64,000 bases of DNA from an uncultured Caulobacterales bacterium. Lineage in GTDB: Bacteria > Pseudomonadota > Alphaproteobacteria > Caulobacterales > Maricaulaceae. The stretch covers positions 1-64,000 of the forward strand of contig CALFUN010000012.1 of assembly GCA_937929915.1 (NCBI GenBank). The letters run 5' to 3'. The notes beneath the pieces were generated by a model that worked only from the letters and a program-made list of their open reading frames with translations, was not told the origin of the DNA and did not search any database. Shown one piece after another: positions 1 through 64,000 of this stretch. How positions within the stretch are numbered: position 1 is the first letter of the stretch; the number at the start of each line of letters is the position of its first letter. The translations under genes and the position numbers were made by a program.

Positions 1-2
1 AA

Positions 3-374
3 TTTATTGAGAATTGTGAATATTTAAAGCCTTCTGTGCCTAAACTGTTCACGTTAAATAACTTTCTGCCCATAATACGTGAGATAATAAGCTGTCCTGA
101 AATAATGCAGGTCAAGAAAGAGATTTACAGTACAGGGAATGAAATTGAATTGGAAGCCGATAAAAGCCATATCAAATTTTTAAGTGCATTTAATGATTAC
201 CTGCTTTTTAAGTATGGCGCCTATTCAGTTGTTGGATATGCAAAAGGCATCACAACGAAAATGGCTATGCTTGAGGGCGGTTATGCAAGTGACATATCCG
301 ATGAGGGTTTAATTCAAGATATACTGTCTGGGAGTTTTGGTGACTATCGATTTGAGGGGGAGGTAGATGTCTGA
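3..374 (+). CDS. Hypothetical protein, 5' end outside window
   Basis: The reading frame is open to the left edge of the window, so this is probably the C-terminal part of a longer gene rather than a gene starting at the internal GTG at 36. About 124 residues are visible. It has no signal peptide, membrane segment or motif that I recognise. The visible part is acidic at its end and looks like a soluble globular domain. The next small frame starts inside its last codons (ATG at 367, stop TGA at 372-374), a typical translationally coupled arrangement. Function unknown. Confidence 0.5.
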   Translation, partial: FIENCEYLKPSVPKLFTLNNFLPIIREIISCPEIMQVKKEIYSTGNEIELEADKSHIKFLSAFNDYLLFKYGAYSVVGYAKGITTKMAMLEGGYASDISDEGLIQDILSGSFGDYRFEGEVDV

Positions 375-477
375 TTTTGTATTTATAGATAGCGGTTGGT
401 TGGCTTTTGAATATTACAATGTAGGTAGGCATAGAAGGTACTGTGCATTTAGTAGGCACCTAGTTTGGCAGTTTTAG
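367..477 (+). CDS. Possible tiny ORF overlapping the upstream gene
   Basis: An ATG at 367 overlaps the end of the preceding gene and opens a 36-codon frame that ends at TAG 475-477. The overlap suggests translational coupling, and the product would be a small aromatic-rich peptide. It could equally be the first codons of a downstream gene lost by rearrangement. I cannot assign a function and cannot exclude a chance ORF. The next 226 bases up to 703 hold no gene that I can support. Confidence 0.2.
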   Translation: MSDFVFIDSGWLAFEYYNVGRHRRYCAFSRHLVWQF

Positions 478-703
478 CTCCGCTGAACCGTGCGATATAA
501 TAGACCAAATCAAGTGCCATATGGCTCAGTTATTACCTGTATGTATCTATGTCATTATAGTTGTAAACTTATTTTGTAATAACTTTATCAAACAGGGGTT
601 GTGATTTATACAATCTTTGCTACGCTCATTACAAAGGCGTGGGGGAGACGTGATTAAAATGTGGGCATCATAAACTATTGAGGAATAGGGTGAGGCTAAG
701 GGA

Positions 704-1615
704 ATGCATAGATTTGCAATCAGCGTAACGTGCGCCGCCGCTTTGGGGCTTGCTGGCTGTATGTTGGGCGGTTCTGACAAAGTAGCGGAGGGCGTTTCTC
801 ATGCGGCGCAAGATGAGCCTGCGGGCGCGGCGCAAGACACACGGCAAGCTGATGGAACGGACATCCCGTTTAATGTGCCAGAGCTTTCCGATTTTACTAC
901 CGAAGGCAAACCTACCACGACCATCGAGACGCATAACGGATTAATTGCAATTTATAAGCCTTATAAAGATCCTGATTTTTCTTCAAACTCAATATTATAT
1001 TCGCGGGATGCCTTATTGGCTGCGAAGAAGGAAGATTTTCTATCTTTAACAAAAGCCGAGCAAGAAATTGTTGTATCTGGACGTTATGAATTGCCAAATC
1101 TTAGTGAAGGTGAATGGCAAGACGTATTAAGTCGCGTTTCACCAGAAGAATGGGAAGTTTCGCTTAATCAAAAAACAAAGGCAATTAGAGATGCGGGTTA
1201 CAGGGGGGCGATTAAGTATAAACATGCCAGTTATACTTTCATGGCTAGGCCCAGGATTGGTTTGAAAAAAAGCCTAGATGATCCGAGTCTAACCACCAAT
1301 GATTTGAACATTGAGATAGAGGACAGTCTTTGCATCGATACTAATTTTCGAACAATAATTGATCACAAAGATAAAGAAGGCTGTATTTATAAAATTTATC
1401 GTTCTCCCGTTTTTGAAGCAACATCTTTCCAATGTAAGGTTGGAAATGAATATTATGGCAACTTACCGCTGGTGGATGATTTTGGTGATGTTTCAGAGGA
1501 CGAATTACTTTTTTCGAAGGAGCATAAAGTGCCTCACCCGCTATGCAAATTCCAGCAACGTATTATGCTATATTATCCAGAGTTTTACCCCTCGCTTCAA
1601 CCCTCATCACGTTAA
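704..1615 (+). CDS. Putative lipoprotein of unknown function
   Basis: The 303-residue product begins with a lipoprotein signal peptide: a short basic start, a hydrophobic stretch and the lipobox Leu-Ala-Gly-Cys with the lipidated cysteine at residue 19. It would be anchored in the cell envelope. The mature part is charged, contains several cysteines in its C-terminal half and has no domain that I recognise. The start is supported by a purine-rich stretch (aaggga) just before the ATG. It lies 29 bases upstream of the RTX serine protease, so the two may be co-transcribed. Function unknown. Confidence 0.6.
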   Translation: MHRFAISVTCAAALGLAGCMLGGSDKVAEGVSHAAQDEPAGAAQDTRQADGTDIPFNVPELSDFTTEGKPTTTIETHNGLIAIYKPYKDPDFSSNSILYSRDALLAAKKEDFLSLTKAEQEIVVSGRYELPNLSEGEWQDVLSRVSPEEWEVSLNQKTKAIRDAGYRGAIKYKHASYTFMARPRIGLKKSLDDPSLTTNDLNIEIEDSLCIDTNFRTIIDHKDKEGCIYKIYRSPVFEATSFQCKVGNEYYGNLPLVDDFGDVSEDELLFSKEHKVPHPLCKFQQRIMLYYPEFYPSLQPSSR

Positions 1616-1644
1616 TGAATACAATGTATATGTAGGAGTTTTGA

Positions 1645-3534
1645 ATGACCTTAGCCCCAATTACCAACCTCGCAAATGTGCCTGAATATGTGTTGGGGTT
1701 AAATACGTGCAATAGAAATAATTTACAAATTACTTCTCGTGCGAGTGCTTTCTTAATCACTCCTAATTTTGCTTTATCAGCGGCGCATAATTTTAGGGCT
1801 TTACCAACGGGTCAAGATGATTTGGGTTCATTTACGGTAAACCCTAGAACAACAAATATTATTTCGACTTTTCCTTATGGAAATCATGCTGGCTCGTCGA
1901 TAGTGTTGCCTGATTATAACCCGCAGAGCCTAACTAACGGCCAAGATTTGGGCGATGACTTAGCTATTGTTGAATTTAATGGTGACACGGGTAGTGCGGC
2001 GCCTGCGCAACTTATCATTTTTCAAGATTCATTTGATGCGGTTAGATATACTGATAGAGTTACTTTGTACGGTTACAATTCTAGTGGTCAATTACTGACA
2101 GGAACAGGTGATGTGTCAGCGCAAAATTTAAGTTTAGATGGGCAACCAGAAATTAGAATATCTGGTATTGACACAGTCGCGGGTAATAGTGGTGGTGGGT
2201 ATGAATTTGATCTTACTCTTGATGACCGTAACGGTGTAAGTCTATCCGGCATCGGTGCAGTCCATGTTGGCGATGCTTCCAACATACCCGTAGCCAATCC
2301 ATTCGGGCTCAGCGATTATAATTTTATAGTAGGTAACTTACAATCTGCTGGCGTTCTTGCAGAGGACGTGTTGAACCCGCTAATTATTCTCAGCAGTAAT
2401 TTTAGGTTAGCCGCTTTTGATGGCACATATCTAAATGAAACTATATATGGAGGTAATTTTACACAGACCATTAACGCAAAGCAAGGCAACGACACCATCT
2501 TCGGTAGCCTTGGCAACGACACACTCTCTGGCGGTTCTGGCATTGATACTCTGGATTACAGCACATATGCGGGCGGGGGCGTGCGTGTTACCTTCGGCAG
2601 CGGCGGACGCGTTGGTGTGAACTTAAAAGGTTTTACTAAAGCCTTATGTGGAGTGCTTATAGGTTTGTCTTTTACGGCATGCGCGGGAGGTGAACCGCAA
2701 GGTCAAGTAACTGAGGCGAGGTCTAGTTCTGAGAGTGTGGATAGTGTTCAAAACTCCACCAAATTCATCGACCAAAAACAAATCATTGCAAATTTTCAGT
2801 TGAATAAGAGTAATATTCTTGAGGATGGTATAACTTCTCTTGATGATGAATATAAAATAATTCAAGATATTTTTGAAGCTATTCTGATACAAACAAACAT
2901 TACACAGCATATAAAATTAAAATTTTATAATTTTGAAGAACAAGGTGGAAGCCGATGGAAGTTAATCCATGATGAAATTTCAAGTGTAGCAAGTTTAAAT
3001 AAGAGTAAAGTTGGCCAAAGCTCAACTAATCATACTCTCTTGTCGAAGCCTATGATTGAGCGGGTCATATTTGAGCTTTCACAACCTAAGTCTATTGGTG
3101 TTTCAAGTAAATCTGAATCTAGTAAATTATTATTAGAGAAAGTGAATGGAGATTACTTTTTAAACCCTTCGGACAATTGGTCCGATTTTATCAGTACAAA
3201 TGACAACAAAGTAATGAATATTGATGTGCCGCTATTCACTTTAGTTGCGCCGCTTGAAAATGCATTTGGGTATTTATACGCAGTTGAATATTTGGAAGAC
3301 ATGGCTTGTTATGATGTTAATTTCGTTGTCAAAATTGAGCAAAGTATCAAGGTAAGCCCGGTTCCTATTGCTGGTACAAATTTACATCTTTTGGCCGTTA
3401 ACGCTTGTATTTATTATGATCATGAAGATTTGATATTGAAAAGTTTTCAATTTCAGCATCATTCGTCGGCTCATCCCCATGAATCTACATTCAGGAAAAA
3501 ATATACAAAAGAGAATTTTAAACTCTTTAATTAA
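1645..3534 (+). CDS. Trypsin-like serine protease with RTX repeats, fused to a lipoprotein-like module
   Basis: A good ribosome site (TAGGAG) precedes the ATG. Residues 1 to about 240 form a chymotrypsin-fold protease with the triad His48 (SAAH), Asp105 (DDLAIV) and Ser182 (GNSGGG). Residues about 280-310 carry GGxGxD-type RTX calcium-binding nonapeptides, which usually mark type I secreted proteins. At about residue 325 the RTX block runs directly into a second module that looks like a complete lipoprotein N-terminus: Lys, a hydrophobic core and a Thr-Ala-Cys lipobox at Cys346. About 280 further residues of unknown type follow. An internal export signal makes no sense in one polypeptide, so I infer an in-frame fusion of two genes, probably by recombination at the RTX repeat. 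The C-terminal module may also be translated separately from GTG 2617. Confidence 0.6.
   Translation: MTLAPITNLANVPEYVLGLNTCNRNNLQITSRASAFLITPNFALSAAHNFRALPTGQDDLGSFTVNPRTTNIISTFPYGNHAGSSIVLPDYNPQSLTNGQDLGDDLAIVEFNGDTGSAAPAQLIIFQDSFDAVRYTDRVTLYGYNSSGQLLTGTGDVSAQNLSLDGQPEIRISGIDTVAGNSGGGYEFDLTLDDRNGVSLSGIGAVHVGDASNIPVANPFGLSDYNFIVGNLQSAGVLAEDVLNPLIILSSNFRLAAFDGTYLNETIYGGNFTQTINAKQGNDTIFGSLGNDTLSGGSGIDTLDYSTYAGGGVRVTFGSGGRVGVNLKGFTKALCGVLIGLSFTACAGGEPQGQVTEARSSSESVDSVQNSTKFIDQKQIIANFQLNKSNILEDGITSLDDEYKIIQDIFEAILIQTNITQHIKLKFYNFEEQGGSRWKLIHDEISSVASLNKSKVGQSSTNHTLLSKPMIERVIFELSQPKSIGVSSKSESSKLLLEKVNGDYFLNPSDNWSDFISTNDNKVMNIDVPLFTLVAPLENAFGYLYAVEYLEDMACYDVNFVVKIEQSIKVSPVPIAGTNLHLLAVNACIYYDHEDLILKSFQFQHHSSAHPHESTFRKKYTKENFKLFN
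2485..2603 (+). repeat. RTX-coding repeat, copy 1
   Basis: This stretch of about 120 bp encodes the RTX repeats of the serine protease and is nearly identical to 4271-4389. I count three mismatches over the aligned length. Homology ends abruptly where the lipoprotein-like module begins, which marks it as a likely recombination point. Confidence 0.75.
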
Positions 3535-3557
3535 CATTGGCAGTAAGTGAGATTGGT

Positions 3558-4612
3558 ATGACTTTACCTACAAGTATTTTAAGTAGAATTAAATTCACTG
3601 GTTTAAATATACCTGTTGGCTTCAAAAGTGATATTATAAAGTTATTTGAACAAATTTATGACACTCCAACAGGAAAAAATTACTTACTGATGGTCTGAAT
3701 AAACTCAAAGGTAGAGATATCACCGTTAATTTTAATGGGAATGGTAGCAAAATATCTGCGAATACTGGTACCGGATTTGTTGCTTTCAACCTCAATAGCT
3801 ATGATAGGCGGTTTGTATTCAGTATAGATACTGACGGAAAAGTAGTGCAAATAGAAAACCTATTTCTGCTTACGCATGAGCTTGCTCATGCTATTTATGG
3901 AGCGGGTGATAACCGAAATCCAGGTCAAGTAAGCCAACAACAATATGGACCGAATGATGTATATGGGCCCGACCGGGCGGATTATTGGGCAAATAAGGTA
4001 TATTCTGAGAGCAGTAATTTAGCGACAGATTATCGTCTCAGAGTAAATTATCACGGAACCCTGGATCCTTCCAATATAAATCTTGCGAACGGCGTCATGT
4101 TAAATTCCCAATTGATTGCAGTCGGCGATGAAGTTGAATGGGTGCAGCGTCTTGGCGGCAACACATCTATTCAACGCTCGGATAAAGATACTCTAATACT
4201 GGATGTTTCAGCCACTGGTAGAAATGATTTGGTTGTAGGTGCTGGAAGTGATTACATTTATGGATTTAGTGGCAACGACACCATCTTCGGCAGCCTTGGC
4301 AACGACACACTCTCTGGCGGTTCTGGCATTGATACTCTGGATTACAGCACATATGCGGGCGAGGGCGTGCGTGTTACCCTCGGCAGCGGGGGGGCGCGGT
4401 GATGCGCTTAAGGCGATCCAAACCCGTGATGTGATTGAGGGCTTTGAGAATCTAACTTTGTCTGAGGCGGATGATTTTCTTCTCTTAAACGATATTACGT
4501 CTGATATGATTTTGGACGGGGTGCGGGGGATGGTGATTTCCTTCTATCAGGTGATAGTCTATCAGCCGCGATCATTACCCCCGGATCTGTCACATTTAAC
4601 GGTAGTGGATAA
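3558..4612 (+). pseudogene. RTX zinc-metalloprotease pseudogene with three frameshifts
   Basis: An ATG at 3558 opens a frame that stops at about 3698, but protein-like sequence continues in other frames. One base appears lost at the A6 run 3674-3679. One G is extra in the G7 run 4388-4394, and one G is missing at the G4 run 4518-4521. Correcting all three gives a continuous protein of about 350 residues. It has a HELAHA zinc-binding motif at 3875-3892 (HExxH type, possibly peptidase family M91-like), RTX repeats at 4271-4389, and a tail with a further GGAGDG-type repeat ending at TAA 4610-4612. All three lesions lie in homopolymers, so sequencing error or slipped-strand phase variation are alternatives to decay. 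The original product would be a secreted calcium-dependent protease. Confidence 0.65.
4271..4389 (+). repeat. RTX-coding repeat, copy 2
   Basis: Nearly identical to 2485-2603. It encodes the GGxGxD repeats of the metalloprotease pseudogene. Here the sequence continues into a natural RTX tail (after correcting the G-run frameshift), which suggests this copy preserves the ancestral downstream context. Confidence 0.75.
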
Positions 4613-4614
4613 CG

Positions 4615-4642
4615 GCCTGACGTAGCTTTGATGCCGTCAGGC
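4615..4642. terminator. Inverted repeat, possible terminator
   Basis: GCCTGACG at 4615-4622 and CGTCAGGC at 4635-4642 form a perfect 8-bp stem with a 12-base loop. It sits between the RTX pseudogene and the oppositely oriented transposase fragment. The right flank is only weakly T-rich, so a factor-independent terminator is possible but not certain. Confidence 0.35.
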
Positions 4643-4652
4643 TCCCTTGAAT

Positions 4653-4955
4653 TCATTGCGGTTTTAAATAATCAAGGCTCTCCTTGAGAATAAGTTTGTC
4701 GAGGGTGAGATCTGATACTGCTTTGCGCAGCCTTTGGTTCTCCTTCTCGAGCTCCTTCATTTGCTTGACCTTAGACGGGCCCATCCCGCCATACTTCTTA
4801 AGCCATTTATAATAAGTCGCATCACTCACACCCGCGGAACGACACGCCTCTAAAATGCCAGCTCCAGACGCCGTCTCAACCTTTAATATGCCCTTGGGTA
4901 CAATTTGACGCAACAACCGAATGACACCCTCATCCGAAAATCTTTTCCTTGCCAT
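4653..4955 (-). mobile_element. IS3-family transposase OrfA, orphan fragment
   Basis: The product of about 100 residues has the IS3 OrfA layout: a helix-turn-helix with the typical SDATYYKW segment, followed by a leucine-zipper-like coiled coil (EKENQRLRKAVSDL). I start it at ATG 4955, which follows an AAGGAA ribosome site; an in-frame ATG at 4976 is the alternative. No OrfB integrase with a DDE motif follows on the left, so the element is truncated. A candidate left terminal end, reading TGTCCTTGCCCC on the minus strand, lies at about 5007-5018; I found no matching right end. The fragment marks the junction between the RTX region and the steroid genes. Confidence 0.7.
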
Positions 4956-5084
4956 GACCCAATTCCTTTCCATCAAATTACTAAGTAAAAGATGGTCGAG
5001 TTTTAAGGGGCAAGGACAAAAGCGCTTTTCGGTTGTTTAGTGAATCTCTCCTGTGTTTTGCTAAAGGTATTCTCAATATAAGCT

Positions 5085-6158
5085 TTACTCCGCCGCATCG
5101 CTCCATGGGTCGCGTTTTGTCCCTTTTGTAATCCAATGGCCATTTGATTTGGCTTGGTATTTTTTGATGTCTTTGCGCGGGTTATAGAATTGTTTGTACC
5201 ACGCTCTTGCTTTGCCAAAGGGGCCGTCGCCGACGACTTGCATGATAGAGAGGCAAGGCGCTTTATTGGCCCAAACGTCAAAATCTTGCAGCAGTGCCAT
5301 TTTAGAGCCTTCTTGGAAGGCAGGCACGGCAGCCTCATCATCGGCTGTCATTGGGTGATTGGGCGGCTCGACCATTAGGCCATGCCACGCACGAACTTGG
5401 CCATCTTCGATGGGCGTATGGCAAATCATCATAAGGGAATTATAATAGCCATCCATACGCGAGAGCAGTAGCCCAGGGCCTGTATACCATGTATCATTGG
5501 TCATGACTTCATCTGATAATGTACGGTGTCCTGCCGCGAGGACTTGGCGAATGATATGGTCTTTACATTCGCTTTCAAACAGCTCCATATCGGTTGAGCC
5601 ATGTATAGGGCCAAGATGAGCTTTGTCGGTGATATTATCTATGATCTCTTGCGGATGACAATCCAGCTCGCCAAGATAATCAACTTTCCATTTCACCCAT
5701 TTTGGGTCGTCCCATTCAGGTAGGGGGTGAGGTTGAAAATCAGGCTCGCCATCTTCCTCGTCATGCCACATCAGGATAAGCCCGCCCCATTCTTGCACGG
5801 GATAACTCCGAATTTTAGCGGCTTGCGGGATAGGGGCTGGCGAGTAGGGGATTTCGTTACACATCCCGTCAGGGCCAAACTTCCACGCATGATAAGGACA
5901 GCGAATATCGTCGCCTTCAACTTGTTTGCCGTCCATGACGATGTAAGAGCTTTCATTTTTTGCCAGATGCGTTTTCATATGCGGGCAATAGGCATCCATG
6001 ACGACAACACGGCCCGATGCGCCGCGATACATAATTAAATCTTGGCCAAAGTAACGCAGCGCAACAGGTTTATTGGTGGCCTCATGGCTTTCTCCGACCA
6101 TGAACCATCCGCGCGGGAAGGTGAATTCGCCAATGCCATATTCTGCTGTGGTTGCCAT
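5085..6158 (-). CDS. kshA: Rieske oxygenase, KshA-like (3-ketosteroid 9-alpha-hydroxylase oxygenase)
   Basis: The 357-residue product is a Rieske non-haem iron oxygenase. The [2Fe-2S] ligands are Cys58-x-His60 and Cys87-x2-His90 (CPYH). The mononuclear iron motif lies in EIIDNITDKAH and the following IH, giving His181 and His186 with Asn175 nearby. The spacing and the EIIDNI segment closely resemble KshA, which hydroxylates C9 of 3-ketosteroids so that ring B opens once ring A is dehydrogenated by KstD. It starts after a perfect AGGAGG ribosome site and lies 27 bases downstream of the OYE reductase, probably in one operon. No KshB-type reductase is in the window. A related oxygenase acting at another steroid position cannot be excluded. 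Confidence 0.75.
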   Translation of the reverse strand: MATTAEYGIGEFTFPRGWFMVGESHEATNKPVALRYFGQDLIMYRGASGRVVVMDAYCPHMKTHLAKNESSYIVMDGKQVEGDDIRCPYHAWKFGPDGMCNEIPYSPAPIPQAAKIRSYPVQEWGGLILMWHDEEDGEPDFQPHPLPEWDDPKWVKWKVDYLGELDCHPQEIIDNITDKAHLGPIHGSTDMELFESECKDHIIRQVLAAGHRTLSDEVMTNDTWYTGPGLLLSRMDGYYNSLMMICHTPIEDGQVRAWHGLMVEPPNHPMTADDEAAVPAFQEGSKMALLQDFDVWANKAPCLSIMQVVGDGPFGKARAWYKQFYNPRKDIKKYQAKSNGHWITKGTKRDPWSDAAE

Positions 6159-6185
6159 AATGTCCTCCTATGTCGCCTTTATGTT

Positions 6186-7427
6186 TTAAACCGCTGATGC
6201 AGGCGTTATATTTAATTCAGCAGCATGGCCGCGGGCTCCGTTGGGGTCAATACAGCTTGTCCCGCCAGCTGTGTACATCATTGTTACGCATTGATTACAG
6301 GCCGTGCAGCCATTGTGTGCGGTGCTGCCGTTTTGAAGAGCTTTGATATAATGTGGATTAAAAATGAGCGCGCGGCCCATGCCGATGGCGTCAAAACCTT
6401 CTGCCATGAGGGTTTCTATACTATCCATATCTTTTGCGCCGCCAAGATAACACAGCGGCATATTGACGGCGGCGCGAATCTGTTTTGCCAGTTCCAGAGA
6501 ATATAGCTGTGAAAACTCGCGTTCAGGGTCTTTGCTCTTGGGCTGCATCATCATACCAAGGCGTATGATAAGGTTTTTGGGTTTGGCCGAACTGGCTGGC
6601 AAGGGGTTGCCAAACATTGCCGAAATAGATTCGACATTTAACCCATTAGAGAGCTGGGCCATATGCGCGCCTGTGCTTTGCAGGATTTTAGCAATCTCTA
6701 TGCCTTCGGCAATCCCATTGCCGCCCGCCTTACCATCGGTTTGGCTATATTTCACGTTCACGGCCATATCTTTGCCGACAGCGTCGAGAACCTTCGATAA
6801 GACTTCAGCCGGGAAGGCCATGCGTTTTTGAATTGTGCCGCCATAATCATCATTTCGGTTATTGTAAAAAGGTGTGATGAATTGCGCGAGCAGATAGCCA
6901 TGTCCCATATGAATTTCCACTGCGTCAAAGCCTGCCTCTTTGGCATGGAGCGCGGCTTGCACAAACTCATTGGCAATGGCGTCCATATCGCTGCGTGTCA
7001 TTTTCTTTTTCCTGTAACGTCCCGTCATAACGCCAAATTTGTTAAACCCGCCATTGGCAGAGATTGGGGTCATAGATGAAAAATCTTTGGGTAGAAATGT
7101 GAACGCGCCAGCATGGGTGATTTGCGCTTGTGCGGCACAGCCATGTTTATGCACCGCGTCGGTCAGAACTTTAAAATCTTGTGTGGTGTGTGATGATAAA
7201 TGAGCTTGATCTACAAAAGTTTGTCCATCTTTGGAGGTTGCGCAATACGCCACGGTTGTCATCGCCGCCCCGCCTATGGCGATATTTTCGTGAAACTTCG
7301 CAAGACCTTTAGAAATAATTCCGCCTTTGCACATGCCTTCATTTGTTGCGGCTTTAATAAAGCGGTTACGCAGCTTTAATGGCCCAATTGCCAGAGGCGT
7401 GAAAGCTTTTGATGTGGGTGTCCTCAT
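6186..7427 (-). CDS. NADH:flavin oxidoreductase (OYE family) with a C-terminal Cys cluster
   Basis: The 413-residue product is an Old Yellow Enzyme-type FMN TIM barrel, with the VEIHMGHGYLLAQF substrate/flavin segment near the middle. Close to the C-terminus it has a cysteine cluster with spacing Cys-x2-Cys-x2-Cys-x11-Cys. This is close to the 4Fe-4S site of 2,4-dienoyl-CoA reductase and of the bile-acid enzymes BaiCD/BaiH. Those relatives are about 640-670 residues long and have a C-terminal FAD/NAD domain that is absent here. It is expected to reduce an enone or dienone, perhaps of a steroid. It is first in a minus-strand operon with the KshA-like gene, and a two-arm operator lies in the intergenic region upstream. 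Confidence 0.7.
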   Translation of the reverse strand: MRTPTSKAFTPLAIGPLKLRNRFIKAATNEGMCKGGIISKGLAKFHENIAIGGAAMTTVAYCATSKDGQTFVDQAHLSSHTTQDFKVLTDAVHKHGCAAQAQITHAGAFTFLPKDFSSMTPISANGGFNKFGVMTGRYRKKKMTRSDMDAIANEFVQAALHAKEAGFDAVEIHMGHGYLLAQFITPFYNNRNDDYGGTIQKRMAFPAEVLSKVLDAVGKDMAVNVKYSQTDGKAGGNGIAEGIEIAKILQSTGAHMAQLSNGLNVESISAMFGNPLPASSAKPKNLIIRLGMMMQPKSKDPEREFSQLYSLELAKQIRAAVNMPLCYLGGAKDMDSIETLMAEGFDAIGMGRALIFNPHYIKALQNGSTAHNGCTACNQCVTMMYTAGGTSCIDPNGARGHAAELNITPASAV

Positions 7428-7508
7428 GCGGTAAGTATAATCCCTATGCAGAAAAAATCACGATAAAAATGATGAAAATTGATATAATTTATAATATTTT
7501 GCTAGAAA

Positions 7509-7538
7509 TGCGTAATTTTATAGGGTTAAGTTTACGCA
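7509..7538. promoter_or_regulatory. Candidate operator, TGCGTA-N18-TACGCA
   Basis: A perfect inverted pair, TGCGTA at 7509-7514 and TACGCA at 7533-7538, with an AT-rich 18-base spacer. It sits between the divergent OYE gene and the MFS transporter. The same pair with the same spacer recurs in five other intergenic regions of the window. The third arm seen elsewhere at 39 bp is not obvious here. Confidence 0.6.
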
Positions 7539-7611
7539 ATATGATGATGGCTGCGTTTTGTAATAAAGCGGAGTTTATAGACACATATGTTTGTTGAGGG
7601 GCTTGCGAATT

Positions 7612-8934
7612 ATGCCGCAAAATCAGATTGAACCGCATGTGCGACGACCTGCGCCTCTAGCGACCCCAAAGCGCGGCTATGCGTGGTTTGTGTTGGTTAT
7701 GATGCTGCTGCTTTATTTCATCAATTATGCCGACCGTACTTTGGCCAATGCTTTGCTTGAAAAGATTAAGGACACCTATCAAGTCTCAGATACTTATATG
7801 GGTTTTGTGATTGGGCCAGCTTTTGCTTTTATCTATTGTCTGGCAGCCATACCGATTGCACGTTTTGCGGATCGGTATAACCGCGTGCATATTATTGCGA
7901 TGGGAGCCTTGATCTGGAGTGCGTTTACCATGATGTCAGGCCTTGCGCAAAACCCCGCCACATTTGCTTTATCCAGATTTGGAGTCGGCATAGGTGAGGC
8001 GGCGTTTCTAGCACCTGCTTATTCGCTTTTATCTGATTATTTTCTGCCCAAAAAACGCGCCTTTGCTTTTGCGATTATGAATCTGGGCGTATATTTTGGC
8101 GGAGCTTTTGGTAATATTGGCGGGACAGCGATTGCCGCGCATTATGATTGGCAGACCACATTTCTCTGGCTGGGCGGGCCGGGTATTTTATTGGCTGCGT
8201 TAACCGTCTTGCTCGTCAAAGAGCCAGAGCGCGGCTGTTTGGATGTTGGTGTGGGTAATGTTAGGCCGCAACCTGATTTCAAACGGGTCTATACTATGCT
8301 TATGGGAACGCCCGCATTTAAATACCTCACAATAGCAGCGTTTTTTGGCGGATTCTCGACAATCGCTTTTGGCAGTTGGGCCATTGCTATGTTTGAGCGT
8401 ATTTTTGATATTTCCAATCAATCGGCTGGCGCGCGTTACGGAACGGGTGCATTACTCGCGGGGATGGTTGGCGTATTGTTAATGGGGTTTTTATGCGACT
8501 TATTTTCGAAAAAAGATGTGCGCGCGCCATATATTTTATCGGCCTTAGGTTTGTTTGGCTTTACGGTGATTGCGATAGGGATGTGTTTTTCACAAAATGT
8601 CGAAATGGCTTCGGCTTTGGTGTATCCTGCAAGTATATTAGGCGCAGGCTGGGTTGTCGCGGTTCAGGCAGCGCTCCAAGATTTACTGCCCGCACAGTTG
8701 CGCGCAACGGGTACATCCATTTGGGCGTTTGCGCTGACATTTGCAGGGCTAGTTTTAGGGGTTCTGGTTGTCGGCTGGGTCAATGATTATCTTAGCGCGG
8801 CTTATGGCGCAGATGCGATACGTTATTCGATGTCATTAACATTGCTTGGGGGCATTCCCGCAGCTTGGTATATTTACCGCGCAGGCAAGACAGCCGAATT
8901 AGGCCAGAGGGCGCTTTCTAAAAGTTTTACTTAA
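7612..8934 (+). CDS. MFS transporter, spinster-like
   Basis: The product of 440 residues has about twelve hydrophobic segments and the MFS loop motif RFADRYNR between helices 2 and 3. It starts after a short cytoplasmic N-terminus. I choose ATG 7612, preceded by GAGGGG; an upstream TTG at 7591 is in frame but overlaps that ribosome site. Spinster-like MFS carriers are frequent in steroid and aromatic catabolic clusters of proteobacteria and often move hydrophobic acids. It is probably an inner-membrane uptake carrier for the substrate or an intermediate; the substrate is inferred only from context. It is convergent with the next SDR gene, with a gap of only 8 bases. Confidence 0.75.
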   Translation: MPQNQIEPHVRRPAPLATPKRGYAWFVLVMMLLLYFINYADRTLANALLEKIKDTYQVSDTYMGFVIGPAFAFIYCLAAIPIARFADRYNRVHIIAMGALIWSAFTMMSGLAQNPATFALSRFGVGIGEAAFLAPAYSLLSDYFLPKKRAFAFAIMNLGVYFGGAFGNIGGTAIAAHYDWQTTFLWLGGPGILLAALTVLLVKEPERGCLDVGVGNVRPQPDFKRVYTMLMGTPAFKYLTIAAFFGGFSTIAFGSWAIAMFERIFDISNQSAGARYGTGALLAGMVGVLLMGFLCDLFSKKDVRAPYILSALGLFGFTVIAIGMCFSQNVEMASALVYPASILGAGWVVAVQAALQDLLPAQLRATGTSIWAFALTFAGLVLGVLVVGWVNDYLSAAYGADAIRYSMSLTLLGGIPAAWYIYRAGKTAELGQRALSKSFT

Positions 8935-8942
8935 GTTTTTGC

Positions 8943-9764
8943 TTAGAAACAATAGCTCCCACCATTGGCGACTAAAACGCTGCCTGTGACAAAGCTTGCA
9001 TCATCCGAGAGCAGGTAAGATACAGCGCCAGCCACTTCGCTCGGCTCGGCCATGCGCCCCAAAGGCACAGATTGTTCCATGCTAGTGATCCACTCTTGCG
9101 GAAGGCCGTGCATGATAGGCGTGTTGGTGGGGCCAGGAGCGACAGCATTGACGCGAATACCGCGCGGAGCTAGCTCGCGGGCCAACTGCCGTGTTAGGCC
9201 AATTAACGCCGATTTTGACGTCACATAATGCGGAGAGCCTTCACCTGATTGTGCCGAAGTTGAGGAAATATTGACAATAGAGCCAGCCCTTTCATCTTCG
9301 GCCATGATGCGCACAGCTTCGCGGCAAACGTAAAAGGCTCCGTTTAGGTTCACCGCCATAACGCCCGCCCAGCCATCATCTTCCATATGGATAAGGTGGT
9401 CAACAAATGTCGTTGGGGTTTCTCCTGCGGCAAGCTGCGCGTTACGGGCATTCATGGCGGCGTAGAATTTATCCGAGCCATCACCTTTGGCTTGGCCAAT
9501 GCCCGCGCAGTTCACGGCAAAATCAAGCCGCCCAAATGTCTCTCGGGCTGCGCGGATGGCTTTAATAACATCGGCGCTTTGAGAGACATTGCAGGCATAG
9601 GCGGCGTGGTCACCGTCAAGATTGCGGATAACGGATTGCGCTTGCTCAAGGTTTAAATCTAATGCCGCGACTTGGGCGCCCTCATTGGCCAGTTTGGCAG
9701 CAATCGCTGCACCAATGCCTTGGCCTGCGCCTGTAATCACCGCAGTTTTTCCTTTAAGTGTCAT
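8943..9764 (-). CDS. SDR family oxidoreductase
   Basis: Classical short-chain dehydrogenase of 273 residues. It has the NAD(P)-binding TGAGQGIG motif near residue 12, the NCAG segment, and the active-site Ser with YVTSK. An aspartate after the second beta strand (ALDLN) suggests NAD preference. An insertion between NCAG and the active site makes it slightly longer than the usual 250 residues. It is second in a two-gene minus-strand operon with another SDR. In this context a hydroxysteroid dehydrogenase role is likely, but the position and stereochemistry cannot be read from sequence. Confidence 0.75.
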   Translation of the reverse strand: MTLKGKTAVITGAGQGIGAAIAAKLANEGAQVAALDLNLEQAQSVIRNLDGDHAAYACNVSQSADVIKAIRAARETFGRLDFAVNCAGIGQAKGDGSDKFYAAMNARNAQLAAGETPTTFVDHLIHMEDDGWAGVMAVNLNGAFYVCREAVRIMAEDERAGSIVNISSTSAQSGEGSPHYVTSKSALIGLTRQLARELAPRGIRVNAVAPGPTNTPIMHGLPQEWITSMEQSVPLGRMAEPSEVAGAVSYLLSDDASFVTGSVLVANGGSYCF

Positions 9765-9802
9765 AATGTTTTCCTAGGTTTTGGCGTGGTAAATTTGGCG
9801 CG

Positions 9803-10570
9803 TTATGTTGGGACATAAAGCTCATTGGTTTTACCGCCATCGACGGGGATATTAGCACCCGTGACATAAGAGGCTGCATCAGAGGCCAGAAAATGCACAA
9901 CATTGGCCACTTCTTCGGGATTGCCGATGCGGCCCATGGGATTGGCATGAGCAATGGCTTGGCCTGCGTCAGGGTCGGCGTTAAACCAAGCTCGCGTACC
10001 GGGCGTCATGATGGGGCCAGGGGTCACGGCGTTCACTCTCACATTAGCCCGCGCGCCTTCCATAGCAGCATTGCGTGTGAAATGCAGCAGCGCAGCTTTG
10101 GAGGCGCCGTAGCCCGACATGCCTTGCATGGCCCGCTCGCCATTGATCGATGATATATTGATGATTGAGCCGCCGCCATTGACGCTCATATGTGTCATTG
10201 CGGCGCGTGTTCCCATATAAGGGGCGTCCATATTAATGCGGAAATTTTGTTGAAAAGCTTGAAGGTCTGTATCAGAAATCATGCCGAAACCGACATGAGG
10301 GGCATTATTCACAAGAATATCAAGGCCTTTCTCTTGCGCGATTTCTGCGATCATTGCTGCGTAAGCTGTTGCATCTGATACGTCTTGGATGCGGTGTTCG
10401 CATGTGCCGCCATTAGAGGTTATGTCTGCCGCCGCTTGCGCAAGCTTGTCCTCATTACGTGCGCAAATAATGACATGCGCGCCGTCATTGGCCAGTTTTT
10501 GTGCAATCGCCAAACCAATGCCGTCACTTCCACCGGTAACAATCGCGATTTTTCCGGATAGGCTGCGCAT
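9803..10570 (-). CDS. SDR family oxidoreductase
   Basis: Classical SDR of 255 residues with TGGSDGIG, NNAP (in place of NNAG), the catalytic Ser of ISSING and YGASK. The arginine of the CARNEDK segment after beta strand 2 hints at NADP(H) use. It is the first gene of a minus-strand operon and is divergent from the CoA-ligase operon; the three-arm operator at 10625-10693 lies between them. It is probably a hydroxysteroid dehydrogenase or a ketoacyl reductase-like enzyme of the steroid pathway. Confidence 0.75.
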   Translation of the reverse strand: MRSLSGKIAIVTGGSDGIGLAIAQKLANDGAHVIICARNEDKLAQAAADITSNGGTCEHRIQDVSDATAYAAMIAEIAQEKGLDILVNNAPHVGFGMISDTDLQAFQQNFRINMDAPYMGTRAAMTHMSVNGGGSIINISSINGERAMQGMSGYGASKAALLHFTRNAAMEGARANVRVNAVTPGPIMTPGTRAWFNADPDAGQAIAHANPMGRIGNPEEVANVVHFLASDAASYVTGANIPVDGGKTNELYVPT

Positions 10571-10624
10571 AATTGTCCCCTGTGAATTTCGCCTATTATA
10601 TTTGAAATGAAGTTTAGGTAATTT

Positions 10625-10693
10625 TGCGTAGAAAATAAACTAAAAAAATACGCAATTTGATATAAAAGGTGTGTTGAAAATCAATATTGCGTA
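10625..10693. promoter_or_regulatory. Three-arm operator (24/39 bp spacing)
   Basis: Arms are TGCGTA 10625-10630, TACGCA 10649-10654 and TGCGTA 10688-10693. Start-to-start distances are 24 and 39 bp, so the outer arms are 63 bp apart, close to six helical turns. The array fills the divergent promoter region between the SDR pair and the ligase operon. Identical spacing is found at 30829, 34793 and, in mirror order, at 25470 and 36427. Confidence 0.7.
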
Positions 10694-10738
10694 ATATAGT
10701 CTGTTTTTATTGATGGTAATGGAGGGTCATCACTTTTA

Positions 10739-12412
10739 ATGTCAAGTACAGGACATATATCGGATCCAATTATTGACGGCCTTATGTCTGCGGGCGCGCC
10801 ATTTGAGGTTGTCGAGCGCGATATAGATGGCGTAAGCCTACGTGTTTTTCGGCATGCAGCTGAAAATATGAGCGTTATTTTTGACCGTGCGCGCCAATTT
10901 GGCAGCGCTGAGTTTATTATATCTGGAACGCGGCGATTGAGTTTTGACGATGTCTTTGCCAGCGCTGATGGGTTAAGCGCTTGGCTTTTGCGAGATTTTA
11001 ATTTGCAACGCGGTCAGTCTGTAGCGATTTGCATGCAAAATTGCCCAGAATGGATGATAGCGTTTATCGCAATTATAAATGCGGGCGGTGTGGCTGTTTT
11101 AATGAATAGCCGCGGCACGGGTAGCGCGATGTCGCAAGCCATTATAGATGCTGATTGTGTCCTTGTCATTGGTGATGGAAAGCGGCTGGCGTATTTGGAG
11201 ATGGCAGGCTATGCAGGGGACGTGCTAGCCAGTACGGATTTTCCAAAGCCTTTAACAGGGTTCACCCCCATATATGCCAATAGCGAAGATCTTGCGGCAA
11301 TGTTCTTTACCTCGGGCACAACAGGGCGGGCCAAGGCGGCAGCTATTGCGCACCGCGCGCTCATTACGGGTATGATGAATACGCAAATGGCAATGGCGGC
11401 AGTGTTTCAAAAAATGGCTCTGGCTTATAATATAGATGTAGACACGCTGCGCGCGCAAATGCCGCAAAGCTGCTCACTTCTTATTTTTCCGTTATTTCAC
11501 ACAAGCGGGTGTAGCGCAGTGTTTCTGACGGCTCTGGCAACAGGCGGGAAGCTTGTTTTAATGGATAAGTGGGACGCGAGTGCGGCGCTTCGTCTAATCG
11601 AATCTGAGAAAATTTCATCATTTGGCGGTGTACCCACGATGTTTTGGGATGTGCTGCATGTGCCAGATTTTGAGACTTATGACCTCTCATCGCTTATGGC
11701 AGTGTCATGCGGCGGGCAGGCTTTGCCGCTCAATTTACTTGCTGAAATCAGAACGAAATTTCCCAAGGCTTTTATCGGAGCAGGCTACGGTATGACAGAA
11801 ACTTGCGGCGCGATTTCGCAAGCCAATGGGGAGGCGTTTTTAGCCAATCCATCTGCTTCGGGCCTAGTTCTACCGATGGTGGATGTACAGATTACCGATG
11901 GAGACGGGCAAGCTTTACCTATCGGGCAAACGGGCGAAATATGGGCAAAGGGCGCGACATTGATGCAAGGGTATTATGGCCGCCCCAAAGATACATCTGC
12001 GGCCATGTCAGGCGCTTGGTTTAAGACGGGTGATATAGGGCGTTTGGATGAAAATGGCTTTATTTATATTGTTGACCGTAAAACAGATATGGTAATTTCG
12101 GGTGGGGAAAATATTTATTGCGCCGAAGTCGAACAGGTTTTAGGGCGGCACGAAGGGGTGTTGGCGCTGACAGCTTTTGGCATTGAAGATGACCGCCTTG
12201 GAGAGCGTCTGATTGTCAGCGCGCAGGTAAAAGATGGCATAAATGTAGAGGATATTTGGAGTTTTGCGAGAGCAAACCTTGCGGCTTATACTCTGCCGAC
12301 AGATATTATTATTCAAACGCAGCCCTTTGAATTAAATGCGATGGGCAAAATTGAAAAACATAAAGCGCGTGCAGATTATCTCGCGCGAAAGAAAAAAGAA
12401 CAGGCGGCGTAA
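10739..12412 (+). CDS. AMP-dependent acyl-CoA synthetase
   Basis: The 557-residue product is a class I adenylate-forming enzyme. It has the P-loop-like signature FFTSGTTGRAK, the GYGMTETCG motif, the TGDIGRLDENG hinge region and a C-terminal lysine in MGKIEKHK. It would activate a carboxylic acid with ATP and CoA. In a steroid cluster the obvious candidates are a side-chain carboxylate (C24 or C22) or a ring-degradation acid. A separate FadD3 homologue lies at 34875, so this one probably acts on a different substrate. It is first in an operon with an amidohydrolase, a Rieske oxygenase, an enoyl-CoA hydratase and a DUF3604 protein. Its stop overlaps the next start (TAATG). Confidence 0.8.
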   Translation: MSSTGHISDPIIDGLMSAGAPFEVVERDIDGVSLRVFRHAAENMSVIFDRARQFGSAEFIISGTRRLSFDDVFASADGLSAWLLRDFNLQRGQSVAICMQNCPEWMIAFIAIINAGGVAVLMNSRGTGSAMSQAIIDADCVLVIGDGKRLAYLEMAGYAGDVLASTDFPKPLTGFTPIYANSEDLAAMFFTSGTTGRAKAAAIAHRALITGMMNTQMAMAAVFQKMALAYNIDVDTLRAQMPQSCSLLIFPLFHTSGCSAVFLTALATGGKLVLMDKWDASAALRLIESEKISSFGGVPTMFWDVLHVPDFETYDLSSLMAVSCGGQALPLNLLAEIRTKFPKAFIGAGYGMTETCGAISQANGEAFLANPSASGLVLPMVDVQITDGDGQALPIGQTGEIWAKGATLMQGYYGRPKDTSAAMSGAWFKTGDIGRLDENGFIYIVDRKTDMVISGGENIYCAEVEQVLGRHEGVLALTAFGIEDDRLGERLIVSAQVKDGINVEDIWSFARANLAAYTLPTDIIIQTQPFELNAMGKIEKHKARADYLARKKKEQAA

Positions 12413-13293
12413 TGGGCTACCCCAAAGATGTCAAAATTATTGATACGATGTTGGGGATTCCAACCCATGCTGACCGATCGGAATGGTATGAGAGCTTTCG
12501 GCCTTTGCTTAACGATCAGCAAAGTCGTGATATGTTCAAAATGCCGGCGCAATATATGTTCAAAGACATTCCCGAAGCGAGCGCAGATATATCTGATTTT
12601 ATTGCTTGGACAATAGAGCAATTAGATAAGCATAATATCGAACGCGCCATGGTTGGCTTTAACGACGATGATACATCGCGAAAAGCGGCGAAAGATTATC
12701 CTGATCGGATCTTTTTTGATGTGCCGTGTAATCCGAATGACGGCATGAATGAGGTACGCAGACTTAAACGCCTGCATGCTGATTATGGCGTTAAGGCCGC
12801 GTCTGTTTTTCCCGCAGGCACGTGTCCGCAAGTTGCGATTAATGATGCACGTATGTATCCACTTTATGCCGCCTGCGTTGAATTAGATATTCCTATTGTT
12901 TTAAATGTTGGGGTGCCAGGGCCGCGCATACCCATGCACACGCAAAAGGTTGAGCATTTAGATGAGGTTTGCTGGTTCTTCCCAGAGCTGAAAGTCGTGA
13001 TGCGCCACGGAGCTGAACCTTGGGAGGATTTAGCGGTTAAGCTAATGATTAAATACCCAAATCTATATTATTCAACTTCGGCTTTTGCGCCGAAACATTA
13101 TCCTAAAGCTATTATTGATTATGCCAATACGCGCGGGGCCGATAAGATTATTTATGCAGGATATTTCCCAATGGGGCTTGGTCTTGATCGTATTTTTAAA
13201 GATATGGAAAAAGTACCTTTCAAAGATGAAGTCTGGCCGAAATTTCTCCGGGATAATGCTGTGAGAGTATTTAAATTAGGAGATGATATATGA
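12412..13293 (+). CDS. Amidohydrolase family protein (Amidohydro_2)
   Basis: The 293-residue product resembles the metal-dependent TIM-barrel hydrolases and decarboxylases of Amidohydro_2 (ACMSD-like). Visible features are the early IIDTMLG strand, the GVKAASVFP segment and VVMRHGAEPWED, which corresponds to the family's metal-binding histidine on a late strand. The usual N-terminal HxH metal pair is not evident. Such proteins cleave C-N or C-C bonds or hydrolyse lactones. Its gene overlaps both neighbours (TAATG before, ATGA after), so it is tightly coupled to the ligase and the Rieske oxygenase. A pathway step is likely but cannot be named. Confidence 0.6.
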   Translation: MGYPKDVKIIDTMLGIPTHADRSEWYESFRPLLNDQQSRDMFKMPAQYMFKDIPEASADISDFIAWTIEQLDKHNIERAMVGFNDDDTSRKAAKDYPDRIFFDVPCNPNDGMNEVRRLKRLHADYGVKAASVFPAGTCPQVAINDARMYPLYAACVELDIPIVLNVGVPGPRIPMHTQKVEHLDEVCWFFPELKVVMRHGAEPWEDLAVKLMIKYPNLYYSTSAFAPKHYPKAIIDYANTRGADKIIYAGYFPMGLGLDRIFKDMEKVPFKDEVWPKFLRDNAVRVFKLGDDI

Positions 13294-14402
13294 GTTCTAA
13301 TACAACATCTCATGTGGCTGTTTGGGCGCAACTAGAAGGCCTGCGCGGTGATGAGCTTACGGCGTGGCGCATGAACGCCGTAGAAAACCGTGCCAGCGTT
13401 AAAGAGCGCAATTTAGATACCCTGCCTCTACCCTTTGGCTGGTTTATGGTGGCTTATTCTGATGAGCTTGAAATTGGCGCAGTCAAACCGCTTTACTATT
13501 TTGGGCAAGACCTTGTTCTCTGGCGCGGCGAAGACGGAGCGGCACGTGTTTTAAACGCTTATTGCAAGCATCTTGGCGCACATATGGGCTATGGCGGACG
13601 GGTGAGCGGGAACTCGCTTGAATGTCCGTTTCACGCATGGGAATATGACGGTACAGGCGCCGTCATAGCGGTGCCTTATGCTGAAAAAATCCCGCCATCT
13701 GCCGCGCGCCCTTGTGAGCTGCAATGGCATGTGGCCGAGAGTAATAAGCAAATTCTTGTCTGGTATCATCCGTTTAACGAAGCGCCGAAATGGAAGCCTG
13801 AAAGCTTTGACCAAGTGCATGACCCAGACTGGACGGCGTATAAAAAATATGAATGGATCGTGCATGGCCCCGTTCAGAATATGGCAGAAAATGGTGTTGA
13901 TGCGGCCCATTTTAAATATATTCACGGCACGGATAGTTTCCCGAATTATGACTTTGAATTTGATGGGCATAAGCGCTCGGCCAGTGTTGAGGCAAAAATG
14001 CCAACGCCCAAAGGGGTTGTTGACGGCACGATTGCCTATGGCACGGTTGGGGCTGGGCAAAGCTGGACGAAGTTCTCTGGCATATTAGAGACATTAATGA
14101 TCGCGGGTATCACTCCGATTGATCAAGAACGCACCCATATTCGTTTTGCATTCACGCAGCCAAAATCCGAGGCCGAAGGGCCGATGGCGAATCTGGCCAA
14201 AGCGATGCGCCGTGAAATATGTAAACAATTAGACCAAGATAAAGTGATTTGGGATCGGCAAAAATATATGCCGAAGCCAAGCATCTGTGATGGAGACGGG
14301 CCGATCTTGCCATTTCGTAAATTCTTTGCGCAATTTTATGCGGAATGGGAGGGCAATGGAAAGACAATCACAAAACTGAAAATTGATAAAAAGACGGGTT
14401 GA
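13290..14402 (+). CDS. Second Rieske oxygenase, KshA/steroid-type
   Basis: The 370-residue product has Rieske ligands Cys92-x-His94 and Cys112-x2-His115 (CPFH), and the iron-site segment QNMAENGVDAAHFKYIHG. It differs from the other Rieske protein in this window by a 45-residue N-terminal extension and by the iron-site sequence. The motif resembles KshA and the eukaryotic cholesterol 7-desaturase (DAF-36) group, so it may hydroxylate or desaturate a steroid nucleus. It starts in an ATGA overlap with the amidohydrolase. A reductase partner is not encoded here. Its place in a ligase/hydratase operon suggests a CoA-linked or side-chain-bearing substrate. Confidence 0.7.
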   Translation: MSSNTTSHVAVWAQLEGLRGDELTAWRMNAVENRASVKERNLDTLPLPFGWFMVAYSDELEIGAVKPLYYFGQDLVLWRGEDGAARVLNAYCKHLGAHMGYGGRVSGNSLECPFHAWEYDGTGAVIAVPYAEKIPPSAARPCELQWHVAESNKQILVWYHPFNEAPKWKPESFDQVHDPDWTAYKKYEWIVHGPVQNMAENGVDAAHFKYIHGTDSFPNYDFEFDGHKRSASVEAKMPTPKGVVDGTIAYGTVGAGQSWTKFSGILETLMIAGITPIDQERTHIRFAFTQPKSEAEGPMANLAKAMRREICKQLDQDKVIWDRQKYMPKPSICDGDGPILPFRKFFAQFYAEWEGNGKTITKLKIDKKTG

Positions 14403-15203
14403 TTGGCAAATTTGAACACATCTCATATTTTAGTCTCGCAAGAGGGCGCGGTGACGCATATCCGCTTGAACCGGCCAGAGGCGATGAATGCGATTACCCA
14501 TGAGATGCATGATTTGCTCGATCAAGCTTTTGACGCTTTTGCCGCCGATGATAGCCAATATATTGCCGTTATTTCGGGCGCAGGTGGTAAAGCTTTTTCT
14601 ACGGGTAGCGACCTAAAAGACGGTCTGAATGCGCCATATCCGCGCGGCGGATATGGAGGGCTAGCAGAGCGTTTTGATTTAGCCAAGCCTGTCATTGCAG
14701 CCGTGAATGGATATGCGCTTGGCGGCGGATTTGAACTCGCCTTAGTTTGCGATTTAATTATTGCGACAGATATATCTAGTTTTGGGCTCCCAGAACCGCT
14801 TGTGGGCGCGGTGGCGCTTGGCGGAGGGCTACATAGATTGCCACGGCAAATTGGCGAAAAACGCGCAATGGATCTCATTTTAACGTCTCGCCATGTTAGT
14901 GCGCAAGAAGGTTATGAAATGGGGTTTGTCAATGTTGTTGTGCCCGCAGATAAGCTTGACGCAACGCTCGGCCATTATTGTGATATGATTTTGAAAGGCG
15001 CGCCGATAGCCATTCAAACCTCTAAAATGACGGTTCAAAAAGGCCTTACGCAAGGCAGTCTTGAGGCCGCTATTCAGGCGCAAAATAGCTATCCAGAATT
15101 TGTGAAATGGCGCAATAGCGAAGACGCGGTTGAAGGCATAAAAGCCTTTACAGAAAAACGCGTGCCGCTTTGGTCAAATCGGTCATTAAATGAGTTAGAT
15201 TAG
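14403..15203 (+). CDS. Enoyl-CoA hydratase/isomerase family protein
   Basis: Crotonase-fold protein of 266 residues. The oxyanion-hole segments are SGAGGKAFSTGSDLK and NGYALGGGFELAL, and LPEPLVGAVALGG follows. It starts at a TTG directly after the TGA stop of the Rieske gene (no spacing), which indicates translational coupling. It would hydrate or isomerise an unsaturated acyl-CoA. It is one of three crotonase-type proteins in the window and the only one outside the HIP operon, so it probably serves the ligase-led branch. Confidence 0.75.
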   Translation: MANLNTSHILVSQEGAVTHIRLNRPEAMNAITHEMHDLLDQAFDAFAADDSQYIAVISGAGGKAFSTGSDLKDGLNAPYPRGGYGGLAERFDLAKPVIAAVNGYALGGGFELALVCDLIIATDISSFGLPEPLVGAVALGGGLHRLPRQIGEKRAMDLILTSRHVSAQEGYEMGFVNVVVPADKLDATLGHYCDMILKGAPIAIQTSKMTVQKGLTQGSLEAAIQAQNSYPEFVKWRNSEDAVEGIKAFTEKRVPLWSNRSLNELD

Positions 15204-15212
15204 GGGATGATT

Positions 15213-17105
15213 ATGTTAAAGAGGTTGGCTTTAAGCAGCGCGGCAATGAGCGCGATATTACTTTCAGGCTGCGGGGAAAAACCTGCACCAAAAGATGAGA
15301 TCACAATCGTTAAAACTGATGCGGCAGATATAGAGCGCACAGCCACGAAAAATGCTTATTTCGGGGATTTACATGTCCATACAAAAAACTCATTTGATGC
15401 TTTTATTGTCGGGACACGCACAACCGCTGATGATGCTTATCGATTTGCCCAAGGCCAAGGGATAGATAATGGCAGCGGGAATTTAATACAGCTCTCTGGC
15501 CCGCCGCTTGATTTTTATGGCGTCACAGATCACGGCGAATATATGGGTGTGATTGCCGCTATGCGAGATCGCTCAAATCCGATTTCAAAGACGAAAACGG
15601 CAAAGTCTGTTTTTGGCTTATTAGCAGGGGGGCGCGAGGCACGGCGTGAAGCATTTATCAAAATAGGCACGTCGATTGTCACGGGTGATGAGATTGACGA
15701 TATTTATGATCGTGACTTTATTGATAGTGCTTGGGCGGAAAATGTTGCTGCGGCACAAAAGCATAATCAACCCGGAAAATTTACCACATTTGCGGCTTAT
15801 GAATTTACAGCCATGGAAATTATTGGTGGTATTGAAGATAATCTTGGCGCGCTGAACTTGCATCGTAATGTTGTCTTTGCGGATGAAGCGCCAAGCCGTT
15901 TATTTACCACATTAGATTCGGATAATCCTGAAGACTTATGGGATTGGATGAACGAGCAGCGCGCGCAAGGCACGCAAGTCATTGCAATTCCGCATAATTC
16001 AAATGGGTCGAATGGCCAAATGTTTGATACCGTTATGACTGATGGGTCTCCAATCACCCAAGACTATGCGCGTAACCGTATATTAAACGAACCTATTGCT
16101 GAAATTAGCCAAGTTAAAGGGACATCGGAAACGCACCCTTTACTATCTCCTAACGATGAATGGGCTGGGCATGAGTTATATGACATCTTGATTGGAATGC
16201 CCGTCAAAGCACAAATCAAGCCAGGCAGTTTTGTGCGTCAGTCTTTGGGGCAAGGCTTAAAATTTGATGCAGAGCTTGGCGCTAATCCCTATAAATTCGG
16301 CTTTATTGGCTCGACAGATGCTCATGTTAGTGCCTCGTCCTTGTCCGAAGAAGATTTCTTTGGGAAGTTTAGCTCGGATTTAGAGCTGGAAACACGCGGG
16401 TCTATTCCGCCAGATGGGAAGAAAAATTGGGAGCAAGAATTTATTGATAAAAGCTTATTGATCTCAGCGCCGCAATATGCGGCAGCAGGTCTTGCAGGTG
16501 TCTGGGCTCGGGCCAATACGCGAGAAGATTTATTTGAATCAATGCAAGCCAAGGAAGTTTTTGCAACATCTGGCCCGCGCATTCGTGTACGGTTTTTTGC
16601 AGGGCAAGATTTTGATAATGACATTATCAATAGCGGCGATATGATCGAAACGGCTTATAACCAAGGTGTACCTATGGGCGGGGATTTAATCTCAGGGGTC
16701 ACGTCCCCGAAGTTTTTGGTTTGGGCGTCTCGCGATGCGTTAAGTGCGCCGTTACAGCGCGCGCAAATCATCAAAGTTACAACGGATGGCGAGACGGTCT
16801 ATGATGTGGCTTGCGCAGATGGCCGCGCACCAGATAGTACGACACATCGCTGCGCGGAAAATGGGGCGAGTGTGGATATATCTACCTGCGAAATATCTGG
16901 AAGCGGGGCCGCAGAGCTAAGAACATTATGGCAAGACCCAGATTGGCAGGCAGGACAAGCGGCTAGCTATTATGTGCGTGTGTTAGAAAACCCCAAATGC
17001 CGCTGGAGTACATGGGATGCAGTGCGTAATGGTAGTGAGCCTAATCCGTCTATGCAGGCAATTTTGCAAGACCGGGCGTGGAGTTCACCGATTTGGGTGC
17101 AATAA
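15213..17105 (+). CDS. DUF3604 lipoprotein with PHP-like metal motifs
   Basis: The product of about 630 residues starts at ATG 15213, which has a well-spaced AGGGG; an ATG six bases earlier is too close to it. A lipoprotein signal ends at the Leu-Ser-Gly-Cys lipobox near residue 20, so it is an envelope protein. The body matches the DUF3604 family. Metal-binding motifs of the PHP or amidohydrolase kind are visible: FGDLHVHT, GVTDHGEYMG, IPHNSN and STDAHVS. The activity is unknown; a metallo-hydrolase or phosphoesterase is plausible. It ends the ligase operon, 9 bases after the hydratase. Confidence 0.7.
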   Translation: MLKRLALSSAAMSAILLSGCGEKPAPKDEITIVKTDAADIERTATKNAYFGDLHVHTKNSFDAFIVGTRTTADDAYRFAQGQGIDNGSGNLIQLSGPPLDFYGVTDHGEYMGVIAAMRDRSNPISKTKTAKSVFGLLAGGREARREAFIKIGTSIVTGDEIDDIYDRDFIDSAWAENVAAAQKHNQPGKFTTFAAYEFTAMEIIGGIEDNLGALNLHRNVVFADEAPSRLFTTLDSDNPEDLWDWMNEQRAQGTQVIAIPHNSNGSNGQMFDTVMTDGSPITQDYARNRILNEPIAEISQVKGTSETHPLLSPNDEWAGHELYDILIGMPVKAQIKPGSFVRQSLGQGLKFDAELGANPYKFGFIGSTDAHVSASSLSEEDFFGKFSSDLELETRGSIPPDGKKNWEQEFIDKSLLISAPQYAAAGLAGVWARANTREDLFESMQAKEVFATSGPRIRVRFFAGQDFDNDIINSGDMIETAYNQGVPMGGDLISGVTSPKFLVWASRDALSAPLQRAQIIKVTTDGETVYDVACADGRAPDSTTHRCAENGASVDISTCEISGSGAAELRTLWQDPDWQAGQAASYYVRVLENPKCRWSTWDAVRNGSEPNPSMQAILQDRAWSSPIWVQ

Positions 17106-17211
17106 AATGTGCATTTGTTTTAAACCATATACGAATGACCGTAGATAGTTTATCGGCTTTGAGATAGACGGCGCGTTAAAATAGAGCCTCTGTGTGAAAA
17201 AAGGATGTGGG

Positions 17212-17676
17212 ATGGCTGAAAAAAATTTTCAATTCAATGAATTGGATAATTCAATTATCGAAATTCTCAAAAAAGATGGCCGTGCGAGCAATCAAAAAGT
17301 CGCCGATGAGTTAGGTGTGACGACATCTATGGTTTCGACGCGTATCCGCCGTATGGAACAAGCCAAAGCGATGAAGGTGGTTGCAGTGTCCGATTTTTCG
17401 GCCTTTGATTATAATGTATTATTGCCGATTGGGGTTGATGTGAAAGGACGTCGTGCCAATGATGTGGCTGAAGATTTGGCAAAATTGGATGAAGTGGCGT
17501 CTGTTCAACTTGTTAGCGGCAAGCATGATATTGAGATTTTAGTGACTTTGGCACATCTTGAAGAAATGTCAGATTTTTTACTCAGTAAGCTCTCGCAAAT
17601 CAAAGGCGTACGGAGCCTTGATCCAAGCTTTGCTGTTGACATAATTAAATATGACTTTGATGTCGCACCGATTTAG
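17212..17676 (+). CDS. Lrp/AsnC family regulator 1
   Basis: The protein of 154 residues has an N-terminal winged helix-turn-helix (LDNSIIEILKKDGRASNQ followed by VADELGVTTSMVSTRIRRM) and a C-terminal RAM/ligand-binding domain. I prefer ATG 17212 (AAGGATG upstream) over the in-frame GTG 17194. Lrp/AsnC proteins form dimers to octamers and wrap DNA at phased sites. It is followed 55 bases later by a second family member. These two are the only transcription factors seen in the window, so they are the best local candidates for the TGCGTA operators. The 100-base leader before it shows only a weak half-site (TACGAA 17130-17135). Confidence 0.85.
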   Translation: MAEKNFQFNELDNSIIEILKKDGRASNQKVADELGVTTSMVSTRIRRMEQAKAMKVVAVSDFSAFDYNVLLPIGVDVKGRRANDVAEDLAKLDEVASVQLVSGKHDIEILVTLAHLEEMSDFLLSKLSQIKGVRSLDPSFAVDIIKYDFDVAPI

Positions 17677-17731
17677 GTGCGAGCCGATTTAAATGTGTGA
17701 GTTTTATGCGTTTATGCTTTAGGAATGTGAA

Positions 17732-18226
17732 ATGAGTGATTATAAAATAGATGAGTTAGATCAAAAGATCATTCAGCTTTTATCTGAAGATGCGCGGCTC
17801 TCTAACCGTAAAATTGCCGCGCAGCTCGGCTTTACTGAAGGGACGATACGCTCGCGCGTTAAACGCCTTGAGGATGAAAATTATATCCGCTTTACGGCCG
17901 TCACAAATATGTCGCATCTGGATACGCCGCAACTTGCCTATATCGGGATTCACGCAGAACAAAACATGATTAAGCAAGTTGCCGAGAAAGTTGCAGAGTT
18001 TCCTGAAATCAATGCGGTGATTATCCTGCTAGGGCGTTTTGATATTCTGGCGATTGGATTATTTGAAGGCCTATCGGCTGTACATCAAGTTGCGAGTAAT
18101 AAGGTGCTTGATCTAAAAGGCGTGCGCCTTGTTGAAACGTCTGTTGTTGTTGATGTTATCAAATATGATAATCGCATCGCCAAAATTATAGCGCCCGTGG
18201 CAAATTACAGCGCCGCAGCCGAGTAA
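17732..18226 (+). CDS. Lrp/AsnC family regulator 2
   Basis: The 164-residue protein has the same two-domain plan as its neighbour: a winged helix-turn-helix with LSNRKIAAQLGFTEGTIRSR and a C-terminal RAM domain ending in VDVIKYD, a phrase nearly shared with regulator 1 (VDIIKYD). The pair is probably an old tandem duplication. An AGGAA ribosome site precedes the ATG. Its stop overlaps the start of the next gene (TAATG). The two could form heteromers or respond to different pathway intermediates; this is inference. Confidence 0.85.
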   Translation: MSDYKIDELDQKIIQLLSEDARLSNRKIAAQLGFTEGTIRSRVKRLEDENYIRFTAVTNMSHLDTPQLAYIGIHAEQNMIKQVAEKVAEFPEINAVIILLGRFDILAIGLFEGLSAVHQVASNKVLDLKGVRLVETSVVVDVIKYDNRIAKIIAPVANYSAAAE

Positions 18227-18675
18227 TGCCAAATTTGCAAGAGATGTCAGATCGGTTTGAGATTCAAGATCTGCTGACCGCCTATTGCGATGCGATTGAT
18301 AGCCGTGACTGGGATGCGTTGGATAATATATTCACCAGTGATGCGATTGTTGATTACACCGCAGCAGGCGGAGCGAAAGGCAATCTATCAGAGACGAAAG
18401 CCTATCTGGAACGGGCCTTGAAACAATTTTCCAGTATGCAGCATATGCTCGGATTACCAGTCATAAAAATCACGGGCGATATGGCGACATCCCGCACCAT
18501 AGCCTTTAATCCCATGAGCGTTGAAAAGGATAGTCAGCCTCATACATTTTTCGTCGGCATTTGGTATTGCGATGAACTGACCCGTACGAAGGCTGGATGG
18601 CGCATTACCCATCGCCGCGAAGAGTTGAGCTATTTTCATAATATGCCTGCAGATTTCACAGCGGCCGAGACTTAA
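18226..18675 (+). CDS. SnoaL-like (NTF2-fold) protein
   Basis: The 149-residue product has the SnoaL_4 pattern: an N-terminal helix with DLLTAYCDAIDSRDWDALD, an Asp-Tyr pair after the first strand, and a central MQHMLG segment with a histidine. These proteins include dehydratases, isomerases and cyclases acting on polycyclic substrates. The start is coupled to the Lrp gene. Its 3' end overlaps the convergent SRPBCC gene by 4 bases around a TTAA that supplies both stop codons. A steroid dehydratase or isomerase role is possible. Confidence 0.65.
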   Translation: MPNLQEMSDRFEIQDLLTAYCDAIDSRDWDALDNIFTSDAIVDYTAAGGAKGNLSETKAYLERALKQFSSMQHMLGLPVIKITGDMATSRTIAFNPMSVEKDSQPHTFFVGIWYCDELTRTKAGWRITHRREELSYFHNMPADFTAAET

Positions 18676-19166
18676 GTCTTATAGAGTTTTTCTGCATGGG
18701 CTTTTAGGGCATGGGCCGTATCGTCAAAGGCTTTTTTTACCCACGGCCCCGCAAAGCGCATGACGTGAATGCCGTTAGGGCCGCGAAATTCATCTGTTGA
18801 GTAATATTTACAGCTATTGGGGCTGGTCGCTTCGATATATTGATCTCGGCGGGCCGGATAAGGCCAAGCGTCATAATGGGGCAGGGCCCAAGAGATTTGT
18901 TTTTCAGGCTCAAAAGCACAGATATATTCCGTATTTTCAAAAAACTCTGGCGCGCAATTCACATAGCTTTTGAGTGTCATTTTGACGGCCGCGCCCATTT
19001 CTAATGTGGATTCACAGGCAACGCAAAAGGGATTCCACTCACCATATTTGGGCATGTCGAGTAATATCTCCCAGACGAGGGAAGCAGGGGCATTAATTTC
19101 CACAGTTTCGGAAACAACTATGGCGTCAGGATCCAAAGTTGTGAGGGGGTCGTTTTCTTCAAACAT
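18672..19166 (-). CDS. SRPBCC family protein
   Basis: The product of 164 residues has the START/Bet v 1-like opening VSETVEINAPASLVWEILLD and the YGEWNPF phrase, both typical of SRPBCC polyketide cyclase/lipid-transport proteins. The fold encloses a hydrophobic cavity that could hold a steroid. It is last in a minus-strand operon with an SDR, a DUF1214 protein and a SnoaL-like protein. A carrier or cyclase role is conceivable; no catalytic residue can be pointed to. Confidence 0.65.
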   Translation of the reverse strand: MFEENDPLTTLDPDAIVVSETVEINAPASLVWEILLDMPKYGEWNPFCVACESTLEMGAAVKMTLKSYVNCAPEFFENTEYICAFEPEKQISWALPHYDAWPYPARRDQYIEATSPNSCKYYSTDEFRGPNGIHVMRFAGPWVKKAFDDTAHALKAHAEKLYKT

Positions 19167-19179
19167 TCTGGTCTCCTAT

Positions 19180-19650
19180 TTAAGTATCCATCATCCATTT
19201 GGCGGTTAGATTGTCATCCGCTAATGTCCCATCAATAATCGTGCGAGGCGTGGATTTAGTATAACATATACGCCAACCAGCTTCTGTCTTGCGGTAGCGG
19301 TCTTCATAAAAACTGGCCAGCATACGAAAGCTTTTGCTGCGTGGATCATAGGTAGCAAAGCCAAGATTCCAGCGGCCCGTAGCGGTGTCGCCGTCAATCT
19401 CGATTTCGCCATTATGGCCGTGATGCACATCAATGATAGGCGTGCTGGCAGCCATTTGCTCGAATATACCCATGAGGCCATCGAGATTAAAATGGCCTAA
19501 TGGCGGAAATACGATCTCTGCGTCATCCGTGAAACAGGCGCGAATAGATTTCATATCTTTGGCGTCGCAAGCATTTAAATACCGCGCTTTGAGTCTACGA
19601 ATATCGCTTTCGGCCTCAAGCCTGATGATGCGGGCTTCCAAATCAGACAT
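19180..19650 (-). CDS. SnoaL-like protein resembling BaiE-type hydroxysteroid dehydratase
   Basis: The 156-residue product is of the NTF2 fold. It carries Tyr24 and Asp29 in KARYLNACD, and a VHHGH segment (His76, His77, His79) followed by EIEIDGDTATGRWNL. From memory, clostridial BaiE (bile acid 7-alpha-dehydratase) has the same layout, with a catalytic Tyr, an Asp five residues later, a His in MHQGH and the ATGRW phrase. The aerobic Hsh2 dehydratases of sphingomonads are relatives. I therefore propose elimination of a steroid hydroxyl, perhaps at C7. It overlaps the DUF1214 gene by 8 bases in the same operon. The assignment rests on motif recall and not on a search. Confidence 0.6.
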   Translation of the reverse strand: MSDLEARIIRLEAESDIRRLKARYLNACDAKDMKSIRACFTDDAEIVFPPLGHFNLDGLMGIFEQMAASTPIIDVHHGHNGEIEIDGDTATGRWNLGFATYDPRSKSFRMLASFYEDRYRKTEAGWRICYTKSTPRTIIDGTLADDNLTAKWMMDT

Positions 19651-20725
19651 GGATAAGCTCGACTTGAGGAAGGGGATGGTCTGCCGCGCCCGTCCAGCGC
19701 CAAAGCATTGTACCGTGTATATGGCCAGCTGTATCTATCCAGTTTTTGGTGTGCGGTTTAGCGCAGACCGTTAGAGTCACTGAACCGTCAGGATTTAATT
19801 CGGCAAGACCATTATTTGTGTGGATATTATGGTGGCGATAATCGAGGCTCTCCATCCACATATTATTAATTTGAAAATTCCATCCTTCGCAATCGGGAAT
19901 AGGGCTAGTGATTTGTAAGGCTTGATTGGGGTCTAGCTCCCACCAGCCATGTAAGTAATATATCATCGGATCGCCGCCCGCTTTGGAAAACATAGTTTGA
20001 TCGATTGTGTTGAGTGCATTGCAATTTTCGGCTCTGAATAATTCAGCCCACTGTAAAAATATACTTGATGTGCCGCCAATAAAAGCGGGTACACGCGATA
20101 GCGCACTCGTTAATGTGTCTGTGCCCAGCGGCGGCGGAGTGGCTGCGCGCTTGCCTATAGCTTCAATCGACACTGTTGCAGGTACCTCTTGCGATTTATC
20201 GAAAAATGTTTGCCGTACAATCAAGATTGAGGAATCTTCTGCAAGCGGGAGCCAGTTACCGTCTTGTTTTTCGCAGCTAACAATAATCTCAAACTTACCA
20301 TCTGCGTCTAAGGACACATCGCGAATATCAAGCTCGCCCGTTGATGCCATGCTGCCATCAATAGCATAGCGGTTGGCCTTTGTTGCAAAACTTAGAATTG
20401 GTACAGTCCCGCGCGTGCCGTAAATACGATAAGTCTGCGTGCCAGAAATTGTAGCATTTTGGTAAAAATTATCTGGATTATCGGCTCCGATTTTAGCTGT
20501 GGCATGGGAGGCTTGATAAAAGCTCGGAAAAGCCGCATCGGCATTTTCTAGATGCATATCAAGGCCGATACGCAAAAGCCGCGTTAAATAGCGTACGCCT
20601 TCTGCCTTATCTAAAGATGTTTGCGCAAGCGGCGCGCTGAGGACATTTTGGCCAGCGGCTTCAAGTTCGCGGCAGAACTTTGCCCATATGTCTTGGGTGT
20701 TTGTCTCTTGGAGGCTTTGGGTCAT
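19643..20725 (-). CDS. DUF1214 domain protein
   Basis: The 360-residue product ends in a DUF1214-type domain, recognisable from WNFQINNMWMESLDYR and the later PDGSVTLTVC phrase. The N-terminal two thirds have no recognised domain. I take the start at ATG 20725, one base after the stop of the upstream SDR, rather than an ATG 27 bases earlier inside it. DUF1214 proteins are recurrent in proteobacterial steroid and polyketide-like clusters, but no activity is established to my knowledge. It is second in a four-gene operon (SDR, DUF1214, BaiE-like, SRPBCC). Confidence 0.65.
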   Translation of the reverse strand: MTQSLQETNTQDIWAKFCRELEAAGQNVLSAPLAQTSLDKAEGVRYLTRLLRIGLDMHLENADAAFPSFYQASHATAKIGADNPDNFYQNATISGTQTYRIYGTRGTVPILSFATKANRYAIDGSMASTGELDIRDVSLDADGKFEIIVSCEKQDGNWLPLAEDSSILIVRQTFFDKSQEVPATVSIEAIGKRAATPPPLGTDTLTSALSRVPAFIGGTSSIFLQWAELFRAENCNALNTIDQTMFSKAGGDPMIYYLHGWWELDPNQALQITSPIPDCEGWNFQINNMWMESLDYRHHNIHTNNGLAELNPDGSVTLTVCAKPHTKNWIDTAGHIHGTMLWRWTGAADHPLPQVELIHV

Positions 20726-20726
20726 A

Positions 20727-21506
20727 TCACGGCGCCATATATTGCCCGCCATTCACATCCAGCGTAGCGCCAGATACAACATTGGCATATTCAGATACGA
20801 AATATAAAACGGCTTTCGCGCAGTCATCTTCGGGCGGGATAATCCCAAGGGGAATGCGGCTTGTAATTTCGCTGATAACTTCCTCACGTGCGCGTCCGCT
20901 GGCGACTTGGGCGTCAATATAGCCATAGACGGGCGCGCCGCCAATCCAACCCATACGGCAAGCATTAACCCGTATGCCAAATGCGCCGAAATCCTGCGCC
21001 ATATGTTTGGTCAATACACCAAGGCCGCCTTTACTCGCGGCATAGGCGGCTTCGCCCGGGAAGGGATTCACTGTGGCCATGGTTGAGACATTGACAATCG
21101 CGCCAGATTTTTGTGCTTTCATAGCAGGAAGCACAGCTTGGCTCATACGTAAGGCACCGAGGCAATTTACATCGTAAACATTTGTCCAGTCTTCGGGATT
21201 TGCTACATCGCTTGTGGCCCAATTACCGTGGAGATAGGCGCTATTGACCAGACCATCTATACGGCCAAACTTGTCTGCTACGGCTTTGGCAAGAGTATCG
21301 CAGTCTTGCGCTTGCGTCACATCAGTGGAAAACGCGATGGCCTGTCCGCCCTTATCCGTGATGTCTTTCGCCACGCTGTCGATGAAATCTTGATTACGCG
21401 CGCCAAGGCCAAGTTTAGCCCCTTGCGCGGCTGCGATTTTCGCCATGCTTTGCCCCATGCCTGGGCCAACGCCGCTTATGATAATAACTTTATCTTTGAG
21501 TAACAT
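20727..21506 (-). CDS. SDR family oxidoreductase
   Basis: The SDR of 259 residues has a slightly unusual nucleotide motif SGVGPGMG, then NSAYL in place of NNAG, and YAASK as the catalytic pair. It is the first gene of the minus-strand operon ending at 18672. Its start codon lies inside the first arm of the operator array at 21506, so repressor binding would cover the translation start. It is likely a hydroxysteroid dehydrogenase whose product feeds the BaiE-like dehydratase next to it; this is inference from gene order. Confidence 0.75.
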   Translation of the reverse strand: MLLKDKVIIISGVGPGMGQSMAKIAAAQGAKLGLGARNQDFIDSVAKDITDKGGQAIAFSTDVTQAQDCDTLAKAVADKFGRIDGLVNSAYLHGNWATSDVANPEDWTNVYDVNCLGALRMSQAVLPAMKAQKSGAIVNVSTMATVNPFPGEAAYAASKGGLGVLTKHMAQDFGAFGIRVNACRMGWIGGAPVYGYIDAQVASGRAREEVISEITSRIPLGIIPPEDDCAKAVLYFVSEYANVVSGATLDVNGGQYMAP

Positions 21507-21596
21507 GCGTATTTCGTAACTGAAAACTCTACGAATAAAAATAAAAATCTTTCTTATTGTCTATCTTTGCGTAGTAATGTGTAAAATAAAAACGCA
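21506..21596. promoter_or_regulatory. Four-arm variant of the TGCGTA operator
   Basis: Arms are TGCGTA 21506-21511, TACGAA 21530-21535, TGCGTA 21568-21573 and AACGCA 21591-21596. Start-to-start distances are 24, 38 and 23 bp, close to the 24/39 rule seen elsewhere. It lies between the divergent SDR and sulfotransferase genes. Confidence 0.55.
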
Positions 21597-21617
21597 TAAT
21601 CAGAAGCAGAGCGTATA

Positions 21618-22766
21618 ATGATGGTTCCAAACCGAGATGTTTTAATTGATCAAGCGGTGCAAGAGACAGGGTTGTCCGATTTTGGCGATGACTGGTTTTT
21701 TGCCAATATTGATACTCTTATTCCCTCGCTGAATCGGCAAGCTCAATTAAGCCCTGAAGGGGTTTACGGCGCGCAGCACATGATTGTGTCCAGCCTTATA
21801 AAACGCCTTCGTCATATCCAGCTTATCAAAGACAATCCCGAAATTTTAGACGAAGTGGTTCATGTTAGCGCCGTTCTAACGGGCCTGCCGCGTACGGGCA
21901 GTACAATGCTGCACCGCATGATTGCGGCTGCACCAAATCTTACGGCTGTAAGGTGGTATGAAACCCAGAATTATGTTCCGCTAAAGGGTGAAACACGCGG
22001 AGTTCCAACGGCGCGCCGAGAGGCGGCTAAGGATGTACTGGCCTATATGCTCGATAAAATTCCAGAGCTAATGTCTATTCATCCGATGGATATTGAACAA
22101 CCCGATGAGGAAGTCATTATTTTAGGGCAGCTTTTTTCAAGCTCTATGATTGAAAGCACGTATTTCGTTCCCGATTACGCGCAGTGGTTATCCAAGCAAA
22201 ACCCGCATAAGGCCTATAAAGACCTCGTCCAAATTCTACAATCTTTGCAGTGGCAAGACCCAGAGCGAGCGGAGAAAGCATGGGTGTTGAAAACGCCGGG
22301 GCATTTAATGGCTTTGGAAACAGTATTAGATATATTCCCCGAGGCAAAAATTGTCATGACGCATCGCGATCCTGTTTCGACTGTCCCATCATATTGCAGC
22401 ATGGAGTCCAGCCTTTATAAAATGGGCAGTGAGGATATATCACGTCAAGATATTGGGACATATTGGACAGCGCGGCTGAAATCATGGCTAGATAATTTCA
22501 TGACCGTTAGAGCCTCACGCGGGTCTGAACGGTTTATTGATGTGAATTATAAGGCTTTAACACATAATCCCGTTCAAGAAGGGCGGCGTGTCTTAGATGC
22601 GGCAGGCGTTGTCATGAGCGCCGAAATTGAAGCGGGTATGTCAGACTGGATTGAAGCTAATCGCCGCGAGCATCGCGCCGTACATAAATATAGCTTGGCT
22701 GATTTTGGGTTAAAAGCAGATGATATTACTGCCCAATATCAAGATTATATTGGCGCATATGTTTAG
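21618..22766 (+). CDS. Sulfotransferase family protein
   Basis: The 382-residue product has the PAPS 5'-phosphosulfate loop GLPRTGSTMLHRMI near residue 95 and a 3'-phosphate segment around KIVMTHRDPVSTVPSY. It belongs to the bacterial sulfotransferase group (Sulfotransfer_3-like, Stf3-related) common in mycobacteria and sphingomonads. It would move sulfate from PAPS to a hydroxyl, possibly on a sterol or glycolipid. The next gene overlaps its 3' end by 8 bases and encodes a formylglycine-generating enzyme, an intriguing pairing of sulfate addition and sulfatase maturation. There is no clear ribosome site, and ATG 21621 is an alternative start. Confidence 0.75.
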   Translation: MMVPNRDVLIDQAVQETGLSDFGDDWFFANIDTLIPSLNRQAQLSPEGVYGAQHMIVSSLIKRLRHIQLIKDNPEILDEVVHVSAVLTGLPRTGSTMLHRMIAAAPNLTAVRWYETQNYVPLKGETRGVPTARREAAKDVLAYMLDKIPELMSIHPMDIEQPDEEVIILGQLFSSSMIESTYFVPDYAQWLSKQNPHKAYKDLVQILQSLQWQDPERAEKAWVLKTPGHLMALETVLDIFPEAKIVMTHRDPVSTVPSYCSMESSLYKMGSEDISRQDIGTYWTARLKSWLDNFMTVRASRGSERFIDVNYKALTHNPVQEGRRVLDAAGVVMSAEIEAGMSDWIEANRREHRAVHKYSLADFGLKADDITAQYQDYIGAYV

Positions 22767-23727
22767 GGCTTTAGTGGGTCTTATCGGGTTTGGTGCCATT
22801 GCTGCGAGCGCGTGTCAGAATGATGCGGATGTGCCGCCTCGTCCTGCCGCGCCTGATGCAAAATGGGTGTCATTATCTGGGGGGTGTTTTAATATGGGCG
22901 AAACACGGATTTACCCTGAAGAAGGGCCGGTCATGCAAATGTGCTTAAAACCCTTTGAGATGTGGTCCCATGAAATCACCAATGCCGAATTTGCAAATTT
23001 TGTTGAATCGACAGGCTATAAAACTCGCGCTGAATTGGGTTGGAAAGCGAGTGATGCGTCAGGGCCGGGCACAGATATACCGCCAAGCTCTGCCGTTTTC
23101 ACACTGCCTGATGGGTCTGATACGCCGAGTTGGTGGAGGCTGGTTGACGGTGCAAATTGGCGCAGACCTTTCGGGCCAAAAACATCTATATCTGATGTGA
23201 ATGCGCCTGTGATTCACCTCACGCGCGAAGACGCGATGGCATATGCGAAATGGGCAGGCGGACGATTACCTAGTGAGGCTGAATGGGAATATGCTGCGCG
23301 CGGTGGATTGGACGGGCAATTAACAAGCTGGGCCGAAGCAGAAGAGGCGGCCCTCATAGATAGAGCCAATACATGGCAAGGTATTTTTCCGGCGATAAAT
23401 TCTAAAGAAGATGGTTATGCAGGCACCGCGCCTGTGGGGAGCTATCCCGCAAATGGATTTGGCCTCTATGATATGATTGGGAATGTTTGGGAGTGGACAT
23501 CTTCAAATTATTACTCAAGCCATAATGTCGGCGAGGCTGCTAGGATCTATCCGCAAGGTTATGACCCTACTCAAGGGGATGTACCTGTGGGGGTGATTAA
23601 AGGCGGCTCGTTTTTATGTGCGCGGTCTTATTGTTATCGTTACCGGCCTGCAGCGCGACAAGGGCAGGATTTAATCTTTGGAACATCACATATCGGCTTT
23701 CGAATTGCGCGCGATATACCCGCTTAA
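22759..23727 (+). CDS. Formylglycine-generating enzyme (SUMF1/FGE), predicted lipoprotein
   Basis: I start this gene at ATG 22759, inside the end of the sulfotransferase gene, which gives 322 residues. The first 19 form a hydrophobic signal ending in Ala-Ser-Ala-Cys, so it is likely exported and lipidated. The rest is the FGE-sulfatase domain: NMGETRIYPEEGP, LPSEAEWEYAARGG, GNVWEWTSS and the C-terminal GGSFLCARSYCYRYR. The two copper-binding cysteines of true FGEs are present (Cys287 and Cys292), which separates it from non-catalytic SUMF1 homologues. It would oxidise the sulfatase active-site cysteine to formylglycine. The likely client is the CTPTR-type sulfatase at 57745. An envelope location is unusual for a bacterial FGE. 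Confidence 0.75.
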   Translation: MFRALVGLIGFGAIAASACQNDADVPPRPAAPDAKWVSLSGGCFNMGETRIYPEEGPVMQMCLKPFEMWSHEITNAEFANFVESTGYKTRAELGWKASDASGPGTDIPPSSAVFTLPDGSDTPSWWRLVDGANWRRPFGPKTSISDVNAPVIHLTREDAMAYAKWAGGRLPSEAEWEYAARGGLDGQLTSWAEAEEAALIDRANTWQGIFPAINSKEDGYAGTAPVGSYPANGFGLYDMIGNVWEWTSSNYYSSHNVGEAARIYPQGYDPTQGDVPVGVIKGGSFLCARSYCYRYRPAARQGQDLIFGTSHIGFRIARDIPA

Positions 23728-25424
23728 TGTGTTTGCGTGATAGCATTGGCAGCGCGGCGACCTGAATAAATACAATCCGCGATAGATAGCCCGCTAATGT
23801 AATTCCATGAAGCCACGCCGATAGCGTTGCGCCCCGCCGCATATAGACCTTGAATGTCTTGGCCCATATTATTTTGTACAGCGCCCGTCGCTTCATTCAC
23901 TTTCAGCCCGCCCAAAGTCAAGGTTGGGCAAGGAAACAGCTTTGCCGATAATCCAATGTCAATCGCGACTAATGCAGATTCGTCAAGCTCTGCAATGTCA
24001 TCTTGCGCTTTTTCAAATGGGTCCAAGATTTCGCCGCGGGCCATGCGGTTATAGGCGGTAAGTTCTGCGTGAAGCCCTTGCGGATGAACACCGATAAGGG
24101 CTGCGAGAGCTTGCACAGATTTAGCTTTTTTAGTCCCAAAATAAATATTGAGCTTGGCCAAGGCGCGCTGAAAGGCAAGCGCCTTATCGCCTTTTACATC
24201 ATCCAAGGCCGTTTTGATGAGCTGCTTATCGAGTATCAGCCAAGCGCGGCCTTCATGATGCTCGGTCATATTTACCCCCAAAGTTGCGCCGTAAACCATC
24301 TCATCAGAAAAGCGCTTACCTTGCGCATTGACGATCATACCGCGTGCAAAAGAGAGTGGTGGGTTGATAAAGCGCCATGCAGTCATGCGCGCCATATTAT
24401 CAACGGCTCCGCCAACGCTTTGCCCAAGCCTTATACCTGCGCCATTATCTCCGTCTGTCCCGAGCGGGTAACCTGCTTTATATTTTGGGGCGTAATGTGC
24501 CACCATCTTAGAATTAAAGACAAAGCCTCCAGCCGATAAAACCACGCCCTTATTGGCGCGAATGAAAATTTCTTTGCGTTGCAAAGCAATGTCTTCGGCT
24601 TTTTTTAAATGCTTCATGGCTTTCTTAAAAAAGAATTTTGATCCTGGAATAATGGGCGGGAACATCGCAAGAAGTTTGTGAGCTTTTTGGCGTAAGTTTT
24701 TATAGTTTGCTAACGTTTCAGCATTTGGAAATTGTAACGCCTTAACGCCAATGACGCGGCCAGTTTCATCGATTATGAGTTGCCGTACTTCGGTAAAGAG
24801 CAGGGTATTTAACCCTTTAGATAGGGCGCTGGTTTTTAATGGGTCAAAGATGGAACCGCCAAGATTTGTGGCTTTGGCCCCTTGCTTGATTGGAACATAA
24901 CCACGATGTCCGCGCGCAGCAGGCTTGGCATGTTTTTTGTAACTGGGTACAAGACTATTATCGCTATGGTAGAGAAAATATTGAGGGGCGGGGTAGGAGG
25001 TTTTTTCTGGCCAAAGCGTGCCGCGTAAATCAACACCATGCGCCCGTAGCCAGTCTGTTGTTGGTGCGCTTTTCTGGCAAAAATCTTGCAAAGCTTCATC
25101 GGAAATAATGCCTTGGGTTTCCAGCTTGAGATAATGAAACATATTTTCTGGATCATCATCTATGCTAGCCTCTTTTTGCGCCGCCGTGCCGCCGCCAGCA
25201 TAAATAACACCGCCGCTCGCTTTTGTGGCTCCGCCGCCTTCAAAGCGGTCTATGGCTAAAACGGATAAGCCATTTTCAATAGACTGCAGCGCAGCTGCGA
25301 CCCCCGCTCCGCCAAAGCCGATTACAACCATATCGGCTTCGTTTGACCAAGATATGTCTTGGGAAGAGGTGAGCTTTAAAGGCGCTTCAATGCTTGAGTG
25401 CCAATGGCTGTGTTCAGGTGTCAT
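23724..25424 (-). CDS. FAD-binding dehydrogenase of the KstD/fumarate reductase family
   Basis: The 566-residue flavoprotein starts with a Rossmann motif (VVIGFGGAGVAAALQ), then GGGATKASGGVIYAGGG. It ends in the C-terminal FAD segment GLYAAGRNAIGVASWNYISG. Its layout resembles 3-ketosteroid dehydrogenases, particularly the 4(5)-dehydrogenase subgroup, rather than the 1(2)-dehydrogenase at 56060. It may introduce the 4-ene into 5-alpha or 5-beta 3-ketosteroids. It is a single-gene minus unit, convergent with the FGE gene (stops overlap by 3 bases) and divergent from an SDR across an operator array. Confidence 0.7.
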   Translation of the reverse strand: MTPEHSHWHSSIEAPLKLTSSQDISWSNEADMVVIGFGGAGVAAALQSIENGLSVLAIDRFEGGGATKASGGVIYAGGGTAAQKEASIDDDPENMFHYLKLETQGIISDEALQDFCQKSAPTTDWLRAHGVDLRGTLWPEKTSYPAPQYFLYHSDNSLVPSYKKHAKPAARGHRGYVPIKQGAKATNLGGSIFDPLKTSALSKGLNTLLFTEVRQLIIDETGRVIGVKALQFPNAETLANYKNLRQKAHKLLAMFPPIIPGSKFFFKKAMKHLKKAEDIALQRKEIFIRANKGVVLSAGGFVFNSKMVAHYAPKYKAGYPLGTDGDNGAGIRLGQSVGGAVDNMARMTAWRFINPPLSFARGMIVNAQGKRFSDEMVYGATLGVNMTEHHEGRAWLILDKQLIKTALDDVKGDKALAFQRALAKLNIYFGTKKAKSVQALAALIGVHPQGLHAELTAYNRMARGEILDPFEKAQDDIAELDESALVAIDIGLSAKLFPCPTLTLGGLKVNEATGAVQNNMGQDIQGLYAAGRNAIGVASWNYISGLSIADCIYSGRRAANAITQTH

Positions 25425-25469
25425 GTGGCGAGGTGTCCCTTAACTATGTTTGTTTTTTCTGTTAAAAAA

Positions 25470-25538
25470 TACGCAATAGCAAGAAGAATACCCATATATA
25501 TCTTAGAATACGTAAAAATATGACAAAATTATTGCGCA
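25470..25538. promoter_or_regulatory. Three-arm operator, mirror order (39/24)
   Basis: Arms are TACGCA 25470-25475, TACGTA 25509-25514 and TGCGCA 25533-25538. Start-to-start distances are 39 and 24 bp, the mirror image of the 10625 array. A further TACGTA lies at 25554-25559. The region separates the FAD dehydrogenase from the SDR/transporter operon. Confidence 0.65.
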
Positions 25539-25595
25539 TTTAAATTTCTCTGCTACGTATTTCATAAGTAAATGACACAGGTGGATGGGGGAGAT

Positions 25596-26474
25596 ATGTC
25601 GCAGCCAAAAGTCGCTATCGTGACGGGCGCAAGCCGCGGGGCCGGAAAAGGTATTGCTATCGGTTTAGCCGAAAAGGGCATGACGGTCTATGTGACAGGC
25701 CGCACGAAACAGATCGGCAAGGCCAAAGGCTGGGACGGCACACCGTTGCCAGGCACTGTCGCAGATACCGCCCAAGCTTGCACAGATATAGGCGGTAAAG
25801 GTATAGGCGTGATTTGTGATAGCGCCGATGATGCGCAGGTTGCGCGCTTATTTGAACAGGTCATGGATGAGCAAGGCCAGCTTGATATTTTAATGAATAA
25901 TGCGGCCTATATTCATCATCAATTAATTGAACAAAAACCCTTTTGGGAAAAAGACTTAAGCGCGCAAAATATTCTCGATGTTGGCTTACGATCCGCCTAT
26001 GTGGCAAGCTGGCATGCGGCGAAAATCATGGCGCAACAAAAGCGTGGATTAATTGCGATGGGATCATCATTTGGCGCGAGCTGTTATATGCACGGGCCAG
26101 CTTATGGCGCGCAAAAGGCCGGGCTAGATAAGCTCGCGCATGACATGGCTGTTGATCTTGAAGATTATAATGTGCAGGCCGTTTCGATTTGGATGGGGCC
26201 GCTTTTAACCGAGCGAGCTTTGATCGCTGCCGAAGTTCACCCCGAGCAATATAAAGACTTTATTGCTATGGCCGAGACACCGCAATTTACGGGGCATATT
26301 TTACACGCCATTGCCACAGACCCGAACGCGCAGGAGATTAGCGGCCATACGTTAGTCGGTGCAGAAGTTGCGCGAGATCGGTATAAAATGAAAGATGGTA
26401 ATGGAAAACAGCCGCCATCTCACCGTGAGATGCTTGGTTCGCCCAATCCGCCAAACCCCGCGCGGGTTTATTAG
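25596..26474 (+). CDS. SDR family oxidoreductase (DHRS1-like)
   Basis: The SDR of about 292 residues has TGASRGAG, NNAA and YGAQK (Tyr and Lys in the usual spacing). It carries an insertion after the GRT segment (QIGKAKGWDGTPLPGT), as in DHRS1-type proteins. I start it at ATG 25596 because of the GGGGGAG just upstream; an ATG at 25572 is in frame. It is the first gene of a plus-strand operon with a small membrane protein, an MFS carrier and a dienelactone-hydrolase-like lipoprotein. The substrate is unknown and probably a steroid alcohol or ketone. Confidence 0.75.
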   Translation: MSQPKVAIVTGASRGAGKGIAIGLAEKGMTVYVTGRTKQIGKAKGWDGTPLPGTVADTAQACTDIGGKGIGVICDSADDAQVARLFEQVMDEQGQLDILMNNAAYIHHQLIEQKPFWEKDLSAQNILDVGLRSAYVASWHAAKIMAQQKRGLIAMGSSFGASCYMHGPAYGAQKAGLDKLAHDMAVDLEDYNVQAVSIWMGPLLTERALIAAEVHPEQYKDFIAMAETPQFTGHILHAIATDPNAQEISGHTLVGAEVARDRYKMKDGNGKQPPSHREMLGSPNPPNPARVY

Positions 26475-26476
26475 GT

Positions 26477-26926
26477 GTGAGCGCGCAACACGCATTTAGC
26501 TATGCGGCGGCTATATTAGCCTTAGCGTCAGCTTTGCACATTGTCGCTCTTATCATCGGGCCTGAGGCGATTGCGTTTCTTGGCGCGCCAGATGAATTTG
26601 TGCAGATGCTCCGAGATGGAAATTGGGTGTGGCCTGTCTTTGTCACATGTGCGATTGCAGGTTTATTAGCTGGCTTGGCATGGCTTTCATGGCGGGCAAG
26701 ACGGCCCAAAGTTAACGGCCATATCGCCCGTATAATTTTGTGGCTATTTGCCATAATTTTTATTGTCAGAGGATTGATGGTTGGATTGTTTGTGCCTGCG
26801 ATTATGGCCCGAAATATTGGCGACCCAGTTTTGTTTTGGTTTCATGTTGGCGCGTCTATTTTAGTTTTAACACTCGGCGCGGCTTTGGTTTATGGTCTTT
26901 ATAAAACTCGCAGTCTTGCCAGATGA
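26477..26926 (+). CDS. Small integral membrane protein, four TM segments
   Basis: The 149-residue product starts at GTG 26477, two bases after the SDR stop. It shows four hydrophobic segments (about residues 8-30, 50-70, 85-110 and 118-140) with short charged loops. I do not recognise a family beyond a DUF-type inner-membrane protein. It overlaps the following MFS gene by 4 bases (ATGA), so it is co-translated with it and could assist transport. Confidence 0.55.
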   Translation: MSAQHAFSYAAAILALASALHIVALIIGPEAIAFLGAPDEFVQMLRDGNWVWPVFVTCAIAGLLAGLAWLSWRARRPKVNGHIARIILWLFAIIFIVRGLMVGLFVPAIMARNIGDPVLFWFHVGASILVLTLGAALVYGLYKTRSLAR

Positions 26927-28077
26927 ATATGCCCAGAGACGCCTTAGCTGTGATTATTGCTGTGTCGATGGTATCGGCGATTGGCGGTCTTGTATTTAAT
27001 ACAATGCCGCTTTTACTCAGCGCAGCTAAAACGGATTTTGATATGGGCCCTGCGCAATTAGGGAGTTTATCTTTTATGGCAGGGATAGGCTATTTGCTGG
27101 GGACGCTAACAGCGCCCTTATGGGTTGATCGCGTGAATTGGCGATTGACAGCATTTGCGATTATTTTGGCTGTAATATGTGTATGTTTAACTATGAGCCA
27201 AGTCTCAAGCCGTGCGTTATTTGTAGGTTTTATTGGCTATGGGTTTTTCTGCGCGCTTGCTATTGCGCTGGCGATGCGAATATTAGCGGATATGCCAGAC
27301 CCAGAACGAGCATATGGCACGCGGTTATCTGTAGAGCTTGTGTCTATCGGGGCTTTTTTAAGTATTTTGCCGATTATATTTATCGCGAAATTTGGATTTA
27401 GCGGCGCTATGTTGGGTCTGGCTTGCATGGCAGGATTGCTTGGATTGGGAGCATTGTTATGTCCGCCAAAGACATCAACCATTGATGTGGCAACGCGGAT
27501 AAGTTTCCCAACTTGGCAGCGGGCGCATATTTCTTGGAAAATACTCATTATCTTTACGCTCTATTTATTGGCCAATGTTGGTTTATATTTTTTTCTTGCC
27601 GTGATTGCGCAGAAATTTGAACCAAGCCAAGAGCAGTTTTCGCTTATGTTTGGTGTGCTAAAATGGCTAGGCGGCGTCGCGGGGGCGCTGGGGGCAATTA
27701 TTGGCGCAAGAGCCGGGCTGCGTGTGCCGCATTATGCCGCTATGATAATTTTAATAATAGGTGTTGCAGGTCTGCTGCTGGCGCAAAATTTCACGCAATT
27801 TATGATCGCAAGCTGGGTATGGGAATTTGGGTTTACGTTAGGTTGCCTGTACCAAACGGCGGCGATTGTGCGGTTTGATCGGTCTAATAAATTGGTTATG
27901 CTTGTGCCTATGGGCTTCGGGATTTCAACAATGCTTGGCGGCCGTATTGCAGGGCAAATGCTTGAAGGCGGCGCGGTGCATGGATTATATATCTGGGTGG
28001 TTGTTAGCTCGCTTCTGCCATCTATTTTTATTTTATGCTCGTCTATGGAGCCGCCATTACAGGCGGCGAATGATTAA
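26923..28077 (+). CDS. MFS transporter
   Basis: The 384-residue product has about twelve hydrophobic segments and the general layout of the major facilitator superfamily, including a GYLLGTLTAPLWVDRVN loop after helix 2. It starts in an ATGA overlap with the small membrane protein. The substrate is unknown; the context suggests a steroid or a partly degraded acid. It is not closely similar to the spinster-like carrier at 7612. Confidence 0.7.
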   Translation: MNMPRDALAVIIAVSMVSAIGGLVFNTMPLLLSAAKTDFDMGPAQLGSLSFMAGIGYLLGTLTAPLWVDRVNWRLTAFAIILAVICVCLTMSQVSSRALFVGFIGYGFFCALAIALAMRILADMPDPERAYGTRLSVELVSIGAFLSILPIIFIAKFGFSGAMLGLACMAGLLGLGALLCPPKTSTIDVATRISFPTWQRAHISWKILIIFTLYLLANVGLYFFLAVIAQKFEPSQEQFSLMFGVLKWLGGVAGALGAIIGARAGLRVPHYAAMIILIIGVAGLLLAQNFTQFMIASWVWEFGFTLGCLYQTAAIVRFDRSNKLVMLVPMGFGISTMLGGRIAGQMLEGGAVHGLYIWVVVSSLLPSIFILCSSMEPPLQAAND

Positions 28078-28092
28078 GATTTTAGGGGATTT

Positions 28093-29235
28093 ATGATGCT
28101 CAAATATCGAATAGGACTGGTGTTAGCGGCAGGCTGTTTATCTTTCAATGCCTGCGCGCCAGATAAAACGAATATTGCAACTAAACCTGCTACGGATGTT
28201 GCGGTTGATACGCCAAAAGAGCTGCCGCTCCCAGCTTTTCCTGACTATCCTGCGCCGCAGATTAGATTGGCCGAAGCTGATAAGGGCGTTATTTATTACC
28301 CGATTAAAAGCCCTTATGACTTTTCGCGCATATTGAACGATTATGAAGCCTTGGACACTCATACAGGCAAAGCGGTATTGGTTCTGCCAGAGGGGGCAAA
28401 TGCGCAAAACCCAGTTCCTGCTATGGTGATTTTACACGGCTCTGGCGGCATCAAAGACGGGCGCGAAATGGAATATGCGCGGCTCTTTGCGCAAAATGGC
28501 ATTGCAAGTTTTGTTGTTGATTATTACGCGCCGCGTGGTGTGGTTCAGACAACACCTTATGTGATGAAGACTATGATAACGACCGAAGTGGATATTATGT
28601 CCGATGCCTATTCGGCCCTGAAGATTTTAGGCACGCACCCTGCGATTGATGCAAGGCGTATTGGCGTGACGGGATATAGCTATGGCGGTATGGCGACGCG
28701 ATATGTGCTAGATGATCGCTTGCAAAGCATCATGGGGCAAGGCGTTCCGCCTTTTGCATTACATATGGATATTTACGGGCCGTGTCACCAAACACTTGGT
28801 CATAGCGGCACAACTGGCGCGCCTTATCTGGCTATTCACGGCGATGCTGATAATAGCGTGGATCCTGATTTATGCCAGAGTGTCTATAAGGATATGGAAG
28901 CCGCAGGAACCAAGGTAGAAAGTCATGTTATCGCAGGGGCAGGCCATGCTTGGGAAAATGATGCGCCGCTCCGTGAGTTTGAGGGTAGCTATGTGCGCGG
29001 CTGTCAGTTTTCATTCCACCCCGAAACTGGAGCGTTTCTAGTGGATGGAAAATCAAGCCGTTTTCAACCCGCGCCAGAGATGACACGGCCGCAGCGCGCT
29101 ATGGTGCGAGCAGGTCTTGGCGAACTGGCGGGGAGTTGTCTTGGCAAAGGTTACACAGTTGGCAGCAATCCAGAGGCTGATAAAATAAGCAAAGCTTTAC
29201 AGCTAGAATTTATGACACGTATTTTTGGACTTTAA
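28093..29235 (+). CDS. Dienelactone hydrolase-family lipoprotein
   Basis: The product of 380 residues begins with a lipoprotein signal ending in Phe-Asn-Ala-Cys (near residue 18) and is probably envelope-bound. An alpha/beta-hydrolase domain follows: VILHGSGGIKDG as oxyanion region, the nucleophile Ser in GYSYGG, Asp in IHGDADNSVD and His in GAGHAWEN. This is the catalytic arrangement of the dienelactone hydrolase superfamily, although the nucleophile is Ser rather than Cys. It may hydrolyse steroid esters or lactones outside the cytoplasm. It is last in the operon, 15 bases after the MFS gene. The 58 bases that follow hold no gene. Confidence 0.7.
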   Translation: MMLKYRIGLVLAAGCLSFNACAPDKTNIATKPATDVAVDTPKELPLPAFPDYPAPQIRLAEADKGVIYYPIKSPYDFSRILNDYEALDTHTGKAVLVLPEGANAQNPVPAMVILHGSGGIKDGREMEYARLFAQNGIASFVVDYYAPRGVVQTTPYVMKTMITTEVDIMSDAYSALKILGTHPAIDARRIGVTGYSYGGMATRYVLDDRLQSIMGQGVPPFALHMDIYGPCHQTLGHSGTTGAPYLAIHGDADNSVDPDLCQSVYKDMEAAGTKVESHVIAGAGHAWENDAPLREFEGSYVRGCQFSFHPETGAFLVDGKSSRFQPAPEMTRPQRAMVRAGLGELAGSCLGKGYTVGSNPEADKISKALQLEFMTRIFGL

Positions 29236-29293
29236 TAGCGAAATGACATGCGCTTAAAGTTAAGCCATAAAGGCTTGATGTAGGGTTTAATGA

Positions 29294-30010
29294 TTATGCC
29301 GTGCAAGCCCCGCCATTTAGGGCAATGGTTTGTCCCGTCATCCAGCTGGCCTCATCCGAGCAGAGATAAAGTGCGGCGGCCCCGACATCTTCGGGTGTGC
29401 CCGCGCGTCCAACCATTGTGCTATGGGCGGCGCGTTCATGGCCGTCAAAATTATTCATAGAGCCCAAGGATAATGCGTTGACCGTAATGCCGTCATGCCC
29501 GACTTCGGCGGCAAGTTGGCGCATATAGCCAAGAGCTGCGGACTTGGCCGCTGCGTAATGGGATAAACCCATGGTAAATCCCAAACGATGCGATTCAGAT
29601 GTTGTAATCATGATGCGCCCATGTTTGCGGCTTTTCATATGCGGGAGAAACAACATACATAATCCGCGAATGGCGTGATAATTCAAATCAAGCTGCCTTT
29701 GATAATCAATCTCTTCAAGCTCATGCGCTTGGCGCAGGCTTGTCGGCATTTCAATCGGCACACCTGCATTATTGACGAGAATATCCACGCCCTGTGTTGC
29801 GTGTAAAAAACTCTCTCGCGTTTTTCTGTCTGTAATGTCGCCAGCAAGCGCAGTTGCACCAATGTCTTTGGCCGCCATTTCGGCTCTGTCTGCGTAAAGG
29901 TCATTGATAAAAACGCGCGCCCCCGCATCTGTCAAAGCTTTAGCAATGCCTAGCCCCATACCTTGCCCTGCGCCTGTGACTAGGGCTGTGCGTTTTGTTA
30001 AATCAAACAT
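29294..30010 (-). CDS. SDR family oxidoreductase
   Basis: Compact classical SDR of 238 residues with TGAGQGMG, NNAGV, a Thr-Thr-Ser active-site strand and YAAAK. The NDLYADR segment after beta strand 2 suggests NAD. It follows the next SDR by 4 bases in a two-gene minus operon controlled from the 30829 operator region. A hydroxysteroid dehydrogenase role is likely. Confidence 0.75.
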   Translation of the reverse strand: MFDLTKRTALVTGAGQGMGLGIAKALTDAGARVFINDLYADRAEMAAKDIGATALAGDITDRKTRESFLHATQGVDILVNNAGVPIEMPTSLRQAHELEEIDYQRQLDLNYHAIRGLCMLFLPHMKSRKHGRIMITTSESHRLGFTMGLSHYAAAKSAALGYMRQLAAEVGHDGITVNALSLGSMNNFDGHERAAHSTMVGRAGTPEDVGAAALYLCSDEASWMTGQTIALNGGACTA

Positions 30011-30014
30011 AATT

Positions 30015-30767
30015 TTACCCTATAAATGCTTGGCCGCCATCAAGCGCGATGGTTTGCCCAGAAAGATACCGCCCTGCATCGCTGCACATCACCGCTACAA
30101 AAGCTCCAATATCGTCTTCGCATTCCCCGACATAACCCATTGGAATGCTAGCTTGAAAATGCTCGGCTTCCACGGGGTTGGCGTCTATCCAGCCTGCCAA
30201 AGCCGGGGATTTCGCGTGAGGCATAATCGCATTTACGCGAATGCCGTCCTTGCCCCATTCATTAGCCGCTGCGCGAGTGAGTTGCTGCGTGGCCGCTTTG
30301 ACGGCCGCATAAACGCCGTAAGTGCCAACATCCCAGCGTTTCATGACAGAGCTACATAAATTAATGACATGCCCTTTTGTCTCTTTGAGATGCGGATAAG
30401 CCATTTTCATAAGACGAAATGTTGCCAAGGGGCCAGAGTCAAAATTACCTTGAAAAGCCTCGTCGCTAATTGATAATAGCGGCCCGCGCGCGACCTCTTG
30501 TGCGTTATTGACGAGTATGTCGAGGCGTCCAAACTCTGCGAGTGTTGCGTCGACACTATTTTGTAAATCTTGAACAGATTTAACATCGCAGCGCAAGGCA
30601 AGGGCTTTGACCCCGCGCGCCCGTAGCAGCTCTGCGCTTGCCTCGCATTTTTCCAATGTACGGCCAGTAACCACAATATTTACGCCTTGTTTGGCCAGTG
30701 CCAGCGCGATGCCTTGCCCAACACCTTGCCCGCCGCCTGTGATTAAGGCCGTTTTATGTTTCAGCAT
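30015..30767 (-). CDS. SDR family oxidoreductase
   Basis: Classical SDR of 250 residues with TGGGQGVG, NNAQ in place of NNAG, the CSSV catalytic serine strand and YAAVK. The TGRTLEK segment hints at NADP(H). It is the first gene of a minus-strand pair and is divergent from the SnoaL/OYE/methyltransferase operon. A three-arm operator lies between the two. Confidence 0.75.
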   Translation of the reverse strand: MLKHKTALITGGGQGVGQGIALALAKQGVNIVVTGRTLEKCEASAELLRARGVKALALRCDVKSVQDLQNSVDATLAEFGRLDILVNNAQEVARGPLLSISDEAFQGNFDSGPLATFRLMKMAYPHLKETKGHVINLCSSVMKRWDVGTYGVYAAVKAATQQLTRAAANEWGKDGIRVNAIMPHAKSPALAGWIDANPVEAEHFQASIPMGYVGECEDDIGAFVAVMCSDAGRYLSGQTIALDGGQAFIG

Positions 30768-30828
30768 ATTTATGTCTCTTATTCTGGGTCATATACCGCT
30801 GGGATATGATGGCCTCGTGAAATTATTT

Positions 30829-30897
30829 TGCGTAAAAATTATAGAATAAAAATACGCAAAACTTAATATAAGTCAAAAGAATAGATAGAAATGCGTA
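30829..30897. promoter_or_regulatory. Three-arm operator (24/39 bp spacing)
   Basis: Arms are TGCGTA 30829-30834, TACGCA 30853-30858 and TGCGTA 30892-30897, with the same 24 and 39 bp steps as the 10625 array. The first two arms extend to a perfect 9-bp inverted repeat, TTTTGCGTA and TACGCAAAA, around an AT-rich 18-base spacer. This is the best match to the consensus in the window. Confidence 0.72.
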
Positions 30898-30936
30898 GTT
30901 TTATTGCTATATTGGCTCCATATTTGGGAGTTTTAT

Positions 30937-31587
30937 ATGAATCGTCTAGAAGCGCGTATAGATCGGCTCGAATCTTTGGAAGCTATACGGCAGCTTGTGA
31001 GTAAATATGCGTTGACGCTGGATATGCGCGATCTTGATGCGCATGTGAATTTATTTGCCCATGATATTCGCGTTCGCCGAGATGTGACAGGCCGCGCCGC
31101 GCTTAAGGCTTGGCTTGATGATACGCTGCGCCTGCAATTTACCGGTACGTCTCATCATATCGGCAATCATGTGATTGAATTTGATGATCCTGATACGGCA
31201 CATGGCATTGTTTACTCTAAAAATGAACATGAAACGCCGCGTGAAGATGGCGGTACAGATTGGGTGATTATGCAAATGATCTATTGGGATAATTATGAAC
31301 GAATTGACGGGCCGGACGGGCCGCAATGGTATTTTCGCCGCCGCTTACCTTGCTATTGGTATGCTACAGATTTAAACGCCCCGCCGACGGGGGATAGGAA
31401 AATGCGCTGGCCTGACAAAGAGGCGTATGAAGGGGCGTATCATACGTTATTTCCAAGCTGGGAAGTTTTTTGGAAACACCCGCCCAAAGATGGCGTGACA
31501 CCTGAAGTCGCCGCGCCCGCTCCGCGAGAGGCTTTCTTGAAAACTATGCGAGCAGGGCAGCCTTTCCCGAAAATCAGAGTGCGTTAA
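30937..31587 (+). CDS. SnoaL-like (NTF2-fold) protein, extended
   Basis: The product of 216 residues starts at ATG 30937 after a GGGAG site; an in-frame ATG at 30904 lies too close to the operator. The first 130 residues are a SnoaL_4-type domain with RQLVSKYALTLDMRDLD and a TSHHIGNH histidine segment. The C-terminal 80 residues, rich in Trp and Pro, are an extension not usual for the family. The Tyr-x4-Asp and His pattern resembles BaiE-type dehydratases more loosely than the protein at 19180 does. It overlaps the OYE gene by one base. Confidence 0.65.
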   Translation: MNRLEARIDRLESLEAIRQLVSKYALTLDMRDLDAHVNLFAHDIRVRRDVTGRAALKAWLDDTLRLQFTGTSHHIGNHVIEFDDPDTAHGIVYSKNEHETPREDGGTDWVIMQMIYWDNYERIDGPDGPQWYFRRRLPCYWYATDLNAPPTGDRKMRWPDKEAYEGAYHTLFPSWEVFWKHPPKDGVTPEVAAPAPREAFLKTMRAGQPFPKIRVR

Positions 31588-32642
31588 TGTCCCAAAGTCC
31601 AACTTTATTTGACCCGATTACACTTGGCGATATTGCTTGTAAGACCCGTATTTTTATGGCGCCCATGACACGCTCGCGCGCTAACGAGGCGGATGCTCCG
31701 ACGCAGATGAATGCCCTTTATTACGCACAGCGTGCCAGTGCTGGACTTATCATCACAGAAGGCGTTTATCCGAATTTTGATGGCAAGGGCTATGTGCGTA
31801 GCCCCGGTATTGTCACGAATGACCAGATTGCAGGCTGGCAAAAGGTAGCAGATGCTGTCCATGCGAAGGGCGGAAAAATTGTCATGCAAATTATGCATTG
31901 CGGCCGTATTGGCAGTTATCATAATAAAGCCGACGGTACGCGCAGCTTGGCCCCATCTGCCATTAAAGCCAAGGGCGAGATTTATACAGATGCGGCAGGT
32001 ATGGCCGAGTTTGATAGGCCCGAAGAAATGAGCCTTGCGGATATAGAGCAGACAATTTCTGATTACGGACAAGCGGCAAAAAATGCGATAAATGCAGGTT
32101 TTGATGGTGTGGAATTACATGGCACGAGCGGCTACCTGCCTGCGCAATTTCTCTCTACGGGCACGAATAAACGTACAGATAAATATGGAGGAACTTTAGA
32201 GAAGCGTTTGCGGTTTACGGTTGATGTTCTGGCAGCCATGATTGCGGCTATTGGGGCAGGGCGCGTAGGACTTCGTATATGCCCTGGCAATCCTTTTAAT
32301 GATTTAACGGATGATAATCCCGAGGAGACGTTTCGCGGTTTGATACAAGCAATTAACCCAATGAAACTCGCATTTTTACATGTTATCCGTATGAAGGCGG
32401 GCGTCGATAATATCGCGCTTGCAAGTGAGTTTGACGGGGCAGTTATTCTGAATGATAGTTATGATTTGCAAAGCGGTAATCGCGCATTAGCGAGCGGGCA
32501 AGCGGATGCGATTTCTTTTGGGCGGCCCTATATCGCTAATCCTAATTTAACCGAGACATTCAAGCATGGGCTTGCGCTATCACAACCTGATTATAAAAGG
32601 CTCTATACGGCTGGGCCAGAAGGATATGTAGATTATGATTAA
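31587..32642 (+). CDS. Old Yellow Enzyme-family ene-reductase (NemA-like)
   Basis: The 351-residue product is a single-domain FMN ene-reductase. It has MAPMTRSRA near the N-terminus, the VELHGTSGYLPAQFLS segment, NKRTDKYGG, and FGRPYIANPNL near the C-terminus. The usual HxxN or HxxH proton-relay position reads HGTSG, so the second residue of the pair is altered. It lacks the Cys cluster of the paralogue at 6186. It may reduce a steroid enone (for example a 4-ene or 6-ene) with NAD(P)H. It overlaps the methyltransferase gene by 8 bases. Confidence 0.75.
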   Translation: MSQSPTLFDPITLGDIACKTRIFMAPMTRSRANEADAPTQMNALYYAQRASAGLIITEGVYPNFDGKGYVRSPGIVTNDQIAGWQKVADAVHAKGGKIVMQIMHCGRIGSYHNKADGTRSLAPSAIKAKGEIYTDAAGMAEFDRPEEMSLADIEQTISDYGQAAKNAINAGFDGVELHGTSGYLPAQFLSTGTNKRTDKYGGTLEKRLRFTVDVLAAMIAAIGAGRVGLRICPGNPFNDLTDDNPEETFRGLIQAINPMKLAFLHVIRMKAGVDNIALASEFDGAVILNDSYDLQSGNRALASGQADAISFGRPYIANPNLTETFKHGLALSQPDYKRLYTAGPEGYVDYD

Positions 32643-33531
32643 AGGCACACCCAGCCGAACGGCGCTTTTAACAGCCGTGCAACGCGCGCATCATTTCTTA
32701 ACTGCACCAGAGCCTAAAGTGCTGCGTGATGATTTGGCTTTGGCCTTGACGGGGCTTGGTAGCCTTGAAGCTGTGCAGAGCTATATTGATAATATGGTCG
32801 ATGCCTTTGCGGCCCTGAGTGATACATCAATAGCGGCCATCTTTATGGCGCGGGTTGACTGGGCTGTATGTATGCGCAGCCGTGTGGTGGAAGAAAGGTT
32901 GGCCGAGGCGCGTAAGCGGGGTGTGAAACAGCTCGTTATTCTTGGTGCAGGGTTGGATTCAACGGCGTATCGTTGCCTTGATTTAACCGCGGGTTTGCAG
33001 GTCTTCGAAGTTGATCACCCCGCAACGCAGCAATGGAAAAAAGATCAACTTGCGCAAGCCAATATAGCTGTGCCGGAAAATCTTAACTTTGTGGCTTTTG
33101 ATTTTGAAAACCAGACCTTAAATGAAGCTTTGCAAGCGGGCGGAGTGCGTCAAAATTATATGACTTTTTTCACATGGCTAGGTGTGCAAATGTATCTGAC
33201 AGATGAGGCCGTACGCACAACTTTATCTGTCATGGGGCAATATCCAAAGGGTAGCGAAATGGTGATGGACTTCATGAGTCCAAATTATGTTTTAGCCGAT
33301 AAAGCTATGCAAAATTCCGTTGATGATTTGCAAGATATTGTCTCGAATATGGGAGAACCGCTCAGGAGTAAATATTCCGAAAGTGATTTAGACGCGATTT
33401 TAAAACAAGCAGGATTTACACAGGTTAACGCTCTGAATACGGGCTGGCTTATAGATAATTATCTCGGCGGAAGGTCAGATATATTTGATATGCCAAGAGA
33501 GGCAACATCTATTTTAACGGCATTAATTTGA
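32635..33531 (+). CDS. Class I SAM-dependent methyltransferase, LCM family
   Basis: The 298-residue product matches the leucine carboxyl methyltransferase-like family (PF04072/TIGR00027 type, abundant in mycobacteria). It has an early ARVDWAVCMRSRVVEE segment, the SAM-binding VILGAGLDSTAYR and the acidic FEVDHPATQQWK. It would methylate an O or carboxyl group. It is last of an operon with a SnoaL-like protein and an OYE reductase. Its 3' end overlaps the convergent SnoaL gene by 9 bases. A methylation step is not part of known steroid degradation, so its role here is open. Confidence 0.75.
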   Translation: MIKGTPSRTALLTAVQRAHHFLTAPEPKVLRDDLALALTGLGSLEAVQSYIDNMVDAFAALSDTSIAAIFMARVDWAVCMRSRVVEERLAEARKRGVKQLVILGAGLDSTAYRCLDLTAGLQVFEVDHPATQQWKKDQLAQANIAVPENLNFVAFDFENQTLNEALQAGGVRQNYMTFFTWLGVQMYLTDEAVRTTLSVMGQYPKGSEMVMDFMSPNYVLADKAMQNSVDDLQDIVSNMGEPLRSKYSESDLDAILKQAGFTQVNALNTGWLIDNYLGGRSDIFDMPREATSILTALI

Positions 33532-34020
33532 GTGTTGAGGTTTAATAGTTAGATTTAGGTGTTTTCGTAATAAATCTTGCGCGGCGTTTTCGCCAGTTAC
33601 GCGGCTTTCGCGCCGTGCGATTTTCCATTGGCCATCTTCTTTGCGTAAGGCCCAATGATTGACCGCTACGCGCATGAGGCGTTGGCCGTGATAAACGCGT
33701 GAATAACCTGTTGCGCTAGCGGTTTTGCCTGTGATGTCCACCATAAGCGGGCCGGCCGTATGGGCGCAATCAGGCAGTAGCGATTGGTGCATATCGGAGC
33801 CGAGCATATCAGCTATTGCGCCGTGCCCCTTAAGCTCTAAATCTGCGCTATGCTCTCTGCGCCCTGCATTGGGATTACTGACAATATAGACGGCGTCTTT
33901 GGTGTGGCAGTCGAGCGCAGTTGATATATCGCCGCAATCGGCCGCCATGCCGTAACGGGCGATAAGGTTGCGAATGGCAAGTTCGGCCTCGATGCGGGTG
34001 ATGCGTGCTTCATGTGTCAT
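33523..34020 (-). CDS. SnoaL-like (NTF2-fold) protein
   Basis: The 165-residue product has the SnoaL_4 layout: an AIRNLIARYGMAADCGD helix, then TKDAVYIV, a central MHQSLLPDCAHT histidine segment and a C-terminal WKIARRESRV strand. It follows an SDR in an ATGA overlap. It is one of five SnoaL-type genes in the window (counting the KSI at 54357). The substrate is unknown; a dehydratase or isomerase role is plausible. Confidence 0.65.
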   Translation of the reverse strand: MTHEARITRIEAELAIRNLIARYGMAADCGDISTALDCHTKDAVYIVSNPNAGRREHSADLELKGHGAIADMLGSDMHQSLLPDCAHTAGPLMVDITGKTASATGYSRVYHGQRLMRVAVNHWALRKEDGQWKIARRESRVTGENAAQDLLRKHLNLTIKPQHSN

Positions 34021-34772
34021 CCCAACTTATGCGCCTCTTCTGCGATTTTTAGAAAGCTTGGCGGTTCGCCGCCGCCGTAAACTTCAAGACAGGCGCCTGA
34101 TATATAGCTATTGTCTGAATCTGCCAGAAATAGGCAGGCTTTGGCAATATCTTCAGGGCTGCCCATGCGTTTCATTGGTAAATTTTCGGCCAGATATGCC
34201 ATGCCTTTAACGCCGCCATAATGATTTGCGCTGGCATCAGTTTTCACGAGGCCTGCAATGATGGCATTGACACGAATATCAGGCGCCCATTCCATCGCCA
34301 GTGAGGTGGTGACATTTAAAAGCCCAGCTTTTGCGGCCCCGTAAGCCACGGAACCCGGAGAACTGCGCGTGGCGGATACGCTAGATATATTGATGATAGA
34401 CCCGCCGCTATGTTTAAGAGGCTCATATGCGGCTTGGGCTAAATTAATTGGCGCTAGCAAATTCAGCGCGATGATTTTTTGCGTCAGGTTCGGGCTTGCG
34501 TCTTTACTGGCAACAGGCGGGCCGCCCCCTGCATTATTGATTAAGCAATCCATGCGGCCAGTTTTTTCTATAGCGAAATCTATTAAAGCCCGCGCCGCTT
34601 CTGGCATGCGAATATCGAGCGATATAAAATGGCTATTTATGGGGAGGGTATCTGGGTTTTGCCGTCCACATATAATGATATTGGCACCTTGGCTGGCGAA
34701 TGCCTCTGATATGCCGCGCCCAATACCGCGACCGCCGCCTGTCACAATGATGGTTTTGTTTTTAAACGTCAT
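34017..34772 (-). CDS. SDR family oxidoreductase
   Basis: Classical SDR of 251 residues with TGGGRGIG, NNAGGG, ISSVSATR and YGAAK. The CGRQNPD segment after beta strand 2 suggests NADP(H). It is first of a two-gene minus operon with a SnoaL-like protein and is divergent from fadD3 across a three-arm operator whose first arm starts 21 bases from its ATG. Confidence 0.75.
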   Translation of the reverse strand: MTFKNKTIIVTGGGRGIGRGISEAFASQGANIIICGRQNPDTLPINSHFISLDIRMPEAARALIDFAIEKTGRMDCLINNAGGGPPVASKDASPNLTQKIIALNLLAPINLAQAAYEPLKHSGGSIINISSVSATRSSPGSVAYGAAKAGLLNVTTSLAMEWAPDIRVNAIIAGLVKTDASANHYGGVKGMAYLAENLPMKRMGSPEDIAKACLFLADSDNSYISGACLEVYGGGEPPSFLKIAEEAHKLG

Positions 34773-34792
34773 GTTATTCGGCTCATAAGTTT

Positions 34793-34861
34793 TGCGTAAA
34801 ATATAGCTTCATATGTTGCGCAAAATCACGTCTATGTATAGTCAAACTCTTTGAATGCGTA
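34793..34861. promoter_or_regulatory. Three-arm operator (24/39 bp spacing)
   Basis: Arms are TGCGTA 34793-34798, TGCGCA 34817-34822 and TGCGTA 34856-34861, with steps of 24 and 39 bp. The middle arm is the perfect palindrome TTGCGCAA. The last arm is 13 bases before the fadD3 start codon, consistent with repression. Confidence 0.7.
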
Positions 34862-34874
34862 AAATGAGTAAGCC

Positions 34875-36392
34875 ATGACGACAATTTTACAATGTCTTTT
34901 CGATCAAGCTGCGGCTCGCCCAGCGGCTTTGGCGATTAGTGATGGCGATTGGCAGTTAAGCTATCAAGATTTGGCAAATAAAGTCGAGATAGCCGCATCT
35001 GTGATGGCGCATATAGGATTAAGCCAGGGTGATAAATTTGGCGTTTGGGCTCCAAATTGTGCCGAATGGATTATCTGCGCGCTTGCGGGGCAAAGGCTAG
35101 GCGCGGTGATGGTGACGCTCAATACGCGTTATAAGGGAGCTGAAGCCGCTGATATTTTACGGCGCTCACATTGCAGAATTTTATTTACGGTAAAGAATTT
35201 TCTCGGCCATGATTACCCCGCAATGTTAAGCGGGCAGGATTTACCAGAATTGGAGCAAATCATTGTCATTCGGAATGCAGACGGCCAATCAGCATTTGAA
35301 GACTTCTTGGCAAGACCCAAAGCAGTGTTGCCGCCAATAGCCGTCAAAGATACGGATATTTCTGATATTATTTTCACCTCTGGCACAACAGGTGCGCCGA
35401 AAGGGGCGATGACAACCCATGCGCAGAATGTGCAAGTATTTGAGAGTTTCACGGATGCTATAGGCATGCATGAAAATGACCGCTATCTTATCGTCAATCC
35501 GTTCTTCCATAGTTTTGGCTATAAGGCAGGGTGGTTATCATGCCTGATTAAAGGCGCTGCGATTTTCCCTTTGGCTGTGTTTGAACCCAAAGATGTATTA
35601 ACGCGCATAGAGCGCGATAAAATCACGGTTATGCCCGGCGCGCCAACGATTTTCCAAACATTATTGAGCCATCCTGATTTAAGCGCGCATGATATTTCTA
35701 GCCTGCGCGTTGCGACAACAGGGGCAACGACTATTCCTGTCGACCTTATTGCCCGCATGCATGAAGATCTTGGGATTGATGATGTGTTTTCCGCTTATGG
35801 TTTGACGGAATCAACAGGTGTTGTTTCGCTGTGTCAAAAAGGTGATGATTTTGATACGATTGCGACAACTTGCGGACGGCCTTTGCCAGGGACAGAATTG
35901 CGCTTGGTTGATGATGCAGGCATAGATGTCGCTGCGGGGCAAGCGGGCGAAATATGGGTGCGCGGCTTTAACGTTATGCAAGGTTATTTGGATGATGCCG
36001 CAGCCACGGCTGAAACAATTACGTCTGATGGGTGGCTTAAAACAGGGGATATTGGTCAGCAAGATGAACGCGGTTATATCAAAATCACAGACCGCAAAAA
36101 AGATATGGTCATTGTTGGCGGATTTAATGTCTATCCTGCGGAGGTGGAAAAGGCCCTGCTGCAGCATCCTGATATTTCTGATGCGGCTGTGATAGCCATG
36201 GCAGATGCTCGGCTTGGCGAAGTGACCTGTGCCCATATTGTGACACCTAAACAGGGCGAGGCATTGACGCCCGACGCGCTCATAATGTGGTGCCGAGACA
36301 AGATGGCCAATTATAAGGTGCCTCGCAATATTACATTTCATGACAGCTTGCCGCGTAATGCCTCTGGCAAAGTGATGAAATATAAGCTGTAA
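34875..36392 (+). CDS. fadD3: HIP-CoA ligase, FadD3-like
   Basis: The 505-residue product is an AMP-dependent ligase. It has the signature IIFTSGTTGAPKG and the segment FFHSFGYKAGWLSCLIKGA, followed by a TRIERDKITVMPGAPTIFQT-type stretch. These agree closely with actinobacterial FadD3 as I recall it. SAYGLTEST and NASGKVMK complete the catalytic set. FadD3 activates HIP (the C/D-ring propanoate left after ring A/B removal), starting the CoA branch encoded downstream. It is a single gene with an operator on each side (34793 and 36427), so it can be controlled together with the HIP operon. Confidence 0.82.
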   Translation: MTTILQCLFDQAAARPAALAISDGDWQLSYQDLANKVEIAASVMAHIGLSQGDKFGVWAPNCAEWIICALAGQRLGAVMVTLNTRYKGAEAADILRRSHCRILFTVKNFLGHDYPAMLSGQDLPELEQIIVIRNADGQSAFEDFLARPKAVLPPIAVKDTDISDIIFTSGTTGAPKGAMTTHAQNVQVFESFTDAIGMHENDRYLIVNPFFHSFGYKAGWLSCLIKGAAIFPLAVFEPKDVLTRIERDKITVMPGAPTIFQTLLSHPDLSAHDISSLRVATTGATTIPVDLIARMHEDLGIDDVFSAYGLTESTGVVSLCQKGDDFDTIATTCGRPLPGTELRLVDDAGIDVAAGQAGEIWVRGFNVMQGYLDDAAATAETITSDGWLKTGDIGQQDERGYIKITDRKKDMVIVGGFNVYPAEVEKALLQHPDISDAAVIAMADARLGEVTCAHIVTPKQGEALTPDALIMWCRDKMANYKVPRNITFHDSLPRNASGKVMKYKL

Positions 36393-36426
36393 ACTCTATC
36401 AAAACGAGAGAGATGCGACAGTTTGT

Positions 36427-36495
36427 TACGCAAAATGGCGTTTTTAAGCCTTAAAAATGTAATATTGCGTATTAAATACCATTGAAAAATGCGCA
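36427..36495. promoter_or_regulatory. Three-arm operator, mirror order (39/24), upstream of hsaA
   Basis: Arms are TACGCA 36427-36432, TGCGTA 36466-36471 and TGCGCA 36490-36495, with steps of 39 and 24 bp. It occupies the fadD3-hsaA intergenic region and is the only visible control element before the 19-kb hsa-ipd run. Promoter elements are not clear enough to name. Confidence 0.7.
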
Positions 36496-36554
36496 TTCAT
36501 TGATATTCTAATTTAAACGATACTCTAGATTGTTATTGGGTGAGGGAGTTTATT

Positions 36555-37730
36555 ATGGGGCAAGCCGCTTTAAAATCAGTTTCAGCTGAGGCCGCGCTGG
36601 ACGTATCAAGTGCCTTGGATATTGTTAGCGAATGCGCTGCTGAGGGCCGTGCAAACCGCGAAATTCCAAAAAAAGCTATAGACGCTATCCGTAAGACAGG
36701 ATATTTTCGGTCATTCTTACCAAAGCAATATGGCGGATTAGAGCGCCCGCCGCAGGAGTTTTTCAAAGCGTCTGTTGATATTGCCCAGCGTGATATGGGG
36801 ACAGCTTGGGCAAGCGGGATTATAGCTGTCCATGCTTATCAGCTCTCATTAATGGACCCGCAAGCGGCGCAAGAGGTTTACGCATCTGGCCCTGATACAC
36901 TCATTAGCTCCTCTTATAATCCTGCGGGGGCAAAGGTTGAAACTGTTGAAGGCGGATTTAAGCTCTCTGGGCGCTGGGGGTGGAGTTCTGGTTCTGGGCA
37001 TTGCGATTGGGTTTTGCTGGGCGGTTTAATTTTTGACCAAGGCAAAGAGAATATCCATTACCGCACATTTTTAGTTAAAAAACCTGATTATGTGATTGAG
37101 GATACGTGGCACGCTATGGGGCTGCAAGCCACAGGATCAAATGATATTGTTATTGATACGCCATGCTTTGTGCCGACATATCGTACACATCACCAAATGG
37201 ACGGGTTTAACTGTCAACATTATCAAGATAATCCGATGTATTCTATTCCGTGGGCGCAAATGTTTGTGCGGGTTGTGTGTACGCCTGCTATTGGGGCGGC
37301 TAAACATGCTTTATCTTTATTTATCGAAAATGCTACAGCGAGTTCAACAGACCCGACCCGTCTTGCAGGTGATCCTGATGTGACGCGCCGCGTCGCTGAG
37401 GCAGCCAATCTGATTGATGAAACCGAAGCGATTATGTACCGTAATTTTGATGAAATGATGACGGCCGTAACGTCAGGCGATGAAATTCCAATGAAAGATC
37501 GCGTTAAATATCGGTATCAAGCTAGCCTTGTCATTGAACGTATGATGGAGGCTGTTGATCTTGTCTTTGATATAGCAGGCGGGCGTAGTGTGTATAAAAA
37601 CTCACCTATTCAAGATATTTGGCATGATGTTCACATCGCGCGCGCCCATGTCGCCAATAATCCCATCGGCTTTGCGCGTAATCTTGGGGCTGTGCATTTG
37701 GGAGCAGAAAGCACGGATGTATTCGTGTAA
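36555..37730 (+). CDS. hsaA: Flavin-dependent monooxygenase oxygenase component, HsaA-like
   Basis: The 391-residue product has the acyl-CoA-dehydrogenase fold used by two-component FMN monooxygenases. Segments such as YFRSFLPKQYGG, GWSSGSGHCDWVLLGG and GLQATGSNDIV are typical. HsaA hydroxylates the aromatised A ring of 3-HSA to the catechol 3,4-DHSA. I start it at ATG 36555 behind GAGGGAG; the in-frame GTG 36540 overlaps that site. The reductase partner HsaB is not in the window. It heads the large operon and its stop overlaps the hsaD start. Confidence 0.85.
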   Translation: MGQAALKSVSAEAALDVSSALDIVSECAAEGRANREIPKKAIDAIRKTGYFRSFLPKQYGGLERPPQEFFKASVDIAQRDMGTAWASGIIAVHAYQLSLMDPQAAQEVYASGPDTLISSSYNPAGAKVETVEGGFKLSGRWGWSSGSGHCDWVLLGGLIFDQGKENIHYRTFLVKKPDYVIEDTWHAMGLQATGSNDIVIDTPCFVPTYRTHHQMDGFNCQHYQDNPMYSIPWAQMFVRVVCTPAIGAAKHALSLFIENATASSTDPTRLAGDPDVTRRVAEAANLIDETEAIMYRNFDEMMTAVTSGDEIPMKDRVKYRYQASLVIERMMEAVDLVFDIAGGRSVYKNSPIQDIWHDVHIARAHVANNPIGFARNLGAVHLGAESTDVFV

Positions 37731-38575
37731 TGGCGCAGCCTCACTCTATACCAGAAAAAGGCCCGCCAGAGGGCCGCTATGTGCAAGCGGGGCCTATTCG
37801 CATGCATTATCTTGAATATGGGGATAGAGGCGGCCAAGTGGTCGTCTTTCTTCATGGGTCAGGGCCAGGCAATAGCGCTTGGGCGAATTTTCGGCAAAAT
37901 AAAGATGCTTTTGCGCGCGAGGGTTACCGCGTTATTCTGCCAGATATGATTGGCTTTGGTTATTCTGATAAGCCTCTGGACCTAGGTGATTATACGCTTG
38001 GGTTGTTTTGTGATACGCTTATGGCAGGGCTACGGAATTTGGGGGTTAAGAGCTGTGCCTTTATAGGCAACTCGCTTGGGGCAGGCGTGGCAATACAAAT
38101 TGCATTGGATCATCCTGATTTTGTAGAAAAGCTCGTATTAATGGGGCCGGGTTGTCTTGAGCCGCAAGACGCTTATTGGTCGATGCCGGGCATTAAGCGA
38201 ATGATGGAAATAAATGCGGCTGGTGTTAGCAAAGCCTCACAAGCCGAAGTGCTGGGCTTATTTACTTATGAGCAAAACCATATCACAGATGAGTTGATTG
38301 ATATGCGCTGGGCTGTCTCGCAACATCAGCCCAAAGAGGTGCTCACCACTATGAAAACACCTGCATTGGGGCCGCGCATGAGGGAGCTTCGCTGCCCAAT
38401 TTTGACTTTCTGGGGGGTAAATGATGATTTTATGCCCCCGCAAGGCAAAGAGACTTGCTTAAAGGCCAATGCGCAATCGCGCTTCATTGAAGTGAATGCC
38501 TGCGGGCATTGGGTGATGATTGAGCATGCGCGTATGTTTAATGCGGCCTCCCTAGACTTTCTAAAGTACGGTTAG
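37730..38575 (+). CDS. hsaD: meta-cleavage product hydrolase, HsaD-like
   Basis: The 281-residue alpha/beta hydrolase has the C-C hydrolase pattern. FLHGSGPGNSAWANF supplies the oxyanion hole, GNSLGAG the nucleophilic serine, WGVNDDFMPP the aspartate and CGHWVMIEHA the histidine. HsaD (family MhpC/BphD) hydrolyses 4,9-DSHA, made by HsaC, to HIP and 2-hydroxyhexa-2,4-dienoate. It overlaps hsaA by one base (TAATG) and precedes hsaE by 8 bases. Confidence 0.88.
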   Translation: MAQPHSIPEKGPPEGRYVQAGPIRMHYLEYGDRGGQVVVFLHGSGPGNSAWANFRQNKDAFAREGYRVILPDMIGFGYSDKPLDLGDYTLGLFCDTLMAGLRNLGVKSCAFIGNSLGAGVAIQIALDHPDFVEKLVLMGPGCLEPQDAYWSMPGIKRMMEINAAGVSKASQAEVLGLFTYEQNHITDELIDMRWAVSQHQPKEVLTTMKTPALGPRMRELRCPILTFWGVNDDFMPPQGKETCLKANAQSRFIEVNACGHWVMIEHARMFNAASLDFLKYG

Positions 38576-38583
38576 AGAGCGTT

Positions 38584-39357
38584 ATGGATTATCGCAAATT
38601 AGGACAGGCTTTATTCGGCGCCTTAAAAACAGGCCAAGCGATAGAGCCTTTAATGTCAAGCTACCCCGATATGAGCCTTGATGATGCCTATAAAGTTTCG
38701 CTGGCTTTTCTAGCTATTCGTCAAAAAGATAATGGCGAAAAAATCATTGGCAAGAAAATTGGTGTGACCTCAAAAGCTGTGCAAGATATGCTCGGTGTGT
38801 TTCAGCCTGATTTTGGATTTCTCACAGATGCGATGTATGCTGCGGACGGGATAGTGCATATGGATTGCCATATTGCCCCGCGCGCAGAGGCTGAAATTGC
38901 CTTTAAGCTCAAAAAAAGTCTGAAAGGACCGGGGGTCAGCGCGCAAGATGTGATTGACGCAACTGATTATGTGCAGACATGTTTTGAGATTGTCGATAGC
39001 CGCATCAAAGACTGGCAAATTAAAATTGGTGACACAGTGGCAGATAATGCCTCATGCGGTGTGTTTGCGCTAGGCGATGATAAAGTTGACCCGCGCGATT
39101 TGGATTTAGCTGCGCTAGAGGTCGTTGTTGAGAAAAATGGTGCGGAGATTAGCCGAGGTTTTGGCTCTGCTGTGCAAGGTTCGCCGCAAAATGCTGTGGC
39201 GTGGCTGGCCAATACTTTGGGTGATTATGGCATCCCCTTTGAAGCGGGCGAAATTATTTTGTCTGGATCGCTTGTGCCGCTACATCCTGCCAATCGAGGG
39301 GATCATATGCGCGCCACTATTGATGGTCTGGGTGTGTGTGAGGTGGAGTTCGTATGA
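38584..39357 (+). CDS. hsaE: 2-hydroxyhexa-2,4-dienoate hydratase, HsaE-like
   Basis: The 257-residue product belongs to the MhpD/BphH hydratase family. It has [12 protein letters not shown], the metal-binding Glu pair in RAEAEIAF and [14 protein letters not shown] near the C-terminus. It hydrates the C6 dienoate released by HsaD to 4-hydroxy-2-oxohexanoate. The start is preceded by a GAGAG site. It overlaps the acylating aldehyde dehydrogenase gene by 4 bases (ATGA). Confidence 0.88.
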
Positions 39358-40292
39358 GCAAGATTAAAACAGCGATTATCGGCTCTGGTAATATCGGCAC
39401 AGATTTGATGATTAAAATCACTGAAAGCTCGGATAGGCTGGAGGTGGGCTGTGTCATTGGTATTGACCCACAATCCGAAGGTTTGGCCATGGCGAAAGCG
39501 CGCGGTATTGCGATAAGTCATGACGGGGTGGAAGGCGCGCAAAAGCTTGATATTTGGACAGATGTCAAGATCGTCTTCGATGCGACATCGGCTTACGCAC
39601 ATGCTAAACATGCCGCAATCTGTGCGCGTGACGGCAAGCAGATGATTGACTTAACCCCAGCGGCGATTGGGCCATATTGCGTGCCTGTTGTGAATATGGA
39701 CGCACATCTTGAGGCTAGCAATGTCAATATGGTGACCTGCGGCGGGCAAGCCACGATACCTATGGTTTATGCGGTCAGCCGCGTATCAGATTCTGTGCCT
39801 TATGCCGAAATTGTTGCGTCTGTATCTTCGCGCTCGGCGGGGCCGGGGACACGGGCCAATATTGATGAATTCACACGCACAACGGCCAAAGGTATAGAGC
39901 AGGTCGGCGGCGCGCAAAAAGGGAAAGCTATTATCATTTTAAATCCTGCCGAGCCGCCAATGATAATGCGCGATACAGTCTATGCGCTCTCTATTGGCGG
40001 GCGTGAAGATGATATTCGTAAATCTGTTGCAGATATGTGCGCGAAAGTGCAGGCTTATGTGCCAGGGTACCGCCTGAAACAAGAGGTGCAGTTTGAGAGT
40101 TTCACAGGCAATAACAAACTCCATATTCCGGGGCTTGGCACTTATGCAGGCACGAAGGTAACGATTTTTCTCGAAGTTGAAGGCGCAGGGCATTATCTGC
40201 CGAAATATGCGGGAAACTTAGATATTATGACATCAGCAGCTCTGGGGACGGCCGAAGCGATTGCTCGCAAGAAATTTGGAGCCGCCGCATAA
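39354..40292 (+). CDS. hsaG: Acylating aldehyde dehydrogenase, HsaG-like
   Basis: The 312-residue product matches the MhpF/BphJ family. It has the NAD-binding [11 protein letters not shown] at the N-terminus and the catalytic Cys in MVTCGGQAT near residue 130. [17 protein letters not shown] follows. It converts the propanal produced by the aldolase to propanoyl-CoA. It lies directly upstream of its aldolase partner (TAATG overlap), as is usual because the two form a channeling complex. Confidence 0.9.
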
Positions 40293-41332
40293 TGGTTGGT
40301 ATTGTTAAAAATCCGCAGGAAGATCGCCTTTATATTCAAGATGTTACTTTGCGCGATGGCATGCACGCAATTCGCCACCAATATTCTGTCGACCATGTTC
40401 GCGCGATTGCCAAAGCGCTTGACGATGCGGGTGTGGATGCCATTGAAATCGCGCATGGCGACGGGCTTAATGGCGGGGCGTTTAATTATGGTTTTGGCGC
40501 GCATACGGATTGGGAATGGATTGAAGCGGTTTGTGATGTTGTTGAAAATGCGGTTGTTACAACGCTTATCTTGCCGGGTATTGCAACGATTGATGAGCTA
40601 AAACGTGCTTATGATTTGGGCGTGCGATCTGTGCGAGTCGCGACCCATTGCACCGAGGCGGATGTCTCGCGTCAACATATTGAAATGGCGCGCGAGCTGG
40701 GTATGGACACAATCGGATTTTTGATGATGAGTCATATGTCAGACCCAAAACCCTTAGCGCAGCAAGCTAAATTGATGGAAGATTACGGCGCGACATGTAT
40801 TTATGTTACCGATAGCGGCGGCGCGCTGGATATGGAGGGTTATGCGGCGCGGTTGCAGGCTTATAATGATGTGCTAAAGCCTGAAACAGAGCGCGGTGTT
40901 CACGCACATCATAATTTGTCGCTCGGTGTCGCAAATTCTATCGTTGGTGTACAAAATGGTGCACGGCGGATTGATGCCTCTTTGGCGGCTATGGGGGCAG
41001 GCGCTGGTAATGCGCCGCTGGAAGTATTTATAGCTGCGATTGATAAAAAGGGGTGGCGGCATGGCTGTGATGTGTACAAATTAATGGATGCCGCCGAAGA
41101 TTTGGTTCGGCCGCTGCAAGATCGTCCCGTGCGCGTTGACCGCGAAACATTGTCATTGGGTTATGCAGGGGTTTATTCGAGTTTTCTGCGTCATGCCGAA
41201 AAGGCTGCCGCAGATTATGATATGGATACGCGCGAATTATTGGTTGAGCTTGGCCGCCGCCGCATGGTCGGGGGGCAAGAAGATATGATCGTCGATGTGG
41301 CGTTAGATTTAAAAAAGCAAAAGGGGATATAG
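40292..41332 (+). CDS. hsaF: 4-hydroxy-2-oxoacid aldolase, HsaF-like
   Basis: The 346-residue product belongs to the HMGL-like MhpE/BphI aldolases. It has the N-terminal [12 protein letters not shown] with the catalytic Arg/Asp, the HxH metal pair in [10 protein letters not shown], and [11 protein letters not shown]. It splits 4-hydroxy-2-oxohexanoate into pyruvate and propanal. It is paired with hsaG and followed one base later by hsaC. Confidence 0.9.
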
Positions 41333-41333
41333 A

Positions 41334-42236
41334 ATGAGCGTTGCAAATTTAGGCTATGTAATTTTAGAAATGCAAGACCCGAGCGCTTGGGCGAAATTTG
41401 CCAAGGATGTTTTAGGTTTTGGCGGTGCCAGATCTTTTGGCGAAAAAGGCGCAAAATATCTGCGTATGGATAATGCACCATTTCGCTATATGATCCGCAA
41501 AGGCACAGCGGATCGTTTTGTTGCGGGTGGGTATCAGATGCCCTCTAAAAAAGCTTTTGAAGCGCAGATCGCGGCCTTTGAAAAAGCTAAAGTTATCGTT
41601 ATGCGCGGCAGTGATAAAGATGCTGCGCACCGCGCGGTAAAAGCGGTTGCCTCTGTGGTTGATCCATCGGGAAACCTTGTTGAATTTTACTATGGCCGCG
41701 ATAAAGGTGGTGATTTTAAAGCGGGTCACGGTATTAAAGGCTTTAAGACAGGTCAGATGGGGCTAGGCCATATGGTGCTGCCCGCGCCTGAAACTCAAAA
41801 GACAATTAATTTTTATCGTAAGCTTATGGGCTTTGGTGTGAGCGATGATCTGTCCTTGCCGGCCTTTGCGGAAGGATTACCAAAGCAGCGCATTTATTTC
41901 ATGCATGCTGATAATCCGCGCCATCACACGCTCGGGCTATATAATTTCCCCAATCCTACTGGCGTTATTCATCTCATGGCAGAAATGAACAATATGGACG
42001 AAGTCGGGCATTGTATGGATCGTGTAAAAAAGGCGGGATTACATATTTTTGCTAGCCTTGGCCGCCATGCTAATGATGAAATGATTTCGTTCTATTTCTT
42101 TGCACCTGGCGGTATTGGTTTTGAAGTCGGCTATGACGGCAAACAAATCAAAGATTGGTCGAAATTTAAACCGACTAAATCAACTGTTGGGGATATTTGG
42201 GGGCATGAATATGACGTCCCAGTTGTCGGGGAATAG
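41334..42236 (+). CDS. hsaC: Extradiol catechol dioxygenase, HsaC-like
   Basis: The 300-residue product has two vicinal-oxygen-chelate domains, with the iron site in the C-terminal one: His146 (GLGHMVL), His213 (VIHLMAE) and Glu264 (GFEVGYDG). The phrase ADNPRHHTLGL is also conserved with HsaC. It cleaves the 3,4-DHSA catechol in the meta position, the ring-A opening step. In actinobacteria hsaC usually sits next to hsaA and hsaD. Here it follows hsaF and abuts ipdA, with the ATG immediately after its stop codon. Confidence 0.9.
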   Translation: MSVANLGYVILEMQDPSAWAKFAKDVLGFGGARSFGEKGAKYLRMDNAPFRYMIRKGTADRFVAGGYQMPSKKAFEAQIAAFEKAKVIVMRGSDKDAAHRAVKAVASVVDPSGNLVEFYYGRDKGGDFKAGHGIKGFKTGQMGLGHMVLPAPETQKTINFYRKLMGFGVSDDLSLPAFAEGLPKQRIYFMHADNPRHHTLGLYNFPNPTGVIHLMAEMNNMDEVGHCMDRVKKAGLHIFASLGRHANDEMISFYFFAPGGIGFEVGYDGKQIKDWSKFKPTKSTVGDIWGHEYDVPVVGE

Positions 42237-43115
42237 ATGATCGACCCTGTCATTGATAAGACCATTAGCGCGGCAGATATAGTTGCGAGCCTAAAAGATG
42301 GCATGACCATTGGTATTGGCGGCTGGGGCGCTCGGCGTAAGCCTATGGCGCTGATCCGAGAGATTGTAAAATCTGATTTGAAAGATTTAACCATCGCGGC
42401 TTATGGGGGCTGTGATGTGGGTATGCTCGCAAGCGCGCGGAAGATAAAAAAACTTATTTTCGGTTTTGTCTCGCTTGATGTCATTCCGCTAGAAGCGCAT
42501 TTTCGCCGCGCACGCTCGGCGGGTGAATTTGAAGTTATGGAAGTTGATGAAGGCATGTTTCAACTTGGCCTGAAAGCCGCTGCGCAGCGCCTTGACTTTT
42601 TGCCTTGTCTAGCGGGGCTTGGGACGGATGTGATGCGCCATAATCCTGATATTCAAATTATTAAAAGCCCATATAGTGATGAACATTATGTCGCTATGCC
42701 TGCGATAAAGCTTGATGTTGCGCTTTGCCATGTCAGCGAAGCTGATAAACTTGGCAATAGTTTTATCGGCGGGCCAGATGTGTTTTTTGATGAATGGTTT
42801 TGCCGTGCAGCCGATAAAGCCTATTTAACGTGCGAACATATAGTCGATACATCTGCTTTTGATGATGATCATAAAATTATGCGTATGCCGATTGAGCGTA
42901 ATTTAGTGGCGGGCGTGGCAGAAGTGCCTTTTGGCGCACACCCCACTTCAAGCGGCCCAGATTACGGCATAGATGTCGCGCATTTAAAAACTTATAGCGC
43001 TGCGGCAAAAGATGGCTGGGGCAGCTATGTATCCGAATTTGTTCATAGCGATAATTATACTGAAAAAGTGGGCGGTGCGGCGCATATTCGTAGCCTGCCG
43101 CTGCCTGTGTTTTAG
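42237..43115 (+). CDS. ipdA: COCHEA-CoA hydrolase alpha subunit, IpdA-like
   Basis: The 292-residue product is a class I CoA-transferase-fold subunit. GMTIGIGGWGARRKPMALIR, IFGFVSLD, VDEGMFQLGLKAAAQRL and AMPAIKLDVA agree closely with IpdA of mycobacteria and rhodococci as I recall it. IpdAB is not a true transferase; it hydrolytically opens the last steroid ring (ring C). The gene starts right after the hsaC stop and is followed by ipdB after 9 bases with an AGGAGG site. Confidence 0.88.
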   Translation: MIDPVIDKTISAADIVASLKDGMTIGIGGWGARRKPMALIREIVKSDLKDLTIAAYGGCDVGMLASARKIKKLIFGFVSLDVIPLEAHFRRARSAGEFEVMEVDEGMFQLGLKAAAQRLDFLPCLAGLGTDVMRHNPDIQIIKSPYSDEHYVAMPAIKLDVALCHVSEADKLGNSFIGGPDVFFDEWFCRAADKAYLTCEHIVDTSAFDDDHKIMRMPIERNLVAGVAEVPFGAHPTSSGPDYGIDVAHLKTYSAAAKDGWGSYVSEFVHSDNYTEKVGGAAHIRSLPLPVF

Positions 43116-43124
43116 GAGGCTGAT

Positions 43125-43922
43125 ATGACAGATTTATCGCCTGAATTTTCTTTAGCCGAATTATGTATTGCAGCAGGAGCAGATATTTTCCGCGATGAAA
43201 CGCCCGAAGTGTTTGCCACGGTTATCGGCCTTGTCCCGCGCCTTGCAGGGTCGCTGGCTAAGACAACATTTCTGCCCGGTTTGATGATGAGCGACGGGGA
43301 GTTTTACTTTGCCGCAGAGCCTGTTCCTGTTGGCAAACGTAATGGCTATGTGCCTAAAAAAGAAGGTCGAATAGGTTATGAGCGGGTTTTTGATCTGATT
43401 CCAAAAGGGAACCGTCATGCCTTTGTTGGCCCTGTTCAGGTTGATAAATATGGCCAAATGAACCTGTCTTGTATTGGAGATTACACTGCGCCCAAAGTAA
43501 CCATGCTGGGTGTGCGCGGCTTACCAGGAAATACGGTGAATAATCGAACCTCGATGTTTTTTGGGAATCACAGTCAACGAGCTTTTGTTGAAGGCGAAGT
43601 CGATATGGTTAGCGGGGCGGGCTATAATCCTGCGCGTTACCCCAATGGGATTTACCCCAAAGGGCTGGATCATCGCCGCATTGTAACGAATTTATGTGTT
43701 CTCGATTTTGAGGGTGATAATCACGCTATTCGTGTGCGCTCGCTCCACCCTGGTGTGAGCTTTGATGAGGTTCAAGACAATACGGGCTTTGAGCTTGTGC
43801 GCCCAGATAATATTCCAGAAACGGCTGCCCCAACAGCCAAGCAACTCGCAATTATCGCAAAGCTTGATCCGCATAATTTACGGGCAGCTATTTTCAAAGA
43901 TAATCCGTCAGGCCGGAGGTGA
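43125..43922 (+). CDS. ipdB: COCHEA-CoA hydrolase beta subunit, IpdB-like
   Basis: The 265-residue partner of IpdA begins with a helix containing ELCIAAGADIF. It then has YERVFDLIPKGNRHAFVGPVQ-type sequence, DKYGQMNLSCIGD and LGVRGLPGNTVNNRTSMFF, all typical of IpdB. It forms the heterotetramer with IpdA that opens ring C during HIP breakdown. A strong AGGAGG site precedes it. Its stop lies within the ribosome-site region of the next gene. Confidence 0.88.
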   Translation: MTDLSPEFSLAELCIAAGADIFRDETPEVFATVIGLVPRLAGSLAKTTFLPGLMMSDGEFYFAAEPVPVGKRNGYVPKKEGRIGYERVFDLIPKGNRHAFVGPVQVDKYGQMNLSCIGDYTAPKVTMLGVRGLPGNTVNNRTSMFFGNHSQRAFVEGEVDMVSGAGYNPARYPNGIYPKGLDHRRIVTNLCVLDFEGDNHAIRVRSLHPGVSFDEVQDNTGFELVRPDNIPETAAPTAKQLAIIAKLDPHNLRAAIFKDNPSGRR

Positions 43923-43924
43923 GC

Positions 43925-44821
43925 ATGAGCAATGAAACAGTTCCAAAAGTTGATGTTGATATTGTCTACGAAGAAGAGCGCCCCGTCCTTTATGATGTTG
44001 ATGGCAAAATTGCCTATCTGACGCTTAATCGTGTGAAATATCATAATAGCCAAAATGCGCAGATGCTCTATGCGCTTGATGATGCGTTTTTCAAAGCGAC
44101 AGGCGATGATGATATAAAAGTTATTGTGCTACGCGCCAATGGCAAGCATTTCTCTGCGGGTCATGACATAGGTACGCCGGGACGAGATTTTGAACGCGGA
44201 CGCGAGGATCGCCGTTCAATGAATTATAATCATGATAATAAACCGGGCGCGGAAAAAGCCTATGTGCGCGAGCAAGAAGTTTATTTAGAGTTTTGCCGCC
44301 GGTGGCGCGCTGTGCCTAAGCCGACGATTGCGCAAGTACATAAGGGCTGTATCGCGGGTGGTTTGATGCTGGCTTGGGTGTGCGACCTGATTGTTGCTTC
44401 TGATGATGCGTTTTTTCAAGACCCTGTTGTGCAAATGGGTTTCCCGGGTGTTGAGTATTTCGCGCATCCCTTTGAACTTAATGTGCGCCGTGCCAAAGAG
44501 TTTTTATTACTTGGGGAACGCTGGAGCGCGCAGCGTGTTTTAGCCGCTGGCATGATAAATAAGGTTGTCCCGCGCGATGAATTAGATGCTGCTGTGAAAG
44601 CATGGGCCGAAAAAATTGCTACGCAGCCACGGCTTGCCATGGCACTGACCAAGCAAGCGTGTAACCATATTGAAGACTTACAAGGTAAACGGTCTGGCAT
44701 GGATATGGTTTACGGTTATCATCATTTTGCACATGCCAATAATACGATTGTTAAAGGCGATTATATCGCAGGGTTTGACGGAAAGAGCATGGCCAAATCT
44801 AATAAAGATAAACAGAGTTAA
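43925..44821 (+). CDS. Enoyl-CoA hydratase family protein (300-residue type)
   Basis: Crotonase-fold protein of 298 residues from ATG 43925, which has GGAGG six bases upstream (the in-frame GTG 43919 is too close). Visible are VIVLRANGKHFSAGHDIGTPG, HKGCIAGGLMLAWVCDLIVA and PVVQMGFPGVEYFAHP. It is longer than EchA20 (encoded at 45886) because of an insertion of about 35 residues after the first oxyanion strand. It sits between ipdB and ipdC, a place with no crotonase in the mycobacterial arrangement that I remember. The exact step is unknown. Confidence 0.72.
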   Translation: MSNETVPKVDVDIVYEEERPVLYDVDGKIAYLTLNRVKYHNSQNAQMLYALDDAFFKATGDDDIKVIVLRANGKHFSAGHDIGTPGRDFERGREDRRSMNYNHDNKPGAEKAYVREQEVYLEFCRRWRAVPKPTIAQVHKGCIAGGLMLAWVCDLIVASDDAFFQDPVVQMGFPGVEYFAHPFELNVRRAKEFLLLGERWSAQRVLAAGMINKVVPRDELDAAVKAWAEKIATQPRLAMALTKQACNHIEDLQGKRSGMDMVYGYHHFAHANNTIVKGDYIAGFDGKSMAKSNKDKQS

Positions 44822-44825
44822 TTGC

Positions 44826-45884
44826 GTGCATAAGGCTTTCTCAACACCTCTCACTCAAGCGCTTGGTTGTGATTACCCCATAATCCAAACGGCGATGGGA
44901 TGGGTGTCAACATCGCAGCTTGTTACGGCGAGTATCAAGGCGGGTGCCTTTGGCTTTCTTGCAGCAGCGGTAATGACGCCAAAAGCGTGCGAGGCAGAGA
45001 TAAAATTAATTAAATCAAAAACAGACAAACCTTTCGGTGTTAATATTCATGCCTTCCAAAATGATATAGACCGCATCATTGATATATGTATTGATTATGA
45101 TGTGGCTGCACTATCTTATGGGCGTGGCCCGTCGCCGAAAATAATTGAAAAAGTCAAAACCGCTGGGCTGAAATGTGTGCCGACGATTGGCGCCTCACGC
45201 CATGCAAGTAAGGCGGTGAAAATGGGGGCTGATATTCTTGTTTGCCAAGGCCAAGAAGGCGGCGGCCATACAGGTGCAACGCCCACGTGGCTCTTATTGG
45301 CTCAAGTTATTGACCAAAATCTTGGCGTCCCCGTTATTGCCTGCGGCGGGTTTAAGGATGGCCGCGGTCTTGCGGCAGCTCTGACATTTGGCGCGGATGG
45401 TATGGCCATGGGGACACGCTTTATGATGAGTTCAGATAGTCCAACACCAGAGTTAACCAAGGCAGAATATCTGAAATCCGATGTTACAAAAATCCCTGTT
45501 TCGACTAAACTTGATGGCCTGCCGCAACGTATGATTTTAAACGAGACTGTCAACGCGTTAGAAAAATCATCTAAGTTGGGCCTGCTCATGCGCGGGCTGC
45601 AAAATGGAATGAAATATAAATCCCAAACGGGCCTGTCTATAGCCCAGACTCTCAAAACCGCTTGGGGCATGGCCCGTCAAACTGATATGAGTTTGGCGCA
45701 AACTTTGATGGCGGGTAATGCGCCGATGATTATCCAAAAGGCTATGGTTGAAGGCCGCCCGTCCGAAGGCGTATTGCCCAGCGGGCAGGTTGCAGGTTTG
45801 ATTGATGATCTGCCAAGCTGCGCGCAGATTGTCTCAATGATTATCACTGAGGCCGAAGCTAGTTTGAACAGAGTGAGAGCGTAA
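44826..45884 (+). CDS. ipdC: IpdC-like FMN reductase (nitronate monooxygenase family)
   Basis: The frame is open from 44670, but the family start (AFSTPLTQALGCDYPIIQTAMG) follows GTG 44826, so I take that codon; the product is 352 residues. It is an FMN TIM-barrel protein of the 2-nitropropane dioxygenase type. It has GADILVCQGQEGGGHTG, IACGGFKDGRGLAAAL and FGADGMAMGTRFM. IpdC acts on 5-hydroxy-HIP-CoA-derived intermediates in C/D-ring breakdown. It is 4 bases after the preceding stop and one base before echA20. Confidence 0.82.
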   Translation: MHKAFSTPLTQALGCDYPIIQTAMGWVSTSQLVTASIKAGAFGFLAAAVMTPKACEAEIKLIKSKTDKPFGVNIHAFQNDIDRIIDICIDYDVAALSYGRGPSPKIIEKVKTAGLKCVPTIGASRHASKAVKMGADILVCQGQEGGGHTGATPTWLLLAQVIDQNLGVPVIACGGFKDGRGLAAALTFGADGMAMGTRFMMSSDSPTPELTKAEYLKSDVTKIPVSTKLDGLPQRMILNETVNALEKSSKLGLLMRGLQNGMKYKSQTGLSIAQTLKTAWGMARQTDMSLAQTLMAGNAPMIIQKAMVEGRPSEGVLPSGQVAGLIDDLPSCAQIVSMIITEAEASLNRVRA

Positions 45885-45885
45885 T

Positions 45886-46659
45886 ATGCCAATCCATACA
45901 CATGTTGAAAACCATATTGCTGAACTTGTTTTTGATATTCCGCCCGTCAATGCGTTTAATAGCGAGACATGGAATGAAATTCCAAAAATCATCACTGAGC
46001 TTGGGAAGCGCGAAACTGTGAAGGCCATCCTTATTCGCTCAAAAGGTAAAGGCTTTTGCGCAGGGGTGGATATTAAAGAACTGGCCGATGATAGCGCAGC
46101 TATTGTCGCGGTGAATAAAGGGAATTTCGAGACAGGCAAAGCTATCCATCATTGCGAAATTCCGGTTATTGTCGCCGCGCATGGATTTATTATTGGCGGC
46201 GGCGTTATTATGTGCGGCGCAGCAGATATTGTGATTTGTTCTGAGGATGCCTATTTCTCGTTGCCTGAAATTGATCGCGGGGCGATGGGCGGGGCAGCGC
46301 ATTTACAGCGCATGTTACCGCTAGCTAAGGTTCGGGCTGCATTTCTGACAGGCGGTCAAATCCCTGCGCAAGAGGCTTATCGTTTAGGGGGGATTGAAAA
46401 AATTGTACCTAAAGATCAACTCATTGATGCGGCTATGGCTTATGCGCAAACTCTGGCGATGAAATCACGACAGGCATTGCGTATCGCCAAACAAGCGCTG
46501 AACGGTATTGAAGCTTTTGACCTTGAAGCGGCTTACCGCTGGGAGCAAGGCTTTACCTTTGAGATGTATATGCATGAAGATAGCCAAACCGCGCGGGATG
46601 CCTTTGTTGAAACAGGCAAGGCTGCGGATTTCAAAGCTACAGCCTTGAAAAAGAGCTAA
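45886..46659 (+). CDS. echA20: Enoyl-CoA hydratase family ring-cleavage enzyme, EchA20-like
   Basis: Crotonase-fold protein of 257 residues. FDIPPVNAFNSETW, SKGKGFCAGVDIKEL, GFIIGGGVIMCGAADIV, LPEIDRGAMGGAAHLQR and YRWEQGFTFEMYM match EchA20 closely as I recall it. EchA20 opens ring D of the CoA-activated intermediate before IpdAB opens ring C. Neighbours ipdC and ipdAB are consistent with this. The next gene starts at a GTG two bases after its stop. Confidence 0.82.
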   Translation: MPIHTHVENHIAELVFDIPPVNAFNSETWNEIPKIITELGKRETVKAILIRSKGKGFCAGVDIKELADDSAAIVAVNKGNFETGKAIHHCEIPVIVAAHGFIIGGGVIMCGAADIVICSEDAYFSLPEIDRGAMGGAAHLQRMLPLAKVRAAFLTGGQIPAQEAYRLGGIEKIVPKDQLIDAAMAYAQTLAMKSRQALRIAKQALNGIEAFDLEAAYRWEQGFTFEMYMHEDSQTARDAFVETGKAADFKATALKKS

Positions 46660-46661
46660 TC

Positions 46662-47819
46662 GTGGAGATTCAGTACACATCCGCACAAATTGCGTTTCGC
46701 GCCGAAGTGCGAGATTGGCTGGCTGTGAATACACCTAAATCACGCCTGCCAAGTTTTGATACAGCAGACGGGTTTGAGCTTCACCGGGCATGGGAGGCGA
46801 CATTGGCCAAAGACAGATGGGGTAATGTGAACTGGCCCAAAGCATATGGCGGGCGCGGGCTAGATCTGATTTCATGGCTTATTTTTGAAGAAGAATATTA
46901 CCGCGCGGATGCCCCATTACGTGTTTCGCAAAATGGTATCTTTCTACTGGCGCCGACGATTATGGAATATGGTACAGAGGCGCAAAAAGCGCGTTACCTG
47001 CCGCCTATGGCTAGCGGTGAGGAGATTTGGGCGCAAGCTTGGAGCGAACCGGGGGCAGGCTCTGATATGGCCTCGATACGCACCAAAGCTGTGCGCGACG
47101 GGGATCACTATGTTATTACGGGTCAGAAAACATGGTCATCGCGCGCCGTTTTTGCAGATTGGTGTTTTGCTTTGGTACGTACAGAGGCGCGGAGCGCCCG
47201 CCATAAAGGCTTGTCGAAAATTCTCATTCCGCTGGAGAGTGATGGCTTAACGCGCAGGCCGATAAAGCAGCTTGACGGTGACCCCGGATTTGCAGAATTA
47301 TTTTTTGATGAGGTGCGCGTGCCTGCCGAAAACTTGCTTGGCCCCGAACATGGGGGCTGGGCCGTGGCAATGGCAACGGCAGGGTTTGAGCGCGGGCTTT
47401 TACTGCGCTCGCCTGCACGGTTCCAAGCGGCAGCGGCGCGGCTTGTTGCGCTTTATAAAGCGCATAAAGACCGTTTGTCTTCGAGTGTGGGTGAACAGGT
47501 CATACAGGCTTGGATGAATACGGAACGCTTTTGCGCGGCGACCTATCAGCTTGTATCGCGCGTGCAGGCGGGGGCGTCCATTAGTTCAGAGAGCAGCGCA
47601 AATAAACTTTTCTGGTCAGAAATGGACAGGCATATGCACCGCACGGCGATGAGTATTATGGGCGCGCAAGCGGAGCTAGAAAGCGGGCTGGACGCTGTGG
47701 ATAATGGCCGCTGGCTCGATGGCTATATGTTCAGCCTTGCAGGGCCGATATATGCGGGCACAAATGAAATTCAGCGCAATATCCTCGCCGAGCGCGTACT
47801 TGGTTTGCCGAGGACATAG
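46662..47819 (+). CDS. Acyl-CoA dehydrogenase, large subunit type (FadE31-like?)
   Basis: The 385-residue acyl-CoA dehydrogenase starts at GTG 46662. It has the FAD/substrate segments AQAWSEPGAGSDMASIRTKA and GQKTWSSRA, and the C-terminal AGPIYAGTNEIQRNILAERV. It is followed two bases later by a shortened homologue. Steroid-type dehydrogenases are commonly alpha2-beta2 heterotetramers from adjacent genes, and FadE31/FadE32 is the HIP-pathway example. I infer that this pair is that complex. Confidence 0.78.
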   Translation: MEIQYTSAQIAFRAEVRDWLAVNTPKSRLPSFDTADGFELHRAWEATLAKDRWGNVNWPKAYGGRGLDLISWLIFEEEYYRADAPLRVSQNGIFLLAPTIMEYGTEAQKARYLPPMASGEEIWAQAWSEPGAGSDMASIRTKAVRDGDHYVITGQKTWSSRAVFADWCFALVRTEARSARHKGLSKILIPLESDGLTRRPIKQLDGDPGFAELFFDEVRVPAENLLGPEHGGWAVAMATAGFERGLLLRSPARFQAAAARLVALYKAHKDRLSSSVGEQVIQAWMNTERFCAATYQLVSRVQAGASISSESSANKLFWSEMDRHMHRTAMSIMGAQAELESGLDAVDNGRWLDGYMFSLAGPIYAGTNEIQRNILAERVLGLPRT

Positions 47820-47821
47820 TC

Positions 47822-48745
47822 GTGGATTTTCGTTTCACCCAAGAACAGCAAGATTTAATCGATGCAGCCAAAGCCTTTTTCGACGGTGAAAATACGCCCG
47901 AGCGTATGCGCAAAATGGCCGCAGGTGAGCCAACGACGAATCTCTGGCCGCAATTTGCAAAGCTGGGTTTGCTGGGGATCATGGTTCCAGAAAGCGCAGG
48001 GGGGTTAGAGCAGCCATTGGTCGTGATGGCAGGGATTGCCGAAGCAGCAGGTTATGCGGGCCTGCCAGACCCCTATATTGAGCTAGCGGGCATTACAGTG
48101 CCGCACGCAGAAAATGATGAGCTTTCGGGGCCAATACGCCGCGCGGTGCGCAGCAACTTGCGTCCTTATATAGATGCAGCACTTTCGACTAGCAATGAAG
48201 CTGTGATCTCTATTGATCCTTTACGGAATCTGGTCAAAGCGCAGGGCGGGAATGATACGGCTATTGATAGCATCAATTTTCACGGCGCTATCCTCACGGC
48301 CGCGCAGTTGATAGGCTTATCCAAACGCATGTTGGATATATCTGTAGATTACGCTCAAACCCGTCATCAATTTGGCAAAGCTATAGGGTCTTTCCAAGCG
48401 GTCAAACATCATCTTGCCAATGTGCACACGCAAATTGAATTTACGCGGCCTATGGTCCACCTTGCGGCGATGAAAGGCGGGGCGGCCGTGCATAATGCCA
48501 AAATTGCTGCGATTGATACGGCCATGCTGGCGGCAGAGAGCGCTATTCAAGTTCACGGCGGCATGGGTTATACCTATGAGGTAGATTTACATTTCTTTAT
48601 GAAACGGACTTGGGCGCTTTGCGGGGAATGGGGGGATAGAAATTACCATATGAAAAAATTAGAAGATTATGTTTTAAATGGCGATGCAGAGCTTGGCCCT
48701 GAACATACATTTAAAACACATGTGATGAAATCAGGAGAGCCATAA
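47822..48745 (+). CDS. Acyl-CoA dehydrogenase, short subunit (FadE32-like?)
   Basis: The 307-residue product is shorter than normal acyl-CoA dehydrogenases (about 380). The central beta domain is compressed to about 60 residues with little family signature. The N-terminal helices and the C-terminal domain (QTRHQFGKAIGSFQAVKHH, VHGGMGYTYEVDLHFFMKR) are intact. This is typical of the small subunit of heteromeric steroid dehydrogenases. It starts at GTG 47822, and its stop overlaps the thiolase start (TAATG). Confidence 0.75.
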   Translation: MDFRFTQEQQDLIDAAKAFFDGENTPERMRKMAAGEPTTNLWPQFAKLGLLGIMVPESAGGLEQPLVVMAGIAEAAGYAGLPDPYIELAGITVPHAENDELSGPIRRAVRSNLRPYIDAALSTSNEAVISIDPLRNLVKAQGGNDTAIDSINFHGAILTAAQLIGLSKRMLDISVDYAQTRHQFGKAIGSFQAVKHHLANVHTQIEFTRPMVHLAAMKGGAAVHNAKIAAIDTAMLAAESAIQVHGGMGYTYEVDLHFFMKRTWALCGEWGDRNYHMKKLEDYVLNGDAELGPEHTFKTHVMKSGEP

Positions 48746-49896
48746 TGGGACAAGCTTATATAATTGATGCCACCCGCACGCCAACGGGCCGCCGTCGTGG
48801 TTGTCTTGCAGATATTCATGGAGCTGACCTAGGCGCGCATGTCATTAAAGAGATTGTCTCGCGCAATAATATCCCTGATGCAGATTATGACGATGTGATT
48901 ATGGGCTGCGTTGATACGATTGGCCCGCTAGCGGGCAATATCGCGCGCACATGCTGGCTAACGGCGGGATATGATCTGACTGTGCCAGGCGTCACGATTG
49001 ATCGTCAATGCGGCTCCTCTCAGCAAGCCGTGCATTTTGCAGCGCAAGCTGTGATGAGCGGTATTCAAGATGTCATTCTTGCGGGCGGCGTTCAAACTAT
49101 GAGTAAAATTCCAATAGGCGCCTCTATGCTGGCGGGACGCCCGCTCGGTTTTGACAATCCGTTTCTAAGCTCCTCTGGATGGGTAGAGCGTTTTGGAACT
49201 GTCCCTATCAGCCAATTTTACGGCGCGGAACAAATTGCAAAAAAATGGGGATTTAACCGAAAAGATTTAGAAGTCTTTTCGCTCGAGTCGCATAAACGCG
49301 CTGATTATGCGCAAAAATCCGGTTATTTCGATACAGAAATAACACCGATTGCCGGGTTGGAGCAAGATGAAACGATTAGGGCAGATTCTACGCTCGAAAA
49401 AATGGCTGAATTAGATGTGATAGAGCAGGGCGGTATTTTAACGGCTGCCGTCGCTAGTCAAACATGTGATGGAGCTTCGGCCGTTTTGATTGTGTCTGAA
49501 GCCGCGCTCAAACGTTACGATTTAAAACCGCGCGCGCGTATTCATCATATGGATGTTATGGGGGATGACCCCGTGCTGATGCTCACCGCGCCCATTCCAG
49601 CCACGCAGCGCGCATTAAAACAAGCGGGTATGCACGTTGATGATATTGACATTGCAGAATGTAACGAAGCCTTCGCACCTGTACCTTTGGCATGGATGAA
49701 AGAAACAGGATTTGCGCATGATAAAGTCAACGTCAATGGCGGCGCGATTGCGCTGGGTCATCCGCTTGGCGCGACAGGGACAAAATTATTTACAACATTG
49801 CTGCATGAACTTGAACGGCGCGGCGGGCGTTATGGCTTGCAAACAATGTGCGAAGGCGGCGGGGTTGCTAATGTTACTATTATTGAAAGATTGTGA
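48745..49896 (+). CDS. fadA6: Thiolase, FadA6-like
   Basis: Thiolase of 383 residues. The nucleophilic Cys is in TIDRQCGSSQQAVHFAAQAV (about residue 89), the His in ECNEAFAPVPLAWM and the second Cys in LQTMCEGGGVANVTIIERL. Together with the N-terminal VIDATRTPTGRRRGCLADIH-type segment this matches FadA6, the thiolase of the KstR2 regulon. It would release acyl-CoA fragments from the opened C/D rings. Its TGA overlaps the next start (TGATG). Confidence 0.83.
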   Translation: MGQAYIIDATRTPTGRRRGCLADIHGADLGAHVIKEIVSRNNIPDADYDDVIMGCVDTIGPLAGNIARTCWLTAGYDLTVPGVTIDRQCGSSQQAVHFAAQAVMSGIQDVILAGGVQTMSKIPIGASMLAGRPLGFDNPFLSSSGWVERFGTVPISQFYGAEQIAKKWGFNRKDLEVFSLESHKRADYAQKSGYFDTEITPIAGLEQDETIRADSTLEKMAELDVIEQGGILTAAVASQTCDGASAVLIVSEAALKRYDLKPRARIHHMDVMGDDPVLMLTAPIPATQRALKQAGMHVDDIDIAECNEAFAPVPLAWMKETGFAHDKVNVNGGAIALGHPLGATGTKLFTTLLHELERRGGRYGLQTMCEGGGVANVTIIERL

Positions 49897-50777
49897 TGCC
49901 AAAATTTTGTCAAGATAGAACGGTTATTATTACAGGTGCAGGCGGTGGATTAGGGCGTGCCTATGCCCTTGCTCTTGGAGAGCAGGGAGCCAATATTGTT
50001 GTGAATGACATTAACGCGGATACGGCCCAGGCCGTTGTTGATGCAATTCATATAGCAGGCGGCAGCGCTATTGTTAATCTGGATGATATTACGAATTATG
50101 ATGCGGCCTTTGATATAGTAAAATCTGCGATAGATAGATTTGGGGGTCTACATGCTGTGATTAATAATGCGGGCAATAATCGTGATCGTATGTTTACATC
50201 TCTATCCGAAGATGATTGGGATCAGGTGATCCGCGTTCATCTTAAAGGGCATTTTTGTATAAGTTCTCATGCAGCAAAATATTGGCGGCAGCAGAGCAAA
50301 ACAGGCAAATCCGTGAATGCACGTATCATCAATACAAGCTCTGGTGCGGGCCTGCAGGGTTCTGTTGGACAGAGTAATTATAGCGCAGCGAAAGGCGGGA
50401 TTTTAACACTCACATTAAACCAAGCCGCCGAGCTGGGCCGTTACGGCATCACCGCAAATGCTATTGCCCCGCAAGGACGCACGGGCATGACCAAAGAGGT
50501 CTTTGCCGATATGATGAAAATTCCTGAAGATGGTAGCTTTGATAAATTTGACCCCGCCAATGTCGCCCCGTTAATATGTTATCTCGTCAGCGAAAAGTCG
50601 GCTCATGTCAGCGGGCAGTGTTTTGAAAGTTTTGGGGGTAAATTATCTATAGCGCAGGGTTGGAAAACTGGCCCCGTAAAAGATAAAGGCGCGCGTTATG
50701 AAATATCTGAAATTGGCGATGTGATTGCAGCGCTAGAAGCGATCACCCCGCCTGCGCAAAAGGTTTATGGATCATGA
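49896..50777 (+). CDS. SDR, 17-beta-HSD type 4-like hydroxyacyl-CoA dehydrogenase
   Basis: The 293-residue SDR has TGAGGGLG, NNAGNNRDRMF, NTSSGAGLQG and YSAAK. The C-terminal extension of about 40 residues and the NNRDRM phrase are typical of the HSD17B4-like group (Hsd4A, and Rv3548c of the mycobacterial HIP cluster). It would oxidise a 3-hydroxyacyl-CoA to the 3-keto substrate of a thiolase. I start it at ATG 49896 overlapping the thiolase stop. The 41 bases after it hold no gene. Confidence 0.78.
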   Translation: MPKFCQDRTVIITGAGGGLGRAYALALGEQGANIVVNDINADTAQAVVDAIHIAGGSAIVNLDDITNYDAAFDIVKSAIDRFGGLHAVINNAGNNRDRMFTSLSEDDWDQVIRVHLKGHFCISSHAAKYWRQQSKTGKSVNARIINTSSGAGLQGSVGQSNYSAAKGGILTLTLNQAAELGRYGITANAIAPQGRTGMTKEVFADMMKIPEDGSFDKFDPANVAPLICYLVSEKSAHVSGQCFESFGGKLSIAQGWKTGPVKDKGARYEISEIGDVIAALEAITPPAQKVYGS

Positions 50778-50818
50778 TAGGTAAAGTCTGTATCAACAAT
50801 ACGGGGCAGGGGTATTAA

Positions 50819-51880
50819 ATGGCTTATCCTTTTACAGATGAGCATGAGATGATCCGCATGGCCGCACGCGGTTTTCTACAAGATTGGTATGATGGGGGCG
50901 CGGGCCCTGAACGGATTTATCAATCTGGCAAAGCCTATGACAGCAGAGCATGGGCAGGTTTTGCAGGCGAGCTTGGTATGGCAGCTATTGCTATTGATGA
51001 AGCCTATGGCGGGGCAAGCTTAGGTGATTTGGGCCGCGTTATCGTGATGGAAGAACTGGGTGCCAGTCTTTGCTCGCTGCCATTTCTGACGACATGCGGT
51101 ATTGTTGCTGACCTTATAGATGGCATTGGCACAGATGAAATAAAGCAAGACGTGTTGCCAAAAATTGCCGCAGGCGAGATGCGCGCTGCTTATTTGGACG
51201 GTCATGATGCCAAAGATAAGCGGGTCTATAATACGGTCTATGCGGATTGTGTTGATACCATTTTTCTGTCTCGCCGTGCAGGCGATGCGATAGAGGTTGT
51301 CTCAATCCCTACGGAGGCAAACGGGCTGATTATCACGCCCGAAAAAACAATGGACCCAACGCGGAGTTTTTGCGCTGTAGATTGGAGCGGTGTTGCGCCG
51401 CTTGATATGACTGTTATCGGGAAGACGACTCAAATTCAATTAAATGAAATCGTCATGCGCTCTTTCATTAGCCTTGCAGCAGAATGTGTGGGCGGGGCGC
51501 AAAAATGTCTGGATATGACGCTTGAATATGCCGCGCAGCGCGTTCAATTTGACCGGCCTATTGCGAGTTTTCAAGCTATTAAACATCGCTGTGCGGATAT
51601 GTTTATCTGCATTGAGGCCGCGCGTTCGGCGGTTTATGCCGCAGCGCTTGCCGCGCCAGACGATAAAACCGAAGCGGCCTTGATAGCCAAAGCCTATGCG
51701 GTAGATGCCTATTTTAAAATTACCGGTGATGCAATACAACTGCATGGCGGGATTGGATTTACATGGGAATATCCGCTGCATTTTTTCTTCAAACGTGCCC
51801 GTGCGAATAGATCTATGTTTGGTAGCGCGCCGCGCGATTATGATAGATTGGCGACGCTTATTTTTGAGGATGTCGCATGA
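50819..51880 (+). CDS. Acyl-CoA dehydrogenase, small or partner subunit (FadE33-like?)
   Basis: The 353-residue product has the acyl-CoA dehydrogenase N-terminal helices, a divergent central domain without the usual SEP...GSD signature, and a good C-terminal domain (AQRVQFDRPIASFQAIKHR, LHGGIGFTWEYPLHFFFKRA). A divergent middle is usual for the non-FAD or partner subunit of steroid-type heterotetramers. The next gene overlaps by 4 bases and encodes a canonical dehydrogenase. Confidence 0.75.
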   Translation: MAYPFTDEHEMIRMAARGFLQDWYDGGAGPERIYQSGKAYDSRAWAGFAGELGMAAIAIDEAYGGASLGDLGRVIVMEELGASLCSLPFLTTCGIVADLIDGIGTDEIKQDVLPKIAAGEMRAAYLDGHDAKDKRVYNTVYADCVDTIFLSRRAGDAIEVVSIPTEANGLIITPEKTMDPTRSFCAVDWSGVAPLDMTVIGKTTQIQLNEIVMRSFISLAAECVGGAQKCLDMTLEYAAQRVQFDRPIASFQAIKHRCADMFICIEAARSAVYAAALAAPDDKTEAALIAKAYAVDAYFKITGDAIQLHGGIGFTWEYPLHFFFKRARANRSMFGSAPRDYDRLATLIFEDVA

Positions 51881-53058
51881 GCCAGACCTCAAATTTGCGA
51901 GCAGAATTTTCTGCATGGATGCACGCTAATTTTTGCGGTGAATATGAGTGTTTGCGCGGACGTGCCACCCCTGGTGATGAGGATGCTTTTCCGGGCTTGC
52001 GCTTGAAATGGGAGCGCGAAATGGGCGCGGCAGGATGGATAGGTGTGGGCTGGCCCAAAGCGTATGGCGGCCGAGATGCAAGCCTTGAAGACCTCGTTAG
52101 CTTTAATGAAGAATATGCGCGCCATGGCGGGCCGGGACGTGCGGGTCATATTGGAGAAACCTTGCTCGCGCCGACAATCATCGCTTATGGGACAGAGGCG
52201 CAAAAGCAAAAATATCTGCCCGGCATTAAAGCAGGTACAGAATTTTGGTGCCAAGGCTATAGTGAGCCTAATGCAGGGTCTGATTTATCTAATATTAAAA
52301 CCAAAGCCCGTCTTGAAAACGGACGCTGGATTATAAATGGCCAGAAAATCTGGACATCTCTGGCGATGGATTCGGATTATATTTTTGTTGTCGCACGCGC
52401 AGAAGACGGCTCTGTTGGGCGGTGCGGCTTAGTGTTTTTATTAGTTAAGCTCGATCAAGTAGGCATTGATATTCGCCCCATTAAACAAATGAGCGGCACG
52501 GCAGAATTTAATGAAGTTTTCTTTGAGGGCGCAATGTGTGATGAAGCTGATATTATAGGCGGTATCGGGGATGGCTGGAAAATTGCCATGGCATTGCTCG
52601 GGTTTGAGCGCGGCGCATCGACGCTCGGACAGCAAATGATTTTCGCAGATGAGTTCAGGCAGATTGCTAGCTTGGCTAAAAGAAACGGCATGATGCAGGA
52701 TCCAATGATTCGTCAGCGTATTGCCAAAGCTTATGCGGGGTTAAAAATTATGCGCTTTACGGCACTGCGTACCCTCGAAGCGTCGCAGGGCGGTGAGTTG
52801 AGTAAAGAAGGTTATATGTCTAAAATTTTTTGGGCCAGCTGGCACCGTGATTTGGGCGAGTTGGCTATGGATGTCATGGGCGCATCTGCTGAAATATTAG
52901 ATGATGGTGAGTATAATAAATTGCAAAAGCTATTTCTCTTCTCTCGCTCTGATACAATTTACGGCGGGACAAATCAGATACAACGCAACATCATCGCAGA
53001 ACGCGCGCTAGGTATGCCTAAAGAGCCGCGCGGCGGCGGGATTGTGATAAAAGGGTGA
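51877..53058 (+). CDS. fadE30: Acyl-CoA dehydrogenase, FadE30-like
   Basis: The 393-residue dehydrogenase has CQGYSEPNAGSDLSNIKTKA, NGQKIWTSLA, GTAEFNEVFF, FERGASTLGQQ and the C-terminal SRSDTIYGGTNQIQRNIIAE. These phrases agree closely with FadE30 as I recall it, which dehydrogenates the 5-hydroxy-HIP-CoA side chain early in HIP breakdown. The ATGA overlap with the preceding partner-type gene also allows a heteromer; FadE30 itself is usually described without one. It precedes ipdF by 16 bases. Confidence 0.8.
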   Translation: MSQTSNLRAEFSAWMHANFCGEYECLRGRATPGDEDAFPGLRLKWEREMGAAGWIGVGWPKAYGGRDASLEDLVSFNEEYARHGGPGRAGHIGETLLAPTIIAYGTEAQKQKYLPGIKAGTEFWCQGYSEPNAGSDLSNIKTKARLENGRWIINGQKIWTSLAMDSDYIFVVARAEDGSVGRCGLVFLLVKLDQVGIDIRPIKQMSGTAEFNEVFFEGAMCDEADIIGGIGDGWKIAMALLGFERGASTLGQQMIFADEFRQIASLAKRNGMMQDPMIRQRIAKAYAGLKIMRFTALRTLEASQGGELSKEGYMSKIFWASWHRDLGELAMDVMGASAEILDDGEYNKLQKLFLFSRSDTIYGGTNQIQRNIIAERALGMPKEPRGGGIVIKG

Positions 53059-53074
53059 GGAAAAAACGTTCAAC

Positions 53075-53863
53075 ATGACCGATTTAAAAAATATTCCAAA
53101 TTACGTGAAAGGTCATGGCTTGCTGACGGGCAAACGTGTTGTCATTACGGCGGCAGCAGGGACAGGTATTGGGTTTGCAGCGGCGAAAAAATGTATCGAA
53201 GAAGGCGCGCAAGTTTTTATCTCTGATATTCATGAGGGCCGCTTACAAAAGGCGCAAGACAGTCTTGACCGTGAAACAGGACAGCGGCCTGATTACGCGA
53301 TTTGCGATGTCACCCAACAAAGTGATGTGGAGACACTTATTCAAGCGGCGGCGGTGTCTCTGGGCGGCATAGATGTGATGATTAATAATGCCGGGCTTGG
53401 CGGCACCGCCAATCTGGTCGATATGCGCGATGAGCAATGGATGGCGGTTCTGGATGTGACGCTCAATGGCTGCTTTCGTGTTAACCGTGCGGCCATGCAA
53501 TATATGAAGGAAAATGGCGGCGGTGTTATTGTCAATAATGCGTCAGTCCTTGGCTGGCGCGCACAAAAGGGCCAAGCTCATTATGCAGCCGCAAAAGCGG
53601 GTGTTATGGCGCTCACGCGCTGCGCGGGTGTTGAAGGCGCGGAATTTGGCGTTAGGGTGAATGCCGTTGCGCCGAGCCTTGCGCTGCATCCATTCTTGCA
53701 TAAAGTCACCAGTCAAGAGCTGTTAATTGAGCTTGAATCCAAAGAAGCCTATGGCCGCGGTAGCGAGGTTTGGGAGCAGGCCAATGTCATGGTTTTTCTC
53801 GCGAGTGATTATTCATCTTATATGACAGGTGAGGTCATTTCGACCTCCTCTCAAAGAGCTTAG
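53075..53863 (+). CDS. ipdF: 5-hydroxy-HIP-CoA-type dehydrogenase, IpdF-like SDR
   Basis: The 262-residue SDR has the unusual nucleotide motif TAAAGTGIG, NNAGLGG, VNNASVLGWRAQKGQAHY with the catalytic Tyr, then AAAKAGVMALTRC and a C-terminal DYSSYMTGEVISTSSQRA. These features identify IpdF, which oxidises the C5 hydroxyl of 5-hydroxy-HIP-CoA. As in mycobacteria, it lies next to fadE30. A GAGG site precedes the start. Confidence 0.83.
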   Translation: MTDLKNIPNYVKGHGLLTGKRVVITAAAGTGIGFAAAKKCIEEGAQVFISDIHEGRLQKAQDSLDRETGQRPDYAICDVTQQSDVETLIQAAAVSLGGIDVMINNAGLGGTANLVDMRDEQWMAVLDVTLNGCFRVNRAAMQYMKENGGGVIVNNASVLGWRAQKGQAHYAAAKAGVMALTRCAGVEGAEFGVRVNAVAPSLALHPFLHKVTSQELLIELESKEAYGRGSEVWEQANVMVFLASDYSSYMTGEVISTSSQRA

Positions 53864-53877
53864 AGCAGGGATAAAAT

Positions 53878-54336
53878 ATGCCGCAAACAATATTTGAAAA
53901 CCCCGAAGACTTACTGGGTAAAGAAGGCTTGAAAATTGGACCATCTGATTGGCTGGAAATTACTCAAGACCGGATTAATCTCTTTGCGGATGCTACTCTT
54001 GACCATCAATGGATTCATGTGGATCCAGACCGAGCAAAATCGGGCCCATTTGGCACAACGATTGCGCATGGATATTTAACTTTATCTTTGGCGTCGAAAT
54101 TCCTGCCCGAAATTATTCATATCAATAATATGTCTATGGGGTTGAATTACGGTATGGATAAAGTGCGATTTCTAGCGCCTGTTAAAGTGAATGCGAAACT
54201 TCGCGCAAGCGGTGAGTTTCTTGAAATCAAAGAGGTTGCGGGCGGATTTCAATCAACCTTGCGCGTGACCATAGAAATTGAAGGCGAAGATAAGCCTGCT
54301 TGTATTATTGACACGATTAGCCGTTATTACCCATAA
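53878..54336 (+). CDS. MaoC-family hot-dog hydratase
   Basis: Product of 152 residues with the R-specific hydratase layout: FADATLDHQWIHVDPDRA carries the catalytic Asp and His, and GTTIAHGYLTLSL follows. It would hydrate an enoyl-CoA to the R-3-hydroxyacyl-CoA. Its place between ipdF and the ketosteroid isomerase makes it part of the degradation operon; which double bond it serves is not clear. Confidence 0.78.
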   Translation: MPQTIFENPEDLLGKEGLKIGPSDWLEITQDRINLFADATLDHQWIHVDPDRAKSGPFGTTIAHGYLTLSLASKFLPEIIHINNMSMGLNYGMDKVRFLAPVKVNAKLRASGEFLEIKEVAGGFQSTLRVTIEIEGEDKPACIIDTISRYYP

Positions 54337-54356
54337 ACTATCATAGAGGATCTCTC

Positions 54357-54773
54357 ATGGATTTCACTGAAAAAATGCGTGCCAGTGTTCAGGCATATTT
54401 TGATTTGTTCAACGCACAAGACGCGCAAGGCATAGCCGATTTATATGCTGATGATGCCACTGTCACAGATCCCGTTGGCACGCCTATCAAAGAGGGCAAA
54501 GCGGCGATTTTGGCATTTTATGAAATGGCCGTAAAAAATGGCGCCAAGCTGGTGCAACAAGGCCCAACCCGGATTGCAGGCAATAGCGCGGCGTTTGCGT
54601 TTAAAGTTGTTATAGGAGAGATGCGCCATGTTGATGCGGATGTGGCTGTTGAAGTTGATTTGCCTAAAGGCGGAATGATTATCGATGTGATTGATACATT
54701 CATGTTTAATGAAGACGGTAAAGTCATAGAAATGAAGGCCTATTGGGGGCCGTCAAATATCACCAAGACCTAA
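54357..54773 (+). CDS. ksi: Steroid delta-5-3-ketosteroid isomerase (KSI)
   Basis: The 138-residue product keeps all three KSI catalytic positions. Tyr14 (VQAYFDLFNAQD) and Asp38 (ATVTDPVG) have the same numbering as in Comamonas testosteroni KSI, and the Asp of VIDTFMF (Asp113) corresponds to Asp99 there. It moves the 5-ene of 3-keto-5-ene steroids to the 4-ene form needed by KstD. A 14-residue insertion (about residues 88-105) lies between the AFAF strand and the last catalytic strand. It is cytoplasmic, with no signal peptide. Confidence 0.85.
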   Translation: MDFTEKMRASVQAYFDLFNAQDAQGIADLYADDATVTDPVGTPIKEGKAAILAFYEMAVKNGAKLVQQGPTRIAGNSAAFAFKVVIGEMRHVDADVAVEVDLPKGGMIIDVIDTFMFNEDGKVIEMKAYWGPSNITKT

Positions 54774-54791
54774 AATATTAAGGATAAAATT

Positions 54792-55994
54792 ATGCGTGAT
54801 GCTCTGATTGTGTCAACGGCTCGAACGCCGATTGGTAAAGCTTTTCGCGGGGCGTTTAATGATACCGAGGCTCCAGTCCTCGCTGGCCATGCTGTGCGCC
54901 ATGCCGTCAAGCGTGCAGGCATTGACGGAGCGATGGTGGATGATGTTATTTTGGGCTGTGCGGCGCAGCAAGGTAGCCAAGCTTATAATATTGGCCGTCT
55001 TGCGACCTATATAGCTGGCTTGCCGAGAACTGTGGCAGGCAGCACCGTTGATCGCCAATGTTCTTCGGGCATGATGGCCATTGCTATGGCTGCGCAATCT
55101 ATCATGACAGGCAATGCCGATGTGACGATTGGCGGCGGCGTAGAGAGTATTAGCCTTGTGCAAACCCAGCATAAAAATACGTACCGTGCTATATCACAAG
55201 CGGCCATAAGCGTCGCGCCGAAAGCTTATATTCAGATGATTGAAACGGCTGAAATTGTTGCTGAGCGTTACGGTATATCCCGCGAAGCTCAGGATGAATA
55301 TTCCGCGCAAAGCCAAGCCCGTACGGCAGCCGCGCAAGAGGCGGGGAAATTTGACGCAGAAATTGTGCCATTAGCTTCGACTATGATAGTTAAAAATCGC
55401 GAGACAGGCGAAGTCTCTTCGCAAGATGTCACGCTTACCAAAGATGAGGGCAATCGCCCGGGTACAAGTGCTGAGAGTCTATCTCATCTTAAACCTGTTT
55501 GGAAAGATGGCCATTTTGTCAAAACTGGACATTTCATCACGGCGGGGAATGCAAGCCAATTATCTGACGGTGCATCTGCGGCGGTTGTCATGGATAGCAA
55601 ACTTGCCGAGCAGCGCGGGACGGTGCCATTGGGCCGATTTGTAGGCATTGAATTTGCAGGCTGTGAGCCAGATGAAATGGGCATTGGGCCCGTTTTTGCT
55701 GTACCAAAACTGCTGAAACGTCACGGCCTTACGATGGATGATATTGGTCTGTGGGAATTAAATGAAGCCTTTGCCGTTCAAGTAATTTATTGTCGTGATC
55801 GCCTTGGTATTCCAAATGAAAACTTGAATGTAAATGGCGGGGCGATTTCTATAGGGCATCCTTTTGGCATGAGCGGAGCGCGGATGGTGGGCCATGCTTT
55901 GATTGAAGGTAAGCGCCGCGGCGTAAAATATGTTGTGAGTACGATGTGTGTTGGCGGTGGTATGGGCGCCGCGGGTCTGTTTGAGGTTTTATAA
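54792..55994 (+). CDS. Acetyl-CoA acetyltransferase (thiolase)
   Basis: Thiolase of 400 residues with [19 protein letters not shown], the nucleophilic Cys in [48 protein letters not shown] and the second Cys in [13 protein letters not shown]. This is the standard degradative thiolase pattern and is clearly different from the FadA6-like protein at 48745. It could act in side-chain or late ring beta-oxidation, like FadA5. It is the last gene of the long run. The 65 bases after it contain no TGCGTA array. Confidence 0.78.
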
Positions 55995-56059
55995 TCGACT
56001 TTCCGATTGACGTTCGAAAAGTGCCTATATAGACATTACTTATAAGCTTTGGGGACTAT

Positions 56060-57724
56060 ATGGATAGTATTGACGTAGATGTTTTAGTGGTCGGCTCTGG
56101 CGCGGGCGCTTTAACGGCTGCGATTACAGCCCATGACCATGGCGGCAAAGTTCTCGTGGTTGAAAAATCCGATATGTATGGCGGGACATCGGCCACGTCA
56201 GGCGGCGGTATTTGGATTCCCTGTAACCACCTGATGGCCAAACACGGACAAAGCGATACACCGCAGGCGGCGCTCACATATCTGAAAGCTTGTATCGGCG
56301 ATGCCGTCTCCGAGGATCGTTTGAAAGCCTATGTTGAAAATGCGCCAAAAATGCTCAAAGATATGGAAGATAAATCCGATATTTGTTTTGTTGCGACACC
56401 CTATGCGGATTACTTAACTGAAAAAGAAGGTAGTAAAGATGGCTGGCGCACGCTTGACCCTGTGCCGATGTCCGCAACGAAACTTGGTAAAGAGTTTTTC
56501 AATATGCGCCCGCCGCATCCGCAGACAATTTTTGGCGGTTTTACAATTACCGTCAATGAAGCCAAAAAGATTATTACGCGGGCGAAAGGCTGGAAGATGA
56601 TTATGGCCAAGCTCATGCTGTCTTATCGTCTGGATATTCCGATGCGAATGAAGAGTAAGCGCCATCGCCGCTTATGTCTTGGCAATGCTTTGGTGGGACG
56701 ATGCCTGACCTCTGCTTTTAAACGGAAAATACCAATCTGGCGCAATAGTCCGTTAAAGTCTTTGATTGAAACACAAGGCAAAGTGACGGGGGCTATCATC
56801 ACCAAAGATGGTGTGGATATGCAGGTCAATGCCGCGCGAGGTGTGATTTTAGCCGCAGGCGGGTTTGAGCATAATACAAACATGCGCGAAGAAAACCTGC
56901 CAGGCCCAACCGATACAAAATGGAGCGCAACACCAGGACAAAATACGGGGGATGCACATATTGCTGCGGCAGCTGTAGGGGCGAATTTAACATTGATGGA
57001 TGCGGCGTGGTGGGGGCCATCTGTGCGGTTGCCGCATAATGACAGATCGCGTGTATTATTTGCGGAACGTGCCTTACCTGGAGTCTATATCGTCAATCAT
57101 AAAGGTGAACGTTATCTTAATGAGGCGGCCAGCTATGATGAGGTTGGGCGTAAGCTTCAAGCGCACCCAAAGACAAGCTGGGTTATATTCGATCGCCGCG
57201 CGCGCGAGAAATACGGCATTGGCCCGCTTTATCCAACGGCCGTCCATCCAGACAGTAAATGGACGGATGCGATTAAAGCTGTGGTGAAAAAATCAGATAC
57301 GATTGCAGGGCTTGCGGAGCTTATAGGCGTGGATGCGGCTGGCCTTGAAAGTACAGCTGAGAAAGTTGCCAGATATTCTGAAACGGGCATCGATGAAGAT
57401 TTTGCTTCGGGTAGCACATCTTATGATCGTTATTATGGCGATCCGTCTATCACGCCAAATCCATGCCTTGCGCCGCTTGCAAAAGCGCCATTTTACGCCT
57501 TCCCCGTTTATCCTGGCGATATAGGCACAAAAGGCGGTGTAGATGTGGATGTTAACGCACAAGCGCTCAATAAAAAAGGCACGCCGATTGGCGGGCTATA
57601 TGCGACAGGCAATACGGCTTCATCTGTCATGGGATATACATATCCGGGCGCGGGATCTACGCTTGGCCCTGCCATGACATTTGGCTATGTCGCGGCCCGG
57701 CATGCCATGGGGGCCAATACATAA
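56060..57724 (+). CDS. kstD: 3-ketosteroid 1-dehydrogenase, KstD-like
   Basis: The 554-residue flavoprotein has an N-terminal FAD motif VLVVGSGAGALTAAI and GGTSATSGGGIWIP. The middle has GGFEHNTNMRE. The C-terminus has GGLYATGNTASSVMGYTYPGAGSTLGPAM, interrupted here only by its active-site Tyr-Pro-Gly-x-Gly motif, the position of the catalytic Tyr and Gly of KstD. It inserts the 1(2) double bond into 4-ene-3-keto steroids and so triggers aromatisation of ring A together with KshA. A 4(5)-dehydrogenase specificity cannot be ruled out. It is followed by the sulfatase after 20 bases. Confidence 0.78.
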   Translation: MDSIDVDVLVVGSGAGALTAAITAHDHGGKVLVVEKSDMYGGTSATSGGGIWIPCNHLMAKHGQSDTPQAALTYLKACIGDAVSEDRLKAYVENAPKMLKDMEDKSDICFVATPYADYLTEKEGSKDGWRTLDPVPMSATKLGKEFFNMRPPHPQTIFGGFTITVNEAKKIITRAKGWKMIMAKLMLSYRLDIPMRMKSKRHRRLCLGNALVGRCLTSAFKRKIPIWRNSPLKSLIETQGKVTGAIITKDGVDMQVNAARGVILAAGGFEHNTNMREENLPGPTDTKWSATPGQNTGDAHIAAAAVGANLTLMDAAWWGPSVRLPHNDRSRVLFAERALPGVYIVNHKGERYLNEAASYDEVGRKLQAHPKTSWVIFDRRAREKYGIGPLYPTAVHPDSKWTDAIKAVVKKSDTIAGLAELIGVDAAGLESTAEKVARYSETGIDEDFASGSTSYDRYYGDPSITPNPCLAPLAKAPFYAFPVYPGDIGTKGGVDVDVNAQALNKKGTPIGGLYATGNTASSVMGYTYPGAGSTLGPAMTFGYVAARHAMGANT

Positions 57725-57744
57725 TTTAAATCATAAAGGGGACA

Positions 57745-59343
57745 ATGATGGTGAAGAAACTATTAGCTATTTTAGCAGTGATTTTGATTGCGGGTTTTGT
57801 TTTTGTAAAAGTGAAATTTCGCAAAGTCGCATCGTCTGATTTTGATTTCCCGACGGCACAAACGGTGAATCTGGCTTCGCTTGTTAAAGAGAGGCCCGCA
57901 GATGCGCCCCCGCCTAATATTGTTATATTGCTCGCCGATGATTTAGGCTGGGCCGATGTTGGTTATCATGGCAGTGATATTCAAACTCCCAATATTGACC
58001 GCCTTGCCAAAGAAGGCATGCGGCTAGAGCGGTTCTATGCTACGCCATTTTGTACGCCGACGCGGGCGGCCCTTATGACAGGGCGCGACCCGATTAAATT
58101 GGGCGCAGCGCATGCTGTTTTCATGGCATGGGATAATGGCGGCATTTCCCCGACAGAACGGTTTATGCCTGAAGACTTCAGAGAAGCTGGCTATGAAACG
58201 GCGATGATTGGCAAGTGGCATTTAGGCCATACGATTGAGCAACACACGCCAAATGCGCGCGGTTTTGATCATTTTTATGGACATTTCAATACAGATGTTT
58301 TGTATTTTGATCACACTTTTGCAGGCGGGCATGATTTCCAAGAAAATGGCAAAACGGTCAGCCATGCGGGTGAATATGCCACGGATGTTCATGGTAATCA
58401 GGCGACGCGTTTCATCAAAGAAATTCGCGACCCAAATAAGCCATTTTTCCTTTATGTGCCGTTTCTGGCTCCGCATTCTCCTATCGAAGCCAAACCCGAA
58501 GATATTGCCAAATATCCAAACCGCATAGACACGCCGCGCGCGCCGATGAAAACCTACGCAGCTATGGTGGATAGTCTTGATCAAGCCATTGGCCGTATTT
58601 TGGATAGTCTTGATGAGCAGGGCGTTGCTGATAATACGATTGTTTTATTTTTCTCTGATAATGGCGGATTTCGGAATTTTGGCGGTGTGAATACGCCGCT
58701 GCGCGGGGGCAAACTCGAAGCTTACGAAGGCGGTGTTCGCGTCACATCTGTCATGCGCTGGCCTGATGTTTTGCCCGCTAATACGGTGAATGAAAATGTA
58801 TTATCCGTTATGGATGTCTATCCGACCTTGATGAAGGCGGCAGGTGTGACGCCGAATTATAAAAAGCAAATAGACGGTCTTGACCGCTGGGATGCTGTCA
58901 AAGGGAAAGGCGATAAAGACCGCGGGCAGCCGCTTATCTTTACATCAAATGTGCCTATTTATAATAAATTTAAATATGGCGTTCTCGACGGGCCATGGAA
59001 ATTGGTACAAGAGGTTGACCATCAACGCCGTGTAACAGAGGTAAAGACTGAGCTATTTAATGTCTGGATGGATCCGAATGAAACGGCGGATATTTCCTCG
59101 GAAAATCCTGCACAAGTCGAGCGCTTGACAAATATCTTAGATAAGCGCCTCGCATTGCACCCGATTGGCGGACAATATGTCAAAATCCAGCCACATCCCG
59201 GTTGGCGCGCTCCGCATGATTATGCAGATGTGGTCATTCCAGCCGATCAAGTTAAAGAGGATATGTGGACAGGTTTTGGCCCGCTTGCGACGACCGTGCT
59301 GCAAAAAACGCACGGTGAAAAGGGACGCATTAAATATGATTAG
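57745..59343 (+). CDS. Cysteine-type sulfatase, membrane-anchored
   Basis: The 532-residue product has an N-terminal hydrophobic segment (about residues 5-25) without twin arginines, so it is probably a Sec-inserted anchor with the enzyme outside the inner membrane. The alkaline-phosphatase-fold sulfatase body follows: LLADDLGWADVGYHGS (metal Asp pair) and FCTPTRAALMTGRDP, with Cys103 as the formylglycine precursor in a C-x-P-x-R motif. GKWHLG and FFSDNGG follow. It needs an FGE, and one is encoded at 22759. A sulfated steroid is the obvious substrate. It follows kstD directly. Confidence 0.8.
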   Translation: MMVKKLLAILAVILIAGFVFVKVKFRKVASSDFDFPTAQTVNLASLVKERPADAPPPNIVILLADDLGWADVGYHGSDIQTPNIDRLAKEGMRLERFYATPFCTPTRAALMTGRDPIKLGAAHAVFMAWDNGGISPTERFMPEDFREAGYETAMIGKWHLGHTIEQHTPNARGFDHFYGHFNTDVLYFDHTFAGGHDFQENGKTVSHAGEYATDVHGNQATRFIKEIRDPNKPFFLYVPFLAPHSPIEAKPEDIAKYPNRIDTPRAPMKTYAAMVDSLDQAIGRILDSLDEQGVADNTIVLFFSDNGGFRNFGGVNTPLRGGKLEAYEGGVRVTSVMRWPDVLPANTVNENVLSVMDVYPTLMKAAGVTPNYKKQIDGLDRWDAVKGKGDKDRGQPLIFTSNVPIYNKFKYGVLDGPWKLVQEVDHQRRVTEVKTELFNVWMDPNETADISSENPAQVERLTNILDKRLALHPIGGQYVKIQPHPGWRAPHDYADVVIPADQVKEDMWTGFGPLATTVLQKTHGEKGRIKYD

Positions 59344-59357
59344 GAAATATGATTAGG
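59332..59357. repeat. 13-bp perfect tandem duplication
   Basis: AAATATGATTAGG occurs twice in a row (59332-59344 and 59345-59357). The first copy contains the sulfatase stop codon, and the second contains the stop of the convergent beta-propeller gene. It looks like a slippage duplication that separated two formerly closer or overlapping convergent ends. Confidence 0.7.
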
Positions 59358-61044
59358 GCTTAATATCAGGCTGTATCCGCAGACGGCCATGATAGGCCCC
59401 AACAAAGATGCGGCCCTTTTCATCAATCACTGGCCCAGAAAATAGGCTATTATATTTTTGTCCGCCCATAATGTAATGAAAGCTAGGCTCACCAGTTAAC
59501 CAGTCTACCGCCTCAACTGTCCATTCATGATTGCGTGCGCCAATGAAATAGACTTGACCAGACCCCGTTGAAACCCACGGCACGCCATTAGGGGAGCTGA
59601 TCGTTTCATTCACCCAGGCTTTTTCGATACGGCGCAAGACGGGGTTCCATTCGAATTTTTGGATGCCGTAAGGTTGATATTTTGGATTATTACCAAGCGG
59701 ACCGATAATGGCTCCGCGGCCAACGCCTTTTTTGGGGAAAAAGAACGGTGCATTACGCGGTGTGTTATTGACGACAAGTGCGCCGTAACCTGCGATAATA
59801 ACGGTTTGTTCGGATTGAATATTCGTGACATTTAAATCGCCCATATCTGCGGGGGCTTGACCTGCGATACGGCGAGACGGCGCGCCGTCAAGCTGCGTCC
59901 AATCATCAGGGATGTCGTCGCGCCACATAAGTACGACATTCATGCGAATATCGCCATCTGTGAATACAACAAAGCGGTTTTCATCGCCAAACCCCATCAA
60001 GCTTGGCGTTGCGCCCGTGCCTTCGCCTGTGCCGTTGCGATATTGCGCGCTCCATGCGCCGTCTGACGGGTCAATGGACAGCGCATCGCCTGTCCAAATG
60101 ACTTTATGCATATGATTGCGAGAGGCGACATAAATGCCGCCATCTTTATCAATGGCGATAGAATTACGCACCCAACCATAGCCAACACCGTGGGTTTTTG
60201 TATCTTCTATGTCTGAATATTTCAAAGCGGTCGATCGATATTCGGTTAAATCAGGAGATACGGCAATCAGCGTCCCATTTTCCATCGGAAAGATTATCCA
60301 ACCATCATAGGTCATATTCATCCCAACGCTCGCGCCAGCTAAATGCTCGGGGAGTTGGAAGCGAGCCTTCTCAACGATTTTGGAGTCAGCATCACCGTCT
60401 ATGGCATCACCATAAGCAATGACAGAGCCGTCATTATGCGCGATATAAAACCAGTTATTCATACCAATAACAGTATAAACACCAGAGAGTGATTTTAACG
60501 GTAAGAGAGATTTGACCGCTGTTACAATCGCAGTTGCGCCGTTATTTTTATCTAATTTTGCGATAATTTTATTAGCCCAATCTTCATTCCATTTATCTGC
60601 AACATCGGATTTCAAATGGTCGATAAGGCGGTAGCTTTCATAGTCGAGTTTAAAGACGCCATTAACCCCATTGGTCCATAAGACACGGCGGCCATCCTCA
60701 TATTTGCTGGAGGTAGATGCTCCAAAATGCCCAGGGCCAAGGAATTGATAGGCAATTTCATGACTGTCTAAACGGCGCGTTTTATCTATCGGGCCTGAAA
60801 GAGGTGTGGAGTCTTGCTGGGCTGGGTCACCATGCGGAATGGGGTTTACACCTTGGGCTGCCATTGGATTAACTTCAGGAAAATTCATATCAATAGGCGC
60901 GCTGGATGGGTCTATCATTTGCGGAGCAAGGGGCAGGTCTAAATCAGGACGAGGGGCAGGCGGGCCAAGCTCGCAGTTTTTTAAAAGACCAAAAGCAATG
61001 AGGGCCAAAACTATGAATGCGAATATCTTGAGAAATCGTTTCAT
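59353..61044 (-). CDS. PQQ-like beta-propeller protein, membrane-anchored
   Basis: The 563-residue product begins with a hydrophobic anchor (about residues 4-22) followed by a Pro-rich linker, so the body lies in the periplasm. The rest shows repeated strand patterns such as GVNGVFKLD, NDGSVIAYGD, ENGTLIAVS, DKDGGIYVASRN and DEKGRIFVGAYHGRL, typical of a PQQ-like eight-bladed propeller. I see no clear catalytic or cofactor residue. It is convergent with the sulfatase. Periplasmic propellers can bind substrates or scaffold complexes; a steroid role is only inferred. Confidence 0.6.
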   Translation of the reverse strand: MKRFLKIFAFIVLALIAFGLLKNCELGPPAPRPDLDLPLAPQMIDPSSAPIDMNFPEVNPMAAQGVNPIPHGDPAQQDSTPLSGPIDKTRRLDSHEIAYQFLGPGHFGASTSSKYEDGRRVLWTNGVNGVFKLDYESYRLIDHLKSDVADKWNEDWANKIIAKLDKNNGATAIVTAVKSLLPLKSLSGVYTVIGMNNWFYIAHNDGSVIAYGDAIDGDADSKIVEKARFQLPEHLAGASVGMNMTYDGWIIFPMENGTLIAVSPDLTEYRSTALKYSDIEDTKTHGVGYGWVRNSIAIDKDGGIYVASRNHMHKVIWTGDALSIDPSDGAWSAQYRNGTGEGTGATPSLMGFGDENRFVVFTDGDIRMNVVLMWRDDIPDDWTQLDGAPSRRIAGQAPADMGDLNVTNIQSEQTVIIAGYGALVVNNTPRNAPFFFPKKGVGRGAIIGPLGNNPKYQPYGIQKFEWNPVLRRIEKAWVNETISSPNGVPWVSTGSGQVYFIGARNHEWTVEAVDWLTGEPSFHYIMGGQKYNSLFSGPVIDEKGRIFVGAYHGRLRIQPDIKP

Positions 61045-61108
61045 AATTTAGTGCCTCAAGGATGTGCAGTTGCGCGTGCCAAATGCGCTACGTAATTATA
61101 TTTAAAGG

Positions 61109-62527
61109 TTATTTCTGAATGGCCTTCATAATTAGCTTTGTATATCGTTCCGAATAAGGGGGTAGTTGAATAAGAAAATCTCGGAATTTATCTAAAGGTT
61201 GATGCACAACAGAGCGCTCATTTGACATAGAGCGAAAGCCTTCATAACCGCCAATACGGCCCATGCCAGAATTCCCAATACCACCAAATGGCAAGCGCGG
61301 ATTTGTGCCAGATTGGATGCAATTATTATTGACAACCGCAGAGCCTGATGAGGTGTTATCTAGGAAATACTCAATATTATCATCATTGGTCGAATAGATA
61401 TAAATCGCAAGAGAATTTCTACGCGGGGCGATATGAGATAAAACTTCATCGCGGGTTTTATACCCTATGACGCATAAAACAGGCCCAAAGACTTCTTCTT
61501 GCATAATGGCCATATCTTCGGTGACATCTGTGATGATTGTCGGTTCAACATAATTATCTTCGATGTTGACGGTGCCGCCGCTCACAAGACTTGCGCCTTT
61601 TTTGATAGCATCATCCATCAAGGTTTTAATACGCTGTGTGTGGCGTGCATTGATGATGCGCGGGACATATGCGGAATTATTTAGCCCTGCACCGTCTGAA
61701 TTATAAAGCGCGTTGATTTTATCCGTCAATAATGTTTGAAATTCCTCTTTCACACTTTCATGTATAATGGCGTAATCGGGCGCAATGCAGACTTGCCCCG
61801 CATTCATGACGCGGCCCCAAGCGAGCTTGGTGGCGGCGTTTTCAAGCTTGGCGGTTTCGTCAATGATGACGGGATTTTTCCCGCCCATTTCTAATGTGAT
61901 AGAGGCAAGATTATTTGCCGCCGCTTTCATGACGATCTTTCCTATGGCTGTCCCGCCTGTATAATAAATATGGTCAAAGGGCTGTTCTAATAAGGTTTTG
62001 GCGACTTCAACATCGCCTAGAAAAACCTCAGCTTCGTCACGCGGAAAGGCTTCATGAACGATGTCTTGAATGATTTGAGCAGAGTGCGGCGCAAGTTCCG
62101 AAGGTTTTATCGCAACAGCATTGCCCGCCGCCACAGCGGCTAACATTGGCACAAAGCTCTCCGCCGTGGGCGCATTATAAGCCGCCATATTCAGTACGAC
62201 CCCTTTGGATTGGCGGCGGATTTCACAGCGTTTACCCATGGTGGCGAGTGAGTTTTTAATCTTTTCGGCTTTCATCCATTTGGGCAGGTTTTTTATAATG
62301 AAATCCATTTCTGTTTTGAGCATGACAAGTTCAGCCGCCATATCCAGATCATGAGTGCCGCGCTCTGTATGGGCGGCTTTGAATAAATCATCCTTGCGCT
62401 TAATCGTTGCATCCCAAAGCGCGTTCATCCGCGCGCTGCGTTCACTGGCAGAGCTGTTGCGCAGACGCGATGTAGATGATTTTAATAACTTAAATTTTTC
62501 GGAAATATCGGGTGTGTTTTCAACCAT
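61109..62527 (-). CDS. Aldehyde dehydrogenase (coniferyl aldehyde dehydrogenase-like)
   Basis: NAD(P)-dependent aldehyde dehydrogenase of 472 residues. The catalytic Glu is in ITLEMGGKNPVI, the nucleophilic Cys in MNAGQVCIAPDYA, and EEVFGPVL and LPFGGIGNSGMG follow. Absence of the long N-terminal part and the C-terminal hydrophobic tail fit the class 3/CalB-like group. It may oxidise an aldehyde from a steroid side chain or a fatty aldehyde. It is 3 bases downstream of an SDR, forming an alcohol-to-acid pair. Confidence 0.78.
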   Translation of the reverse strand: MVENTPDISEKFKLLKSSTSRLRNSSASERSARMNALWDATIKRKDDLFKAAHTERGTHDLDMAAELVMLKTEMDFIIKNLPKWMKAEKIKNSLATMGKRCEIRRQSKGVVLNMAAYNAPTAESFVPMLAAVAAGNAVAIKPSELAPHSAQIIQDIVHEAFPRDEAEVFLGDVEVAKTLLEQPFDHIYYTGGTAIGKIVMKAAANNLASITLEMGGKNPVIIDETAKLENAATKLAWGRVMNAGQVCIAPDYAIIHESVKEEFQTLLTDKINALYNSDGAGLNNSAYVPRIINARHTQRIKTLMDDAIKKGASLVSGGTVNIEDNYVEPTIITDVTEDMAIMQEEVFGPVLCVIGYKTRDEVLSHIAPRRNSLAIYIYSTNDDNIEYFLDNTSSGSAVVNNNCIQSGTNPRLPFGGIGNSGMGRIGGYEGFRSMSNERSVVHQPLDKFRDFLIQLPPYSERYTKLIMKAIQK

Positions 62528-62530
62528 GAC

Positions 62531-63406
62531 TTAGCCTTTATACTGCGGAATGCCGACGGCTTTTTGAATTGTCTTTTCAAAGGCGCGTTCGGGCATGATA
62601 GCGAGCATGACTTTCATCGGTTTTACATCTTTGCCTACGAGGTAGCGCGGTTTCCATGTTTTTTTATCCAGTAACGCCAAGACCTCATCGGTAACATAAT
62701 CTGGTTCATTACCTTTATTAATTTGTTCCACCATTTTAGTGGTGGTTGTTTCCAATAGATGGGGTGCGTAAACAGACTTCACATCTTCGGATATATTTTG
62801 CCAAATATGTTTTGTCGTTTCTTCGGCATTGGCGCACATATTGGTTTTAACGGCTCCAGGCTCGATAGAAGTTACTTCAATCCCGAACGGGGCGAGTTCA
62901 TTACGTAAGGTACAGGTTAAGCCTTCAACCGCCCATTTGGACATGTTGTAACTCCCAGAACAAGCGGGATTGGCGCGCACCGCCCCAGAGGCAAAATTCA
63001 TAATACGCGACTCTGCGCCGCCTTTGCGGATCATAGGTAGAAAAGCTTGGCAAACACGCATAGGGCCGAATGTATTGACTTCAAAAATGACTCGCATTTC
63101 TTTCATCTTTATACCTTCAATCGGCCCTGTACCGACATTGGCGATGCCAGCATTATTAATTAAAAGATTAAGCGGACGCTCGCCTAAATGTTTGGCTACG
63201 GCTTTTGCGCTTTTAGTAACCGATGCGTCTTTTGTGACATCTTGTTCAATCGGAACGAGATTTTCATGCGTCCCAAGCTCGGAGCTATCCCCGCCAGGGA
63301 GCACACCTGCAAAGACTTGCCAGCCGCGCTCTGCGAGCTTACGGGCCATCATCGCGCCCATCCCCATATTCGCGCCAGTGATAAAAGCTGTTTTTTGATT
63401 GGCCAT
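62531..63406 (-). CDS. SDR family oxidoreductase (retinol/17-beta-HSD-like)
   Basis: The 291-residue SDR has TGANMGMG, NNAGIANVG, NFASGAVR and YNMSK. It has a C-terminal extension of about 60 residues, as in HSD11/RDH-type SDRs. It is co-transcribed with the aldehyde dehydrogenase. The upstream 130 bases contain a single TGCGTT at 63424-63429 but no array. Substrate unknown. Confidence 0.75.
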   Translation of the reverse strand: MANQKTAFITGANMGMGAMMARKLAERGWQVFAGVLPGGDSSELGTHENLVPIEQDVTKDASVTKSAKAVAKHLGERPLNLLINNAGIANVGTGPIEGIKMKEMRVIFEVNTFGPMRVCQAFLPMIRKGGAESRIMNFASGAVRANPACSGSYNMSKWAVEGLTCTLRNELAPFGIEVTSIEPGAVKTNMCANAEETTKHIWQNISEDVKSVYAPHLLETTTTKMVEQINKGNEPDYVTDEVLALLDKKTWKPRYLVGKDVKPMKVMLAIMPERAFEKTIQKAVGIPQYKG

Positions 63407-63536
63407 GTTATTCCCCGTTATTTTGCGTTACGATCATTATTTTATAAGTTTCCGAACGACATTCAGAAAAGCCTAAGCCGCGCTATGAGTCAAGATAAGA
63501 GGTACGTCTTGGCTTGTGAATCTGAAAAGCTTAAGC

Positions 63537-64000
63537 TTAAAAAGCATCAGGGCGAAGCTGCGCATCCGTGCCGCCATCAACATATATAATGCTGCCTTGC
63601 ATATAGTCCGCCGCATCGGAGAGCATAAATTCAATGACGCCCGCAATTTCTTCAGGGCTTGCCACGCGCGTTTTAGGGATAGGAATGGCGTCAACGCTTT
63701 TGCCAATAACAGGGTGATCCGCTGCGCCGCGAAACATGGGGGTTTCTGTCATACCGGGTGCGATCGCATTTAGAGTAATGTTTGCCTGCCCCCAATCGGC
63801 TGCGCGGCGACGCACAGCACGGGCGATGGCATGTTTGGATAGGCCGTAAATGAGCGCACCATGGGACTCGCCAATATGTTGCATAGCTTCGTCTTCATTG
63901 CCGTCCAATAAAGCCCGTACAATATCGCTATCAGGATCTGTGCGCATTTGCGCGGAGTTAGATGAAATCACAACGACACGGCCTTGCACGGCGGCTAAGG
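63537..64000 (-). CDS. SDR family oxidoreductase, N-terminus outside window
   Basis: The frame is open to the right edge, so only the C-terminal 150 or so residues are visible. The catalytic Ser strand (VVVISSNSAQ), YGLSK and a typical C-terminal SDR end (FMLSDAADYMQGSIIYVDGG) are present. An insertion between the Ser strand and YGLSK resembles that of bacterial 3-alpha-HSD-like SDRs. It is separated from the next minus-strand gene by 130 bases without recognised features. Confidence 0.7.
   Translation of the reverse strand, partial: LAAVQGRVVVISSNSAQMRTDPDSDIVRALLDGNEDEAMQHIGESHGALIYGLSKHAIARAVRRRAADWGQANITLNAIAPGMTETPMFRGAADHPVIGKSVDAIPIPKTRVASPEEIAGVIEFMLSDAADYMQGSIIYVDGGTDAQLRPDAF

Follow-up and report, generated by a model that had tools for sequence, protein, structure and literature searches.

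Described Lrp-type operators and steroid regulators, and a proposed operator of a steroid regulon

Proteins of the Lrp/AsnC family bind as dimers to AT-centred sites two or three turns apart and can wrap DNA, according to the sections of the reports cited here (PMC2995911, PMC4046817). In the autoregulatory operator of Ss-LrpB from Sulfolobus, these sections describe three dimer sites in one promoter, with an AT-centred 15-bp motif, TTGCAAAATTTGCAA, and DNA wrapped round the three dimers (PMC4046817, PMC2995911). The Ah-BarR operator of Acidianus, as far as the cited portion describes it, is bound by a Lrp-type octamer at three sites in a divergent region, with two different spacer lengths (whole sites separated by 17 and 27-29 bp) and a single promoter, and wrapping was seen by AFM (PMC10201364). 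Concerning steroid degradation, the cited sections name proteobacterial regulators that are TetR-, LuxR-, LysR- or AraC-like, EdcR being the worked-out case in sphingomonads (PMC12882949, PMC8700777). KstR, KstR2 and EdcR are described there as TetR-family repressors with palindromic operators before steroid genes, and pathway compounds relieve the repression (PMC8700777). The bile-salt cluster of Sphingobium sp. Chol11, a catabolic cluster of steroid type, contains two contiguous Lrp/AsnC genes; in the portion of that report consulted we found no operator, mechanism or experiment described for them, and we liken them to the genes below by description only (PMC12882949). A regulator of steroid degradation in hyphomonads was not found described in the portions consulted of the literature on proteobacterial steroid degradation.

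We analysed a 64-kb stretch of DNA (the window) that carries a steroid cluster with a recurring three-arm element. Taken as a whole, our sequence comparisons suggest that this element is probably a shared operator of the steroid regulon, wrapped around a pair of Lrp proteins at dyads offset from the arms and acting in repression. Compared with Ss-LrpB, the sites that we propose have a strong and a weak half in alternating orientation; they would serve a steroid regulon in a bacterium, where the genes of two paralogous Lrp proteins stand side by side. Compared with Ah-BarR, wrapping is predicted rather than seen, and the steps of 24 and 39 bp recur with scarcely a base pair of variation in dozens of promoters of several genera. 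The analysis offers a concrete operator whose grammar is exact almost to the base pair, two candidate regulators and a regulon prediction, which can be tested in the named species Hellea balneolensis. As a tag common to relatives of this marine bacterium, the element suggests how the steroid pathway is controlled there.

As for systems of the KstR type, no TetR gene was recognised among the 63 window ORFs. The KstR palindrome is TNNAACNNGTTNNA; this pattern was not enriched (19 matches with at most one mismatch, against 21.9 by shuffle), and a KstR-type operator was rejected.

The three-arm element and its spacing

The features of the window that concern us are the following. The Hsa names reflect our own reading of Pfam matches and are putative.

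5085..6158, minus strand: KshA-type 3-ketosteroid 9alpha-hydroxylase oxygenase, cluster marker (KshA_C, 2.2e-51)
7509..7538, strand not assigned: two-arm version, arms at 7509/7533, step 24 (R1 21.2 bits)
10625..10693, plus strand: three-arm operator, arms at 10625/10649/10688, steps 24 then 39
17194..17676, plus strand: Lrp1, Lrp/AsnC-family regulator (HTH_AsnC-type and AsnC_trans_reg, the RAM domain)
17732..18226, plus strand: Lrp2, second Lrp/AsnC regulator (domain match; conserved recognition helix)
21506..21596, strand not assigned: degenerate four-arm version, steps 24/38/23 (R1 14.8 bits, weak)
25470..25538, minus strand: three-arm operator, arms at 25470/25509/25533, steps 39 then 24 (R1 match)
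30829..30897, plus strand: three-arm operator, arms at 30829/30853/30892, steps 24 then 39 (R1 match)
34793..34861, plus strand: three-arm operator, arms at 34793/34817/34856, steps 24 then 39 (R1 match)
36427..36495, minus strand: three-arm operator, arms at 36427/36466/36490, steps 39 then 24 (R1 match)
36482..36509, plus strand: probable core promoter TTGAAA-N16-TATTCT (scan and promoter comparison)
36540..55994, plus strand: ring-degradation operon with HsaA-type acyl-CoA dehydrogenase, HsaD- and HsaC-like proteins and beta-oxidation genes (Pfam)

The five three-arm sites reported in the initial annotation proved exact in coordinates and steps. Exact TRCGYA triples at 24/39 bp number five, all in steroid-gene promoters of the window. 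Placement in divergent promoters, which had been claimed for all of them, applies to four: 10625..10693 lies between an SDR gene (9803-10570, minus) and an acyl-CoA ligase gene (10739-12412, plus), 25470..25538 between a FAD-binding KstD-like gene (23724-25424, minus) and an SDR gene (25572-26474, plus), 30829..30897 between an SDR gene (30015-30767, minus) and a SnoaL-like gene (30904-31587, plus), and 34793..34861 between an SDR gene (34017-34772, minus) and an AMP-binding ligase gene (34875-36392, plus). The fifth, 36427..36495, is located between two plus-strand genes, upstream of the hsaA-hsaD-hsaC type operon, which would be its target; judging from an alignment of the start region, the true first codon of this operon is probably ATG 36555. 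With model R1, of which it is itself a training site, the 10625 site scored 48.8 bits (E 1.5e-12 genome-wide).

A two-arm version had also been placed near 7509-7538, and its arms indeed start at 7509 and 7533, 24 bp apart, between an Oxidored_FMN gene (6186-7427, minus) and an MFS gene (7591-8934, plus). In genome G018, a three-arm site with one mismatch lies between the orthologues of the genes flanking it. The site at 21506..21596, between an SDR gene (20727-21506, minus) and a sulfotransferase gene (21618-22766, plus), is likewise present but not the near-identical copy first described, its steps being 24/38/23 and its arms weaker (manual count); the orthologous site in G088 has steps of 24/39 with one mismatch. 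Two further sites, at 64316 (partial) and 64558, lie on the same contig just past the window, ahead of an ORF of 885 aa whose start is at 64741. Rfam gave no family at gathering score within the window.

We then consider the spacing. With up to three mismatches allowed, the window held 16 matches; 100 shuffles averaged 2.34 and gave 7 at most. Over all step pairs of 12-59 bp, five of its seven triples had steps of 24/39 or 39/24. Random placement of arms on the whole 112-kb contig yielded 0.0008 triples on average, with at most one triple in any of 20,000 trials; the real sequence has five.

The arms, described at first as near-palindromes, are not equivalent: they are oriented, with the grammar TGCGTA > 24 < 39 >, the outer arms being mostly TGCGTA and the middle arm mostly TACGCA. 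In operator-bearing stretches, pairs at 24 bp were 48 '><' and 0 '<>', and those at 39 bp were 47 '<>' and 0 '><'. Data on orientation, phasing, arm profile, promoter distance and the Monte Carlo trials come from 30 stretches, which cover the operator-bearing genomes except G068, G069, G090, G091 and G092 (15 of 20); most stretches were fetched because of an R1 match and are a biased sample for spacing. Less biased are 240 kb selected by Lrp1 homology alone, in which 16 of 34 '><' pairs stood at 24 bp and 11 of 32 '<>' pairs at 39 bp, and the sphingomonad loci, likewise selected by Lrp1 homology. In sphingomonad loci with Lrp genes the '><' pair at 24 bp is retained (13 '><' and 0 '<>' at this step), in most cases with the third arm missing, and R1 gave only two weak partial matches there (E 0.003 and 0.006).

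Promoter position, A/T phasing and a proposed geometry

The last arm of the 36427 operator (36490-36495) lies inside the spacer of TTGAAA-N16-TATTCT. A sigma-70 scan of the hsaA-type promoter found one candidate against a shuffle mean of 0.7, and at the same place in 13 aligned hsaA-type promoters, TTGAAA occurs in 9 and TG.TA in 12 (manual count); the core promoter thus rests on comparison of promoters more than on the scan. Sigma-70 scans at 10540-10760 and 34760-34890 were no better than chance. From operator edge to start codon the median distance was 26.5 bp (n=116, starts approximate), and the 34793 operator fills the 102-bp gap between its SDR and ligase genes, leaving 21 and 14 bp to the start codons listed on either side. 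As a wrap would cover core promoters, its default effect is probably repression, which a steroid metabolite would lift.

The same Lrp operator may instead be mainly an activator site or a dual switch. Taking into account that Lrp-family proteins act as activators, repressors or both (PMC2995911) and that Ss-LrpB activates neighbouring target genes (PMC4046817), as the cited sections describe, such a role has precedent. Nevertheless, we consider it unlikely, as the operator ends so close to start codons, fills the divergent gap and has an arm between the -35-like and -10-like hexamers of the hsaA-type promoter, an arrangement with which classical upstream activation is hard to reconcile.

The A/T content between the arms displayed a 10.4-bp period, with a power of 0.93 against at most 0.043 in shuffles (none of 2000 reached it), as expected for wrapped DNA. 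The phasing set consisted of 44 operators, obtained from 88 by removing any with an identity of 62% or more to one already retained; the arms and the phase persist among these 44, whose mutual identity is below 62%. With all 88 operators, the left flank was also above every shuffle, with a period of 12.0 and a low power of 0.05. Sphingomonad phasing sites were picked by an arm profile that includes A/T flanks, and their phasing is therefore partly circular. A Lrp dimer site is typically an imperfect inverted repeat of 13-17 bp with an AT-rich middle. Here the AT centre is clear, and a weak mirrored second half-site, CAWWW, is seen at all three arms, one half being far weaker (of 132 arms, 75 have A at -4 and 46 have C at -5). 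Mirrored about position -2, the bases A (-4), C (-5) and C (-7) meet T, G and G; about the arm centre they have no partner.

Placing the dyads by A/T phase and second half-site, we propose for each arm an AT-centred Lrp-type site of about 15 bp, in which TGCGTA would be the strong half and the dyad would lie about 4 bp 5' of the arm centre. The strong half would alternate right, left, right along the operator, on dimers evenly spaced with dyads near -2, 31 and 61 (about three turns apart), and this combination would set the arms 24 and 39 bp apart. The raw steps of 24 and 39 are off the two- or three-turn rule; the dyads so placed are 33 and 30 bp apart. DNA with A/T every 10.4 bp would then wrap around the oligomer, and the dozens of probably wrapped sites would constitute a natural library from which the geometry of the Lrp-DNA superhelix might be read.

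Alternatively, each TRCGYA arm could be a whole near-palindromic dimer site centred on CG, the 24- and 39-bp steps then corresponding to different helix faces. The six-base core is nearly palindromic, the symmetric TGCGCA occurs among the arms, and T at +7 (79 of 132 arms) complements A at -2 (77 of 132) when mirrored about the arm centre. Against these points stand the strict orientation of the pairs, the bases that mirror about -2 and not about the arm centre, and the A/T phase of > and < arms, which is mirror-symmetric given offset dyads. We regard the arm-centred site as rather unlikely.

Distribution of the element and candidate regulators

Model R1 gave 5 to 20 matches per genome, both-strand matches to one site being counted separately, in 20 of 137 family genomes; the remaining 117 gave none at E 0.001 or below. 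Limited candidates were scored per genome (150 for the window's genome and relatives, 33 for the family set and 11 for further genomes), and weak matches may be lost; a simple ORF rule decided which DNA counted as non-coding. Strong R1 matches in the window's genome were confined to the steroid contig, and the best match in 15 relatives without Lrp1 had an E of 0.06 or worse. Neither of the two observations that the initial annotation had listed as contrary to its claim was made: a search genome-wide and in relatives did not find the arms to be common elsewhere, and orthologous promoters in other genomes keep the element, as seen for the 25470 and 30829 operators. The operator was present in 16 of the 16 genomes with a close HsaC-like protein. 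It can also serve to find steroid genes where annotation is lacking. In G031, G015 and G135, HsaC-like genes with 30-37% identity were seen with no operator and were taken for other dioxygenases; an R1 match in G274 (E 2.9e-4), with nothing homologous to the window's proteins inside 18 kb of it, was attributed to chance.

Concerning the binding protein, the tandem Lrp1 and Lrp2 were the only DNA-binding regulators recognised among the 63 window ORFs, in a scan of ORFs of at least 100 aa that left five without a family match; for seven ORFs NCBIfam was the sole database, and part of the Pfam scans had a strict limit of 1e-8, so that a weak HTH could escape. Across the hyphomonad loci examined, lrp1 and lrp2 are adjacent and keep their order. 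Both occur in one set of 18 genomes among the 137 of the family, all of them operator-bearing (18 of 20, against 0 of the 117 others); the pair was not found in G090 and G091 (77% and 82% complete), where operators are present. An operator precedes lrp1 in 7 of 15 genomes, which would fit autoregulation, a frequent though not general trait of Lrp regulators; before the window's lrp1 none is clear. The tandem proteins from the cluster would most likely be those that bind the operator. The initial proposal of one oligomeric regulator that wraps these promoters and coordinates the cluster is thus partly supported: A/T phasing and Lrp co-occurrence agree with it, but binding is that of candidates, the proteins are two, the arms alternate, and operator-like sites occur in genome G212 without the pair.

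As the Lrp pair travels with the steroid cluster, co-occurrence alone cannot separate it from another binder. A real operator could be recognised by an unlinked protein, of another HTH family or a nucleoid protein, with the Lrp pair merely travelling along. In G212, two operator-like sites (106225 and 111983) have homologues of cluster genes next to them, and neither the Lrp pair nor hsaA was found in this genome (92% complete); the missing genes may be absent from the assembly, and among seven ORFs near the sites, one of them without any family, no other regulator was recognised. G404 and G483 have Lrp1 homologues (53-54%) but no R1 match, and no operator was seen with L032, a distant Lrp1 relative (48%). 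The arm core is also asymmetric, unlike the textbook symmetric Lrp site. We nevertheless find an unlinked binder quite unlikely, in view of the regulators recognised in the window, the operators before lrp1, a phasing that fits Lrp-type wrapping, and the sphingomonad '>24<' sites within Lrp-gene loci (loci chosen by Lrp1 homology). Chance, or common descent of a few duplicated promoters, is extremely improbable, for although some orthologous promoters are alike along their whole length, the 44 dissimilar sites, the Monte Carlo trials, the distribution over 20 of 137 genomes and the step-pair statistics all oppose it.

Within the preferred reading of an Lrp-bound operator, we tentatively raise the possibility that Lrp1 and Lrp2 form an obligate hetero-oligomer, whose heterodimers, alternating in orientation round the ring, would write > 24 < 39 > and constitute a geometry-coded, nucleosome-like repressor made of two proteins, acting on steroid catabolism in Alphaproteobacteria. 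Lrp2 would read TGCG, and Lrp1 would hold the degenerate half. The recognition helix of Lrp2 (TEGTxR) hardly varies between orders, and that of Lrp1 is variable.

Operator sites in the steroid gene cluster

Three-arm operators had been placed by the initial annotation at 10625/10649/10688, 30829/30853/30892 and 34793/34817/34856 (steps of 24 and 39 bp), and in mirror order at 25470/25509/25533 and 36427/36466/36490. All five triples were found at exactly these positions, and 5/5 matched TRCGYA with zero mismatches. The assignment to divergent promoters applied to four of them; 36427-36495 lies between tandem genes. The four-arm version at 21506-21596 was present, with steps that a manual count on the sequence gave as 24/38/23. 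With up to three mismatches, 16 matches were obtained in the window against a shuffle mean of 2.34. When all step pairs from 12 to 59 bp were compared, 24/39 and 39/24 together accounted for 5/7 triples in the window, and for 4/4 and 5/7 in 80-kb stretches of two other genomes, G028 and G018, respectively. Exact 24/39 triples were not found in the stretches from G003 and G032; near versions were present in both, and G032 carried one 24/38 triple. Beyond the window, two extra matches on the same contig, C12 (64316-64380 and 64558-64634, one of them 24/39 with one mismatch), lie upstream of an ORF of 885 aa whose start is at 64741. We presume, from its resemblance, that this ORF encodes an outer-membrane receptor.

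The arrangement of the arms was examined, with TGCGTA denoted > and TACGCA denoted <. The sample comprised 30 stretches from 15 genomes (1.04 Mb in total), mostly picked by model matches, of which the non-coding portion, delimited by approximate calls, was used. Arm pairs were concentrated at 24 bp (81), 63 bp (66), 39 bp (65) and 62 bp (10), and the remaining distances from 7 to 159 bp held a mean of 0.49 pairs, a mean in which the 62-bp class is included. The 24-bp pairs comprised 48 '><' and 0 '<>', the remainder containing a symmetric arm, and the 39-bp pairs 47 '<>' and 0 '><'. Over the whole stretches, at distances of 14 to 59 bp, 80 of 98 '><' pairs were spaced by exactly 24 bp and 63 of 81 '<>' pairs by exactly 39 bp. 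In 240 kb selected solely by homology to Lrp1, the first of the tandem Lrp/AsnC proteins of the window, '><' pairs fell at 24 bp in 16/34 cases (any other distance, at most 2) and '<>' pairs at 39 bp in 11/32, the runner-up being 63 bp with 5.

Probable DNA curvature and a proposed dimer model

We analyzed A/T phasing in 44 operators with mutual identity below 62%. A/T outside the arms displayed a period of 10.4 bp with a power of 0.93; the highest power among 2000 shuffles was 0.043. Two of the A/T peaks, near 40 and 51, fall inside the long spacer, away from the arms. The right flank showed a weaker in-phase signal (period 10.6; reached by 0/2000 shuffles). The left flank gave a weak signal at a differing period of 12.1, reached by 9/2000 shuffles; with all 88 sites the period was 12.0 and was reached by 0/2000. 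We infer from this phasing that the operator DNA would be curved around protein over about six to eight turns.

The 132 pooled oriented arms had 5' preferences that recurred in each of the three arms: A/T from -3 through -1, A at -4 (75/132), and C at both -5 (46) and -7 (48). With the dyad set near -2, A-4, C-5 and C-7 complement T0, G+1 and G+3, giving CAWWWTG. On the 3' flank, T at +7 (79/132) follows a purine at +6 and precedes A/T. The partner of T+7 may be A at -11 (77), for the -2 dyad, or A at -2 (77), for a dyad at the centre of the arm itself; on sequence alone, either dyad can accommodate this pairing. Dyads placed near -2 fall at positions -2, 31 and 61 (33 and 30 bp apart), matching the A/T maxima computed at approximately -1, 30 and 61. 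Regular dimers about three turns apart, with the strong half switching sides, would thus generate arm steps of 24 and 39 bp. Lrp-family dimers are described as wrapping DNA and as recognizing imperfect repeats of 13-17 bp that have an AT-rich centre and are spaced by two or three turns (PMC2995911). The BarR octamer is described as covering three sites (PMC10201364). Lrp1 relatives with solved structures include PH1519 (FL11), LrpA and AsnC.

Distribution of the operator and the Lrp pair

A sequence-only model, R1, was built from 23 operators. Five Lrp1-bearing genomes gave 21 to 36 R1 matches each (E up to 1, both strands counted, chance matches included), and among 15 relatives without Lrp1 the best E was only 0.06. 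The operator was not common elsewhere in the window's own genome (2.49 Mb): every match stronger than E 0.02 lay on contig C12 (112,181 bp). Its conservation in relatives was borne out, with between 5 and 20 matches per genome in 20 of 137 family genomes at an E threshold of 0.001. Lrp1 was detected in 18 of the 137 and Lrp2, the second tandem protein, in the same 18, all among the 20. The other two, G090 and G091, carry the operator without the pair and are 77% and 82% complete. A close HsaC-like protein (at least 68% identity) was present in 16/137; as all 16 carry the operator, its distribution follows the Lrp pair and the steroid pathway alike. The 13 Lrp1 relatives from named genomes were mostly Hellea records, including Hellea balneolensis DSM 19091; the others comprised a Hyphomonadaceae record, a Caulobacterales record and a distant 'Proteobacteria' record.

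Class-wide, R1 matched 4/385 genomes (the window's own, G309, G212 and G274), and Lrp1 was likewise found in four (the window's own, G309, G404 and G483). G309 harbours the pair and a 71% HsaA-type protein. R1 matched neither G404 nor G483, both of which carry Lrp1 (53-54%); in G483, a single '>24<' pair stands close to the Lrp genes. In G212, from a different family, homologues (50-57%) of two SDRs and the ligase of the window adjoin '>24<' sites at 106225 and 111983, the 106225 site being joined by a third arm at a distance of 39 bp. Both sites belong to an island (C20 105000-116000) of SDR/sulfotransferase/ligase genes related to the cluster. Neither the Lrp pair nor hsaA was found in G212. 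Operator-like sites without the pair count against the pair as the binding regulator; they could possibly reflect an incomplete assembly, loss of the pair or another regulator.

Lrp1 and Lrp2 form two clades (split support 1.0, 31 sequences each). Their genes are adjacent in constant order in the hyphomonad loci examined and in most others, an exception being L143, a sphingomonad plasmid locus; G136 has an additional partial Lrp2. Recognition helix identity was 95.7% within hyphomonads and 71.1% to others for Lrp2, and 69.7% and 45.5% for Lrp1. As a lead, the better conserved Lrp2 helix suggests that TGCG is read by Lrp2 and that Lrp1 supplies the tolerant half. A clear operator was not found at the window's own lrp1, which also counts against regulation by the pair; because the genes from 10739 to 17105 share direction, the 10625 promoter may drive lrp1 transcription.

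Lrp1 homologues (44-56%) were found in 21 records of sphingomonad plasmids. The homologue is directly followed by another Lrp/AsnC gene in the annotated loci L142, L144, L145 and L148, and all of these except L145 have meta-cleavage-type genes in the region. L143 (Novosphingobium sp. ES2-1 plasmid) has a solitary homologue and, 6 kb off in one catabolic region, a more distant tandem pair:

19980-20510, single Lrp/AsnC gene
26130-27145, tandem Lrp/AsnC pair

Scanned with an arm profile, eight sphingomonad loci held 15 arm pairs at 24 bp (13 '><', 0 '<>') and 6 at 39 bp (5 '<>'), other distances having a mean of 0.56 and a largest value of 4. In the annotated loci, 8/8 '>24<' sites were intergenic. 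A third arm scored above zero at 5 of 19 sites in all loci scanned, and the full model gave two weak partial matches in the sphingomonad loci. Taking this into account, the 24-bp pair may represent an older core, with the third arm characteristic of hyphomonads. In the parts seen of the open-licence literature on Lrp/AsnC and steroid, bile or cholate degradation, on Lrp/AsnC in Novosphingobium, and on steroids in Hellea, one relevant mention of an Lrp pair was found, concerning Sphingobium Chol11, whose two Lrp genes in tandem agree with the sphingomonad picture (PMC12882949); an operator for such systems was not found there. A search of open-licence literature for KstR in Alphaproteobacteria returned nothing.

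Target promoters and cluster content

A window-gene homologue was assigned beside 79 of 88 operators. The distance from operator edge to gene start had a median of 26.5 bp (quartiles 17 and 45, n=116), the starts being approximate as they were aligned to window proteins. The promoter of the ligase gene (34875) carries the operator in 13/15 genomes, with an SDR on the opposite side in 12 of those; it was not among the operators listed for G032 and G087, both fetched in part. In the window, the gaps between this operator and the two listed start positions measure 21 and 14 bp. At 13 hsaA-type promoters, by manual count, the last arm was immediately preceded by TTGAAA in 9 cases and immediately followed by TG.TA in 12, in agreement with a promoter-scan match at 36482-36509. 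The natural reading of this placement would be repression by occlusion; activation or dual control is a possible alternative. For the hsaA-type gene, the ORF list gives a GTG start at 36540, and alignment of relatives suggests ATG 36555, preceded by a Shine-Dalgarno-like stretch.

The Pfam content of the cluster (KshA-type Rieske oxygenases; extradiol dioxygenase, hydrolase and DmpG-type aldolase as in Hsa pathways; acyl-CoA dehydrogenases; and many SDRs) supports 9,10-seco type steroid degradation, the Hsa-type assignments being our reading of Pfam families. Steroid degradation has been predicted from metagenomes for Hyphomonadaceae and Hellea (PMC5790920). Cluster ORFs 26477-26926 and 59353-61044 had no family match in Pfam, and 19643-20752, of which a 40% relative is present in the G212 island, had none in NCBIfam. 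A sulfotransferase gene adjoins an FGE/sulfatase-modifying-factor gene at 21618-23727, and a sulfatase gene lies at 57745-59343; together they possibly serve in the handling of sulfated steroids. A DUF3604 protein is encoded within the cluster at 15207-17105, and RTX calcium-binding repeat proteins at the left window edge (1645-3534 and 3845-4402).
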